Shown: positions 1 through 64,000 of the stretch, in pieces
Numbering within the stretch: position 1 is the stretch's first letter
How the letters are laid out: the number at the start of each line of letters is the position of its first letter
Assembly (NCBI GenBank): GCA_027604185.1
Contig: JADGKB010000010.1
Location: 169,578-233,577, forward strand
Direction: 5' to 3'
Length of the DNA: 64,000 bases
Source: Boothiomyces macroporosus
Lineage: Eukaryota > Chytridiomycota > Chytridiomycetes > Rhizophydiales > Terramycetaceae
Notes under the pieces: generated by a model
Databases searched by the model: none
Told to the model about the DNA's origin: nothing
What the model saw: the letters and a program-made list of their open reading frames with translations, nothing else
Made by a program: the position numbers and the translations under genes

Positions 1-838
1 TATAATCGGTAATTGGGTTCAAGGTCTTGCCCAATCTCTAAAGTTTGCACCAAACCTCGCTTTAAACACTACCTGTTCTGCCTGTGCCAGTTCAATGATT
101 AGTGCAATTGGAAATACCACAGCAACCTCTAGTATTGCTCCTGCATTAAGCAACTTTTTGAATAACTTGGCTCAATTCTGTACTAGTGCCTCAAATGCCT
201 TTGCAATAGATTATGCTGCAATGTCTCAGCAATGCGCACAGGCTGTAAATGCAAGTGGTATTGCAATTGCATCAACTTGTTTCCCATCTACAAATTATAA
301 CGGTGCTGTCATTCCTCCAGATTCACTTGGCATCCTTTGCGGTAGTGACTGTGGAAAAGTGCTCACTACTTCTGCGTCAAACATTAACCAAATTTGCGCT
401 TCTCAGGTAATCGCTCAATTTGGGCAATCTAACCCTATTACTGGATCTCAAATTGCAGGTTTTGTTGCCGCGTTAACTGGGTTTTTGTGCACTACAGACC
501 CAACCAGCAACAACGACTATTGCATTCAAACTTTCCCAAGTGAAGCTGCCAAAGAAGGTTTGAAATAGCTGACACTAGTCTTTAGTTTACTGCTTCCAAA
601 TGGGTACTACTCCCTTCCTTGTTCATCTTGCGGTTTAGCAGAAGCTGTTGTGCTTCAAAATAATGCCCAAGTGTTAGGTAGTGAGTTTGGAGCACTTGGC
701 GTGTTATGGCAGCAGCAATGTAAACAAGTAAACTCCCCAGCAACCTCCACTTACGGCCCCAACCCTACCGTAAGCCCTAAATCTGGTGCAAGGGGATTGA
801 CCCCGCTATTAATTCTGATTCCGTTAGTTTTCCTCTAA
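1..838 (+). CDS. 3' part of secreted Cys-rich GPI-type protein (cut by window start)
   Basis: The window starts inside this gene; the complete copy is at 52158-54494, where it is described. The coding parts here are 1-557 and 579-838, joined over a 21-nt intron (558-578) that begins GTTTGA and ends ACTAG with a CTGAC branch-like site. The fragment covers the last Cys module and the hydrophobic C-terminal tail. A 39-nt intron (540-578) would also keep the frame; I prefer 21 nt because it fits the size of every other intron here. Confidence 0.85.
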
Positions 839-924
839 TATATTCGTTCATCGGTACTCTTTGTAAATATCTTTACGCCACACAAGGTGATTTTGAGAGA
901 TATTATTCTTTGCTTTTCAAAATA

Positions 925-1932
925 ATGAAGATTAAAATCCCAGCGTCCACTGCAAACCTTGGACCTGGATTCGACGTAATGGGTGCTGGTCTATCTCTAT
1001 ACCTCGAATTAACAGTCGAAAAATCAGATATCACCACCATCTCTTATAGCGGACTGGGAACAGTTCCATTGGATCCAAAGGATAATTTCATATGTCAGAT
1101 TGCTGTTTATGTTGCCAATGCGTTTAATAGGACTTTGCCTCACTATAAACTACACATCAATAACCCAATTCCGTTAGGGAGAGGTTTGGGATCATCTGGA
1201 AGTGCAATTATTGGAGCAATTGCTATGGCTGATCAGTTACTAGGATTAAAGCTATCCAAACAGGAAATACTTGACTATGCGGTAATTGTTGAAGGACACC
1301 CCGACAATGTCGCGGGTTCACTTTTTGGATCATTTGTTACTTGCTTTGTTAGATGTCCACTGCCAAAGTGGAACGATGATTGGTGTGTAGCTGGAAGTAA
1401 AGTTCCAACACCAATGTCTCTCTTGCAGGAACACAATGTTATTGGCACTCATTTGACCCAGGTTACTCCTTTAAAAGTGAATCCCGCAATTAAATGTGTT
1501 GCAATCATTCCAGAATTCACTTTGCTAACCTCTCTAGCTCGCTCAGTGTTGCCGGATTCATACAGCAGACAAGATATTATTTTTAATATGTCCAGATTGA
1601 ACACGCTTACATTCGCAATTGGGGCAGAGCATGTCGAACATCAAGTAATTTATGAATCTATGCAAGATAAAATTCATCAGTCCTATCGTGCGCATCTTGT
1701 GCCTGGATTATCCACGGTCTTGCAATTAAATCCAACAACGTGTCCTGGTCTAGCTGGCATATGTTTATCAGGAGCAGGACCAACTGTCCTAGTTTTGGCT
1801 ACAGATAACCTGAATGAAATCGGAACAACAATTGTTGAAATGTTCAAAAATGAAAAAGATCAGAATGGAAATGCCATCGAATCGAGATATTTGATTTTGG
1901 ACTTTGACAAGTCTGGATTGGTGATTCAATAA
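925..1932 (+). CDS. THR1: Homoserine kinase
   Basis: Homoserine kinase phosphorylates homoserine with ATP to O-phosphohomoserine in threonine synthesis, in the cytosol. The 335-residue protein opens with the GHMP-kinase N-terminal motif PASTANLGPGFD. It carries the ATP-binding loop PLGRGLGSSGSA near residue 90 and the C-terminal GHMP motif LSGAGPTVL near residue 285. The length is close to yeast Thr1 (357). I start at the ATG of MKIKIPAST; an in-frame TTG lies 15 nt upstream but is not needed. The gene is intronless, unlike most neighbours. It follows the secreted Cys-rich gene by under 90 bp on the same strand. A second identical copy is at 54581-55588. Confidence 0.96.
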   Translation: MKIKIPASTANLGPGFDVMGAGLSLYLELTVEKSDITTISYSGLGTVPLDPKDNFICQIAVYVANAFNRTLPHYKLHINNPIPLGRGLGSSGSAIIGAIAMADQLLGLKLSKQEILDYAVIVEGHPDNVAGSLFGSFVTCFVRCPLPKWNDDWCVAGSKVPTPMSLLQEHNVIGTHLTQVTPLKVNPAIKCVAIIPEFTLLTSLARSVLPDSYSRQDIIFNMSRLNTLTFAIGAEHVEHQVIYESMQDKIHQSYRAHLVPGLSTVLQLNPTTCPGLAGICLSGAGPTVLVLATDNLNEIGTTIVEMFKNEKDQNGNAIESRYLILDFDKSGLVIQ

Positions 1933-2316
1933 ATGATTCGTACAGTTGCCTGTCATATTCTCATTTACTGTTGGTGGTTGGCTAACTTGATTCCTGTTTA
2001 TTTAACAATTATGCACTCTCTGGCAATCAGATTGCCTTGGGTTTGGAGATGTCAGTAAATAAATGATTTGGCATTGGTAAAACTTGTGAGAATCTCATTT
2101 AAAGTACCGGATAACAAAATACTCTGGAAGGTTGAAGGTAATATTTACTACATACTGGGCGGATTTTTCGAATGGATATTATCACGTATCTATGAATGGC
2201 ACTTGCTTTGCAATCGCATCTCTAATAAAGAGTGAGTACTTGTAGAACATTGGGCCTCAATTTGCCTTGGATAATTGATGATGACGATATTTTTCATTAT
2301 CAAACAAAAATAATAT
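1933..2316. other. Intergenic, homoserine kinase to first seven-helix gene
   Basis: These 384 bp hold only short chance ORFs. The stretch directly before the ATG at 2317 is very AT-rich and probably the promoter of the membrane-protein gene. I see no RNA gene. Confidence 0.5.
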
Positions 2317-3111
2317 ATGGATATAGCAGCAAAAATTATACTAGGCACTTCTTTTATATCCTCCATTGTGGTTATTGCGATATATTCGCAGGCAGTGTAT
2401 ATTGGAAAATTCATATACCGATGTATCTTGGTTGTTCAAACAGTACAGTTACTGGGTATAGTCTTTACCGCTTATTTCTTGTTATATTACCCGGTTCCAT
2501 TCTATCTGGAGGGGTTGCGGTCGTTCGTAGCTGACTTTGTGGTAAGGATCTAGTAACACAGACATATGGGATAGTCTACATTGACCTGCATACACTTGAG
2601 ATATTCGGAATATTGAACCCTAAACTGCAAAAAGCCTGGATTGCTTATGCTAGATGGGCTATAGTCATTTGCGGATTCATAGTGGAATTCTTGTACAACA
2701 TTTATATCTGGAATACGCAATTGGAGATTCTCAACCAGGTAAGACTCACTAAAGTAGGTTTCCGTATATCTTTATATTGCTATAATTGTAGTTGCAATTT
2801 TCTATGTCAACTGGCAGGGGATCTACATTACACAACTAATTATACATTACAGGAAATTCAATTCTTCCCTCTCTCAAAAGAAAAGAAAGTTACTAGTCTA
2901 TAGTGTGGTAGCAATGCTGGCACTAGATTGGTCCGCAATATCATTTTATCTGTATGGCACTTTGGCACTTGAGGGCTATGACCATGATAAAGCAAGTGCG
3001 ATTTGTCTGGGACTTAGTGGCATGCATTGCGGGCTCGCTTCATTCATGTTTTCGCAATTCAAGGACCTGGCTACCAAAGAAATGAATAGTACTATTGTAT
3101 CTAAAAAATAA
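2317..3111 (+). CDS. Seven-helix membrane protein, family member A
   Basis: Exons are 2317-2541, 2562-2738 and 2758-3111, separated by introns of 20 and 19 nt, giving 251 residues. About seven hydrophobic segments can be seen, the N-terminus looks external and a short polar tail follows the last helix, a GPCR-like layout. Family landmarks are H-TLEIFGIL at the end of helix 3, LDW in helix 6, and the G-H-C-G...FSQFKDLA signature at the end of helix 7. These landmarks recur in members B and C directly downstream and in D and E at 46431-48376. Alignment with B fixes the splice sites, since ADFV-TYGI matches ADFVVYGI exactly across the intron. I do not recognise the family by name. A receptor role is inference from topology and clustering only. 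Second copy: 55973-56767. Confidence 0.85.
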
Positions 3112-3141
3112 ACCATTGTGTCTCCACGTCATTATTTCTAC

Positions 3142-3962
3142 ATGTCTGATCAACTAGCAAAAATTACGATGGCGGTTTCGTTTCTGTCTGCAGTAGCAGT
3201 AGTAGCGGTATACAGCCAGAAAGAATATCGGACAAAGTTTGTTTACAAGTGGATGCTTTTGACGCAAATTGTTCAAATGATTGGTGTGCTCTATCTCGTG
3301 TATATTCTATTATCTTATCCGATTCCCCAATTCAGTATGGTAATAAGATCGTTTTTAGCAGACTTTGTAGTGGTACATAATTTCTAAAAAGTATGGAATC
3401 ACAATGATTGAATTGAATAGCCTGGAAATTTTTGGAAGCCTGGATCCGCGTATAAACAAACGGTACATTTACTATACAAAGATCGTTGTCACTGTTATTT
3501 TCTTATTTTGCGAAGTAACTTATGATATGTACATCTACACCAATGACGAGTTTACGGGAAATGTAATCTTTTTCTAACTAGCTTTCAAACTTCTCATACA
3601 TGGCGGTACTAGGATGTGGCATTATGTATTCTACAGTGCAAGGGGTCTATTTGACATTTTTGATAAACAAGCATAGAGTATTCATAACCAGCCAGTCAAA
3701 AGCACAAGTCAGAGCAGTTCTTGTATCAATTGCAGTGATGGTATCTTTAGATTGGGTAGCACTATGCGGTTATATTTACAATTACCTGAATTTCTCTGGG
3801 TACCAGTATGAACAAGGCAGAGCAATCACAGTATCCCTTGGTGGTTGGCATTGCGCGTTGGCTGCATATAATTTTAGTAAATTCAGGCTTTTAGCTACGA
3901 GAGACCTGAAGTCAGACGACGCAGCGAATCAAAAGAAGCGCACCGAAGAGACCAAGAAATAA
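3142..3962 (+). CDS. Seven-helix membrane protein, family member B
   Basis: Exons are 3142-3372, 3392-3562 and 3582-3962 with two 19-nt introns, giving 260 residues. Both introns sit where the introns of member A sit, so A and B arose by tandem duplication after intron gain. Landmarks are NSLEIFGSLDPRI, LDWVAL in helix 6 and GGWHCAL...FSKFRLLATRDL at the end. The C-terminal tail is charged (KSDDAANQKKRTEETKK) and presumably cytoplasmic. Only 30 bp separate it from A, so the two may share control or be co-regulated. The function is unknown and a receptor or sensor is only inferred. Second copy: 56798-57618. Confidence 0.85.
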
Positions 3963-4055
3963 ACTTTGAATAAACTGAATATTCATTTTGGAGCGTGATT
4001 TGGATACTCACTATTTGTTTGTCTACCCAATGTGATATTTTGTTTCTCCACGTCA

Positions 4056-4965
4056 ATGAACGCACAATTCATTCAGTACAGCACACTAACAGTACTCATC
4101 CTTACTATCTTGGCAAGTACAGCAATAATAATAAAATACCTAATTCAGAATGACATCAAACAACCAATCATCCGGTACATTGTTGGGCTGCAATTTGCCA
4201 ATCTAATTGGCTGCGCACAACGAATAGCTTATTACAATACATATCCTAAAGATGCGATTAATTTCCTTGTTCAGGGAATATGGATTCAAATCATTACGAT
4301 TGGAATTTGTTTTGTGCATTTGAAAACGTTGGAGATATTTTCAATCTTGGATACTCGTATAACCGAAAAGGGCATCAGGCTGGTATTCATCATTATTGTT
4401 GCTGTATACGCTATTTTTATCAGTACTTTTGTCTACCAGTACTATGTAGAAAGCCCGCTACTAGCAGCAGTAAGCATTTCTTATGTAGGTCCTCTCTGTT
4501 TCATTTGATACCTGGCTAGCACTCCTCATATTTACATTCAACGCTCAGATGTTTTACATTGCATACCTCATTTACAAGCACTTGACTCAGCTAACAGTAA
4601 CCACGAATTTGAGACTTAAAGTACTAATTTACTCGTTACTAGGTACATGCGGTCTGAATTGGTTCACGTTTTTTGTATTCCTAGAATCTAAATATGACCG
4701 GCAAACGTTAATGTCAGCTCAGCTATACGATATCTCGTGTGCCATGATGGGACTGCATTCAACAATCTTGTCACTGCTGTTTGATCAGTTTAAAATATTG
4801 GCGTTGCGTAAGAGAAGGCAGGTTCCGCTGGAAACGACAGCTGCAGAAAAAGTTGAACCATCTGGGCTGACTGTACATACACCAGTGGTAAAAGAAGTCA
4901 AGCCTGCGCTAAATTTATTGGGCGAATCGATCGTCGTAAATTCGAATAAATACTCGAATCCTTGA
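4056..4965 (+). CDS. Seven-helix membrane protein, family member C
   Basis: Exons are 4056-4469 and 4489-4965 with one 19-nt intron, giving 296 residues. The landmarks are KTLEIFSILDTRI, LNWFTFFVF in helix 6 and GLHSTIL...FDQFKILALRKRR at the end of helix 7. It has kept one of the intron positions and lacks the equivalent of the first intron of A and B. The cytoplasmic tail (about 50 residues) is longer than in A and B. The start is the ATG of MNAQFIQYS; an upstream in-frame codon exists but gives no better signal. Second copy: 57712-58621. Confidence 0.85.
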
Positions 4966-5022
4966 ACGGTCCTTTTAGTTGTTTCCCCTAGAGCAATCTA
5001 TAAATTAAACGAGTCTATTTAT

Positions 5023-5807
5023 TTATTCTAATATTTGGGATATATCTACTGAGCCGTCGCCATCTCCGCTAAATTTGTATGCTAAACATAGGAGCGGAGT
5101 TTCCTGTTTCTGTTCATCTACGCAATGAAATACCTTGTTAGAACAAAAGTACCTGGATAATGGTCAAGCTCTCTATTGCAATACTAGCTTCGATCTCATT
5201 AGAAAGAAGTTGGAACCCATTCAAGAACGCAGTCCTATAGTCAACAGATACTTGCCAATATTCTCTAACGAAATCGAATTTGTAAATATAATTGTTTTCT
5301 TGTACTCTTAAAGGCTTGTGTGCCTCCTTTGTTTCCAAGATGAGGTCGTCGTACGAATAAATAGAAGTGGTACATGATATACATGTCTGTAACGGGGTTT
5401 CGACCAAGATCATTGACTTTGCATCCCCGAGTGGTAGCCCAGCTGTATCTAAATGTATCTATATTAGTGATATTTACATGAAGGTAATAAAAAGATGCGA
5501 ATCCGTAAAGATTAAAAGCAGATTTGATTACTCCTGGTTCAAAATCGTTGATGGAAACTGTTTCGACAAAATCATCCGGTAAATTAGAGTGACAAGTTAG
5601 GGCATGTCTAGGGTTCTATATTAGTAGCAAGTACATCGTAGATGGAGTCCGAAGGGTCGATGAATAAATATAGGTAGCGGAGAAACATTAGCGGTGAAGC
5701 TTGCCTGATAGTCTGCAACTGGGTCTTTTTGCCAACCTCCTTCTTGTTTAATAAATAATCTTTGGCCTACGATTAGCTTCAAGTACATAAACTGCATCAG
5801 ATATCAT
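5023..5807 (-). CDS. Unknown conserved-looking protein, five exons
   Basis: On the minus strand the exons are 5807-5787, 5766-5635, 5615-5478, 5458-5153 and 5133-5023, with introns of 20, 19, 19 and 19 nt, giving 235 residues. Every junction keeps frame and each intron has GT..AG and a CTAA-type site. The protein is soluble-looking, with no signal peptide or clear helix bundle. It contains a short Cys pair (QTCISC) near residue 120. I do not recognise a family. The start at 5807 follows an in-frame stop a few codons upstream, but a further 5' exon cannot be excluded. It is convergent with member C and divergent from NoxR. Second copy: 58679-59463. Confidence 0.65.
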
Positions 5808-6238
5808 TTTAATTTGTTAAACTTTAGTTTGGGCGTGACTTTTACATCCCCCCGTAGGTAAATGATGTCAGTCGAAAAATATAGAAACTTACTTTAGATG
5901 CTAGAAGGTGATGTAAGTTGATTGTGGAAACCCGAATACTTTTGTTTCACTTGCAAGCGGCTGCATTGGCCCCACAAATAAAATGAGGAAACAATAGCAG
6001 CTTTTAGCACAGTGCGTAAAACTATGCTGCAGCTACAGCGTGTTATTCTTGATAGATTGAGGGTGTAAATCCGGGTATTTCCTGGCGGACCCATTTGTGA
6101 GGAATTTGAAACAACTGAATAATATTGAATAACACGAAGGATGGCTTTTTTTCAAGTGGCCAAGCCCTGATTTGTAAGAGCCTACGGCAAGTATAAAACC
6201 CAAACGAAAAAAATTAATGTAGTAAACTTACTTGCTGG
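5808..6238. other. Intergenic with a possible decayed SWIM-like ORF on minus strand
   Basis: This divergent spacer holds a 66-codon minus-strand ORF (6094-5894). It contains PGNTRIYTLNLSRITRCSC, which resembles the start of a SWIM zinc finger. Assuming one 22-nt intron, the next exon would supply a downstream C-G-A-N-A-A-A-C-K segment, but the frame then closes and the expected CxH is not reached. It may be a pseudogene, an upstream exon of the neighbouring gene, or chance. Confidence 0.25.
6192..6198 (+). promoter_or_regulatory. TATA box of NoxR
   Basis: TATAAAA lies 47 bp before the NoxR ATG (6239). Confidence 0.5.
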
Positions 6239-7563
6239 ATGAGTACTGTCAAAGTATTTCATTTTTTACATAGGAACAATTAATAAAGTGGGCCACTGCT
6301 CTCACTTCATTTGATCAGGGCAACTACAAGCTATCCCTAGTGCAGTTCCAAGAATTTGCAGACATTTCCAAATTGCACTTTAACGTAGGAATGGTTGCAA
6401 TGAAGTTGAAAGACAGCGAAGAAGCTGTAAGTTGTTGCTAATTCTAGGTTGCTGCTTTTAACAGGGCCATTCAGTGCGACCCTTTTCTTGCTGCTGCTTA
6501 CTTTCAAAAGGCGGCGATTTATTATTACGCAGATGATGTAGAAACAGCTTTAGAATGCTATCAAGACTGCTACGATAGACTTCGCTCAAACACCTTCATC
6601 AACTATACCCAGCTGGGTTTAGACTACACTCTACATGCTGCTCATATTATTTTCAATTTAGCTCTATGTTTCTTGGTACTTGGAGATGAAGGCAGGGGAT
6701 TAAAGTACTTTAACGAGGCTCTTGATTTAGCAAGTCAGTCCGAAACAAAACCAGATACCAGTAAAATACAAGAAGCTCTTCGTTTGGGATCCCAAGCGCC
6801 ATCAAAGATTTTGCCATATGAAATTCCAGACACTACTGTGTATCGTCCTCAAGAAGACAACATTAAGAATGCCAAAAAAGTAAATTATTTGGGAACCGCT
6901 ACTGTCGTTGCTGCCAATAGTGCAAATGACAATTTCGACGGGTTCTCTGGAAGACAAGTCAAGGAAATGACACTTGGCAGAAACTACAGACAAAAGAACA
7001 AGCAAAGTCCTATGCCAGCTTTGCCAACGACCATTCCTGAAGACGTTCAAATTAACGCTACACTTACAAGAAGAGCCCCAACATTACCTAAAAGCAGCAA
7101 CTCTAATATAAGACAAAGAAGCAGTTCCGTTGGTGCAAAGCCAAATTATATCAATTTGGATGATGCCAAAGAACGCAAGCCAGTTCAAATTACTCAGCGA
7201 AGATCCTCATTATCACAAAATGAACCTTATGAAAGAAGACCTGGGTTGGCTGCCGAATCCCCTAGATCAGACGCATCTGGGATCTCTATACCTAATGATA
7301 TGGTAATTTTCAATTAACATCAGATCCGTGTAAAAGCTACCTTTAACGACACCAGAATGATTCTTGTTCCTGATGATGTTATATATGAGGAGCTGCTTGA
7401 ATTTGTTCGCAAAAAGTTCAAGAACCAAGATTTGTTGATTAAATTCCTTGATGAATCAGGACAAAAGTGTGTAATGTCGAATGATGACGATTTGAACGAA
7501 GCCATAGAAACTGCACCTAATCCTGCAAAACTGGACATTTGGTGTTTTGTACCTTCATATTAA
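6239..7563 (+). CDS. noxR: NADPH oxidase regulator (p67phox-like, NoxR)
   Basis: NoxR activates fungal NADPH oxidases together with Rac at the membrane. Exons are 6239-6253, 6274-6426, 6448-7302 and 7324-7563, separated by introns of 20, 21 and 21 nt, giving 420 residues. Residues about 5-170 form the p67phox-type TPR domain (ALTSFDQGNY, DISKLHFNVGMVA, AVAAFNRAI, AAYFQKAAIYYY, DYTLHAAHIIFNLALCFL). A Ser/Arg-rich linker follows. The last 80 residues form a PB1 domain starting IRVKATFNDTRMIL and containing the acidic SNDDDLNEAI stretch. The first exon codes only five residues. There is no SH3 domain, as in other fungal NoxR. Identification rests on the TPR and PB1 order and motif match. Second copy: 59895-61219. 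Confidence 0.9.
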
Positions 7564-7912
7564 ACTGTACTTTAATCATTTTTCTTTCTCGTCGTGTAAA
7601 TAGTTTCTTTCACTGAATTAATCGGCTGAGCAAGCATCCTTAGTACCCGACCCGTAAATATCTCTGGCGGATATTAATATATCCGTGTAATCAAATTATT
7701 GGTGGGCTCTTTAACGGACAATGGCTTTATATTCATGCCAATTCAATCAAAGCACTCTGGAAAAGATTTTCTTTGATGCTCTGTGTCTGGCTGGGGCCTT
7801 CTCTCCTTGAGAGACCGATCTTTCGCCACACACTTACGAATGATGACATAAAATTAAATCCCAACCCCACAATAAATTATAATTGCAATGTCTCTTTTAT
7901 TTTACAAATGAT
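7564..7912. other. Convergent intergenic region, NoxR / AT-hook gene
   Basis: These 349 bp separate two 3' ends. I see no gene, only presumed 3'-UTR and terminator sequence. Confidence 0.5.
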
Positions 7913-8200
7913 TCAACTCTTTACAATGGCTTTTGCCACAGAAAAATACAACCCCATAGGTGAGTTTGGTTCCTTGCTCTCGGAAGCACTATCGCTAACT
8001 GGCGGCCTGATTTTCTTTGGCCTTCCCCTCCCTCTTTTAACTGGTATTTCCTTCTCTATAATCCGTTTTCGGTACAGCAAGCTGGAGGGTTTAGAGTGCA
8101 GTATAGCGTATACGTCTAGCTGAATAATTCCCATTTCTTCCTTGTTCAGAGGATCGACCGACAGTGATTTTACGGGAATTAGCTTTTTGCGACAAACCAT
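7913..8200 (-). CDS. Small AT-hook protein
   Basis: The 95-residue product carries one clear AT-hook core (KRGRGRPKK) near residues 53-61, flanked by basic residues and followed by a Ser/Glu-rich stretch. AT-hooks bind the minor groove of AT-rich DNA, so a chromatin or transcription role in the nucleus is likely. A TATAAATA box lies 34 bp upstream of the ATG, the spacing seen for other small genes here, which supports the gene and its start. It is intronless. The rest of the protein matches nothing I recognise. Second copy: 61569-61856. Confidence 0.7.
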   Translation of the reverse strand: MVCRKKLIPVKSLSVDPLNKEEMGIIQLDVYAILHSKPSSLLYRKRIIEKEIPVKRGRGRPKKIRPPVSDSASESKEPNSPMGLYFSVAKAIVKS

Positions 8201-8707
8201 TTTTTGGGTTCATTAAACAGCAGTGATATTTATACTTGAGGTGCCACACATCATTTTGACTTGGATGGCCCATAAAAGGAAGAAATGTCTTTTGCCAACG
8301 GGCTTTGGGTCAAAAATGGGGCACTGAGGGGGTAAGAGATAGCTTTGGTGTAACCAAGTGACCTATGTCGTTCAGACACTACATTGCCTTACGAATGAAT
8401 CAAACTCGCAAACCAAAACCATTAAAAATAAAAAAATTTAATAGCACCACGAAGCGAATGGGGATAAAATGGCTCCCTCTTGAAAGTCGCTTATCCGCCT
8501 TGTTTCTAGTTTCAAGCAACCCCTTGGACGGAAAAAATTTATTAAAAAGGTTTCATGTCCATTTTGAACAGAGGGATAACAAGCTCATCATCGGAAAGGA
8601 ACCAATTTCCATTTCAGGCTGCTATACGCTATTTCTTTTAGCTTGGTTTTTTTAAAACATCCGTGCGCTTGAAATCACGCTCAAGCCCCTGAAAATCTCA
8701 GTAATCA
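8201..8707. other. Divergent intergenic region, AT-hook gene / CDK20
   Basis: Besides the TATA box of the AT-hook gene this holds a 96-codon plus-strand ORF (8365-8655). Its translation is basic at the N-terminus and shows no recognised motif. I cannot support it as a gene, and it may be promoter or leader sequence. Confidence 0.35.
8227..8234 (-). promoter_or_regulatory. TATA box of AT-hook gene
   Basis: TATAAATA on the minus strand, 34 bp before the ATG at 8200. Confidence 0.55.
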
Positions 8708-9787
8708 ATGAATCAATACAATATACTCGAAAAAGTAAATTGCAAATTAAATAGATTGGCGAGGGAGCGCATGGAGTTGTGCTCAAAGCTACTTTTGTAA
8801 AAACTGGAGAAATCGTAGCGTTGAAAAAAGTACCTCTAAGAAAAGTAGCTTTGATTTAATTTAGCTTGAGAATGGGATTCCCACGACCATAATCAGAGAA
8901 ATCAAAGGTAGGCGGATTTAATATAGCTTTGGAGCAGCTTAATCATCCCAACGTTGTATTATTGCGCGAAGTGTTTCCGTCTGGCACTGGATTTGTTTTA
9001 GCTTTTGAATACATGCTGTCCGATTTGGCTGAAGTCCTCAAAAACGGTGTTGCACCATTGACTGAACCACAAATCAAGACTTACATGCTGATGATATTGA
9101 AGGGAATAGCTTATTGCCATTCCAACAAAATCATGCATAGAGACTTGAAACCGGCAAACTTGCTGATATCTCCAAACAGAATACTGAAATTGGCTGATTT
9201 TGGACTTGCCAGAGTGTGTAATTTGGAAACTGCTAGACCTTATTCTCACCAAGTTGCTACAAGGTTTTCATTTTTTTACAAAGGTGGTACAGAGCACCAG
9301 AGTTGCTCTATGGTGCGAGAAAGTATGACTTTGGAGTGGATTTGTGGGCAGTAGGATGTATATTTGGGGAACTATTGAATCACTCTCCTCTCTTTCCAGG
9401 ACAGAACGACATTGATCAGTTATTCAGTGTAATTTCTGTGCTGGGCACGCCAACAGTTGAATCTTGGCCAGTAATATTGATTAACTAGAGGAGCTGGAGA
9501 ACCTTCCGGATTACAACAAGATTCAATTTCCAACTACAAAAGGAGTCCCTATCCAAACTATTTGCCCTGATGCAAGCAAAGAGGCAGTAGCACTACTGGA
9601 AAAGTTTTTGATTTATCAAAGCAGCAAAAGGATATCTGCTAGTGAAGCGCTACTTGATTCCTATTTTTTCAACAAACCGCTTCCCGCTCATCACCTAGAG
9701 CTGCCTCTGCCAAAGAAACAGCCCAAAGAGCAGTTTGACACTGACCAACCACTGGATTGGAGACTGTTTTTCAAAAAGCAGACCTAA
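8708..9787 (+). CDS. CDK20: CDK20/CCRK-type cyclin-dependent kinase
   Basis: Exons are 8708-8734, 8755-8844, 8865-8907, 8927-9263, 9284-9470 and 9491-9787, with introns of 20, 20, 19, 20 and 20 nt, giving 326 residues. Kinase landmarks in order are GEGAHG (Gly loop), VALKK (ATP-binding Lys), [10 protein letters not shown] (catalytic loop), DFGLA, VATRWYRAPE (T-loop), and LPDYNKI plus [11 protein letters not shown] at the end. CDK20-specific features are LSDLAEVL and the matching C-terminal tail; human CDK20 is 346 residues. In animals and Chlamydomonas this kinase acts in cilium or flagellum assembly and length control. Its presence suggests a flagellated stage, which is inference. The last acceptor must be used as CTAGAG for the frame to hold. 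Second copy: 62364-63443. Confidence 0.92.
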
Positions 9788-12749
9788 TAAATTATTTGAC
9801 AGACAATATTGTGAATTTTTGCAGTAAAATTCAGCCCTTTTAAATTGGTACATTAATAGAGTAGTATCTGCTACAGTCACAGCTGTTATTACATAAGCTC
9901 TCATGAGACTGAGCCAGATTTCACTAGAGTCAGTGTTTTCAAAAAGTGGGCTTTCTATAAAACGTTTATGAAAAGCAGAGAAAGCAGCCCTTGATCTACT
10001 TTATTTTGATTGTGCAGCCAACCCATGGAAAGCTTGAACTAATAGATTGTTGGTAAAGATCATATGTCTGAACGTTTTGACGGATACCCCGCGAAATTAC
10101 GATTTGGTTACTCCTGTTATGGGTGATACGGTCAACACACTCGATCATTTGACTGCAACTCAATCGAAAATGAATATCAATGGCTTCCGCAATTGATTCA
10201 ACTCATTCTCTCATTATGCAAGATTGAGAATTCACCCTTTCTTCTATTTTTATCCTTTATTGAAGACTTAGTACTTGATAATGCAAGAGTTCTTTTTGTT
10301 GGACCATTCCTTTTGTACAGTATAAGTCTTTCCGTCTCCACCAGACTATAGGAGATGAATTAAGATTTTTAAAAATATCTACCCAATCACTTTACAAGGT
10401 AATAATAATTTAGAATTTAAAATAATAGGGAGTCTGCTATTTCAGTAAAAAAATTTGGAGTAAGGTAGGATGATCTTAAAAAAAATTGACGAATTAGACA
10501 AAATGAAGCGTAATTTTAGTACTGCTAATAGTTTTTCATACTCTAGGGTTAACGAAATTGCGACTTGTAAGAACTAATTTGAAAAAATTTTGAGCAAACT
10601 AAAAATAAATGGAAACCCAGGTAATACCAATCAGAAAAATATTGAAATGTGCATTATTACATTACAAATGTTAATTCAAGTTGTGAATCCTCAATTGTAA
10701 TAGAACAAGTATTAGCTAGAGATTTGAGATATTGATATTGATCGGTTTATACAATTACAACGAATAGCAAAGCGGAATATTTCAATTTCCTAAATCAGTG
10801 TTTATCCCTACGCATGTTGAATTGCATCATTAACGGTGTTATTTAAAGTTGATATTTTGATGGCACTCCGACATTAACTTCGAATACTTAATTTTATAAA
10901 GAGGGAACGTCAAACTGTGTTCGTCAATCCCTTAGGCTACTCTGTGGAGTTTAAACCAAAATATCTGATGAAATAAGTATGCAAATATGAATTAAAAGGA
11001 TTCCTTAGTGTGAATAAGACAAAAAATATTGAACTCTCTTGAACGTGTACAAAATTCATTCGAACTAGAATGCCCCATAAGTTCGTTTTTTAGGACACAA
11101 ATAATAAGGATCTCCTGATTGCTGCTTTCGTGGTGCAAAAATTATTGCCAGATGGCTTTTTGTCCACTTTGTATAAATACTAGAATTTCTGCTGAAAGTC
11201 TAGGTGGACAATTAAATCTGTATTCTGAATAGATGGCAGAGTGGTAATTCTGGAAAAATTCTGGTCAAAGTCTGCTCTCTGTATCAGAAAAAACTGTTCA
11301 GTGATATTGTTGAAATTATTGAAAAAGCTCCATATAGTTATGTAAGGGACCTTTTAAAATTCGTTTACTCAGGAAATGGAAGCAAACTCATGTACAATAG
11401 GAAAAGATGTTTCGTACAGGTAAATCTTTTGCAATATTGAGCATCCTTATGGTTTTGCTTAAAATTTCTTTTGAACATTCCAACCTATAAACGATGTGAA
11501 AATTCAGTAACTTATCCACGCAAATGAATGCAACAACTGGTATTCAGTATTTATTATAATTAATTGTAAACATTTTCGAGTGAGATTATTTAGAATACAT
11601 CAAAAATATCTGTATTTGGCTTTGTAACTGCAGTGATTTATATGGTGACCTTGTTTAATACCGTATTTTATTTGAATGAGGAAATGCTTCCCACCCTTAT
11701 AAAGTGGATAGGATGAAATTTGCACCAGAATAATTTTGGAGTTATGAAAAGTAATTTTCATGGCACGTCTGAACGTTGGTTGGTATATTTGTTCTAAGAA
11801 TTTTTATTAATGAAGCTCTTTTATATTGATATTTCTATTTCTCTCATCATTCTTATTTTTACCCGTTTTGGCTGATGAAGTATAGAGAATACATACTCTA
11901 GATAGCAAAAGAAATATGAGAAATTACTTTCTGATAAAAGGAAATCGATTATTTTGTTTTTGTTGAAAAAGTAATAGCCAGATTGGTTATTATTGTAAAT
12001 AATTTTTACAAATCTAAAAAGTATTATATTTGGAATAAACAGTTTGCACCTGCTGATGTGATTTTGTTTCCATATATTATCTTCTCACAGCTTGGTGTTG
12101 GTAGTGTTTTGTGTCTATGAAAAGAAAGTGAATGTTTTAGAAACTAACACTTAAATCCCTGTTTTCTTTTTCTTGTAAGGGGAAATTACCACTTTGCCTT
12201 CACATGGGTGCAAAGTACAAGGGTGATACCATTTGGGATTTTTCAGCTAATCCACTTTATTCATTTATACCAAGTATTAGATCTATTATTGGACAATATA
12301 TATTTTCCAACTAGACACTCAAATTGGTGGTCACACACTATTCACCAAAGACAGACCAATATTTAGCTTATTTTTCGCTGTAATCAGCCATAGGGTAAAA
12401 TTATTTACATTGCCAATGTCAATATATAGATTTTGTGCCGAATACATCGATCAATACTTGGGGAACAGAACCTTTTGATTACATATCGGGGGTAATATTA
12501 TTAGTATGAGAGAAATCATTTTTCATATCATGTTTACAAACAATTACTTTTATGATGCCTAATTTTTCCTCTAAATTTTTAGATTAATCTTTTCATTATC
12601 CTGAGATTACTGTCAATATTCAACTACCTAAATTTTCCCGCCATAAAATACTGCCAAGCTCACATCAATTAGTGTATGACAGAAAAACCACTTTTTGGTG
12701 AGGATTGTTAATGACTGTTATATTTAACATAGTGAGTTTATTATCCTGG
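9788..12749. other. 3-kb AT-rich gene desert
   Basis: No gene can be supported here. The sequence is more AT-rich than its surroundings and lacks long ORFs on either strand. One stretch (10064-10351) reads 96 codons with a single in-frame TGA at 10124. Another (10848-11423) has only nine stops in 191 codons. Neither resembles a known protein, and stop density in the second is not much below chance for this composition. It could be decayed coding DNA, an old mobile element, or a structural region such as a centromere or replication origin. I see no terminal repeats or target-site duplications. Confidence 0.5.
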
Positions 12750-13214
12750 TTAAACAGTAGTGATTAATTTTTCGTTGAGAGTTTGAACCTCCTTTAGTAC
12801 TTCGTCATATGTATCTTGATAATCAGCATCCTTTTTTGTGACAATCATAACTACACTGGTTGGTCTTTTTGTTGACCCAGCAGATCCTAAATCTTCTTTT
12901 GATGGTACATAAACGTATGGAATATTTGCGTCTTCACAAAGGACTGGGACATGTGTGATTACATCAATTGGTGAAATATCACCTGCAATTACTACGATAC
13001 TAGCGTTAATGTCTGATTACCCTTTGGCTCCTTTTCTTAATCCTTTAACAACTTCCTTTACACCACGTTTAATTGATTTCGATTTCTCTGCCTTCTTTAC
13101 GACTTTTAAAACTTTTTTGTTCAACTTTTTTGATGCCAATGGGTGTGCGATTTCATTTACTGATTCCAATCTCTTTTCATATGAAGTTTCTTCTTTTTCT
13201 TCCTTTTCTCCCAT
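12750..13214 (-). CDS. NHP2: H/ACA snoRNP protein Nhp2
   Basis: Nhp2 is an L7Ae-family core protein of H/ACA snoRNPs, which pseudouridylate rRNA in the nucleolus. Minus-strand exons are 13214-13021 and 12999-12750, with a 21-nt intron, giving 147 residues (yeast 156). Typical motifs are the basic stretch IKRGVKEVVKGLRKGAKG, then VVIAGDISPIDVITHVPVLCE, IPYVYVPSKEDLG and a C-terminal helix. The intron falls in the KGAKG-IVVIAGD junction, which homology fixes. A telobox-like motif (13251-13263) lies about 40 bp upstream. It sits at the edge of the gene desert. Confidence 0.95.
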
Positions 13215-13250
13215 GTTGAATGTAAAAAAGAAAAAAAATTTAAAAAATGA

Positions 13251-13263
13251 GGGTTAGGGCTAG
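13251..13263. promoter_or_regulatory. Telobox-like element upstream of NHP2
   Basis: GGGTTAGGGCTAG on the plus strand reads CTAGCCCTAACCC toward NHP2. The eL37/SAS10 promoter has the related AACCCTAGCCCTAG (21072-21085). Such CCCTAA repeats mark ribosome-related promoters in several eukaryotes, so a shared regulator is plausible. Confidence 0.45.
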
Positions 13264-13497
13264 CTGAAACAGTCTGTCAAAAATGGAATGAAATTTTGAG
13301 TAATGGGAGTCATACTACACTATTTGTAGATGCGGAGGTGACTATTTTTCCATTAGGTTGGAATTTTCCGTCCACTGTTGGAATCATGTTTGATTTGAGA
13401 GAGATGCATTTTGTATTGATATTGCTACTGAAGAGAAATAGATTGATAGATTTGGGTTAAATTTTTTAATCTATACGCGTTCATGAGCAGTAATTAG

Positions 13498-15696
13498 ATG
13501 TTAAGCATAGACTGTACCGCACCAACAATTAATTTATTGATTCCACCAGATATTGTATTCGCATTAGGACCCAATATAATCACACGACAGTTTCCATTCT
13601 CTGTACTGACTGTCTAAATTAGGTTGTGTCAGGCTGTCAACCTGCGATTACGCCAAGTTGCCAAATAACCACCAATAATCCTAATATTACTGTAACAAAT
13701 GGTGTGGTCTCTATCTACCCTTTTGCACCCATCGGTTCTTACAACGGCACGATAAATTGTACTCAGGCATCCACATCTGTAATTCAGAACACGACCTCCT
13801 ATTACTACTCCTATCAAACGTTTGCATTCTTTGTAGTAAACCCAACAGACTTGGAATACAATCCTCCAGCGACTGTCCTAACCTTACCAGACTGTATCAA
13901 TACTTACCTATCGCGTTCAACGATAAATTTCACAGATAATGGAGATACCACACCAAGAATGCTTTTAATTACAACTTCCGCTTCTGACAACAGTGATTTG
14001 ATAATTGGACCTTCCAATCGTAGTTGGTTACCTAGTTCGACTTTTACTCAGGAGGATATTGACAATTCTTTGGTCTATGTTTCCCCAGTGCAATTAACCA
14101 AAGTTGATAGCTCAAAAACTTCAAACTTTCCAGCGAGAGTAATAGATCCTGCAGGCACAGCACTGAATGTAAATTTTCAATTCATTTTTCAATATTACTA
14201 CTGTCTGAACGTTATCTCAAATGCTGCTTATGTTGTTAGTTACCAACAAATGCCAGTTATTGTCACAGCAGATATTCTGGGATTGGCTGAATCCCACGGG
14301 TTGAGTGTTTGGGATACCAAATGGATTACCCCAAGTGTGAGTGCTGGAAGATTGGAGTGGTATTGCCCTGACCAATATTGCAATGGGCCAGGATGGCAGC
14401 AATTTACCTCTGTTTCTACCTTCCCGCACTCCTGGTTTGTAATAAATGGTATACGCTGGAATCCATTAGGCTCACAGATTGGTGTAAATTCGACAATCAC
14501 TATAACATCGGTGAACCAAACAGTCACTCAAACACCTATAACAGTCAATATCATAACATCAGTTTCGACTACTAATCCAAATACTGATTCTGTACCTCTC
14601 CCTTATCAAAATTCTTTGTTTGGTAACTGCCAAGTAATGACTTTGACTCAAATTGGGGCGAGGATTACAGGTAGTTTGCCTTTTGGACCATTTAACCCGA
14701 TTTCCCCCATTAGACCGATATGTGCTTCAATTACTAGCTCTTCTACCCCTACAAAGGTTGGAGACTTTGTTGTTTCATCGACAACTCAACTTACAGTTAC
14801 TATATCTGGCTCTGTGATACTTGGATCAGACCTGGTACTTCCTAAAGGGTTTACCGTGCTGACCTTTACAGGGCTATCTTCAAAAATTGGACAGATATAT
14901 CAAGCATTCTACTTGAAAATCGATCCATCGTATACTTACCAACCTGTAACGGTAGTGTTACCACAGATTAAATACCCGCTCAAAGTGCCACTTCAAAATA
15001 CAGGGCAAATTGCGATCCTGCGATACGATGCTGATACTGGGCTCATGTCTCACATTGCTGCACAGTCATATATAAATGATAACAGCAAACAACCTCTATT
15101 ATCAATAAGTGCATCTTTCCCAGATTCAAATTACTATATAGTGGGTTATATGGACTATTCCTCTGGAATTCTACCAATTCAACCAGGGCAGTGGATAAGT
15201 TATTTAACAAGTTATGGTACCCTCAAGTTGAAAATTAATACTTACAACATGGTGATGCTCTTTTCTTGCGATGTTAATACCAGATTTGCAATAATGCCTG
15301 CACCAAACATTCTTTGGACACCTGACGGATATACTGCAGTGCAGACTTTTACTTTAGTAGGAGAATGGAATACAGGAAACAAAGTCTCAATTAAGCTGCT
15401 AGCAGGAAGTCAAAATTCAAACATTTTTTGGGGGTAGTTATTTTTAATCTAGAACTTTGCTAAACAGTCCTTCTTATCCTTCTGGATTCAACTGGAACAT
15501 ATCCTCTACTCCATCATTCATTAATGATGGTTTATATTTTGATAATTCATCAGCAAAGTATGTAGTTCAATTGACTTCGCAAGGGGCTGGAACTTGGGGA
15601 ACGTTCCAGCAAAGTTCCAGGATTATAGCCGCGAGTGGGGAGCGCAAGATTGAATGCTCTCTTCTTAGTCTACTGATTCTCATTTTGAATATATAA
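13498..15696 (+). CDS. Large secreted or surface protein, GPI-type tail, family unknown (paralogue 1)
   Basis: Exons are 13498-13602, 13623-15433 and 15453-15696, with introns of 20 and 19 nt, giving 719 residues. The protein is rich in Ser, Thr, Asn and Pro with scattered Cys and many N-glycosylation sequons. A central module has WDTKW...EWYCPD...GIRWNP...SPIRPIC. The end is a polar stretch followed by LLSLLILILNI, which fits a GPI-attachment signal. The C-terminal half aligns with the next gene. No signal peptide is evident at my start, so one or more 5' exons are probably missing from the model; I could not find one that splices cleanly. The function is unknown; a cell-wall or surface role is inferred. 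Confidence 0.7.
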
Positions 15697-15784
15697 TAGA
15701 TCGATGAATGATTTTTTCTTGAGCATCATTGACATTGACGTCACCCACAGTGAGTAAAAACTCTTCCAAAATACAGGCTGCTCA

Positions 15785-17285
15785 ATGTCTACTACCCAAC
15801 CATATTCTTTAATCTTCAATCCAAACCCTTCCTTTCTAAACACGTATCAATCACAGAGTTTGGTATTGACTACAAACTATATCAATCCAATTGACAACTA
15901 TAAAAGGAGTACTTGGGATTTAGTTTGGAGTAACTGGCCTAATTTTGCTGGCCAAGGACTTGGCGACTGGGAATACTATTGCCCAGATGCTGGTTGCAAA
16001 AGTGCTTTTAGCTCAGATGGCTGGAACAGTATAACAGGCTTGGCAGATCCAACTGTCATTCCTCAGGTAAAATGCATTTGATAGTAGTCCTGGATTGCAA
16101 TGGGTGCCATCAGATGGAACCCCAAAACTACGCCAGTTGGAAACTCTGAAACCATTCGTACAATTTATGGACAACTATATGGATTTACTGGTAATCAAAC
16201 ATTAGAAGTACAAGTTTTAGCATCGTCTGGATCATCAAGTAACACTGCAGTGAATCCATATGCTTCAGCAGCTTCCTGCGGGTCCTATGGATACGCATTA
16301 GGAGCAAATGGAGCGTCTACCTTGCAAAATCCATATGGTTTTGGCAGTTTCAGTGCATATTCACCTATAAGACCACTTTGTGGATCTGGATCCGCTTCTG
16401 CAAACACACCTTTTAATATTGGTGATTTTACAATTACCCCGTCAGATTCCAGCACAGTGCTATTGAATGGATGGATATCAGTACAGAGCTCTATCAAACT
16501 GCCAACTGGATTCTCCGTTTTAAATTTCACAGGAACTGTATCGAATATTGGCACAATCGACTCTGCAGTTTATGTAAATCTTGGCAATCAGATCACTTTG
16601 GTAACTCCAGAAGTTAGATTTTACTACGCTTCGCAAATAGCGTCCAAAGCAAACGTAGGGGCACTTGTGTATGACACTGGGAGTGGATCGAGTTGGTTCC
16701 TTGGGGCAGCGGATTGGAACTTTAACCCTAACATTCCAAACAGAATTAAAATCACTGCTTCCTCATCTGGCCTTTTGATATTCGGTGTACTTGACAATAC
16801 CGTCAATACGATCCTTCCGGGACAATTTTCAGCGTTACTCTACTACATTGGCCTATGGTCTTCAAAAACATATTCTTTTGGATCTCTGACTGTTTCTTTT
16901 CAGTCAACCCTGGATATCTCGTTTATGGTATCGCCAATTTCTGTGCTGTCCACAGGAAGCAGCCCGATTGTCAGCTACAACATCGGGTTTGCTCAGTCTC
17001 TCGGTAACTCAGTCGTAACCCTCTCCTATCCTGGAAACATTACCACTTATTATTGGGCGTAACACAAAAACTAATCATAGACAATTTATCTCTTCAAATT
17101 CCGCTACAGGTGGTAATTGGGTAGCAATAACCACCACCAGTGCCAATTCAACTATCAATGCTGCAATTTCTTCTTCAGGAATTTATGGTGTATTTCCTGT
17201 TGCACAAACGGTTTCTTCAAGCAACAAGGCAGTGTCCGTCTTGTTCTATGTTCCAATGATGCTTGCAATTATTTTTGCTTTGTGA
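15785..17285 (+). CDS. Secreted or surface protein, GPI-type tail (paralogue 2, shorter)
   Basis: Exons are 15785-16066, 16088-17058 and 17081-17285, with introns of 21 and 22 nt, giving 485 residues. It aligns with the C-terminal half of the preceding gene: WDLVWSNW, YYCPDAGC, GAIRWNP, YSPIRPLC, and a Gly/Ser-rich repeat-like body. It ends in a hydrophobic tail (VLFYVPMMLAIIFAL) like a GPI signal. It lacks the N-terminal half of paralogue 1. No signal peptide is seen; an upstream exon from 15704 joined by a 27-nt intron is possible. It lies under 100 bp after paralogue 1 on the same strand, as expected for a tandem duplicate. Confidence 0.7.
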
Positions 17286-17445
17286 TGCGAATGTTTAATA
17301 AATCCTTGTAAATCTAGGCCATGCATTCTGCTTCATCATCTCGCGTTCATCGGCTGACGTAAGTTCGGAGTGTTTTCACAAAATATCAAAGCGCCGATTA
17401 TAAACTACAATTTAGATTCAAGTAAGTGTATTTCTAATTCGTTAG

Positions 17446-18409
17446 ATGGGGTATAGCGATTTAGATAATGATCCAGTACGCGAAGCTGAAGGTACATTGG
17501 CATCTGACAGTTAGAGTATGATGGAGCAACTGGCTTCCCTCAGGGACCATTAACAGGAAACTTGGCAGAGCCTGATCCATTCTACCTTGGGTCATATGAT
17601 TATTATAACAACAAGGAGGATATGCAGCATAATTTGGCCTTGTCTCTTGAAACTAGTTTTGATGGAGGACAAGTTGGCTTGTAATCTGGGATTAATTCAG
17701 GGGGTTGAGTTATCCAAAACTTCGATCAGAAATGCACTATGGTCTTGGGATGTTTCAGCCAATGATGATTCCAACACCAACCGATGCCTATGCTTCCGCC
17801 CCGGCGGCATTTGGGGTATATCAGCACTCTTCGCATTCTACTCCACATGTAGAAGAGTATAATCCCGCCGTCCCATTGGATGTTACTTCAGACAATTACG
17901 ACTATTACTACCAATATCAACTAGATAATCACAACAATGAATGGCTAGATCAAAGAAATCCGTATGAGCTCGATCAATTCTCAGAATTTGTACAAGATGA
18001 GGTTGGGCCATTTGACTATTCGCGTATCGACCACTCAATCCATGTCAATCCCGCAATTCTAGAAGGGAACTTGGGAGTAGAATCAGAACAAACTATTGCT
18101 ATAGAATCGCCTCTTGAAAAGAAACGCAAAGGAGGACGATCTGCCGGCCAACCTACTAATATTGTCCCCAACACGAAAATGGACAGGAAAACATTAAAGA
18201 GATTGAGAAACAGAGTCTCTGCTTCGCGATGTAGAATTAAAAAGAAGGAGTGGATCCATGAGATGGAAGACCAGTCTTTGCAGCTCCAGGATGAAAATAT
18301 GTTTTTAATGGAAAGAATTTCGTTTTTGGAAGAATCCATCGCCAACTCCCGAAAGTTCCTGGAGTACTATCAGCTTCAAAAAGCTGATTCAAGCCTTAAC
18401 CTCCAATAA
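17446..18409 (+). CDS. bZIP transcription factor
   Basis: Exons are 17446-17491, 17515-17680 and 17701-18409, with introns of 23 and 20 nt, giving 306 residues. The C-terminal basic region reads LKRLRNRVSASRCRIKKKEW, with the invariant Asn and Arg of the N-x(7)-R pattern. A leucine-zipper-like heptad stretch (MEDQSLQLQDENMFLMERIS) follows. The N-terminal two-thirds is acidic and rich in Tyr, Asn and Pro, as in activation domains. The Cys in the basic region is typical of the ATF/CREB and AP-1 side of the family. The protein should act in the nucleus; target genes cannot be read from here. A KKRKGGR stretch before the basic region could be a nuclear localisation signal. Confidence 0.88.
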
Positions 18410-18438
18410 ATGTGTAATTTTTTTTCAATTTGGGGTGG

Positions 18439-19373
18439 ATGTCGAGAGAAAACTTTCCTTTGATGCCCAGGAATATAGCCAGTCCAACTAGGGAGATCGA
18501 TACCGTATCAGTGATTACGCAGGATACATTTGATAAGCCGCTCCAGGTCGTTGAAGACAGCCAAGAACAGCTAGAAAAAATTAATCGACTGGGAAGGCTT
18601 TTCCTCACCTCCAATGCTTGTGTCCTAGTGCTAACAATAATTCCGGTACTCGTCAATCTCCCCAGCATATATCGAGATTGGTATGGAATGGCGGATATTA
18701 TCAGGTTGATTGAACCAATAGTTGCGCTTCCAATCAATCTGGTTATATTCCTGGAAATACTCTCTATTCGGAAAAAGAATCCTTTGGAAAACTTGCATCT
18801 TACAATATTATTTGGCATTTCATTGGCAATATACCAGCAGGGTGCAGGATTTCATTCCGCGGCAAATATGTTTAAACACCCCGTGGAGACTGTTCAATCC
18901 AGCGTATCACCTACATCCGACACTTATAGTCTCCTGCAGACTGTTTACAGCTGGATTCGAAATACTTGGGAGCACCTGATTTCTCATTATATGGTAATTT
19001 GATGCTCACATAGTACGCAGCAGGAGGGATTCTAACTTCCTGGATATTTGCCTTTGGATTTAGGGATTTAGTATACCACAATGGACTGCAAAAGAAACTT
19101 GATATGAGCATCTGGTTGTTTGCAATTGCTACTTATGGATTAGTAATCGGCGCAATTGCAATAGAATACCCTTATGGTGCGGCGGTAGCTTTAGTTTTAA
19201 TAATTGGCTATGGCTACGGTGTCTTGGGTTATTATTACTTTACCAGGCACAAGCTATTCCTTTTTGGTTATTGCATCGTGCTTCAGTATTACTTGATTTC
19301 CTACACAATTGCCTTGATAATAATAATCATCTGGGTAGCTAAAAATGGCTTTGCAGGAAGAAATTTAGAATAA
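18439..19373 (+). CDS. Polytopic membrane protein, unknown function
   Basis: Exons are 18439-18993 and 19014-19373, with a 20-nt intron, giving 304 residues. After a polar N-terminus of about 45 residues, roughly eight hydrophobic segments follow. Two His-containing motifs stand out: GAGFHSAANMFKH in the middle and WEHLISHYMY next to the splice site. Paired His/Asn motifs inside membrane segments recall integral-membrane hydrolases of the CREST type, but the match is loose and I do not assign it. It follows the bZIP gene by only 29 bp and is convergent with SAS10 (3' ends 19 bp apart). Confidence 0.75.
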
Positions 19374-19392
19374 AGATGGCAATTTAAATATA

Positions 19393-21023
19393 TTAGAATT
19401 TTGTGGATCGTGACAGATTGGTTTTGATACCGGTAAGTTCTCCCTGGTATTTAGACAATTTCGATTTATCAACAGCAACTCTACGGACAGAGGTCAATTT
19501 CTTCTTGGCGGCATCATACTTCATACGTTTCTTTACACGAGGGTTTCTATTTTCTTTCTTTCTGTATGGAGTTAGTCCACGATTAGCAAGTATCTTGTAG
19601 GTTGCTTTACGTTTAGTGTCCATATCAAGGTCCTCTTCAGGAGCAGGCTCTTCCATAGGTTTGTGCAATTCTGCATGAAGCTCTTCTCTTTCTTCCCTGC
19701 GTTTGCGTTTCAAACTCTTTACTTCCTCATAGTAATCATCCGAGCCTTCTTCCTCTTGGTCTATTTCATTATCAGAGAGTTTTCCATATATCTTTTCAGT
19801 TTCATTAAGATATTGTTCATCTTCTTCTTCGTCGAAAGCAGGCTCAGTCTTTGGTTGAAGTTTTGCATTGATTTTGCTGTATAGTTTCTTATCCAAAAGA
19901 TTCTAGAATTAACATAAAGTACTTGATCAACTCTGTTGACATGGAATTGCAAAGATTTCTTTTGTCTAATTTTATCTTCAAGGTCAACTTCTGCAATATC
20001 TTCACCTTCACCAAACAGGCCTGAAGCGTTCTTTTTCTTCTTTTTGAGTGGAATATACGGTTGATATTCCTCAATAGCCGCGTCGGATTCTTCTTCTGAT
20101 TCTTCAACAGCACGCTCTTGCTCTTCCTCTTCTTCAGAAGACTGCGCTGAAATATCTTCTTGTTCAACCAGTTCATAGTCCTCTTCAATGGATTCCTCTT
20201 GATCCTCATCCACAAGCTGCTGAGATTTTGATACAAGCGCTTCAAACTTTTTCAAATGGTCAATGGCAGGATGTGTAGTTCTGGTATTTGTTTCTGAAGC
20301 AGCCATTGCCAAAAAATATGCCAAATTGGCCAAGTAAAGATATTTCAAGAAAAGTACTTCGTCCCTTTCTCCCTCATTTTGCAGTTCGCTCCAGATGACT
20401 GAGAATTCCTTCTGATACTTTAATATATCAGGCATATTCTTTTTCAATAGCCGCATTTGCTCCTTGACTGAGAGGTTGGACAGATTAGGCTGAATTACTT
20501 CTGCTTCGTCCAAATTGAATTCTTTTCTTTCCACAGATTTGAGTTTGTTTTTGATGAGATTCTCAAAATTGTCGTCCAAGAAATCTTGCTCTTCAAAAGT
20601 TTCCACTTGCTTCTTTTGCAATCTTAGAGCTTCCTGCTCCTCTTCCTTCGCTAATGTCAACTTTCAATTACCTTCATCATCCGTGGCTTCATCAGAGACA
20701 TAGTAATCGTTTCTGGACTGTCCCCAGCCGTCCTCCTCTTCGTGCTCCTCTTCGTCATCAGATTTAGGCTCAAGGAAGTGTCTATTATGTGCTTTAAACT
20801 TTTCCAACAATTCCTCTTCTTCTACAGAGTCTTCGTCATAATCCATGCCAAATACTTCTTGCTCACTTTCTTCATCTCGTTGATATCTGTCATCCAGAGT
20901 AATCATTTCGGACTGATCTTGGAATTCATCTTCTGAATTTAAATCCAGGTTATTTAAATCGGCTTTGGTTTCAGTGTATTCCTTTGGCGGTGCTGGCTTT
21001 CTAGATTTTCTCTTTCTGGCCAT
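19393..21023 (-). CDS. SAS10: U3 processome protein Sas10/Utp3
   Basis: Sas10/Utp3 is part of the small-subunit processome that matures 18S rRNA in the nucleolus. Minus-strand exons are 21023-20672, 20650-19923 and 19902-19393, with introns of 21 and 20 nt, giving 529 residues. The N-terminus is highly acidic. The middle holds the Sas10/C1D-type helical domain (around PDILKYQKEF and YLANLAYFL). The end has the diagnostic Sas10 C-terminal domain KRKATYKILANRGLTPYRKK followed by NPRVKKRMKYD. It starts 160 bp from eL37 on the opposite strand, so a bidirectional promoter probably coordinates the two. Confidence 0.95.
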
Positions 21024-21183
21024 ATTATTATAAATTCAAAAAAGAAAAAACAGAAACAGAAATATGTTCGCAACCCTAGCCCTAGCAAAGTTCAACTGCG
21101 CCACATGCTCTAATCTGATTGGCCCAATTAAAGACGGAATTTTTTTAAATTTTTTCTGGAGGTGAAAACTTTACTTTTTAACA
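21024..21183. promoter_or_regulatory. Shared divergent promoter of SAS10 and eL37
   Basis: The 160-bp spacer separates two ribosome-related genes transcribed away from each other. It contains AACCCTAGCCCTAG at 21072-21085, a double telobox-like or HomolE-like element, and an ATTGG (inverted CCAAT) further on. A related motif precedes NHP2. Confidence 0.6.
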
Positions 21184-21472
21184 ATGGTAATTCAAATGAT
21201 AATGGTAGACTAAAGGTACCCAAGCGTTCGGTAAGAAACACACCAAATCCCACACCCTCTGTCGTCGTTGCGGACGTAGATCATTCCACAACCAAAAGAA
21301 AACTTGCGCACAATGTGGATATCCTGCAGCAAAAACCCGTAACTACCAATGGAGCGAAAAAGGACGTCGTAGAAAGACTACCGGAACTGGACGTATGTCT
21401 CATTTGAAGACTTTAGCTCGCCGCTTCAAGAACGGATTCCGTGAAGGACAAGTTGCAAAGAAGTCTGCTTAA
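21184..21472 (+). CDS. RPL37: 60S ribosomal protein eL37
   Basis: Exon 1 is only the ATG (21184-21186). A 22-nt intron follows, then exon 2 at 21209-21472, giving 88 residues. The spliced start [16 protein letters not shown] is the conserved eL37 N-terminus. The zinc-binding pattern CRRCGRR...CAQCGYP is present, followed by [19 protein letters not shown] and [10 protein letters not shown]. The length matches the family. It is a cytosolic large-subunit protein that binds rRNA. An intron directly after the start codon is common in ribosomal protein genes. The unspliced frame around it looks like a different 81-residue ORF, which is a shadow. Confidence 0.97.
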
Positions 21473-21718
21473 TTTGGAATATATTTTCATTACACAGTAA
21501 ATTGGAAATTGGATTATCATTTATTACAATTCGTTTTCTGTGAGGTTTTACACAAGTGGAATTGTCACTATCTCGAAAAAAAAGTACAGTGACTGTCAAT
21601 TGGTTCTTTCAATGAGCTTGTTACGGCGTGCCATTAAATGGGCATCTGTATAATAATATTTGACCTGAGTTTTACTTGACATATCCTTCAAAAAGTCAAC
21701 AATGATAGCTTCATTATA

Positions 21719-22431
21719 TTAGTATGGGATAACAGTCCCATCACGGCCAAAGAATTTTCCACTGTTGGATTCGCCAAGCTTTTCTACTACTTGCACCATC
21801 AAAGCAACAGAGTCATGAGCAGTAATATCTCCATTTCCACTAGTCATTCCTGTTTGAACAAACCCAGGGTGAATCGCTCCAACAGAGATTCCTATTATCA
21901 AATTCACTTACCTTTAGGTTTTAAATCAATCGCTAATCCTTTAGTAGCCATGTTCAATGCGGTTTTTGACATGCGGTAGCCATAATACTTTCCAGAACCG
22001 TTGTCTTCAATTGATCCCATTCTGGAAGTGATGTTAACGACCTTAGAGCCAGGTTTCAAGTAATCCAATACTGCTCTAGTAGTCAAGAGAGGCCCAAGTG
22101 TGTTTACGGTGAATTGCTGGATTGCCATTTCTCGAAGCTTATTGTCACCAAGGTTGTCAGAGTACAGCATTCCTGCATTGTTGATTAGCAAGTCGATTGA
22201 TTCGACACCAAGGGATTTCAACTTGCTTGGCAATGCGTCAATTGAGCTTTCATCCCCAGTGTCCAACTGTAAATGTTGGGAAATCGGGATGATTGCAGCC
22301 AGCTCTTGCACCTGCGCATATGGAGTCCTTGAGGTAGCAAAGACCTTGTATTGCTGTTGGACATAGTGCTTTACAAACTCCAATCCAATCCCTCTATTGC
22401 CGCCGGTAATTAACACAGTTTTTCCACTCAT
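21719..22431 (-). CDS. Short-chain dehydrogenase/reductase (C-factor-like)
   Basis: Minus-strand exons are 22431-21912 and 21891-21719, with a 20-nt intron, giving 230 residues. It has the Rossmann motif TGGNRGIG near residue 10, NNAG near residue 90, a catalytic Ser in ITSRMGS and YRMSK as the YxxxK pair. The end GKFFGRDGTVIPY fits C-factor-type single-domain SDRs. It should use NAD(P)H to reduce a small carbonyl compound; the substrate cannot be told. No targeting signal is seen, so it is probably cytosolic. Confidence 0.9.
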
Positions 22432-22843
22432 TTCAGATTTGACAAAAATATTGCAAGCTTAATTTCGCTGCCATTTGAAAATTAAGCATTCAAATTCCAA
22501 TGCTATTCCTCTCTTTCTGCCAGTGACCAACACGCAATTCTAATCTATTCAATTGCGTTTAAAAATCGCGACGACCAAAGTTACCAGAATGGGATTGATA
22601 AAACGCAGATGCTTAGCAGTATTAGATTGCTGGATTAAAACTAAGAGACAGTTATACTCTGGAATGCTTGGATTGAATGGATAAGCCATCCAAATATCGT
22701 TGAACGCTTTCTTGTATACTTATCGAGATATGGGAAATTTCAAAGTTTATGATACTGGTAACCAGTCAATATGCGGCGCATAATATTGGAATCCAAGCAA
22801 GTTGGTTCCTTTTCAAAAACCTCTGACATAAATTTTTTCTGAC
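22432..22843. other. Divergent intergenic region, SDR / WDR55
   Basis: This 412-bp spacer between two gene starts holds no ORF I can support. It presumably contains both promoters. Confidence 0.5.
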
Positions 22844-23987
22844 ATGAAAAAACCACTATCCATAGAATGCTCCTCCACAGTATTCGATATTGCGTTCCAT
22901 CCACTATCAAATATCATTTGCGCAGGAACTATTGAAGGACAAATAGACTGGTATGGTACCGCTAATTAGTTTTACTTTCAACGAGAAATGCGAACCACTT
23001 TTTTCAGCTCATCCCCACCAAGAATCATGCAGATCATTGGATTTTAATGCTGACGGCTCCGGATTATTCACTGTGTCGAAGGACAGATCGCTTCAGGTAG
23101 ATTTTTATTCACAGAGTTAATTGATATCGAGACTCACAAAATGATTCTGAGAAAAGTTAAGGCTCATAGTTCACCAATCAATAAAGTACGCTATATATCA
23201 GAGAATTTAGTTGCGACTGGAGATGATGCGGGATGTGTAAAAGTAACAGATTTTAATGCAGATTTGGGATATTCGTACTAGAAAGCTATCTCTGAAATTC
23301 AAAGAAAATCAGGACTACATTTCCGACATGTACTATGTGGGCGAAAAGAATACACTCTTGGCTACATCTGGCGGAGGATGTCTTAGCGTGTTTGACGTCC
23401 GAAAAGACAAGCCAATTGCTGTGTCAGCGAATCAGGATGATGAGTTGCTTTCGGTTGTAGTCGTAAAGGTAATCTTTTTTTAACGTAGAACAACAAAAAA
23501 GCAGTAATAGGCACTCAATCTGGAACTATTTTACTGTTTTCTTGGAATGACTGGGGAGATTGCACTGATAGATTCCCAGGTAACTCGTTATAACTTAGGC
23601 CATCCAATGAGTGTTTCTTCGCTATGTAAATCAAACGAAACTACTGTCTATACTGGCTCTAGCGATGGAATAATTAGAGCAGTTGGAATACTTCCCAATC
23701 AATTACTTGGAACAGTTGGTGATAACGGAGATATGCCAATTGAAGCGCTAAAACTATCAAGCGATGGTAAATGGCTTGCTAGCTGCTCTCATGATGAAAC
23801 CGTAAAGCTCTGGGAGGCAGATATCACTGCTTTGGACAACGAAGTATTTGGAGATGAATTGGAAAAAGATTCTGATGACTCTGATTATGATATGCCTGCC
23901 AAAAAGAAGCACAAGAAAACGAAAAAAGCCATTGGCAATGAAAGAGGGAAAGCATCTGCCAAAGCTTTCTTTGAAGATCTTGATTAA
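22844..23987 (+). CDS. JIP5: WD-repeat protein WDR55/Jip5
   Basis: Six exons (22844-22950, 22970-23096, 23117-23242, 23262-23468, 23489-23579, 23599-23987) with introns of 19, 20, 19, 20 and 19 nt encode 348 residues. WD repeats fill most of the protein; WDR55-type signatures include AHSSPINKVRYI, ATGDDAGCVKIWD, GTQSGTILLFSWN and TGSSDGIIRAVGILPNQLLG. The tail is acidic then basic (AKKKHKKTKK), as in Jip5. The family works in nucleolar ribosome assembly. Splice sites are fixed by continuity of WD motifs; one intron must end CACAGAG. It fits the ribosome-biogenesis theme of the region. Confidence 0.93.
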
Positions 23988-24334
23988 TACATTAATATAT
24001 CCAAAGAACAAAAGGGATAATATCATTCCTTAATTGGTAGTGGAACTGTTCTTGACTTTCAAAGCATTTGATTTCGTTTAGCTAAAGTGAAACCTGTTAT
24101 GTAAAGTAATATCTCGAGAGTAAATCAGGAAGATTACAGAACCGAGTTGGAAGCAACTTTGGAAAGAGTTTGTGATTTTAAACTTAGTCTGGTTCAGAAA
24201 GGAGACAGTTGGTGCTGAGATCGAGTCGAATCACAATTCACTATAAATAATCGAAAGAAAGGATGAGGTAGAACCGCGCAAGATTGCTTGTCTTTTTGAA
24301 TTCAGTCGCGTCCAAACTAAAGAAATCTTTCTCA
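23988..24334. other. Intergenic, WDR55 to RalGAP
   Basis: No gene is supported in these 347 bp. A TATAAATA occurs at about 24242, 93 bp before the next ATG. Confidence 0.4.
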
Positions 24335-27300
24335 ATGGCGGAATTGAAAAGACAAGAAAAGCTGTTGAAACGGGCGAGACCATTACTAGATGATAAGCTA
24401 AAGGCAAAGCAAAGGATGAGAGGATTGCAGTCATTTTTAGGTATCCTAGTGCTAATGAGAATTTTCAACAGAAGCTGATGAATTAAAATTCTTTCAGCAA
24501 CATGACCAAATAATAGTCAGCGTTATACTGGAATGCTTCGTATATCGCATCAAAAAAGTAAAGGGTAATTCAAAATTAAAAAAGAACGAGTGTTTACAAT
24601 CAACTCAAAGGATGCCCAAAACCTATTTGAAGTATTGGATTTGATTCAAAAAGCAATGAAGTACTTGCATGAAAAGCTCAATACCGGATGGAACCAATCA
24701 TCACTATGTGCAGTTATTGAGTCTTTGCTCTATGACCAGAATCACGAAAAGTTGAAGCGATACGGGCTAAAGCTGCTTATTCAATACCTCGAAATGAAGA
24801 CTGAAATAGATGAAAATTCTGCGCTATTGATGAACCTATTGCTCAGCTGTGACGAAATTGAGATTAAGCAGCTAGAAAATGCGTACAATGACTGTATTGG
24901 TGAGGACGAACGAGGGCTTATCACCAAACACAGGAATGACTGGAAATTCGTTCAATTTAAACATGTGAAGCAGGAAAAGCGGGTGTTTAAGCTTCCAACA
25001 GTTGAAAATATGTCTCCCGCTGATGAAAACCTCTTTGTGATAGTCCCAAAGGAAGCAAACGAAAAATTTACTAACGCCGAAATGGTTTCAGAGTTTCTGC
25101 TAAGTTTGATTGAAATGGCAAAGTCAATTGCAGTGAAAATTACAGTTCAAGGTAAAAGGTTGTTTAATCCAAGACTACAAAATGTCACACATAGCAAAAG
25201 TGCTACATTCGGAAAAGGCTCTACCATTGAGAAATATTTGGGATTTGTTCAAGCTGAGGATTCTCGCAAAATTCTTTCCAGCTGTTTCAAAGAGATTAGG
25301 ACTGCAGGTACCAGAAGAAGCATTTGAATACTGCCCAGAAAACATCTTGAACAGCTTGCTTCAATTTATCTTGAAAATATCTTCTGTTACTGTTCAGTTG
25401 AGTGAACTTTCTCCACAAAATGATGTCGCACTGGCTTTACTACAGCAACTACTCCTTGAAAACGAAGAAAATCGTGAAATTTTACATGAAATGTTTAGGC
25501 AATCATTCATTATCGGAAAGTTTCAAGTTACAAACTATATTTTTGCCAGTTGGTTAACGGTTCCAGTCGAAGAAGTGCACCAGTTTTTACGGGAAAGGAT
25601 AATGAAATCTACAGAAGAGTTGGAGTCTCCTGCAGTTGTCCACTCTGTCGATTCAAGGACGAATATCATGATTAGAAGATATGTTCGATATTTTAGATTG
25701 GGAATATTACACATGGATGTAGAAAAAGAAGAATTTGTAACTTGTTCTTAATCGAGGTGTCAAATTTGAAGGAGCTCCTGAATTTTTATAGGTTCTTGGG
25801 ATATGAGAGATTTCATTTGCTGGAAAGCACCACATGGAATGTATTAATGAATTTGCTAATCGATATTCAAATTCAGGTGTTTAGGAATTCCAATCCATCA
25901 TATGAAGTTGCTGTTATGCTGGCAGAAACCATGTTTTGTACTTGGATACGTAGCAGAAACGTCAGTGAACCGGCTTGGACAAAGCTTGAATCATACATCT
26001 CCAGAGCAAAAGAATCTAAAGGCGTTTTAAAAGTCTGGGCAGTAAATTCAGCTAATTATAGGATATTATGACGAATTTAACGACGATCGTATGTGACAAG
26101 GTCTATGGAATATCAAATTTAAGCAGTTTGATGAAAGAAGATCCGTCCAAGAGAAAGCGTGTCGGAAAAACAAAGGGAGAGCATGCTACTCTGACTCCAG
26201 CGCTTCGTAATAACGCCAATTTAGAAGAAAATGCCAGCAAAAGTAATTTCTACTAATGTAGAAAACATTATTTCTTTTTTTGAAAAAGGTTCAGATGACG
26301 GAGGGTTGGACTTATCTCACATGATGAGTATACACGGTGATGCTGCCTTGTTTGTTCAATTGAGCGAAATCAAATGGTGGGATGCTTCAACAAGTTTATT
26401 TTTATGGAAGAATGTCCTAACCAGTATTGGTAAATTGCATGAAATCAAGGTCGGATCACCTAATTTAGGACGTAGCGGTGCATTTAGATGCGATTAAATG
26501 CGTCGTAAACATTTGGGATACTCTGAATAGGGTAATAATGAGCTGATTTAGGTCAAATATACTTTGCCCCTAGCACACAACCAAGTTCCTTCCTTGTTTG
26601 ATTTCGCTGGAATAATTTTCAAAGCAGCAGATATGCCGTCGTACGTTATTGCTAAAATAGTGAATATGTGAATAGTGTAGCAGCTGCAGCTGGATGTGTT
26701 TGTCGGATGATGTGCAGGAGGCATGATCAGTCTGAATTTACAAAATGGCTGCCCTCATTTTACCGGTTACTTTTAAAGGTACTTTGTTTTAAGTCAGCAT
26801 CTTGCTTTGCCGATGGACGATGTTATATTTGCAATTCTCACCAACTCTACCAAATTTTTCACTCTTGGATTACCTGGATCGTCAATCACAATCCCAACTT
26901 TTATCAAATGTTGCTATATGGTGGTAATACCGCGTTTAACATAGGCATTACTAGAAGAAGTTCCTGATGTTGTACTGAGATCAGTTTTTGCAATATTGGG
27001 ATCGCTACTGACCTATGAGAAGCATTACCAGAAATCATTGCCAAATTTACCTGAAGATGACCGTGAAAGTATTGTATACTCTCCAAATGCACAGGTAACT
27101 CCACCCCATTCGATTGTAAATCTAAAATTTGGGGTATTTTTGGTACTACAGAAATTCTTGTTAAAACATCAACAGCTGAAGAATTTCGACTACTGCGAAA
27201 TAATTTTGAACCACCTGGGAGTATTTTTGATGGAAGAAGCAAAGTCTGCCCAACCTTCGTAATTTAAAGTTGACCTTAGTGCAAACAAACTAAAGCATGA

Positions 27301-29297
27301 AATATTGAATGTCCTGCTGGATAGTATTTCAGTTAAAAATTACAAGGCAGCGAACGCAGCGGCAATTGGAATATCATTAATGGGAAAATGTCACACGCAC
27401 TTTGAAGCAGTAAGTTTTTATTAACCTGGGAAACAAATATGCTGATTATCGATCGATTAGTTTGGGGAATCTCTGAACATTTGCAGTATGATGATAGACG
27501 CAGAAAGATAAGTGATGTTATCACGTGTGTCAGTATCGTCTCAAATTTACTGAAAACCCTATTGGAATTGCTCATGACCTTTCCTTCCAACTTGGTATCA
27601 AACCCAAATATTTCCCTAAGAATATCAGAAGTTATCGAAGAAACCATACATCATGCTGTACGTTTGGTTAATATATAGACTATTGGAATGGATCCAAACT
27701 CTTCTGAGAACTCTGATTTGACGGAAGCCGAATTAAACGAAGTGATCAAGGGCTATCAAGTCTTGAAGGTGGATATTTCTAATTCCAGGAATCCGCAATC
27801 AATGTTTTAATTCACTTGACGCATCATCTGGATAATTTCTCTCCAATGCATGGCGCTGCTGTTATCAATTCGTAACATATAGCTTGATAATTAGAGATTT
27901 GGTTGAAACAGATGCAGACGAGAATGTCGATGGAAACAATATTCAATATCTATCCATAAAATCAGGGACAATCGTCACGTTGATTGATATGCCTGCAAGT
28001 AATTTGATTTAATTCAAGCAAACAAAGTCAGACTGATACTTCGAAATGCCGCAGGTAAATTTGCCTGGGATATGAAATCGTTCCACCATTCAATAGACGA
28101 GGTTGAAGGAGAACACAAATGTGCTATTCATCCAACATTGGTTCCCAAAAAATCGACTTCAGAGTCTTCCAAAATTGATACCTCTTCATCACGTTCTAGT
28201 TTTGATTCTGGGTCTGATATGCTAGAAACACTGCTAATGAGAATTTCAAAAAACAATCCAGAGTGCCTGTATCCAGACCCACCTAGCCCAGAAGTAGAGT
28301 TCCACAAAATGATAATGAAACATGTTGAACAAGAGTGCTTATCGCTTGAGCAGGAAGCCAGGTTATCCCAAATACGTAGATCAGTGGGGCAAAAGGAAAA
28401 CTTGGGTCTCAAAACGGAAACCAGTGCGGTATTCGAAAATGCTAGATTACTACTTGCACATTTTGGCCAACTCAACTTTGACCACTTGAAGAATGGCGAA
28501 GTACATTTACTTACAAAGAGTGTCAACCTAACAAGAGATTTAAGAGGGTTAGATAGAAAATTCAGGTATATACTTTCTAAAATAGTCGCGAAGTTGCAAA
28601 ATTTGCAATAATCTATGTTGGTCCAGATCAAGAAGACGAGATGTCTATTTTCAAGAATGAAGCTGGTAGCATTGAATACGACGAGTTTGTTAAAAGTCTT
28701 GGTTGGGAAATTAATTTGGCAGAGCATACTGGATACACGGGCGGACTTGATTCAAACCTTGTAAAAGGTGGAATCTGCACTTACTATTGCACGTCAACCG
28801 TTGAAATGGTCTTTCATGATGTTACAAAGATGAGAATTGATAAAGAAGACTTGAAACAAGTAAAAAAGAAGAGACATATCGGTAACGATCACGTACATAT
28901 TGTTTGGAATGAAAACCGAAGAGATTATAAATATGATACTATTGGTGGAGACTTTGGAAATGCCCAAATAATAGTAACGCCTTTACCAAATGGGTTATAT
29001 GCAATTGATACTTATAGAGATGATCAAGTGCAATCATTTGGCCCTCTACAAAGTCGAAATATGATTACCAAAGAGTGTTTAGGACCGCTAGTTAGGAAAA
29101 CGGCAATACAGGCTTACAGGGCAGCGTTATCAGTTGATGTTACACCTGGGATGGAAACCCATCCCTTTACCTTACGAAAGCAAACTATTAGTTTGATTGC
29201 AAGTAGGCATAAAGCGAATCCAAATACCTATGAAAAGTTTTTAACTTCAATCCTTGGAAATGAACATATTATAGTGGAAGAGCCTCCCGCTGTTTAA
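24335..29297 (+). CDS. RalGAP alpha-like GTPase-activating protein
   Basis: Nineteen exons joined over 18 introns (19-23 nt) encode 1532 residues, the largest gene here. Boundaries: 24335-24440, 24460-24564, 24585-25151, 25174-25736, 25757-26041, 26062-26242, 26262-26449, 26469-26531, 26552-26640, 26661-26778, 26798-26923, 26945-27258, 27280-27409, 27430-27657, 27679-27768, 27789-27871, 27895-27998, 28019-28565, 28586-29297. The N-terminal helical region matches RalGAP-alpha (DELKFFQQHDQI, LKRYGLKLLIQYL). The C-terminal 220 residues are a Rap-GAP domain with GLGWE-like SLGWEINLAEHTGYTGGL and the catalytic Asn in IGNDHVHIVWNE. Such proteins, paired with a beta subunit, inactivate Ral-type GTPases and affect TOR signalling. 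Human RalGAP-alpha is longer (about 2000). Intron 13 (27410-27429) ends GG instead of AG. Intron 11 could be 24 rather than 21 nt. Confidence 0.9.
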
Positions 29298-29323
29298 AAA
29301 CGCTAATAAAGTACAAGCATTTA

Positions 29324-30720
29324 TTACAGCTTTGCTTTAAACATTTCCAAAGAGTACTTTAATTCTTTGAGTTGAGAATTAGGTATCCAGATCTTGAACA
29401 ACTCCTGCAACTCTTTTAAATCATTGGACAACTCTTGGTCTTTCTTTATATTTTCGTCACTAGTTAGCTTGGCAATTATCCACGGTAAATTAAATGGGTT
29501 TGTCTTGTATGGAGCTTTGAATTTTGAAGCAATTTCTTCTTGCTGCAAGTCCCATAATTTGTTTTGGCCCATAATCCAGGAGAGCGATACATAGTAGGTA
29601 TCTAATTCTTCATAAATTGCAGAATGGCCTTGGGTACCAAATCCATAGATATTCCCTGCCAAGTAATCGCTAAGCTGAGTTATTAAACCATAATCAGTTA
29701 GTCCTTTGTTTCTCAATTTCAAACCAAATACAACCAAGTGAGAAAGAAAGTCTGGCTGATAGTCTTGCGCATGGATATAAAGTGCTCTGAATACGTTAGG
29801 ATGATTAATTCCTTGTAAAGTAGCAGAATATAAAGGTACTACCTGGTCATACCAACTCCCAACTGCAGATATTCTTACCCCATTGGACAGAATATATTCA
29901 AGAGCTATATTAACATAATTTACCCTTATAATAGGCAATAGTAATTTTTGCATTAGGATCATTAAAATCAAATAATTGCTTTGCGTTCTCGTTTTCAACA
30001 TACTTGATCACAAGGCTCTGTTTGAGGTTGGGGTAAGGGCCATGGGATATTCCAGCCATAGCTTGATTAACAATATTTACCCATCATGCCTGTTCGCTGT
30101 TTTTTAGTATTAATGATATTATTCTCTATCAGCCGTTCTATAATCAACGCGGTAACTGGGGTTCCTTGAGAATGAGCAACAAATAGAACCAAATCCGCTT
30201 CTTGGATTTTATCCATATAATTGTTGAGTTGCGAGTACAATAAATCCACTCTGTCTTCTATCTTTCCCTCTCCATTCAAGGATATTAGAGACAAATCTTC
30301 TATTTGGATTCCGTTCCTTTCCCTGAAATATTTGATTGTAGCTTGCTGCATTTTATCAATGAAATAGTCTGAAGTACCTACAGGCTCGCCTACGATCCGA
30401 TTAAACATTTTATTGGGAAACCACCTTGATTAGTATTAGGTACCTACAGTTATTACGAATTACCCATGCACCCCCACAATGGCTACTTTCTCGACATCAA
30501 ATCCAGTCTTTTCTGGCTTTATTTTGTAGAAATAATTGTAAATCCGTTGCAGAAAACCAATTGGTTCCTGGATCTTTAATTCTTCAATGTAATTCGGTAA
30601 AACGATATTTTTGGGCTTCTTTTTGAATTCGCTTGGGTCGCCGGTGAATTTGAAATCATTCTCATTCCAACTGTAGCGGACTTGGGTATGAGGTTTTTTC
30701 ATTCTCTTTAAGAGAAACAT
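29324..30720 (-). CDS. YML020W-like alpha/beta-hydrolase
   Basis: Minus-strand exons are 30720-30464, 30424-30081, 30061-29924 and 29904-29324, giving 439 residues. The hydrolase triad can be proposed: Ser in AHSQGTP, Asp in GSWYDQVVPLYSA and His in GTQGHSAIYEE. Other landmarks are GVHGWFP and AGISHGPYPNL. These match an uncharacterised fungal lipase-like family that includes yeast YML020W. The substrate is unknown. The introns are 39, 19 and 19 nt; the 39-nt one is a back-to-back pair. It ends 27 bp from the 3' end of RalGAP (convergent). Confidence 0.85.
30425..30463 (-). other. Back-to-back double intron (39 nt)
   Basis: On the minus strand the upstream half is GTAATTCGTAATAACTGTAG (20 nt, 30463-30444). 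The downstream half is GTACCTAATACTAATCAAG (19 nt, 30443-30425). Each half has its own GT, branch-like site and AG and is of normal size for this genome. Removing both, as one or two steps, restores HGWFP and the frame. Confidence 0.8.
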
Positions 30721-30992
30721 TTCAGATTGAGGTTTTCAAGCCATGTGATCCGCAGATAAATGAGCAGTTATATTGCAATTATTAGAGTTTTCTTTAACTG
30801 TGCTTAGATGGTATTGGACTTTGATATTCAGGATCCTTATCTCAACCAGTATTGAACTTTGATAGCCAGGATCCAAATCCGACTCACTGGGTATCCTTTC
30901 CTGAGTGCAAGACAGCGGTATTCAAGCACTAGTAATATTTCCAACTCACGCTTGAAATTTCAGAATTCCAAATTATTTTTTTCCAAATCAAA
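30721..30992. promoter_or_regulatory. Divergent promoter with imperfect direct repeat
   Basis: Positions 30812-30836 and 30850-30874 match at 22 of 25 bases and lie 38 bp apart. The shared core includes ACTTTGATA and CAGGATCC. The spacer serves the hydrolase (-) and the PIH1 gene (+). Confidence 0.4.
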
Positions 30993-31751
30993 ATGATTGA
31001 CCCAGTAATTGACAACCTTGTATCTTCCTTCAATAAACAGATAGAACCAACTACACCAGTATTACCGCAAAAGGGATTCGTACTCAAGACCCAAACTATG
31101 GAAGAGTCTAATTATCCTTCCCAAACCAAAGTATTCATTAACGTTTGCTACTCTGATGAAATACCTTCACCACCGCTGTTACCACAAGATCAGATCCTCA
31201 AATTAATAGCGGATCAGGATAATTCAAAATACAGGGTTCCAATGTCCTGTTCCAAAGCTAGGAACGATGTAGATAAAAAAGGAAAAGTTTGCATCGTTTA
31301 CGATGTGTGTATAAATACAGTCCCATACAAGATGTGTGAAAACGAACAGTTCAAGACTTTTATTATAGAATTATGTCTGGAATGGCTGGAAGAAAAGTAC
31401 ACGCTGCTCCTATCGCGAGGTACCTGTTATTAATTAGATATCAGCTTACCCAAGATGGCCTCAAAGGGGCAACTGGTACCGCATTACATTAAACAGAAAA
31501 GACCGGTGATTCAGCAGACCAAGATCAGGCCAAAATATATTGTACAAAAGGATGATTTTGTTTCAGTCCAAGTTCATTTACCGCAATTGGAAACTGTCAA
31601 AGATTTAGCTTTGGAGATTGAAAAGAACAAGATTTTTATTGATCATGAATTGTACGAATTGACGATTGACTTGGACTGCACTGTTTACGATGGTAAAGCG
31701 CAGTTTGACTGTACCTCGAAATATCTCTATATTACTCTTGATATCTTGTGA
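30993..31751 (+). CDS. PIH1-domain protein
   Basis: Exons are 30993-31419 and 31438-31751, with an 18-nt intron, the shortest here, giving 246 residues. The PIH1 N-terminal domain shows KVFINVCYSDEIPSPP, VPMSCSKARNDVDKKGK, YDVCINTVPY and ending LLLSRDISLPK. The C-terminal 90 residues resemble the CS-like half (VSVQVHLPQ...IDHELYELTIDL). PIH1 proteins are Hsp90 co-chaperone adaptors: PIH1D1 works in R2TP, while others assemble axonemal dynein arms. I cannot decide which subtype this is. With CDK20 nearby a flagellar role is possible. Confidence 0.88.
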
Positions 31752-31958
31752 TCCTAGTAAATAAAAGATCTTGAATAGTAGACACGTTGCTTTCAACAAA
31801 AGGCCCTTGCCGCAGTCAATGCTAAATACACCGCAATGGTAATTATAAGCAGTGTTTTCATTGGTTGTTGGAAAACCTAGTGGGCAATGCACACCATTGA
31901 GTACCCACGTTTTACCAAGAAAGTAAACTCAAGAGACTTGAAAAACGTGTAATAGTAC

Positions 31959-31966
31959 TATAAATG
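31959..31966 (+). promoter_or_regulatory. TATA box of phosphoesterase gene
   Basis: TATAAATG, 33 bp before the ATG at 31992. Confidence 0.45.
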
Positions 31967-31991
31967 CAGCTTGAATTTGCTATCTACACTC

Positions 31992-33327
31992 ATGCTCTCT
32001 TTACTCTTGACTTTTGTATCTGCTATATCTTTGAAAATAAAGAATGTCGTGGTCTTGGTGCAGGAAAACCGATCGTTTGATACTCTTGCTGGAGGCTTTG
32101 ACTATGATCCTTCAATCAATGGCCTAGTCGGCAAATCATTCTGCAACCCTACCGATGTCAACAATCCATCCACCACTGTATGCTCAGATCAGATCCAACA
32201 AGCTCAAGATGTTGTTAGCGATGATCCTGATCATTCTCTTACTGGTACTTCCTTTGATTTGTATTCACAATATGTTCCTGACGAACAGCAAATCAAGAAT
32301 GGCCAGCTAGTAGCTACAATGCAAGGATTTATGAATGAACAAGAAAATCGTTATGGCAATGACAATGTTAGAGCTTCTGCTATTTTGAACTACTATCATC
32401 CATCTCAAGTACCAGTGTTTCACGATTTGGCTAGAAACTACTTGCTGTTTGATGAATGGTTTTGTGCTGTTCCTGGGCCAACCAACCCCAACCGAGCATA
32501 TGTAACATCAGGCACTTCACACGGCAGCGGTGATAATGATGATAGTATCTATTCGTTTGGTGGGTTTACCCACAGATCCATTTTCCAACAACTGACTGAA
32601 AATGGTGTATCTTGGATCAATTACTCAAACTCTTCGGGAACTTCTACAGGCTACATTGAAAAATATCACAGTGCAAATGGATTCAATCCAGATTCATTGT
32701 TTTACGATTGGACATGGTCTAGCGGAGTTTACAAGAAGCAAGTCAAAGGAATTAAACAGTTCTTTACCGATGCAAAGAATGGTAACCTCCCACAGTTTTC
32801 TTATATCAATCCAGAGTGCTGTTCATTTGATTCGATGCATCCGCCATCTCCGATTAGTATGGGAGAAGCATTTGTAAAGAAGATTTACGATGCACTGGTA
32901 TCTTCGCCTCAATGGAACCAAACCTTGTTTATTCTCACTTTTGATGAAGCCGGTGGATTTGCTGATCATGTAATTCTTATTGATATAGGTTCCTCCACCA
33001 GTTAATGTCCCAGCCGGTGACGCTCTTACTTATCAGCAAACAGCTCCAGATGGGCAAACAGCCACCTTTGATTTCACTAGACTTGGAGTTCGCGTACCAA
33101 CACTGCTCATTTCACCATGGGTAGGCAAAGGTGTTGTTGAGCATCAAGCACAAACAGGCGCTTATACACACACGTCTATCCCAAAATTCTTGTCTAGTTT
33201 GTGGAACTTGGATGCAAATAAGCCATTGACACCTCGTGTTGCCTGGTCTGCATCGATTGACCATTTGATTTTAGATTCTCCTAGAAATGATAAACCAAAG
33301 CTTTCATCACCAAATCTTGCCTTTTAA
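31992..33327 (+). CDS. Secreted phosphoesterase (acid phosphatase / phospholipase C-like)
   Basis: Exons are 31992-32969 and 32989-33327, with a 19-nt intron, giving 438 residues. A short signal peptide (MLSLLLTFVSA) precedes KNVVVLVQENRSFD, the first signature of the phosphoesterase family that includes fungal acid phosphatases and bacterial phospholipases C. Further signatures are CAVPGPTNPNRAYVTSGTSHG, NYYHPSQVPVF and the metal-site FDEAGGFADHV, which abuts the intron. It should hydrolyse phosphate esters outside the cell. The start at MLSLLL is chosen for the signal peptide; upstream in-frame codons are not ATG. Confidence 0.92.
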
Positions 33328-33573
33328 ATAAATCAGATTGGGCAATGGAAACTGTTAGTAAAGCAATTGGTTATGGCTTTTAGTTTTAGAATATGCACAA
33401 CTCTGCGATCAGTTACGCAATGTTTTTGGTCACTTTATTTTCCAACCGCGTCTGCATATCAAAGCTCCTAAAGTTAAAATACTGTGAGCTCCGCTTAATC
33501 CAAAGTATTAATCTAAAATTGATTTCATCTTTCGCGCACGGACATTAAAAATATTGATTTTTAATCTCAGTTG

Positions 33574-35805
33574 ATGAGAATATTTTTAATGCTTTCACTG
33601 TTACTGATATCATCAATTCTAGCGCAAAGTAGAGTATGGCTTACCTGTCCTCCTTCTTTTGACATGTCTCAAGGAAGATCTGGAAATACAATTTCTCCTT
33701 GCGAATCGTTCACGTCAAATTCTTTTATTCAAACTGTTCAAGCTGGTTCGAGACTTAAAATTGGTTGGTGGTCTGGGAATCTATGCGGTGGATTTGTAAA
33801 GTTATCGCTTGCACCTTTTAAACAGCCTCAAATGCAGCAGGATTTCGACAACAATCTTTTAAAGATAACTTGTTTTGGTAGTAATTCGGGAAGGTGCTCT
33901 GCATCAGGGTGCGCTCATCCTTGCGGGGCTAGAGGAGGATGTGAATTTTACAGTTCCATCAGCGATAATGAAAGGTATTCCAGCACTTATTAAGATATGA
34001 CACAACAATTACTGTTCCATACAACTTGAAAGGTTCATATACTCTACAGATGGTTGCTTATATCGGAACTTCATCTTCACCGATTTATTCATGCTCAAGA
34101 CTGGAAATTCTCGGGGGCTCTACTGGCCTTTCCTGCCCACAAACAGACATATCCTTACCAAACCCCAACTGTATCCAAACACCAACTACTCTTTACAATA
34201 TCACGGATATCTTTCAAAATACTCTTGGTGGTAAGTATTATTAATTCAGGCCCATTTTGTTTTTCACCCACTGGCAGTGGCAGCATAGATGATGCCATTT
34301 CTGAAACACCAGTTAATGTTGATTGCGATCCTCGAGGAGGATGTAAAGGATATGCAGTGCCGCTAAAAGTGCCAATTTGCAATAATACTATTGGAATTGA
34401 TATTTTGTCTCCATTTGTGTCTCCTCATGATGTATGTGCAGCTGCAACACCAACTGCGCCATCAATACCAACTACTACTTTGGATACCACAACGGTAACA
34501 CCTTTTTCTTCCACCGAGACAACAACCGACGGTTTAGCAAGCTCGTCTACTTTGGATGTAGTTTGGACAACTCACTCTTCAGCTACTTCAACTAGTATTG
34601 AAACAAGCATGACAGATCTTACATCAAGTGTTGCAGACCCACCACCGACAACCATCAAGGTAGAAATAAGCTCAACAACATTTACATTGTCCGCCTTGAC
34701 CACTACGAAACCTTTCGAATCAACTAAAGTAGTATCCAGCACTGAAAGAGTCTTTTCCACAACTGTATCAGAGACCACTATTGCAAGTTCAAAAACATCC
34801 AGTACAAATACAATTGAAAACTCAACATCAGCATCAACTGGTATCTCTTCTACCGTAATTACTCCTACTAGGACAACCACTGTCGCAAATTCACATTCAT
34901 CAAGTGATAGCTATCTAACCACCGCCTCAATTGAAACAACGGATTATTCTTCTCTGTCTTTCGTTTCATTTACTGGTGCTCCATCAATGCTAACCACCCT
35001 ATTGAAAACTACATCTTTTTCAACTATAAGAATAGTTGAATCTACTTTATCTTCCCAAACTACCACCAAAACAGGAAGCGCAGATATTCCTACTTCGACA
35101 TCACTTGCCAGTGAAGCTTCCTTATCTACCATGGCTAGCTCAAGCAAAGGTATATTTGAATCGACAACAACATTAATTCCTACAACTCTAATTTATATTA
35201 GCGATACAGTACCACCCATTACCGCCGGAACTTCTTTTGTTCCTGCTGTATCATCCACCAGAAATTCAATTTCAGAAACTACTTTACAATCCTCCCAAAG
35301 CACTGCTGCCATTTCCAAATCAGCAAGTATCTCAAGCGCAACATCCACTGCCAAATCAGTGAATTTTTTGGGAACAGTTGGCGATAACCTTCCTACTCCG
35401 ATGCCAGCTACAGACCAGTATACTCCTCCCACTCCATCTTCTATTATTGGTGCATGTGGCCCTCAATACGGGTCATGCGCTTCGGGGTATTGTTGTTCGC
35501 AATATAACTATTGTGGTAAATGTTGATCTCACGTAGGTATGGATGACACGTACTGCGGACAAGGATGCCAACCACTTTATGGAAATTGTACCAGCTCCAC
35601 TCCCCCTACTATATCATCACCACCTATAGATTTGACACTTCCGTGCAATTTTGGCAATCAAACTTGTATTGATGATCAATACGCCGTTTGCAACTATGTT
35701 GAAATAGGTGGAATGTATACTACAAGATTTGTGTTGCAAGATTGCGGCGCAGGGATGATTTGTACTTTGAAATATGGATTTCCTATGTGTGATTTAACTC
35801 AATAA
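33574..35805 (+). CDS. Secreted modular protein: Cys domain, Ser/Thr mucin linker, hevein domain, CBM19-like module
   Basis: Exons are 33574-33974, 33995-34230, 34250-35515 and 35537-35805, with introns of 20, 19 and 21 nt, giving 723 residues. After a signal peptide (MRIFLMLSLLLISSILAQ) comes a Cys-rich domain starting SRVWLTCPPSFDM. It resembles LPMO-like copper proteins, but the mature N-terminus is not His, so I do not call it an LPMO. About 300 Ser/Thr-rich residues follow, probably heavily O-glycosylated. Then comes a hevein module (CGPQYGSCASGYCCSQYNYC, completed after the intron by GMDDTYCGQGC). The end is a CBM19-like module (CNFGNQTCIDD...DCGAGMIC). Both modules bind chitin. It is probably a cell-wall or host-surface protein. 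Confidence 0.88.
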
Positions 35806-36262
35806 ACATTGTACCTAGCTAATTTAGGCGGTGATTGTTTATTTCCATGCGAATAACGCACTTGGGTAATCATTGTTGTTGTGCTGAGCTTCACTACACT
35901 CGCTTGTTACTACCATTTCGCGATACTGGCTTTGAAAACATCACTTGAATTGTTTATCAGCAACTAGTAGCTTAACAAGCACCCGCTTTAATCGGTCACA
36001 GTCGGAACAGCTTGCCCTCGTTGACTTGCTGATTTTTGGCATTGGTCTTCCTTTCTGGGTACATTCGGGGGTAAAAATTACAAACACACCGCTTTAAAAG
36101 AAACGACCGCATTAACCGTAAGACTTAATGCCACCAACCTTCCATTTACTTCCTTTACATTCTCGATTAATCCTATCTCCTTGATGCCTACCCGAGGTTT
36201 ATCCATTCCGAGAAAAGCCACACCAAGCAGAATATGTATTTGGCGACAATTTATTTTCAAAA
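35806..36262. other. Intergenic, upstream of UGT
   Basis: I see no gene here. A 60-codon minus-strand ORF (36260-36078) has no recognisable features. Confidence 0.4.
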
Positions 36263-37663
36263 ATGACAGTCACAGAGCATTTGGTAGCGTTTACTTTTAG
36301 AGATTTTTCTCACTTTCTCCCAACTATTCAGCTCTGCACCATCTTGGCAAAGACAAAGAATACTCACACAACCATAGTCCTAGATGAAACCTCCATCAAG
36401 AGAATACATGACAGCAACTTGATCCCTGAAGAGCTCAAAGATTCTGTACCGGGTATTCAGCTATATCCATTTTCGTCTGATAATAACGAGATGCCAGATT
36501 TTTTTGATGCTATGGTGGCGGCCACCCCAAAAGCTGTGGAAGACATCTCTGAAAAAATCCCAGTAACTGGATTCATTTTTGAAACATTCGGAGCTCATGC
36601 GTACGAAAAAACAGTTCAATTCAATCTCCCACACTATGTCTTTTTCTCTATAAACGCACTGGCAACCACTCACCGAGCAGCACCAAGTTTTTATCCTGAA
36701 ATGTTCAAGGCACAACCCAAGTTACCCGAAAGAGTAACTCATGAGGTATGTCTAACCTCAGTAAACGATATTGAAATGCTGCACTGGCTCAACAAGCGAT
36801 TTAAAACTGGTCTGATTTCAGCCCCTCCAATTGAACATGAAGTCAACAACCTGCCAAGACCAACTAAATCTAGGATGCACGATGACAAGTATTTGATCAA
36901 GGCTATGAAAAGCGCGAAAGCCATCTTGATCAACTCATTTGAAGCATTTGATAACGAAGAATCATTCAAACACTTGATGACACATCCAGAAATGAAATCA
37001 GAATTCAAGATGGTAGGACCAGTAGGATTGTATCGTGAAATCAAAGCTAGAGATAATTTAGATCATCCAATATTAACATGGTTAGATGGTCAAAAAGAAA
37101 GCTCAGTACTTTATGTTGCTCATGGATCGCATCTAGTCATAAAAGACAGCGAAGTTCCAGAATTGGAAAAAGCACTTTTAGAATTGGATATTCCATTCAT
37201 TTGGTCACTCCCAGAGAAACAACATCATCTTTTAGCAGACAAATCACTCTGTATTTCTAAAGATGTTGAATCTATCAATCAAAAGGCAGTCATTACTTCT
37301 TGGGCGCCACAAGACGGAATCCTAAAGCATAAAAACACTGCTGCTTTTGTTTCTCATGTTGGATGGAACAGCATGCTTGAAGCGATGAATGGAGGAGTGC
37401 CAATAGTCGCTTGGCCACTGTTTGCAGAGCAGTTTATCAATGCTTCAATGGTGTCAGCCAAAGGAATGGGTATTTTGATGGAAGGAACTAGCAGAGTCAG
37501 TGAAACCTATTTGAAGAGTGATGACATCAAATCTCAAATATTAAAGGTACTGCCGGAGGACGGAACTAGTCCGTTCAAAGCAAAAATGCAGTACTATCAA
37601 AACGAAATTAGAAATGCCGTTGAGCGAAATGGTACTTCATTCAACTCTATCTGCTCATTATAA
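36263..37663 (+). CDS. Plant-like family 1 UDP-glycosyltransferase
   Basis: The single-exon 466-residue protein has the family 1 (UGT) layout. An N-terminal acceptor domain carries the catalytic-type His in FRDFSHFLP near residue 17. A C-terminal donor domain holds the PSPG box: WAPQDGILKH, FVSHVGWNSMLEAM, GGVPIVAWPLFAEQ. It transfers a sugar from a UDP donor to a small lipophilic acceptor such as a sterol, flavonoid or xenobiotic, in the cytosol. There is no signal peptide or C-terminal anchor. Lack of introns, and similarity to plant UGTs rather than the fungal sterol glucosyltransferase type, raises the possibility of horizontal transfer, which I infer only. Confidence 0.92.
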   Translation: MTVTEHLVAFTFRDFSHFLPTIQLCTILAKTKNTHTTIVLDETSIKRIHDSNLIPEELKDSVPGIQLYPFSSDNNEMPDFFDAMVAATPKAVEDISEKIPVTGFIFETFGAHAYEKTVQFNLPHYVFFSINALATTHRAAPSFYPEMFKAQPKLPERVTHEVCLTSVNDIEMLHWLNKRFKTGLISAPPIEHEVNNLPRPTKSRMHDDKYLIKAMKSAKAILINSFEAFDNEESFKHLMTHPEMKSEFKMVGPVGLYREIKARDNLDHPILTWLDGQKESSVLYVAHGSHLVIKDSEVPELEKALLELDIPFIWSLPEKQHHLLADKSLCISKDVESINQKAVITSWAPQDGILKHKNTAAFVSHVGWNSMLEAMNGGVPIVAWPLFAEQFINASMVSAKGMGILMEGTSRVSETYLKSDDIKSQILKVLPEDGTSPFKAKMQYYQNEIRNAVERNGTSFNSICSL

Positions 37664-38171
37664 TATAATGTTGTATTTCCAATTAACCACTTTGACTCAT
37701 ACTTGCGTCTCAGCCTGTTTATCAAGTACCCACTCAAAACCTAAGGACAACAGAATATTGTCTTGTGAGCAATTTGATTTATTTGGAGATTGATAAATGT
37801 ATCGTTTAGATCGATTCCTTGTTCTTTTTTAAACAATACAACTCGATCACAGGGATTTAAAGGCTGCTAATTCATATCATTAATTAATGAAGGCTGAAGC
37901 GATTGAAGCAGCAATTTGTCCAAATTTAGTACTGTTCCGCTTGAACAAAAAAATCCTCCGTTTCCAATCCAAGATCCGAAAAACAGTCAAGCAAATGGAC
38001 AGTGTTCTATTCAACTATGCACGTCTGAATAGCTGGTAGTTCTAATCCAACTCAATCACAGTCTATTATAAATTAATATTTTTCCAGTTGTCTGTGTGCA
38101 CTACGTCAAAATGTTTGATTAAAATTATATTAAATTTCGTATAAAAGAGAAAAAGTGGTGGACAAAAGCAA
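37664..38171. other. Intergenic before CBM19-like gene
   Basis: AT-rich spacer with no supported ORF. It contains the TATA box at 38140. Confidence 0.5.
38140..38147 (+). promoter_or_regulatory. TATA box
   Basis: TATAAAAG, 32 bp before the ATG at 38172. Confidence 0.6.
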
Positions 38172-38834
38172 ATGAAATTCTTTTCCATCGCCTTGATTTC
38201 CATTGCGCTTGCAACTACTACCACCAAAAAAACCAAAACTGCAACAAAGACCCCGTCAATCAAAACCACAAAAACCAAGACTGCTACTGTTACAAAGACT
38301 CCATCCATCACCAGATCCAAAACAGTAACTGCTACCAAAACCACCACTAAAGTAATCAACCCTATTGGAACTTTGACTACTACTACTGAAACTTCAACTC
38401 CGACCGGTAATTGCCCAGTTTACCCGGACATTCCTGCAAATTCTGATTGCTCATCATTTTCAGAAGGATATTCAACATGTGTTGGTGATACCGGGTCTTC
38501 TTCATCTTCCATTGCAATTTGTGATAATAACGCGTTTGTGTTAATTGCATGCCCTTCAGGCACATCATGCGTAATCAACAATGGTGCTGCTTATTGCGGT
38601 TACCAATGTGTAAACGGTGGAACCGGTAATTCTTGTGGAACCGTCTATCCTGATCTTTCTCAAGCAACCAATTGTACTTTTGGACAACAGACTTGCTCTG
38701 GTACCCAAATCGCTACTTGTGTTTATACTGATGTATATCTAAGCACTGGATATATTACTATGGATTGCGGGCCGCAACAACAGTGCTTGCTGTCTAATAA
38801 CCTTCCAATTTGTCAACTGTGCCCATCTTCCTAA
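38172..38834 (+). CDS. Secreted protein with Lys/Thr-rich stalk and two CBM19-like modules
   Basis: The 220-residue protein is intronless. A signal peptide (MKFFSIALISIALA) leads to about 50 residues of TKT/KTPS repeats, a likely O-glycosylated, positively charged stalk. Two Cys-rich modules follow. The first starts CPVYPDIPANSDCSSF; the second has TVYPDLSQATNCTFGQQTCSG...DCGPQQQC. They match the modules of the next two genes and resemble chitin-binding CBM19. It is likely secreted and chitin- or wall-bound. It belongs to a local family of four secreted genes (33574-42321). Confidence 0.85.
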   Translation: MKFFSIALISIALATTTTKKTKTATKTPSIKTTKTKTATVTKTPSITRSKTVTATKTTTKVINPIGTLTTTTETSTPTGNCPVYPDIPANSDCSSFSEGYSTCVGDTGSSSSSIAICDNNAFVLIACPSGTSCVINNGAAYCGYQCVNGGTGNSCGTVYPDLSQATNCTFGQQTCSGTQIATCVYTDVYLSTGYITMDCGPQQQCLLSNNLPICQLCPSS

Positions 38835-39140
38835 CTATGATTTTTGAATATAACCATGCACTTCAAATTATGATTTTCACTTTTAATCGACCAATATTTA
38901 TACCTGCATTACTTTAGAGAACCCCTTGTCGATCGCTAGCCTTCCTGAACCAAGTAGCAGAGTGTATCCAGAGACCGTAGATCTAGTTGGGCCTTACCCG
39001 AATTATGCGGCTTTACTATAAATTGCTCATTATTTTTCGGACTTGATATTTTTAATATGACATTTAATTTTCGTCCATGGCGGAGTACTATATTAAATCA
39101 TATATAAAGGTGAATCTGATACGCGAATTTTCTACTCGCA
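38835..39140. other. Intergenic before hevein/CBM19 gene
   Basis: No gene is visible; the TATA box at 39101 serves the next gene. Confidence 0.5.
39101..39109 (+). promoter_or_regulatory. TATA box
   Basis: TATATAAAG, 40 bp before the ATG at 39141. Confidence 0.6.
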
Positions 39141-40889
39141 ATGAAACAGATCTTCTTGGTTAGCATCGCCCTGGCTCAATCTACTACTCTTAGCCCCCAG
39201 ATCCCTAATCCCAGTGGATTGTGTGGGCCAAGTTCACCCGTTCCTACATGTATTATTGGCTGTTGTTCAAAATATGGATATTGGTAAGCAATTGTTAACT
39301 GTAGTGGTACAGATACTGCTTGGTGTGGTGTAAATTCTGGTTGCCTTTCAATGTACTCTCAATCTGTAAATGGAGTGAGTTTATGTCTCGCACCACAAGC
39401 AACCACTACTACTACAACAAAGAATATCAATCCCATCCCAACCCAAACTACCAGCTCAGCATCAAGTGTTAAAACGACTACTACCAAAAACGTAAATCCT
39501 ATCCCAACCATGACAACTACCACCACAGCCCCTAGTCCAACATCTACTGGCACTTGCCCAGTTTATCCCGACTTGACTGGTGTCACAGGTTGTACATACG
39601 GGGCAATCACTTGCTCTGGAACACAACAGGCAGTTTGCAACTACGTTGATATCAATCTCAACACTGCCTGGGTAATCACCCCTTGCAATGCAGGATTTCA
39701 ATGCTCTGTAATAGGTGTTAATAACGTTCTTTGTATTGACAGCAATTCTTGTACTAGTGTTAAGACAACCACTACCAAAAATGTCAATCCGATTCCAACT
39801 CAAACTTCTACCAAGTTAACAACTACTGCAAAGAAAACATCCACTGTATCAAAGGCTACCACTGCAATCAAGACCACCACTGCAATCAAGACCACCACCG
39901 CAAAGAAAACATCAACTGCAATCAAGACCACAACTACCAAAAACGTAAATCCTATTCCAACCATGACAACTACCACAACAGCACCAAACCCAACATCCAC
40001 TGGCACTTGCCCAGTTTATCCTGACTTGACTGGTGTCACAGGTTGTACATATGGTGCCTATAGTTGTTCTGGAACTTCCTTAGCGGTCTGCAACTATGTT
40101 GATATCAATCTCAACACTGCCTGGGTGATAACACCTTGCTCATCTGGCACTCAATGCTCAGTAATTGGCCCAAATAATATTATATGTGCAAGTGGCTCTT
40201 CTTGCACAGCAATCAAAACTACAACTACTAAAAACGTCAATCCAATCCCAACACAAACAACAACCACAGTTACAACAACAACTGGAATCAAGACCACTAC
40301 TGTAAAGACAACTACAACAAAGAACGTTAATCCTATTCCTACATTAACAACTTCTACTGTAAGCCCAACGTCCACTTGCTCGACTTACCCAGATTTAACC
40401 GGAGTCACTGGTTGTACCTATGGAACAATCACATGCTCAGGAACTTCTCAAGCAATCTGTAACTATGTTGACGTCAACTACGATACTGCATACTTTATTT
40501 CACCATGTGGTCCAGGTTTACAGTGCGTACAAACTGGAATCAATAATATCCTTTGTTTACCATCCATATCTTGCTCCGTAACTACAACAACAAAAAACAT
40601 TAACCCTATTCCAACTCAAACTACTACAACCAAGAAAATCAATCCTATACCGACCCAGACAACTTCCGCGCCTTCTTCAACATGTACTGCTAATGCCGAT
40701 TTATCGTCTGTTACTGGCTGTATTTTTGGGCAATGGGCATGCTCAGGCACTCAAGTCGCGCAGTGTGTTCAAGTGGATTCCAATCCTCTGAATAATGTGT
40801 ATCAGATGACTCCGTGCTATGGAACTAATCAGTGTCAGGTACTGGATGATCAATTCTTTCCATATAATGTTGGATGTTTACCATGTTGA
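39141..40889 (+). CDS. Secreted hevein plus four CBM19-like modules with TTTKNVNPIPT linkers
   Basis: Exons are 39141-39283 and 39305-40889, with a 21-nt intron inside the hevein module, giving 575 residues. A signal peptide (MKQIFLVSIALAQS) precedes a hevein module (LCGPSSPVPTCIIGCCSKYG then CGTDTAWCGVNSGC). Four CBM19-like modules follow, each with a YPDLTGVTGCTYG-like start and internal Cys pairs. Linkers are Thr-rich with the recurring phrase TTKNVNPIPTQTTT. Two modules are nearly identical in DNA (453-bp period), showing a recent internal duplication. All modules are expected to bind chitin or related glycans outside the cell. Confidence 0.9.
39480..39780 (+). repeat. Intragenic repeat unit, first copy
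   Basis: This stretch (linker plus CBM19-like module) recurs about 453 bp downstream with long runs of identical bases, for example the segment coding GTCPVYPDLTGVTGCTYG. Confidence 0.85.
39933..40233 (+). repeat. Intragenic repeat unit, second copy
   Basis: Second copy of the unit at 39480-39780, diverging mainly in synonymous positions and in the middle of the module. Confidence 0.85.
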
Positions 40890-41291
40890 GTTTATCAATA
40901 TATTTCGTTTTGTTTTATTTCTAGCTCCAAGTTTAAACGCACATAGTAATGAGACTCCAAGTCTGACTTGACTATGAACGATATAATACCCTGGCGCATA
41001 CTTTTGTTCCTATTCAATCCTGAAATTGCCCTTTAGCTTACCAACGCACTATTCAGACCACACCAACAAAATCGATTCTTGTTGTTTTAATAGTTATACT
41101 TACGAATAGTAGCAGTTGATTTGCTATACACTATTGTCGACCTCTTTAAATATATCAACTGGAGGTTTGCGATACAAAATCAATAACGTTGATCGAAATA
41201 GTGGAATCTCTTGCAATATAAGAGATTTATATTCGCACAAAGAAATCTAGACCCACGAGCCAATAGTAGTATTTAATATATTTTGTAACCT

Positions 41292-41321
41292 CCGATTGAT
41301 TTCTATAGTGGTATCAATCGG
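41292..41321. repeat. Perfect 9-bp inverted repeat in promoter
   Basis: CCGATTGAT (41292-41300) and ATCAATCGG (41313-41321) are separated by 12 bp, about 40 bp upstream of the TATA box. It may be a dimeric regulator site. Confidence 0.5.
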
Positions 41322-41360
41322 AATAAACAAACGCGCTTTCGGAGACAACTCGAAGAAATC

Positions 41361-41369
41361 TATAAATAG
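41361..41369 (+). promoter_or_regulatory. TATA box
   Basis: TATAAATAG, 35 bp before the ATG at 41396. Confidence 0.6.
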
Positions 41370-41395
41370 AAACAGAATATACTATTTTCCAAATA

Positions 41396-42321
41396 ATGAA
41401 ATTCATTGTATCTTTGTTATCTGCTAGTGTTTACTGTCAAACACCAACTACAAATACAAACCCATCTGCTTTGTGTGGTGCTGATTCGCCTTATCCTACC
41501 TGTGCTACCGGCTGCTGCTCACAATACGGATTTTGGTAATTTCGTCTAATGGTAGCGGAACTGGTGATTCATGGTGCGGAGTTGGATCTGGTTGTCTCAC
41601 TCAATACTCACAACTAGACAGTGCCGGATACAACCTATGCATTGCTCCTCAGCCAACTACTACTACAACTCCAGCACCAAACCCAACAGGATTATGCGGT
41701 GCAGGATCTCCAGTACCAACCTGTGCGATCGGCTGCTGTTCCGAGTACGGATACTGGTAATACTAATTTTATTGTAGCGGAACAGACCCAAGCTGGTGTG
41801 GTGTTGATTCAGGGTGTTTGACAAAGTACTCTAGTTTCTCCAATGGTGTCAATTTATGCCTTGCTCCTCAACCGACAACAAAAGCTGTTCATCCCATTCC
41901 AACACAAGCAGTATGTACCGTCTATCCAACAATCAACAATGGGGATAGCTGCTCTCAGTACGATGTAGGTTATGCAACCTGCTCCGGAGACAATAGTCAG
42001 GGAGGGTCGATTGCAATGTGTAACTACGGTACTACGATTAACGTGTTTACCGTTACAAGTTGTCCTCCTGGCACTTCTTGTGTTGCTAGTGATGGATACG
42101 CATTTTGTGAATATCAGTGTACCTCTGGATGCACTACTTACCCAGATATTTCCGCAGCTACTGGATGCACTGTTGGACAATACTCTTGCTCAGGTACGCA
42201 ACTGGCTGTTTGCACTAATACTGACACGAACGGCAGCTCTGGTTACGTCCTGCAAAGCTGTGGAGCAGGAATGCAGTGCGTTCTATCTGGAGGATTAGGA
42301 ACTTGCCAAGCTTGTCCTTAA
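41396..42321 (+). CDS. Secreted protein with two hevein and two CBM19-like modules
   Basis: Exons are 41396-41535, 41556-41756 and 41778-42321, with introns of 20 and 21 nt, giving 294 residues. A signal peptide (MKFIVSLLSASVYC) is followed by hevein 1 (LCGADSPYPTCATGCCSQYG...CGTGDSWCGVGSGC), a short Thr-rich spacer, hevein 2 (LCGAGSPVPTCAIGCCSEYG...CGTDPSWCGVDSGC) and two CBM19-like modules. Both introns split the same Cys codon (Y-C-G) at the same phase as in the gene at 39141. It is likely a chitin-binding surface or secreted protein. Confidence 0.9.
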
Positions 42322-42357
42322 TAAACTGTACTTTTTTTTAAAAACTAAATCACATAT

Positions 42358-43369
42358 TTATTGAGTAGGCGCGTAAAGTGCTTCATTGGTTACGACTAGT
42401 TCATCCAATTCTGGTGATAAATCAGAAAGTGCTTCGAAACAAGCCTTGTGGTATTGAAGTTGAATTGCAACTAAATCTGCCAAATTTCTCAATACTTTTC
42501 CATTTTCAACAACCAATTTCATCTTGCCCATAGCTTCATCAACTGCAGCAACAAATTCATCTTCAGCAGCAACCATTTCGGCACGAACTTGCTCTTGCTT
42601 TGGTGGAGCAGCAGACTTGAGGCGGGCACGGCAAGAATCATAAGTTAAACGACAAGATAAAACGTTACGACGTGATTTCTACGGTTAAATTCGTAATACA
42701 AGTGCATCTCCAATAACTGTATCCAAATCATTAACTAATGGAACACAAAATCTGCGAACCGCATCTTGATCTTGTTGTAATCTAGCATTTCCCATCTTTT
42801 CTTCAGTAGCAGCGAATTTCTTTAACGCGGCGCCTGTCTTCAGTTACAATTTACCTAGCGGTTCATCAGCACCAATCAATTCCGCACTTTGGAATGCTGA
42901 TTTAGCAAATGCGTGTGATAAAGAAGGTGGAGTTTCTTGATGGGTTGGTGCGCTGGAAACATTTTCGGTTGACCCAGACAATTTTTGGGTCAAAGAAGTG
43001 GCATTTGCTGTAACTACAGAAGCAAAGTCGCTTAATTTGTCATTCAATGGTGGTACATAATCGTAATTTGGAGTGGAATAGTTCTTTCCGACTTTGAGCA
43101 ACAGTTCGTTTACTAATTTCACGCGGTCGACTCTCTAAAGTCAGTCGGAATTACTTCTTCTAATTGGCGATACTCGGCTGGTAATTCGGTGACATCTGCT
43201 GTTCCTCCAATCTTTTCCTTTGCAAACTAGTGTTAGCCAAGGATACTTGAGAGACTTGAACCCACTGCTTGCCAACGTTATCTCCTAATGGTTTGAGGGA
43301 AGTGGTGAAGCTTGAAAATGCGGAAGATAGAGCTGAAGTAGCTGCAGAGAATTGTTCTTGAGCGGACAT
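42358..43369 (-). CDS. BAR-domain protein (GVP36-like)
   Basis: Minus-strand exons are 43369-43247, 43226-43155, 43134-42855, 42833-42700 and 42678-42358, with introns of 20, 20, 21 and 21 nt, giving 309 residues. BAR-type features are FAKEKIGGTADVTELPAEY, LEERVDRVKLVNELLLKV, KMGNARLQQDQDAVRRF and a long helical C-terminal half. Such proteins form curved dimers that bind or shape membranes; yeast Gvp36 acts at the Golgi, in endocytosis and at vacuoles. The exon joins restore a continuous coiled-coil-like protein, which supports all four introns. Confidence 0.88.
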
Positions 43370-43479
43370 TTTTTAAATTCGCAAAGTTCAAGAGTGGCTT
43401 TAGTCAAGATCAAAAATCCATGAAATACCAACAATCACAGGAAACAGAGTAGAATAATTAAATAATTTATTTCGCATCT

Positions 43480-43686
43480 TCATTTCGGTGGGGCTCTCTG
43501 GTTTACTTGAATAAATGGATACTCTTCAAAGACCTCGGCGACCAAATCTTTCTTTTCACGTTTGTGGTGTGTTGCCAATTCCTTTTTTTCGCATTCAGTG
43601 CATCTCTGCTCAGGGACGCAGTACTTGCAAGTCTTGGCGTTGAAGTTTCCATAGAAGCTTGGGGGATGAGTGCTTGAACTAGTCAT
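43480..43686 (-). CDS. Small Cys-motif protein
   Basis: The 68-residue intronless protein has a CKYC...CTEC arrangement (residues about 20-32) that could hold a zinc ion, followed by a charged helix rich in Lys and Glu. A TATAAATA box lies 37 bp upstream of the ATG. I recognise no family. It heads a group of tiny TATA-driven genes on this strand. Confidence 0.65.
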   Translation of the reverse strand: MTSSSTHPPSFYGNFNAKTCKYCVPEQRCTECEKKELATHHKREKKDLVAEVFEEYPFIQVNQRAPPK

Positions 43687-43715
43687 TTTTTGCTGTTTCT
43701 TTTGATCTACAGAGC

Positions 43716-43723
43716 TATTTATA
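43716..43723 (-). promoter_or_regulatory. TATA box
   Basis: TATAAATA on the minus strand, 37 bp before the ATG at 43686. Confidence 0.55.
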
Positions 43724-43949
43724 CACCAGATCCCTTAGTATTGGTGAGTAATAGTGGTTCATTCTTGCCATTAAAGTACAATTTGTTCACGAGATAAATT
43801 TATCGCCCAATTTTTCAAGTTGAGTCAATCTGGATCATACTCTTTCCGCCAAGAGATTCCGGAAGAGCCCCTCTTTGAAAACCCCTTTGAAAAACTCTTT
43901 GAAATGTTTTTGATAAAATAATCAAGCAACTCTCTTTATTAAGGGCTAC

Positions 43950-44086
43950 TTAATGTCCACCGTGATGATGGCCACCTCCATGATGAGGTGGGTGTTCAGG
44001 GTGATGATGACCGCCTGGAATTAAAGAATATTACCTCCTGGTCTTGGGTGATGGTGTCCGCCGTGTCCTGGTCTTTCAGAGTACAT
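43950..44086 (-). CDS. Tiny His/Gly-rich protein
   Basis: Minus-strand exons are 44086-44035 and 44014-43950, with a 20-nt intron, giving 38 residues that are mostly His, Gly and Pro (repeats of GGHHHP and GGGHHHGGH). Such sequences bind Zn, Ni or Cu. The frame only continues through a properly formed microintron, and a TATA box lies 35 bp upstream; both support a real gene. An in-frame ATG 21 nt upstream is possible but sits too near the TATA box. Confidence 0.65.
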
Positions 44087-44113
44087 TTGAATACAGATTG
44101 CAAACATGGTAGC

Positions 44114-44121
44114 TATTTATA
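44114..44121 (-). promoter_or_regulatory. TATA box
   Basis: TATAAATA on the minus strand, 35 bp before the ATG at 44086. Confidence 0.55.
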
Positions 44122-44661
44122 CTCCTATCGCGCATCCCATGCTCGATTCATGTGATCCTTTATTTGTTTTACGTCAACCAGGCTATCGTATCTGGGGATT
44201 CTGATTAAATTGGTAGTAGAACGGGTATTCAATTCGGACTATAACCTAGCTTATTCCGGCTTTTGAACTTGCGAGTTCATTTAGCTAAAAGCGGTTGAGA
44301 TTGATGTTTGTTTTTATGCTATCCTTAACGTCATTGTACTTTCGTGTTGAGTTACCCCACACCTAAAAAGCAAAGGCTTTATCGGGATTATATCCTATCA
44401 ATCTAACCAAACAAACTCAAGATAGTATAATTGAGCGGTAAATAAACGAATTGGAGATTGGTTCAGCAAAGTTGAAGCGTTTGTTGTCTTTCCTTCATCA
44501 CCCCCTATCCGAGGTTTTCCCGACGTTTGCATAACTAGCACAGCCCCAATATATGCCACCCATAGATTAATATCTGACTGACTAATACCACTCACTCTAT
44601 TGGAGGTTTCAAAGTTGAACAAATTTAAAGATTAAACAATGAACGTGAAATGGCTGTATTA
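44122..44661. other. Intergenic
   Basis: A 74-codon minus-strand ORF (44622-44398) lies here, but it lacks motifs, a TATA box at the usual distance and microintrons; I do not call it a gene. Confidence 0.4.
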
Positions 44662-46008
44662 TCAAAGTAAACGCGAATCAGGTAGATGCTCCCAGCTTGG
44701 AAACATGCCTTTGTTACATTCCAAATACCAAGGAACGCTAACTGCTTGTCGATTGTTATTATCAAGCTGCTGAACATCTATTATCCTAGTTCCCCAATGA
44801 GACACGCTACATCTTTCTTGTTGCCACTTTTGAATTACTTGGCTGTCGTTTGAAAAGAATCTTTCTTTCATCAACTGAAGATTGTCTTTATCAAACATTC
44901 CACACTCTGTACAAGTCATATCTTTTAATAGAATTGTAGGCAGGTAGCAATAGTTGGACATGTGCATACCACCGAGTATATGGTGAGCGGATGTCCCTCT
45001 TTGACGTGAAGGCACGCCGCCTTTCATTGCCCCAGCAAGCGTATAAAACGTTGGATCACCAAGAGTATACGGTAGTGTAAATTCGACAGGGAAATCAGTT
45101 CTGAAAGCTTGATAAATGGTGCCCATAGGAAACCATATTCCAACATCCACAACAAATATTTCATCTCTGAATTTACAGTTCTTTAGCTCTGTCAAGACGT
45201 TGAGTGAAGGCACTTCATCTGCATCACCAAAGCCAAGTAGATCAGAGTCTGTGAAATACTTTGTATCTTTGTTCCATTCTACGAATTTGCTCCATCGCTG
45301 ATGCTCTTGATACCTCTCCATTTGCCACATGTCATCAGAAGCAGCAGCTAATGGAGCATCATCTACTACTAAATGAACAACCATATCACTGAATGGTAGA
45401 AACTCTGGCGAATACTTTAGTCGTTCCCACACTAGAGGTTTCTTTGTATTTTTAAAGTGCGTTCTGGTTGACTCAAGTATAAATATTTTGTCAACTAGGT
45501 CTCTATACTGGTGAAGTATAATCAAGAGCGTATCTACTTCAAACCCAAACTGAATCAACAATCCTATTTTTGCTGGAGAATCCCTTTTCCCACTAAAAAT
45601 TGGTTCCGAACAGGTAGCTTTAAATACAGGTTTTTTACAAGATAGATCTGGTATTACACTTGGTGTTTGACGATTAAATTCAAATAAATAGTCCAAAATT
45701 AAGGACCTGTAGCCAGCAATTTCTGCTTCGTTTCCGCTTTTGATTGCTTCCAGGGCTTTATCGAATGGATACCGCTGCATATGCGTCATGAACGTGTATT
45801 TACCGATTGTATCATTAAACCGGTGCTCGGTATTATCAATATATCCCTGCTTTATCACCGGATCCTTCATAAAGAAAAATGAGCACAGCAATCCCAATGT
45901 TACAAAACTTATCGCTGCTATAGCAATTAATTTGATTTTCTTTGATATCTGGTTCGACTTTTTGACTGTGAGTATAGTCCCATCCTCGAGCTTTGAATAC
46001 TTGGCCAT
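44662..46008 (-). CDS. Family 17 glycosyltransferase (beta-1,4-GlcNAc transferase-like)
   Basis: The intronless gene encodes 448 residues of a type II membrane protein: a short basic N-terminus, one transmembrane helix (IKLIAIAAISFVTLGLLCSF), then a lumenal domain. GT17 hallmarks are FGFEVDTLLIILHQYRDLVD, FILESTRTHFKNTKKPL and GFGDADEVPS, which contains the acidic metal-binding motif. GT17 includes the enzyme that adds bisecting GlcNAc to N-glycans, so a Golgi location is expected; the exact acceptor is uncertain. The start is the ATG of MAKYSKL, because the codon two positions upstream is TTG. Confidence 0.9.
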   Translation of the reverse strand: MAKYSKLEDGTILTVKKSNQISKKIKLIAIAAISFVTLGLLCSFFFMKDPVIKQGYIDNTEHRFNDTIGKYTFMTHMQRYPFDKALEAIKSGNEAEIAGYRSLILDYLFEFNRQTPSVIPDLSCKKPVFKATCSEPIFSGKRDSPAKIGLLIQFGFEVDTLLIILHQYRDLVDKIFILESTRTHFKNTKKPLVWERLKYSPEFLPFSDMVVHLVVDDAPLAAASDDMWQMERYQEHQRWSKFVEWNKDTKYFTDSDLLGFGDADEVPSLNVLTELKNCKFRDEIFVVDVGIWFPMGTIYQAFRTDFPVEFTLPYTLGDPTFYTLAGAMKGGVPSRQRGTSAHHILGGMHMSNYCYLPTILLKDMTCTECGMFDKDNLQLMKERFFSNDSQVIQKWQQERCSVSHWGTRIIDVQQLDNNNRQAVSVPWYLECNKGMFPSWEHLPDSRLL

Positions 46009-46430
46009 AAACAACTTTTGTATTCTGGCTATTTATGTATTCGTGGTTTCCTATAAAGGACAATGCCAAACTAAACAAATTCTGCTCAGCCCCAGAAAAT
46101 GATATTTCTGTGCACTGACTTGAACAAAGTGATGGGATAGAATTAAATATTATGCGGTGAGTGGAAAGAAAAAAATATTTAGAAAGCACTGGTAATATTG
46201 GTTTTCTTGGTTGCAAAGAATTCAAATTTCATAAGCGCCACACAAGTTGGACAAACTTAACAACAGTTGAGTTGGTGACTATCATCCTGTCATGCGACAG
46301 CGGAACGGTAAAGCACCGCAAGGTACATGTGGGCAAGCCGTCCAAGTTTCAATCTTGCTATGTTTATTGGATGCTGAGACTGGAAGACCTGCAATATTAC
46401 TGTCAACTTCCAATGTACAAAAGACAGATA
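46009..46430. other. Intergenic, GT17 gene start to seven-helix gene D end
   Basis: A 110-codon plus-strand ORF (46161-46493) overlaps the end of gene D and has no recognisable motif. I do not call it. Confidence 0.4.
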
Positions 46431-47327
46431 TCAACTCTTTATTTTCACGGTTTGTTTCTCATTGAAAGCAATCACTGGTGCTTCATTCAGTAATACTATT
46501 TGCTTTTGTGATGGGGGTGCCATAAAAGAATCAGATGTCGATTTTGAAAGCGAAAACTCTTTGAGCATGTCCAGCAGGAATACCAATGCCAGAGTATGTA
46601 TATACACCACCAAACAAGCAGCGATTCCAAAGTGTGAAGACAGGTTTGGATCAATTGTAGCTTTTAATGACAGTAATACCCCAATCCAATCGAGGATACC
46701 CACAGCTAATATACTACAAACCATTTTTTGTAAAAACCTTAGCTGATTCTGGTTTAGTTGTTGAACCTTTGAATGTTTGTTGAACCTGAATACCAGCAGA
46801 GTAAGAAAACCATTCTGAATGTTATCATACAAAACGCTCCCGATATTATACAAATTTCCAACGATTGTATTGTACCATGATTTCTGCATTCTTACCACCA
46901 ACACATCATATTCGCGTAGGAGAAACATTACTGTGAAAAATACAAGCAAGCAATGCAATATAATTGGTTTAACTGCAGTTGCTAGTACTGAAAATATCCC
47001 AAGGATCTCGATATTGAACACGATTAGCATGTACATTTGAGCAGATGTTAGTCCAGCTAGTGCAACATAGATAATATCAAAGTCTTGATTATCTGTGGAA
47101 AGTATGTTACACACAGATTGATTAACGTAACACCCGAGTACCCAAAACAATACCAGTAGTACAGCAACGTAGTTTATTGAAATCGCGATTATGAACAGGC
47201 TTTGGAATTTGGATGATAGTGATTTTGAATGCGAAATTTTTAGGATTGTTATGGTGGATAGAACGAGTATTATTACTGCTACAATACAGAGTGCGATTTC
47301 TATCCCGAGGCTGGTTTGATGGAGCAT
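46431..47327 (-). CDS. Seven-helix membrane protein, family member D
   Basis: The 298-residue intronless protein has about seven hydrophobic segments and family landmarks: NIEILGIFSVL, ILDWIGVLLSL and the terminal IHTLALVFLLDMLKEFSL. It shares its start (MLHQT) and many stretches, such as IGSVLYDNIQN and LVFRFN, with member E upstream. Members A-C carry one or two introns at shared positions, which D and E lack. The tail of about 40 residues is polar and presumably cytoplasmic. The function is unknown; receptor-like by topology only. Confidence 0.85.
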   Translation of the reverse strand: MLHQTSLGIEIALCIVAVIILVLSTITILKISHSKSLSSKFQSLFIIAISINYVAVLLVLFWVLGCYVNQSVCNILSTDNQDFDIIYVALAGLTSAQMYMLIVFNIEILGIFSVLATAVKPIILHCLLVFFTVMFLLREYDVLVVRMQKSWYNTIVGNLYNIGSVLYDNIQNGFLTLLVFRFNKHSKVQQLNQNQLRFLQKMVCSILAVGILDWIGVLLSLKATIDPNLSSHFGIAACLVVYIHTLALVFLLDMLKEFSLSKSTSDSFMAPPSQKQIVLLNEAPVIAFNEKQTVKIKS

Positions 47328-47470
47328 TTGGGAAATACGTCACTTTACTCGTGAATGTATGTATTTCCATGGAATATATGAAAAGAAGCCTCAAGAAAAG
47401 CTCTACTTTAATCTCTTGAAACTAACGCGTGTTGCTGTTTAAAGAGAATATTCATATAAATGAAATGAAT

Positions 47471-48376
47471 TTACTTTATAATTACAGTCTTTTTTTCAGT
47501 ATATATCTCTACTGGTGAATTATTCAACATTATTTGGCTTTTCGGTGGCGGGAGACTTGATTTTACTGACTCTGATTTCGTTCGTGCAAACGAAAAGTCT
47601 TTGAGCATTTCTAGGATATACATTATTCCTAGTGTATGGATACACACTACCGTACAAGCTGCTATACCGAAATGAGCTGGTAGCCAATCATCAAATGTCG
47701 CTTTGAGGGCAAATGTAACTCCTATCCAATCTGATGATCCCATAACAACGATGCCCAGTACCATGCGCTGAATATATTTGATTTGGGGAGGGGAAAGATT
47801 ATGTGCATGGTTTTTGTTGTTGAACCTAAACACCAACATTGACAGGTAGATATTTTGTATATTGTCATACAATACACTTCCGATAGTGTATATATTGGTC
47901 GCGATGCTATTGAATAAAGTATATGTGGAATGATTAAAGCGCAGAATCAGTATATCAATAAAACGCAGGATGAATGAAATGGTGAATCCTAGTGTGAGTA
48001 GGTGAAGTAACAGCGGCTTGATTCTTGTATCCAAAACAGAAAATATCCGTAATATTTCGATATTGAATGATAACAGCATATACAACTGAAAATTAGAGAT
48101 TATAGCGATCAGCAAGTAAATCAGGTCGTATTCTCCATTTTCAGTTGACAAGAAGAGACAGGCATTGTTGCTAAAATAGCAAGAAAGTGCCCAGAAGGCT
48201 GTCAATAATCCAGAAATGTAATTCACTGAAAGTGTAAATATTAGAACTGTTCTAAATCTTGCTGATAGTGATTTTGACTTTATTATTTTCGAGATTGTAA
48301 TACTGGTGCCTACATAGATAACCAACACTCCGATTGTGAGACAAGAGTCCATGAATATATTTGTTTCATGAAGCAT
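47471..48376 (-). CDS. Seven-helix membrane protein, family member E
   Basis: The 301-residue intronless protein is the closest relative of D, with FNIEILRIFSVLDTRI, SSDWIGVTFALKA and IHTLGIMYILEMLKDFSF. Both end in a basic, hydroxylated tail with a similar last motif (EKKTVIIK against EKQTVKIK), which could be a trafficking or effector site. The start is the ATG of MLHET, matching D; an upstream in-frame codon adds five residues. D and E lie head to tail on the minus strand, 143 bp apart. Confidence 0.85.
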   Translation of the reverse strand: MLHETNIFMDSCLTIGVLVIYVGTSITISKIIKSKSLSARFRTVLIFTLSVNYISGLLTAFWALSCYFSNNACLFLSTENGEYDLIYLLIAIISNFQLYMLLSFNIEILRIFSVLDTRIKPLLLHLLTLGFTISFILRFIDILILRFNHSTYTLFNSIATNIYTIGSVLYDNIQNIYLSMLVFRFNNKNHAHNLSPPQIKYIQRMVLGIVVMGSSDWIGVTFALKATFDDWLPAHFGIAACTVVCIHTLGIMYILEMLKDFSFARTKSESVKSSLPPPKSQIMLNNSPVEIYTEKKTVIIK

Positions 48377-48531
48377 TTGAAAAGGTATCACGTCACTCTA
48401 ATTTTTAATCTTGCGAGGTAATTCTCGTAAAGATCATCGATCATTACCTTGATGCATCTTGGACATTCAATACTCGAAAAATGCTCAACGAAATACATTC
48501 CTTTAGGCGAAAAAAGTTCAAAATACAAGGT

Positions 48532-48657
48532 TTATTTCAATTGCTGCTTCTTTTCAAAGTCTTGAGTGATGCTTGGTTGGTTGAATCCAACCTTTGGCCC
48601 ATGAAGCTCTGTATCTTTATGCTCGTGTTTGTGTTGATGTTCTTCTGGCTTGGTCAT
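48532..48657 (-). CDS. Tiny His/Lys-rich protein
   Basis: The 41-residue intronless product begins MTKPEEHQHKHEHKDTELHG and is charged throughout. A TATAAATA box lies 30 bp before the ATG. A minimal upstream ORF (ATG GCA CAT TAA) overlaps the start as TAATG. It resembles the His-rich gene at 43950 in size, promoter and His content, and may bind metal. Confidence 0.55.
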   Translation of the reverse strand: MTKPEEHQHKHEHKDTELHGPKVGFNQPSITQDFEKKQQLK

Positions 48658-48679
48658 TAATGTGCCATCAACGCTACTC

Positions 48680-48687
48680 TATTTATA
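48680..48687 (-). promoter_or_regulatory. TATA box
   Basis: TATAAATA on the minus strand, 30 bp before the ATG at 48657. Confidence 0.55.
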
Positions 48688-49168
48688 CTGTCTAGTTACA
48701 CATTATTAATTGATATGAGTAATAATAGTTTTGGCCACAAGGTTCGGGATGGGGTCTGTTCTGGTAGCATTGGTTGGTTTGTTGAAATCATTTTGGAAGC
48801 ATATTCTCGGCACTATGTAGTCGATAGCGGCTCCGTTTCTGCATGGCTTTCCGGCTGAGTTTATCTCAAATTGTATTATTCCAAAAATCACATGACCTTT
48901 TTGTGCAATTGGTTTCAATATTATTCATACCAAGACACTCTTAATCATTTTTGTACAGTATTCGAATTGGCTTTATAAGCACTTGAGCCTCTGGAACTGT
49001 TCATTCTCAAAGTTTTTTAAGTGCACCGGATTAGAAATTGTCTATTAATGAAACCGTGATACTCACGAGGGATTAAAATACCCTGTATTTACACTTTAAA
49101 GATACTTGCCTCTGATCACGTGATCAAAAGTCTGAAAACAAAAAAAAATAAAAAAAAGTTTCTCTAAA
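48688..49168. other. Intergenic, upstream of SPB1
   Basis: A 70-codon minus-strand ORF (48918-48706) has no supporting feature. The region contains a 14-bp palindrome near SPB1. Confidence 0.4.
49113..49126. promoter_or_regulatory. 14-bp palindrome with E-box core upstream of SPB1
   Basis: TGATCACGTGATCA is a perfect palindrome centred on CACGTG, 43 bp before the SPB1 ATG. bHLH or Cbf1-type factors bind this core. Confidence 0.55.
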
Positions 49169-51680
49169 ATGGGTGTAACGAAAAAACATGCCAAGGGAAG
49201 ATTAGATAAATTCTACCACTTAGCAAAGGAGCAAGGTTACAGAGCCCGCTCCGCATTCAAACTGATTCAATTGAACAAGAAATACAACTTTTTAGAAAAG
49301 TCAAAATGCGCTATTGACTTGTGTGCAGCACCGGTACGAATTGACTAACGCAGGGTGGGTGGCTGCAAGTGTGTGTCAAGTACATGCCAAAACCAAATAT
49401 AATTATCGGTGTGGATTTGGAAAAGATTAAACCAATACCGGGAGTAATAACGCATGTTGAAGATATCACAACACCAAGTTGTAGAACTACAATTAAAAGA
49501 GATTTAAAGACTTGGAAAGCCGATGTGGTAATGCATGATGGTGCCCCTAATGTGGGTGTTTCTTGGGCACAGGATGCTTTCACTCAGTCAGAGTTGACCT
49601 TGTCTGCCTGCAAATTGGCTACCGAATTCCTAGTTCCAGGTGGTACCTTTGTTACGAAAGTATTCAGATCCAAAGATTACAATAAGCTAATGTGGGTTTT
49701 TAATCAACTGTTTGGAAAAGTAGAGGCAACAAAACCAACTGCTTCTCGTAATGTCTCTGCGGAAATCTTTGTTGTTTGTAGAGATTATTTGGCACCTAAA
49801 AAGATTGATCCAAGACTCTTGGATCCAAAGTTTGCTTTCAAGGAAATGGATGACCAAGTACCTGAAGAAGAGTCCCTAAAGAAAATCAAGGAAAAGCAAG
49901 GTGCTGTGTTGAATGACTTGTTTCATCCTGAAAAGCGAAGAAGACAGAGAGAAGGTTATGAAGATGGAGACTATACGTTGCATGTAAAGAATGATTTGGC
50001 TGAATTCATAAAGAGCCCGGATTTCCTAGGGATTCTTTCCCGCTCTAGTGCTTTTGTCTTTGGAGAAGATGAATTCAGTCAGAAAATCAAGAATAGCAAA
50101 TTGACTACCGAAGAAATTCTTGAGTATCTGTCAGACCTCAAAGTTTTAGGGAAAAAGGAATTTAAACAACTTATCAAATGGAGAGACTCTGTCCGAGTGA
50201 TGATGGATTTGGTTCCTAAAAAAGTAGAAAAAGTCGTTGAAGAAGAGCCGGAGGAAGAAATGGATATTGAAGATATCATTCAAAACGAAAAAGAAACTAT
50301 GGAACAAAAGATGCGCAAGCTAAAAAAGAAACAACGAGAACGAAAAGCCAAGCAATTGCTAAAGCTGAAGCTTGGTATGGAGACTCCTGCAGATATTGGT
50401 ATAGAAGGACAAAGCGATATGGGTGCACTTCCTGATATTGATTTTGGAGAAGAGGAAACAAAAGAGCATTTGAAAGTCAAGAAAGAAAAAGAACAAGCGA
50501 TTGAAGAAGAGGATGATGAATCTGTGTTTGATGATTCAGATGATGAATTGGAGCGTAAAATTGGCAGGTTGGATGCTGAAATGGATACCTTGTACGAGCA
50601 GTATGAAAAGATAAAGCTTGAAAAGAACCCCAGTGCCAAAGTCAAGAAAGTCAAGGAAGCATCCCAGGCATTCGAAGAGTGGTATGGACTGGAATCTGAC
50701 AAGAAAATTAAATCCAAAAGCAAAGAAGAATACAACTCAGATATTTCTGATTCTTCCAGCTCGGAAGATGAAGGAGAATTAAGCCTTCCAGCCAACAAAA
50801 GACCGTTTGAAGGTGAAGAGCCATTATCCAAAAAAGCGAAATTGTTCTTTGACAATCCTATTTTCGAATCTACAAAAGACAAGTTTGAAGACAGTTTATT
50901 TGATGATGAGCTAGTAATGAAGCCAAAAAAGACCAAAAAGAAAAAGACCGAAGATTTGGACTCTGACGAAGAGAAAGAATCCAAAGGATTTGAAATTGTA
51001 CCATTAGAAAAAGACATGGAAAGACCAGAATCTGATGATGAATCCGATGGTAAATTTAGATTAAGATAGGTGGAAATATCATTGACTCTGCAGCTGCATA
51101 TACTCTAGCTCAAAAAATGGTTACAAAGTCAGGAAAGAGAGATTTGATTGATGATTCGTTCAACAGATATGCCTTTAATGATCCTGAAGATCTTCCAGCT
51201 TGGTAAAATTCGTTAATGTAAGGTTCATGCAGGATGAAAGTAGACACAACAAGCCGACAATGCCAGTTACCAAAGAAGCAGTTGAAATCATGCGTCAACA
51301 GATGAGAGCATTAGATGCCCGCCCAATAAAGAAGATTGCTGAAGCAAAATGGAGAAAACAATTACGTACCCAACGCAGACTGGAAAAAGCAGCAAAGAAA
51401 TCAGAAGGTTTAGCCAACCAAGAAGATTTATCAGAGAAAACCAAACTTGAACAAGCTAGTAAAGTAATGTCCAAGGCAAAATCCAAAGGCAAATCCGAAA
51501 AGCCACAAGTCAAGGTTGTTGTAGCTAAAGGAGCTTACCGTGGTGTGCAGGGTAGACCTAAAGGTGTCAAGGGCAGATATAAGGTAATTTCTATTAATGT
51601 AGATGGTTGATGGTACAATGAAAAAAGAAAAGAGAGCTTTGAAACGAAAAGAGCAGAAAAACAAGAAAAGGAGAAAGTAG
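49169..51680 (+). CDS. SPB1: Nucleolar 2'-O-ribose rRNA methyltransferase Spb1
   Basis: Spb1 methylates the ribose of the 25S rRNA A-loop during 60S assembly. Exons are 49169-49333, 49354-51049, 51070-51202, 51223-51583 and 51603-51680, with introns of 20, 20, 20 and 19 nt, giving 810 residues (yeast 841). The FtsJ-type domain has [13 protein letters not shown], the AdoMet loop DLCAAPGGWLQ (split by intron 1), [21 protein letters not shown] and NVSAEIFVV, giving the K-D-K-E tetrad. A long acidic and coiled middle and the conserved C-terminus (RYNAF-like [35 protein letters not shown]) follow. The last exon codes only 25 residues. Confidence 0.96.
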
Positions 51681-52157
51681 TCGTATAATATATTCTTATT
51701 TCGTAGTATACTATCTCCTTTTTCAATCCTTAAATATTGAGTTTACTTGCAGCGTCCAACCAGCAGTGTATGTATCTTAAAAGTAGCCCTCTCAAACTAA
51801 CAACATTTGGAATTTTGTCAAAGAACGTATTTACACTTTGCTTAAAGATAGGACTGCATTACAATATGGCTAGTTTCTGTTTCTTATCCATAATTTAAAG
51901 TTATTCATCAAAAACACGCGGTAACCCACTTTCACTCTGTACCATTTCACCGGCTGTCAGCCAAAGAAAATAGTGAACAACTACAGACAAATTTATATAT
52001 AAGGACCTTTGCCTGTACAAAATTTGTTGTTTGATTGTTCTCTTGCATAAATGAATTTAATTTTGTTCATTGGGTAATAGTAATTACGCCACTGTTTATA
52101 TCACGCGTTTCTATTTATACCAAGTCAACACGTTAGAACTTTTAAAATAGGCTTTCG
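51681..52157. other. Intergenic before secreted Cys-rich gene
   Basis: No gene is seen. TATATATAAGG at about 51994 and a TATTTATA at about 52112 are candidate promoter elements; the second is nearer the usual spacing. Confidence 0.45.
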
Positions 52158-54494
52158 ATGTTGTTCAACTTGCTTGCAGCTGCCGTAATAGCTTCCCAAG
52201 GTCCTAACTATCCACCAGATGTCACTAATGCTTGTCAAAATGCCATGTATGACTGGACTCACACTGCCCCAATTCGAGCATACTGTTACCCACACACCTA
52301 TAATTTTACTTATTGGGATGCTAACAGCCAAGCTCATTTCGTTCCAGGTTCAAGTGGGGTATTCAACTATCCTGGTCTTTGCCAAACTCAAAACTGTGCC
52401 AACGCTGTCTCTGCATACGTAAGCTACATCACTCCTTACTGCGCTGGCCAAGACTTGTTTGCATTTGGAAATGGGTCGTATGTAACACCAGCTACCATTA
52501 CAAACTATTTCACTGCCTTGGCTGCTATTGAATGTGTCCAAGACACAACTACTAATCCAGTTTCTTATTGCTGGGATAACGTAGTACAAATGCTGAAAAG
52601 TGGATTTGTTGGTCAGCAAGAGTTTAATGTTATGTTTTGCTCTGCGTGCTTTAAACAAATCATGAACGCTGTTCAACAGAACGAGCCGTTATTTGGTGAC
52701 TATGCTAGAGGAATCGATGCAGTCTATCAGGCTATGCAAGGGTTCTGTAATGGCGGTCCGAATTATTTCAAAATCCTGCCTACCAGTGGACTATCGTGTA
52801 CAGCGCAAGTTGCTGCTGCTGCTCCATCTGTTGTTAGCGCTTGCAGTCCAAGTGTATCGTCAAACTCTAATAGCACTGGTAACACAACCATATTATTTAA
52901 CCCAACAGTCTTGGATTCCATTTGCAGTGCGGCATGTGGATCTGCAGTTAACCAATTTATCTCGGCCCTTGATGCAAACTGTGCTCAAAATCTTATTAAT
53001 ATTGCCGGGTTGTCTACATCAGTTTCAAATTTCAACACCTTGTTCACTGAGGTTCAATCGTTCTTTTGCTTGAAACGAGGTGGAACCTATTGCTTGGAGA
53101 ATATCTTGGGAGGTGTATTTGGTAACGCTATTAGTTTCCTTTTGACTTCAGTTGGTGGCCCAGCGTTGAACTCTAGTGGGCCAATTTGCTCAGATTGTGC
53201 TGTTGCTGAAGCAAATCAACTTGCTAGCTCCTCAAATGCCATTATCCAAGCTGCTGCTCCCGGTTTGCAGCAATTTGCCCTATTTTTAAACAGTACATGC
53301 CAGCAAGGAGTTTTGCCTTCAAGTTTCATTCCTCCAAACGCCATGCTATGCCAATCCACCGCGGTAAACTCGATAAACAATGTTGTTAGTGCTTGTGGAT
53401 ATAATGTTTCAAATATCATTATACCAAACTCTGGTTTGTACAACACTAGTTTCCTGAACAGCCTTTGCTCCAGCCAATGTGAGCAAGCAATTGAGGCATA
53501 TGTCCAACAAGTTGAACCGGTTTGTGGGGATCAAATACTGGGCTACTATGGAGTTACTGCAAATATGACAGCAACGCAAGTCGGGAATTCATTTAAAGCT
53601 TTTCAATCTGCTTTCTGTACCAAAGCTCCGTCCTCTGATCAATATTGCATTAATGTTATAATCGGTAATTGGGTTCAAGGTCTTGCCCAATCTCTAAAGT
53701 TTGCACCAAACCTCGCTTTAAACACTACCTGTTCTGCCTGTGCCAGTTCAATGATTAGTGCAATTGGAAATACCACAGCAACCTCTAGTATTGCTCCTGC
53801 ATTAAGCAACTTTTTGAATAACTTGGCTCAATTCTGTACTAGTGCCTCAAATGCCTTTGCAATAGATTATGCTGCAATGTCTCAGCAATGCGCACAGGCT
53901 GTAAATGCAAGTGGTATTGCAATTGCATCAACTTGTTTCCCATCTACAAATTATAACGGTGCTGTCATTCCTCCAGATTCACTTGGCATCCTTTGCGGTA
54001 GTGACTGTGGAAAAGTGCTCACTACTTCTGCGTCAAACATTAACCAAATTTGCGCTTCTCAGGTAATCGCTCAATTTGGGCAATCTAACCCTATTACTGG
54101 ATCTCAAATTGCAGGTTTTGTTGCCGCGTTAACTGGGTTTTTGTGCACTACAGACCCAACCAGCAACAACGACTATTGCATTCAAACTTTCCCAAGTGAA
54201 GCTGCCAAAGAAGGTTTGAAATAGCTGACACTAGTCTTTAGTTTACTGCTTCCAAATGGGTACTACTCCCTTCCTTGTTCATCTTGCGGTTTAGCAGAAG
54301 CTGTTGTGCTTCAAAATAATGCCCAAGTGTTAGGTAGTGAGTTTGGAGCACTTGGCGTGTTATGGCAGCAGCAATGTAAACAAGTAAACTCCCCAGCAAC
54401 CTCCACTTACGGCCCCAACCCTACCGTAAGCCCTAAATCTGGTGCAAGGGGATTGACCCCGCTATTAATTCTGATTCCGTTAGTTTTCCTCTAA
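52158..54494 (+). CDS. Secreted Cys-rich four-module protein with GPI-type tail
   Basis: Exons are 52158-54213 and 54235-54494, with a 21-nt intron, giving 771 residues. A signal peptide (MLFNLLAAAVIASQG) leads to four related modules of about 170 residues. Each has a CxxxC helix start (CQTQNCANAV, CSAACGSAV, CSSQCEQAI, CGSDCGKVL), a YC motif and a closing CSACASS-like CxxC. The end, SGARGLTPLLILIPLVFL, fits a GPI signal. N-glycosylation sequons are common. It is probably a cell-surface protein; the family is not recognised. The gene spans the point where the left repeat copy starts, and its frame is intact there. Confidence 0.88.
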
Positions 54495-54580
54495 TATATT
54501 CGTTCATCGGTACTCTTTGTAAATATCTTTACGCCACACAAGGTGATTTTGAGAGATATTATTCTTTGCTTTTCAAAATA

Positions 54581-55588
54581 ATGAAGATTAAAATCCCAGC
54601 GTCCACTGCAAACCTTGGACCTGGATTCGACGTAATGGGTGCTGGTCTATCTCTATACCTCGAATTAACAGTCGAAAAATCAGATATCACCACCATCTCT
54701 TATAGCGGACTGGGAACAGTTCCATTGGATCCAAAGGATAATTTCATATGTCAGATTGCTGTTTATGTTGCCAATGCGTTTAATAGGACTTTGCCTCACT
54801 ATAAACTACACATCAATAACCCAATTCCGTTAGGGAGAGGTTTGGGATCATCTGGAAGTGCAATTATTGGAGCAATTGCTATGGCTGATCAGTTACTAGG
54901 ATTAAAGCTATCCAAACAGGAAATACTTGACTATGCGGTAATTGTTGAAGGACACCCCGACAATGTCGCGGGTTCACTTTTTGGATCATTTGTTACTTGC
55001 TTTGTTAGATGTCCACTGCCAAAGTGGAACGATGATTGGTGTGTAGCTGGAAGTAAAGTTCCAACACCAATGTCTCTCTTGCAGGAACACAATGTTATTG
55101 GCACTCATTTGACCCAGGTTACTCCTTTAAAAGTGAATCCCGCAATTAAATGTGTTGCAATCATTCCAGAATTCACTTTGCTAACCTCTCTAGCTCGCTC
55201 AGTGTTGCCGGATTCATACAGCAGACAAGATATTATTTTTAATATGTCCAGATTGAACACGCTTACATTCGCAATTGGGGCAGAGCATGTCGAACATCAA
55301 GTAATTTATGAATCTATGCAAGATAAAATTCATCAGTCCTATCGTGCGCATCTTGTGCCTGGATTATCCACGGTCTTGCAATTAAATCCAACAACGTGTC
55401 CTGGTCTAGCTGGCATATGTTTATCAGGAGCAGGACCAACTGTCCTAGTTTTGGCTACAGATAACCTGAATGAAATCGGAACAACAATTGTTGAAATGTT
55501 CAAAAATGAAAAAGATCAGAATGGAAATGCCATCGAATCGAGATATTTGATTTTGGACTTTGACAAGTCTGGATTGGTGATTCAATAA
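54581..55588 (+). CDS. THR1: Homoserine kinase, second copy
   Basis: Identical to 925-1932, within the right repeat copy. Confidence 0.95.
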   Translation: MKIKIPASTANLGPGFDVMGAGLSLYLELTVEKSDITTISYSGLGTVPLDPKDNFICQIAVYVANAFNRTLPHYKLHINNPIPLGRGLGSSGSAIIGAIAMADQLLGLKLSKQEILDYAVIVEGHPDNVAGSLFGSFVTCFVRCPLPKWNDDWCVAGSKVPTPMSLLQEHNVIGTHLTQVTPLKVNPAIKCVAIIPEFTLLTSLARSVLPDSYSRQDIIFNMSRLNTLTFAIGAEHVEHQVIYESMQDKIHQSYRAHLVPGLSTVLQLNPTTCPGLAGICLSGAGPTVLVLATDNLNEIGTTIVEMFKNEKDQNGNAIESRYLILDFDKSGLVIQ

Positions 55589-55972
55589 ATGATTCGTACA
55601 GTTGCCTGTCATATTCTCATTTACTGTTGGTGGTTGGCTAACTTGATTCCTGTTTATTTAACAATTATGCACTCTCTGGCAATCAGATTGCCTTGGGTTT
55701 GGAGATGTCAGTAAATAAATGATTTGGCATTGGTAAAACTTGTGAGAATCTCATTTAAAGTACCGGATAACAAAATACTCTGGAAGGTTGAAGGTAATAT
55801 TTACTACATACTGGGCGGATTTTTCGAATGGATATTATCACGTATCTATGAATGGCACTTGCTTTGCAATCGCATCTCTAATAAAGAGTGAGTACTTGTA
55901 GAACATTGGGCCTCAATTTGCCTTGGATAATTGATGATGACGATATTTTTCATTATCAAACAAAAATAATAT

Positions 55973-56767
55973 ATGGATATAGCAGCAAAAATTATACTAG
56001 GCACTTCTTTTATATCCTCCATTGTGGTTATTGCGATATATTCGCAGGCAGTGTATATTGGAAAATTCATATACCGATGTATCTTGGTTGTTCAAACAGT
56101 ACAGTTACTGGGTATAGTCTTTACCGCTTATTTCTTGTTATATTACCCGGTTCCATTCTATCTGGAGGGGTTGCGGTCGTTCGTAGCTGACTTTGTGGTA
56201 AGGATCTAGTAACACAGACATATGGGATAGTCTACATTGACCTGCATACACTTGAGATATTCGGAATATTGAACCCTAAACTGCAAAAAGCCTGGATTGC
56301 TTATGCTAGATGGGCTATAGTCATTTGCGGATTCATAGTGGAATTCTTGTACAACATTTATATCTGGAATACGCAATTGGAGATTCTCAACCAGGTAAGA
56401 CTCACTAAAGTAGGTTTCCGTATATCTTTATATTGCTATAATTGTAGTTGCAATTTTCTATGTCAACTGGCAGGGGATCTACATTACACAACTAATTATA
56501 CATTACAGGAAATTCAATTCTTCCCTCTCTCAAAAGAAAAGAAAGTTACTAGTCTATAGTGTGGTAGCAATGCTGGCACTAGATTGGTCCGCAATATCAT
56601 TTTATCTGTATGGCACTTTGGCACTTGAGGGCTATGACCATGATAAAGCAAGTGCGATTTGTCTGGGACTTAGTGGCATGCATTGCGGGCTCGCTTCATT
56701 CATGTTTTCGCAATTCAAGGACCTGGCTACCAAAGAAATGAATAGTACTATTGTATCTAAAAAATAA
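55973..56767 (+). CDS. Seven-helix membrane protein A, second copy
   Basis: Exons 55973-56197, 56218-56394 and 56414-56767; identical to 2317-3111. Confidence 0.85.
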
Positions 56768-56797
56768 ACCATTGTGTCTCCACGTCATTATTTCTAC

Positions 56798-57618
56798 ATG
56801 TCTGATCAACTAGCAAAAATTACGATGGCGGTTTCGTTTCTGTCTGCAGTAGCAGTAGTAGCGGTATACAGCCAGAAAGAATATCGGACAAAGTTTGTTT
56901 ACAAGTGGATGCTTTTGACGCAAATTGTTCAAATGATTGGTGTGCTCTATCTCGTGTATATTCTATTATCTTATCCGATTCCCCAATTCAGTATGGTAAT
57001 AAGATCGTTTTTAGCAGACTTTGTAGTGGTACATAATTTCTAAAAAGTATGGAATCACAATGATTGAATTGAATAGCCTGGAAATTTTTGGAAGCCTGGA
57101 TCCGCGTATAAACAAACGGTACATTTACTATACAAAGATCGTTGTCACTGTTATTTTCTTATTTTGCGAAGTAACTTATGATATGTACATCTACACCAAT
57201 GACGAGTTTACGGGAAATGTAATCTTTTTCTAACTAGCTTTCAAACTTCTCATACATGGCGGTACTAGGATGTGGCATTATGTATTCTACAGTGCAAGGG
57301 GTCTATTTGACATTTTTGATAAACAAGCATAGAGTATTCATAACCAGCCAGTCAAAAGCACAAGTCAGAGCAGTTCTTGTATCAATTGCAGTGATGGTAT
57401 CTTTAGATTGGGTAGCACTATGCGGTTATATTTACAATTACCTGAATTTCTCTGGGTACCAGTATGAACAAGGCAGAGCAATCACAGTATCCCTTGGTGG
57501 TTGGCATTGCGCGTTGGCTGCATATAATTTTAGTAAATTCAGGCTTTTAGCTACGAGAGACCTGAAGTCAGACGACGCAGCGAATCAAAAGAAGCGCACC
57601 GAAGAGACCAAGAAATAA
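56798..57618 (+). CDS. Seven-helix membrane protein B, second copy
   Basis: Exons 56798-57028, 57048-57218 and 57238-57618; identical to 3142-3962. Confidence 0.85.
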
Positions 57619-57711
57619 ACTTTGAATAAACTGAATATTCATTTTGGAGCGTGATTTGGATACTCACTATTTGTTTGTCTACCCAATGTGATATTTTGTT
57701 TCTCCACGTCA

Positions 57712-58621
57712 ATGAACGCACAATTCATTCAGTACAGCACACTAACAGTACTCATCCTTACTATCTTGGCAAGTACAGCAATAATAATAAAATACCTAAT
57801 TCAGAATGACATCAAACAACCAATCATCCGGTACATTGTTGGGCTGCAATTTGCCAATCTAATTGGCTGCGCACAACGAATAGCTTATTACAATACATAT
57901 CCTAAAGATGCGATTAATTTCCTTGTTCAGGGAATATGGATTCAAATCATTACGATTGGAATTTGTTTTGTGCATTTGAAAACGTTGGAGATATTTTCAA
58001 TCTTGGATACTCGTATAACCGAAAAGGGCATCAGGCTGGTATTCATCATTATTGTTGCTGTATACGCTATTTTTATCAGTACTTTTGTCTACCAGTACTA
58101 TGTAGAAAGCCCGCTACTAGCAGCAGTAAGCATTTCTTATGTAGGTCCTCTCTGTTTCATTTGATACCTGGCTAGCACTCCTCATATTTACATTCAACGC
58201 TCAGATGTTTTACATTGCATACCTCATTTACAAGCACTTGACTCAGCTAACAGTAACCACGAATTTGAGACTTAAAGTACTAATTTACTCGTTACTAGGT
58301 ACATGCGGTCTGAATTGGTTCACGTTTTTTGTATTCCTAGAATCTAAATATGACCGGCAAACGTTAATGTCAGCTCAGCTATACGATATCTCGTGTGCCA
58401 TGATGGGACTGCATTCAACAATCTTGTCACTGCTGTTTGATCAGTTTAAAATATTGGCGTTGCGTAAGAGAAGGCAGGTTCCGCTGGAAACGACAGCTGC
58501 AGAAAAAGTTGAACCATCTGGGCTGACTGTACATACACCAGTGGTAAAAGAAGTCAAGCCTGCGCTAAATTTATTGGGCGAATCGATCGTCGTAAATTCG
58601 AATAAATACTCGAATCCTTGA
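57712..58621 (+). CDS. Seven-helix membrane protein C, second copy
   Basis: Exons 57712-58125 and 58145-58621; identical to 4056-4965. Confidence 0.85.
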
Positions 58622-58678
58622 ACGGTCCTTTTAGTTGTTTCCCCTAGAGCAATCTATAAATTAAACGAGTCTATTTAT

Positions 58679-59463
58679 TTATTCTAATATTTGGGATATA
58701 TCTACTGAGCCGTCGCCATCTCCGCTAAATTTGTATGCTAAACATAGGAGCGGAGTTTCCTGTTTCTGTTCATCTACGCAATGAAATACCTTGTTAGAAC
58801 AAAAGTACCTGGATAATGGTCAAGCTCTCTATTGCAATACTAGCTTCGATCTCATTAGAAAGAAGTTGGAACCCATTCAAGAACGCAGTCCTATAGTCAA
58901 CAGATACTTGCCAATATTCTCTAACGAAATCGAATTTGTAAATATAATTGTTTTCTTGTACTCTTAAAGGCTTGTGTGCCTCCTTTGTTTCCAAGATGAG
59001 GTCGTCGTACGAATAAATAGAAGTGGTACATGATATACATGTCTGTAACGGGGTTTCGACCAAGATCATTGACTTTGCATCCCCGAGTGGTAGCCCAGCT
59101 GTATCTAAATGTATCTATATTAGTGATATTTACATGAAGGTAATAAAAAGATGCGAATCCGTAAAGATTAAAAGCAGATTTGATTACTCCTGGTTCAAAA
59201 TCGTTGATGGAAACTGTTTCGACAAAATCATCCGGTAAATTAGAGTGACAAGTTAGGGCATGTCTAGGGTTCTATATTAGTAGCAAGTACATCGTAGATG
59301 GAGTCCGAAGGGTCGATGAATAAATATAGGTAGCGGAGAAACATTAGCGGTGAAGCTTGCCTGATAGTCTGCAACTGGGTCTTTTTGCCAACCTCCTTCT
59401 TGTTTAATAAATAATCTTTGGCCTACGATTAGCTTCAAGTACATAAACTGCATCAGATATCAT
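58679..59463 (-). CDS. Unknown five-exon gene, second copy
   Basis: Identical to 5023-5807, same strand and intron pattern. Confidence 0.65.
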
Positions 59464-59894
59464 TTTAATTTGTTAAACTTTAGTTTGGGCGTGACTTTTA
59501 CATCCCCCCGTAGGTAAATGATGTCAGTCGAAAAATATAGAAACTTACTTTAGATGCTAGAAGGTGATGTAAGTTGATTGTGGAAACCCGAATACTTTTG
59601 TTTCACTTGCAAGCGGCTGCATTGGCCCCACAAATAAAATGAGGAAACAATAGCAGCTTTTAGCACAGTGCGTAAAACTATGCTGCAGCTACAGCGTGTT
59701 ATTCTTGATAGATTGAGGGTGTAAATCCGGGTATTTCCTGGCGGACCCATTTGTGAGGAATTTGAAACAACTGAATAATATTGAATAACACGAAGGATGG
59801 CTTTTTTTCAAGTGGCCAAGCCCTGATTTGTAAGAGCCTACGGCAAGTATAAAACCCAAACGAAAAAAATTAATGTAGTAAACTTACTTGCTGG

Positions 59895-61219
59895 ATGAGT
59901 ACTGTCAAAGTATTTCATTTTTTACATAGGAACAATTAATAAAGTGGGCCACTGCTCTCACTTCATTTGATCAGGGCAACTACAAGCTATCCCTAGTGCA
60001 GTTCCAAGAATTTGCAGACATTTCCAAATTGCACTTTAACGTAGGAATGGTTGCAATGAAGTTGAAAGACAGCGAAGAAGCTGTAAGTTGTTGCTAATTC
60101 TAGGTTGCTGCTTTTAACAGGGCCATTCAGTGCGACCCTTTTCTTGCTGCTGCTTACTTTCAAAAGGCGGCGATTTATTATTACGCAGATGATGTAGAAA
60201 CAGCTTTAGAATGCTATCAAGACTGCTACGATAGACTTCGCTCAAACACCTTCATCAACTATACCCAGCTGGGTTTAGACTACACTCTACATGCTGCTCA
60301 TATTATTTTCAATTTAGCTCTATGTTTCTTGGTACTTGGAGATGAAGGCAGGGGATTAAAGTACTTTAACGAGGCTCTTGATTTAGCAAGTCAGTCCGAA
60401 ACAAAACCAGATACCAGTAAAATACAAGAAGCTCTTCGTTTGGGATCCCAAGCGCCATCAAAGATTTTGCCATATGAAATTCCAGACACTACTGTGTATC
60501 GTCCTCAAGAAGACAACATTAAGAATGCCAAAAAAGTAAATTATTTGGGAACCGCTACTGTCGTTGCTGCCAATAGTGCAAATGACAATTTCGACGGGTT
60601 CTCTGGAAGACAAGTCAAGGAAATGACACTTGGCAGAAACTACAGACAAAAGAACAAGCAAAGTCCTATGCCAGCTTTGCCAACGACCATTCCTGAAGAC
60701 GTTCAAATTAACGCTACACTTACAAGAAGAGCCCCAACATTACCTAAAAGCAGCAACTCTAATATAAGACAAAGAAGCAGTTCCGTTGGTGCAAAGCCAA
60801 ATTATATCAATTTGGATGATGCCAAAGAACGCAAGCCAGTTCAAATTACTCAGCGAAGATCCTCATTATCACAAAATGAACCTTATGAAAGAAGACCTGG
60901 GTTGGCTGCCGAATCCCCTAGATCAGACGCATCTGGGATCTCTATACCTAATGATATGGTAATTTTCAATTAACATCAGATCCGTGTAAAAGCTACCTTT
61001 AACGACACCAGAATGATTCTTGTTCCTGATGATGTTATATATGAGGAGCTGCTTGAATTTGTTCGCAAAAAGTTCAAGAACCAAGATTTGTTGATTAAAT
61101 TCCTTGATGAATCAGGACAAAAGTGTGTAATGTCGAATGATGACGATTTGAACGAAGCCATAGAAACTGCACCTAATCCTGCAAAACTGGACATTTGGTG
61201 TTTTGTACCTTCATATTAA
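59895..61219 (+). CDS. noxR: NoxR, second copy
   Basis: Exons 59895-59909, 59930-60082, 60104-60958 and 60980-61219; identical to 6239-7563. Confidence 0.9.
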
Positions 61220-61568
61220 ACTGTACTTTAATCATTTTTCTTTCTCGTCGTGTAAATAGTTTCTTTCACTGAATTAATCGGCTGAGCAAGCATCCTTAGT
61301 ACCCGACCCGTAAATATCTCTGGCGGATATTAATATATCCGTGTAATCAAATTATTGGTGGGCTCTTTAACGGACAATGGCTTTATATTCATGCCAATTC
61401 AATCAAAGCACTCTGGAAAAGATTTTCTTTGATGCTCTGTGTCTGGCTGGGGCCTTCTCTCCTTGAGAGACCGATCTTTCGCCACACACTTACGAATGAT
61501 GACATAAAATTAAATCCCAACCCCACAATAAATTATAATTGCAATGTCTCTTTTATTTTACAAATGAT

Positions 61569-61856
61569 TCAACTCTTTACAATGGCTTTTGCCACAGAAA
61601 AATACAACCCCATAGGTGAGTTTGGTTCCTTGCTCTCGGAAGCACTATCGCTAACTGGCGGCCTGATTTTCTTTGGCCTTCCCCTCCCTCTTTTAACTGG
61701 TATTTCCTTCTCTATAATCCGTTTTCGGTACAGCAAGCTGGAGGGTTTAGAGTGCAGTATAGCGTATACGTCTAGCTGAATAATTCCCATTTCTTCCTTG
61801 TTCAGAGGATCGACCGACAGTGATTTTACGGGAATTAGCTTTTTGCGACAAACCAT
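61569..61856 (-). CDS. Small AT-hook protein, second copy
   Basis: Identical to 7913-8200, TATA box included. Confidence 0.7.
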   Translation of the reverse strand: MVCRKKLIPVKSLSVDPLNKEEMGIIQLDVYAILHSKPSSLLYRKRIIEKEIPVKRGRGRPKKIRPPVSDSASESKEPNSPMGLYFSVAKAIVKS

Positions 61857-62363
61857 TTTTTGGGTTCATTAAACAGCAGTGATATTTATACTTGAGGTGC
61901 CACACATCATTTTGACTTGGATGGCCCATAAAAGGAAGAAATGTCTTTTGCCAACGGGCTTTGGGTCAAAAATGGGGCACTGAGGGGGTAAGAGATAGCT
62001 TTGGTGTAACCAAGTGACCTATGTCGTTCAGACACTACATTGCCTTACGAATGAATCAAACTCGCAAACCAAAACCATTAAAAATAAAAAAATTTAATAG
62101 CACCACGAAGCGAATGGGGATAAAATGGCTCCCTCTTGAAAGTCGCTTATCCGCCTTGTTTCTAGTTTCAAGCAACCCCTTGGACGGAAAAAATTTATTA
62201 AAAAGGTTTCATGTCCATTTTGAACAGAGGGATAACAAGCTCATCATCGGAAAGGAACCAATTTCCATTTCAGGCTGCTATACGCTATTTCTTTTAGCTT
62301 GGTTTTTTTAAAACATCCGTGCGCTTGAAATCACGCTCAAGCCCCTGAAAATCTCAGTAATCA

Positions 62364-63443
62364 ATGAATCAATACAATATACTCGAAAAAGTAAATTGCA
62401 AATTAAATAGATTGGCGAGGGAGCGCATGGAGTTGTGCTCAAAGCTACTTTTGTAAAAACTGGAGAAATCGTAGCGTTGAAAAAAGTACCTCTAAGAAAA
62501 GTAGCTTTGATTTAATTTAGCTTGAGAATGGGATTCCCACGACCATAATCAGAGAAATCAAAGGTAGGCGGATTTAATATAGCTTTGGAGCAGCTTAATC
62601 ATCCCAACGTTGTATTATTGCGCGAAGTGTTTCCGTCTGGCACTGGATTTGTTTTAGCTTTTGAATACATGCTGTCCGATTTGGCTGAAGTCCTCAAAAA
62701 CGGTGTTGCACCATTGACTGAACCACAAATCAAGACTTACATGCTGATGATATTGAAGGGAATAGCTTATTGCCATTCCAACAAAATCATGCATAGAGAC
62801 TTGAAACCGGCAAACTTGCTGATATCTCCAAACAGAATACTGAAATTGGCTGATTTTGGACTTGCCAGAGTGTGTAATTTGGAAACTGCTAGACCTTATT
62901 CTCACCAAGTTGCTACAAGGTTTTCATTTTTTTACAAAGGTGGTACAGAGCACCAGAGTTGCTCTATGGTGCGAGAAAGTATGACTTTGGAGTGGATTTG
63001 TGGGCAGTAGGATGTATATTTGGGGAACTATTGAATCACTCTCCTCTCTTTCCAGGACAGAACGACATTGATCAGTTATTCAGTGTAATTTCTGTGCTGG
63101 GCACGCCAACAGTTGAATCTTGGCCAGTAATATTGATTAACTAGAGGAGCTGGAGAACCTTCCGGATTACAACAAGATTCAATTTCCAACTACAAAAGGA
63201 GTCCCTATCCAAACTATTTGCCCTGATGCAAGCAAAGAGGCAGTAGCACTACTGGAAAAGTTTTTGATTTATCAAAGCAGCAAAAGGATATCTGCTAGTG
63301 AAGCGCTACTTGATTCCTATTTTTTCAACAAACCGCTTCCCGCTCATCACCTAGAGCTGCCTCTGCCAAAGAAACAGCCCAAAGAGCAGTTTGACACTGA
63401 CCAACCACTGGATTGGAGACTGTTTTTCAAAAAGCAGACCTAA
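62364..63443 (+). CDS. CDK20: CDK20-type kinase, second copy
   Basis: Six exons starting at 62364 (62364-62390, 62411-62500, 62521-62563, 62583-62919, 62940-63126, 63147-63443); identical to 8708-9787. Confidence 0.92.
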
Positions 63444-64000
63444 TAAATTATTTGACAGACAATATTGTGAATTTTTGCAGTAAAATTCAGCCCTTTTAAA
63501 TTGGTACATTAATAGAGTAGTATCTGCTACAGTCACAGCTGTTATTACATAAGCTCTCATGAGACTGAGCCAGATTTCACTAGAGTCAGTGTTTTCAAAA
63601 AGTGGGCTTTCTATAAAACGTTTATGAAAAGCAGAGAAAGCAGCCCTTGATCTACTTTATTTTGATTGTGCAGCCAACCCATGGAAAGCTTGAACTAATA
63701 GATTGTTGGTAAAGATCATATGTCTGAACGTTTTGACGGATACCCCGCGAAATTACGATTTGGTTACTCCTGTTATGGGTGATACGGTCAACACACTCGA
63801 TCATTTGACTGCAACTCAATCGAAAATGAATATCAATGGCTTCCGCAATTGATTCAACTCATTCTCTCATTATGCAAGATTGAGAATTCACCCTTTCTTC
63901 TATTTTTATCCTTTATTGAAGACTTAGTACTTGATAATGCAAGAGTTCTTTTTGTTGGACCATTCCTTTTGTACAGTATAAGTCTTTCCGTCTCCACCAG

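Follow-up and report, generated by a model that had tools for sequence, protein, structure and literature searches.

The window analyzed here, a 64,000-nucleotide stretch of the genome of the chytrid Boothiomyces macroporosus, raises the question of whether introns of about 20 nt can be the rule in a fungus and, if so, what removes them. The evidence described below indicates that these segments are very probably U2-type spliceosomal introns, shrunk in a chytrid nuclear genome to approximately the smallest size that the spliceosome handles. Introns of this length in a fungus were not found among the matches listed in the open-access literature.

Length of the predicted introns

The motif GTA..YTAA, followed by 2-3 nt and HAG, was counted in 20 loci of 10 kb. 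Its six peak cells (a gap of 2 at 19-21 nt and a gap of 3 at 20-22 nt) contain 168 matches, whereas the same cells hold 39 when the sequence is reversed, and no second length peak was apparent by eye up to 59 nt in these loci; the motif also peaks in the window alone. Gene models were derived for 254 kb, 1.7% of the 15.2-Mb assembly, by unsupervised EM that started from GT..AG ends and a flat length prior, with genes scoring at least 25 counted. Intron density is ~1.8 per kilobase of coding sequence. Introns of 18-23 nt make up 270 of the 294 in this model and 294 of the 334 called when lengths of 10-500 nt were allowed, in which case none fell at 10-17 or 24-27 nt. The total score was 8058 with lengths free, 5962 for a range of 28-300 nt and 3521 when introns were disallowed; restriction to 18-23 nt gave 7571 and restriction to 24-60 nt gave 5451, so that forbidding the 18-23-nt lengths costs ~2,100 nats. 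Under a flat length prior, the two held-out halves placed 85 of 143 and 55 of 81 introns at 18-23 nt, six of the 141 lengths available, with splice-site profiles derived from calls on the full data; a flat-started EM on half of the loci did not converge and yielded 11 introns. Introns typically shorter than about 25 nt, with a narrow spread of lengths, are the mark of an ultrashort-intron genome. Together, the motif counts and gene models confirm the predicted ultrashort introns as real, genome-wide and far beyond chance, in agreement with an earlier sequence-only reading of the window.

Introns in the window and their support from homologs

The sequence-only reading had counted 73 introns in the unique 53.7 kb of the window; the ultrashort class stands but the exact tally does not, our first run having called 68, of which 60 are 18-23 nt long, and the 34-142-nt introns of that first model were taken as mis-parses. 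A stricter run kept 51, from which four calls were dropped (one coding, two unsupported, one ambiguous) and to which the two units of a 39-nt double were added. Comparison within the window showed that positions 53657-64000 are an exact copy of 1-10344.

The strongest homolog support comes from SPB1. Removal of four introns of 19-20 nt yields a protein 100% identical to the deposited 810-aa Boothiomyces macroporosus protein, which also bears out the fungal identity of the host. The species assignment depends on this protein match; a short 18S rRNA pattern had no match. Of the 24 junction-by-homolog comparisons (4 junctions, 6 homologs), 18 are gapless. For RalGAP, only 8 of 20 junctions are gapless against the Terramyces protein, and no deposited Boothiomyces RalGAP was found among the five matches listed. 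Unless noted otherwise, all introns below were called in the stricter run; those of SPB1 agree with the identical deposited protein, and the RalGAP comparisons are with Terramyces.

49334..49353, +, intron of 20 nt, SPB1; gapless in 6/6 homologs
51050..51069, +, intron of 20 nt, SPB1; gapless in 1/6, variable acidic stretch
51203..51222, +, intron of 20 nt, SPB1; gapless in 6/6
51584..51602, +, intron of 19 nt, SPB1; gapless in 5/6
24565..24584, +, intron of 20 nt, RalGAP; gapped
25152..25173, +, intron of 22 nt, RalGAP; gapped
25737..25756, +, intron of 20 nt, RalGAP; gapless
26042..26061, +, intron of 20 nt, RalGAP; gapless
26243..26261, +, intron of 19 nt, RalGAP; gapped
26450..26468, +, intron of 19 nt, RalGAP; gapped
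26532..26551, +, intron of 20 nt, RalGAP; gapped
26641..26660, +, intron of 20 nt, RalGAP; gapped
26779..26797, +, intron of 19 nt, RalGAP; gapless
26924..26944, +, intron of 21 nt, RalGAP; gapped
27259..27279, +, intron of 21 nt, RalGAP; gapless
27410..27429, +, intron of 20 nt with apparent GT..GG ends and normal branch spacing, RalGAP; called with ends other than GT-AG allowed, gapless, 9/14 identical
27658..27678, +, intron of 21 nt, RalGAP; gapless, 14/14 identical
27769..27788, +, intron of 20 nt, RalGAP; gapped
27872..27894, +, intron of 23 nt, RalGAP; gapless
27999..28018, +, intron of 20 nt, RalGAP; Terramyces record with 7 extra residues
28566..28585, +, intron of 20 nt, RalGAP; gapless, 14/14 identical

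Three RalGAP calls were rejected: the 18-nt call at 27134-27151 is coding, the Terramyces protein having the matching residues LFTVLQ, and those at 24430-24449 and 24458-24477 are unsupported in the same comparison. The expectation that most of these genes would be broken by standard gene finders finds no support in the deposited Boothiomyces SPB1, which is exact, or in a deposited Boothiomyces Isy1, which is 98% identical to our model; the Terramyces RalGAP record, however, lacks residues at several intron junctions, in addition to the 7 extra at one.

A Pfam match spans an intron junction in all 7 of the proteins tested. The remaining introns, again from the stricter run unless noted, are the following.

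6254..6273, +, intron of 20 nt, TPR/PB1 protein, NoxR-like; both window gene-model runs
6427..6447, +, intron of 21 nt, NoxR-like, within the TPR match; both runs, Pfam
7303..7323, +, intron of 21 nt, NoxR-like, at the PB1 start; both runs, Pfam
8735..8754, +, intron of 20 nt, CDK; Pfam, CDK7 PDB alignment
8845..8864, +, intron of 20 nt, CDK; Pfam, 3-residue gap adjoining the junction in the CDK7 alignment
8908..8926, +, intron of 19 nt, CDK; Pfam, CDK7 PDB alignment
9264..9283, +, intron of 20 nt, CDK, inside a 12-residue stretch; no gap against CDK7
9471..9490, +, intron of 20 nt, CDK; CDK7 PDB alignment
13000..13020, -, intron of 21 nt, L7Ae family, NHP2-like; Pfam
13490..13510, +, intron of 21 nt
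13603..13622, +, intron of 20 nt
15434..15452, +, intron of 19 nt
19903..19922, -, intron of 20 nt
20651..20671, -, intron of 21 nt
21892..21911, -, intron of 20 nt, short-chain dehydrogenase; Pfam
23097..23116, +, intron of 20 nt, WDR55; Pfam
23243..23261, +, intron of 19 nt, WDR55; Pfam
23469..23488, +, intron of 20 nt, WDR55; Pfam
23580..23598, +, intron of 19 nt, WDR55; Pfam
29905..29923, -, intron of 19 nt, hydrolase-like gene
30062..30080, -, intron of 19 nt, hydrolase-like gene
32970..32988, +, intron of 19 nt
42679..42699, -, intron of 21 nt, BAR protein; Pfam
42834..42854, -, intron of 21 nt, BAR protein; Pfam
43135..43154, -, intron of 20 nt, BAR protein; Pfam
43227..43246, -, intron of 20 nt, BAR protein
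2739..2757, +, candidate intron of 19 nt, 7TM-like gene; motif score only
3563..3581, +, candidate intron of 19 nt, 7TM-like gene; motif score only
4470..4488, +, candidate intron of 19 nt, 7TM-like gene; motif score only

In a 7TM-like gene, 3463-3481 was motif-scored as an intron but reads as coding by eye, and the call at 31949-31969 was dropped as ambiguous.

Architecture, unusual ends and back-to-back introns

The near-fixed architecture attributed to these introns is borne out: of 268 introns, 262 contain a YTRAY-like branch motif, and the distance of the branch A is mostly 14-15 nt from the 5' site and 5-6 nt from the 3' end. The last exon base is G in 48% of this set. The usual +5 G is missing from the 5' site (16% G) although the U1 5' end is canonical; a genome-wide pattern that includes +5 G is accordingly weak (41 sites, compared with 20 in reversed sequence). 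With other ends permitted under a score penalty, 267 of 280 introns had GT-AG ends. The consensus ends originally proposed need qualifying, two introns being GC-AG and three apparently not ending in AG. The latter appear to end in GG, TG or CG and are located in RalGAP (window 27410-27429), SMC2 (locus L020) and a cyt b5 gene (L013) within the 254 kb. All three show normal branch spacing and keep the final G, and their junctions are fixed by homology or by neighboring gene copies, which in the case of cyt b5 are intronless.

The 39-nt double in the window had been considered the sole exception to the length rule, which does not hold: the 254 kb contain two doubles and one triple, at three loci, with spans of 39, 43 and 57 nt. 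The frame of the window double is open only if both units are removed.

30444..30463, -, intron of 20 nt, leading unit of a back-to-back pair
30425..30443, -, intron of 19 nt, trailing unit of this pair, completing the 39-nt double

No Pfam family was found for the protein encoded around this double, whose junction carries VHGWFP, presumably a conserved motif. The double in MCM7 is backed by a PDB alignment, and the triple is in METTL2, where the junction lies outside the PDB alignment, which begins at residue 50, and carries NAWDNVEF, which we take to be a family motif. Four tandem pairs were accepted compared with 0.49 expected under uniform placement, real sites not being uniform. Three further calls were set aside: a GA-GC call in L006 was replaced by a nearby 19-nt GT-AG intron, a GT-GG call at 1350-1370 of L006 is an artefact of the triple, and a GC-TG call at the MCM7 start is an artefact beside the MCM7 double.

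The unusual ends and tandem introns might simply be polymorphisms, base errors or chance neighbors, with no distance ruler behind them, an explanation that we regard as a serious contender even if somewhat short of probable. The numbers are small (the 254 kb yielded three introns with non-AG ends and three loci with tandem introns), and a GT-AT call in L017 (gain 8.9) does not fit a rule under which introns end in NG. An apparent double in L014 proved false, its second half encoding YESLNQYG, which fits a DEAH helicase and which we assume to be a motif of that family, and two of the accepted tandem junctions likewise depend on presumed motifs. Neither do the tandem units look like recent duplicates, their similarity scores being reached by 62%, 36%, 5.8%, 36% and 36% of random pairs. 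Against this explanation stand the fixed junctions, normal branch spacing and retained final G of the three non-AG introns, and the alignment support for the MCM7 double.

That the gene model overlooked a substantial set of ordinary longer introns, alongside the common ultrashort ones, appears distinctly unlikely. The coding model is blind to UTR introns, allows no intron above 500 nt and covers 1.7% of the genome, and a 38-nt intron in L007 may be a plain longer one. Nevertheless, allowing 10-400 nt gains 125 nats over 18-23 nt only, ~119 of which come from three genes in which we read introns of 20-21 nt whose ends are GC-AG or non-AG. Among the 12 introns that the mixed model placed outside 18-23 nt, we read seven as disguised ultrashort introns (GC-AG, non-AG or tandem) and four as artefacts, the 38-nt case being the one left over.

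Splicing machinery

Genes for U2 RNA (two) and U6 RNA were found above cut-off, both U2 genes retaining GUAGUA; U1 RNA scores 68.8 bits, just below the cut-off of 69.5, and has a canonical 5' end, AUACUUACCUG. Five of the seven splicing proteins looked for were identified, namely Slu7, Cwc25, Isy1, SF1 and U2AF65. The U2AF65 match (230.7 bits) is below the curated cut-off of 310.3, a shortfall probably due to splitting of the gene. No U2AF35 was recognized among 17 CCCH matches, and RED had no match in any of the genomes searched. Loss of Slu7, expected from a branch so near the 3' site, is ruled out by its presence. Of the splicing genes in which matching changes might have been anticipated, U1, U2 and U6 are canonical and Cwc25 keeps its N-terminal GGG plug, MGGGDLNLKKSWHP; the altered one is Isy1, whose N-terminus reads MAPKTLAQKQE in place of the usual MARN start. 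An M[AS]R[NS] start is present in 71 of the 120 Isy1 homologs listed, many of the others beginning at an inner Met.

Given the presence of U1, U2, U6, SF1, U2AF65, Slu7, Isy1 and Cwc25, a U2-type spliceosome working at a fixed, minimal geometry is the likely remover of these segments. That they are not spliced RNA introns at all, and reflect frameshifting, DNA-level elimination or assembly indels, is hardly credible even though splicing is deduced here from sequence alone: the GT..AG ends, a branch motif matching intact U2, the snRNAs and splicing factors, and the intronless neighboring cyt b5 copies all argue against bypass or indels, and random indels would not give a shared motif at fixed length.

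A possible mechanism

Under spliceosomal removal, the compact geometry suggests that the 5' site, branch and 3' site would be read as a single unit by intron definition, which remains the sensible reading as initially proposed, and that the loop of the released lariat would measure ~14-15 nt and its tail 5-6 nt. There is no room for a polypyrimidine tract, so the 3' end would be chosen mainly by its distance from the branch, and a few introns could therefore end in a different NG that is suitably spaced. Anything longer would be tolerated mostly as a chain of ~20-nt units removed one by one, and relaxation of the Isy1 N-terminus, located at the branching active site, might make the tight loop easier to accommodate.

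In its strongest form, this scheme is tentative and, in our judgment, rather doubtful. The spliceosome would act as a fixed ruler that accepts ~18-23 nt between sites and uses a G located 5-6 nt past the branch A, even one that is not part of AG; longer sequence would, as a consequence, be tolerated only as back-to-back modules of ~20 nt (39, 43 and 57 nt), removed serially via a regenerated AG|GT; and loss of the Isy1 N-terminus would be a change of the branching active site, convergent with Stentor, that gives lariat loops of 10-15 nt the space they need and that Globomyces, Gorgonomyces and Kappamyces may share. In flies, recursive splicing at juxtaposed AG|GT sites divides very long introns; as in the Boothiomyces doubles and triple, there is no exon between two splice sites, but the units here are ~20 nt.

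Comparison with other short-intron systems

Chlorarachniophyte nucleomorphs, with more than 800 introns of 18-21 nt (as summarized in PMC10245619), share the length class and its narrow range, but theirs is an extremely reduced relic nucleus whereas here the introns belong to the main nucleus of a fungus whose assembly spans 15.2 Mb. Stentor coeruleus, with introns of 15-16 nt (PMC9505925), is similar in the AT-rich GT..AG introns, the near-fixed branch A with a 5-nt tail, the presence of snRNAs and an unconserved Isy1 N-terminus, which is divergent in Boothiomyces too. It differs in that the branch A is at 10-11 rather than mostly 14-15, the last exon base is not usually G (48% in Boothiomyces) and the Cwc25 GGG plug kept in Boothiomyces is described as absent (PMC9505925). 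The introns of mikrocytids are likewise uniform and extremely short (16-17 nt), but 224 introns and 17-19 spliceosomal proteins were found there (PMC10245619), in contrast to the many introns of Boothiomyces and the presence of Slu7, Cwc25, Isy1, SF1 and U2AF65. In Paramecium and Nyctotherus, ultrashort introns are the rule as well, although these are ciliates and the introns are somewhat longer, ~25 nt (PMC5014332).

Implications

Ultrashort introns, known before in nucleomorphs, ciliates and mikrocytids, now appear, from the genomic sequence, to be the rule in a chytrid fungus, one that is saprotrophic and culturable and that retains most of the core splicing factors searched for. The minimum geometry of splicing becomes testable, including the lower limit on lariat size and the choice of the 3' end, as do the role of U2AF without a polypyrimidine tract and the possibility that Isy1 limits loop size. 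The back-to-back introns, the GG, TG and CG ends, and an Isy1 without the MARN start alongside a kept Cwc25 plug are new leads, and unnoticed errors may be present in the annotated genes of related chytrids.

Ultrashort introns across the genome

The sequence-only reading had proposed introns of 18-23 nt as the rule throughout the genome, and this proposal is borne out: in an unsupervised gene model, 270 of the 294 introns in 254 kb were 18-23 nt long, the commonest lengths being 19 nt (52 introns), 20 nt (108) and 21 nt (77). So that the answer would not be built in, the model started from no more than GT, AG, codon statistics and a flat prior on length, and learned the rest. The 254 kb, equivalent to 1.7% of the assembly (15,203,306 bases in 216 contigs), combine part of the window with 20 loci on other contigs, each 10 kb long. 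The window itself spans 169578-233577 of contig C10; 53,656 bases of it were counted because its final 10,344 bases, at the contig end (53657-64000), are an exact copy of 1-10344. Identical stretches near the gene for Cwc25 are likewise present on contigs C49 and C100, and both repetitions are probably assembly redundancy.

In a motif scan, matches are sharply over-represented at 19-22 nt. When the permitted range was opened to 500 nt, 294 of 334 introns fell at 18-23 nt, the remainder were scattered, and lengths of 10-17 and 24-27 nt yielded no introns in the 254 kb. The total score was 8058 with free lengths versus 5962 for 28-300 nt and 3521 without introns; by permitted length, it was 7571 for 18-23 nt, 5451 for 24-60 nt, 3789 for 10-16 nt and 3788 for 24-29 nt. 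The same peak appeared in a half-to-half test under a flat length prior (85 of 143 and 55 of 81 introns), in which splice-site profiles from one half, themselves drawing on full-data calls, were applied to the other; a flat-start model run on half of the loci failed. Scaling from 268 introns in 254 kb, the genome would contain roughly 16,000.

The gene model overlooked several tandem 7TM-like genes at 2300-5000 of the window, with candidate 19-nt introns. Genes at 33664-42298, in which cysteine motifs resembling chitin-binding ones and stretches rich in Thr and Ser were recognized by eye, perhaps encode secreted wall proteins.

Homology at the junctions

In all seven proteins tested (NoxR-like, CDK, L7Ae family, dehydrogenase, WDR55, BAR and SPB1), at least one junction lies within a Pfam match. 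Alignment with PDB sequences is gapless at four of five CDK junctions, a 3-residue gap adjoining the second, and continuous at three of four SPB1 junctions. Spliced by the gene model, SPB1 is an 810 aa protein identical to the one deposited for Boothiomyces macroporosus (Chytridiomycota, Rhizophydiales, Terramycetaceae), its next relatives being those of Terramyces sp. JEL0728 (91%), Globomyces pollinis-pini (70%) and Gorgonomyces haynaldii (61%). Against six homologues, 18 of 24 SPB1 junction windows are gapless, and five of the six gapped ones fall in one acidic variable stretch. Comparison of RalGAP with its Terramyces counterpart is gapless at 8 of 20 junctions; several of the other 12 coincide with residues missing from the Terramyces record (P0121) and one with seven extra residues, features that suggest tiny introns, along with annotation errors, in Terramyces as well. 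At another of the 12, the comparison identified an 18-nt RalGAP intron call as coding, and it was rejected.

Intron architecture and unusual ends

Among 268 introns, the 5' site has A at +3 in 92% and at +4 in 59%, T at +6 in 62%, and G at +5 in 16% (T in 44%). The 5' end of U1 is canonical (AUACUUACCUG); the loss of +5 G therefore has no matching change there. A YTRAY-like branch motif is present in 262 of the 268; within these 262, the branch A lies at position 14 in 95 and 15 in 110, and the distance to the 3' end is 5 nt in 105 and 6 nt in 104. AT content is 71% in the 268 introns versus 61% in coding sequence.

With any ends permitted, 13 of 280 introns were non-GT-AG: five were GT-NG (two weak, one of these an artefact), and the other eight comprised six mixed introns, with several artefacts, and two that were GC-AG. 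Introns with unusual ends, as identified by individual inspection, are:

GC-AG intron, 21 nt, in a NUP98-like gene identified by its FG repeats
GC-AG intron, 21 nt, in a kinase gene, the junction spanned by a Pfam match
Three introns of 20-21 nt, apparently ending in GG, CG or TG, in the RalGAP, cyt b5 and SMC2 genes

These three junctions were placed by comparison: the SMC2 junction aligns without gaps, the RalGAP junction agrees with Terramyces, and the cyt b5 junction was set against two neighbouring copies lacking the intron, where it may slide by one base. Of the three neighbouring cyt b5-like copies (L013), one alone has this 20-nt intron, which makes the locus a presence/absence example bearing on how introns are gained or lost. 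An apparent 20-nt intron on the minus strand of locus L017, with GT-AT ends and a gain of 8.9, does not fit the NG rule.

Each of the 12 introns beyond 18-23 nt in the mixed model was inspected. They include the five GC-AG and non-AG introns listed above, two back-to-back pairs, one mis-parsed by the model, and a 38-nt intron of ambiguous length class; four were taken as artefacts on reading. The back-to-back introns are:

Window, 20+19 nt
METTL2-like gene (L006, minus strand), 19+19+19 nt, 57 nt in total
MCM7 gene, 21+22 nt

The frame is open after removal of a whole block and not of a single unit, and the MCM7 junction is backed by alignment as well. A fourth candidate proved false on reading. 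Four adjacent pairs were accepted versus 0.49 expected under uniform placement, which ignores site preference.

The splicing machinery

The sequence-only reading had called for inspection of the U2, U6, SF1 and U2AF genes. U1, two U2 genes and U6 are present, U2 retaining GUAGUA and U6 ACAGAGA, as are Slu7, Cwc25, Isy1, SF1 and U2AF65. The two U2 genes (L021 and L022) are divergent with the same 5' core. U2AF35 was not seen among 17 CCCH matches, 13 of which were read and judged by eye to be other proteins, the last four being assumed to belong to those genes as well or to a duplicate. The search for RED matched nothing in any genome searched and hence is no evidence of its absence from Boothiomyces.

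Cwc25 retains its plug (MGGGDLNLKKSWHP). Isy1, read on the DNA, begins with MAPKTLAQKQE where MARN is expected, and the record from Boothiomyces sp. JEL0838 agrees. An M[AS]R[NS] start occurs in 71 of 120 listed homologues; many of the remainder, including that of Batrachochytrium salamandrivorans, begin at an inner Met. Among 16 aligned relatives, whose 5' ends are database records and possibly wrong, the start also deviates in Globomyces, Kappamyces and Gorgonomyces, and MARNEEKA is retained in Spizellomyces, Powellomyces, Fimicolochytrium, Chytriomyces and Polychytrium. According to a Stentor study, neither the Cwc25 plug nor the Isy1 N-terminus is conserved in that ciliate (PMC9505925); Boothiomyces, in contrast, keeps the plug, and its Isy1 N-terminus is non-canonical. 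In the Isy1 gene itself (L029), two 20-nt introns appear to flank a 1-nt exon; alternatively, the exon is 4 nt and one intron 17 nt long. Three residues are missing from the JEL0838 record at this site.

Discussion

Among the matches listed from the open-access literature, there was no report of fungal introns of such length and no study of Boothiomyces introns; the genus is named in 21 papers of the collection searched. In a Rhizophydium genome paper, introns come up a single time, in connection with a program setting (PMC13391722), and the density table of a survey of 644 fungal genomes contains two species of chytrid (PMC8476143). Introns are given as 18-21 nt in nucleomorphs and 16-17 nt in mikrocytids (PMC10245619), 15-16 nt in Stentor (PMC9505925) and about 25 nt in Paramecium and Nyctotherus (PMC5014332). 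The kind of intron is already known, and its fungal setting is new relative to the open-access literature searched.

Judging from sequence, the ultrashort introns of Boothiomyces are most likely removed by the U2-type spliceosome through intron definition with fixed geometry. The 3' end seems to be set by its distance from the branch, a ruler that would fit the NG ends; tandem units would be removed serially, and a loop of 14-15 nt might be accommodated by a relaxed Isy1 N-terminus. The distance ruler, the tandem units and the altered Isy1 start are best treated as leads.
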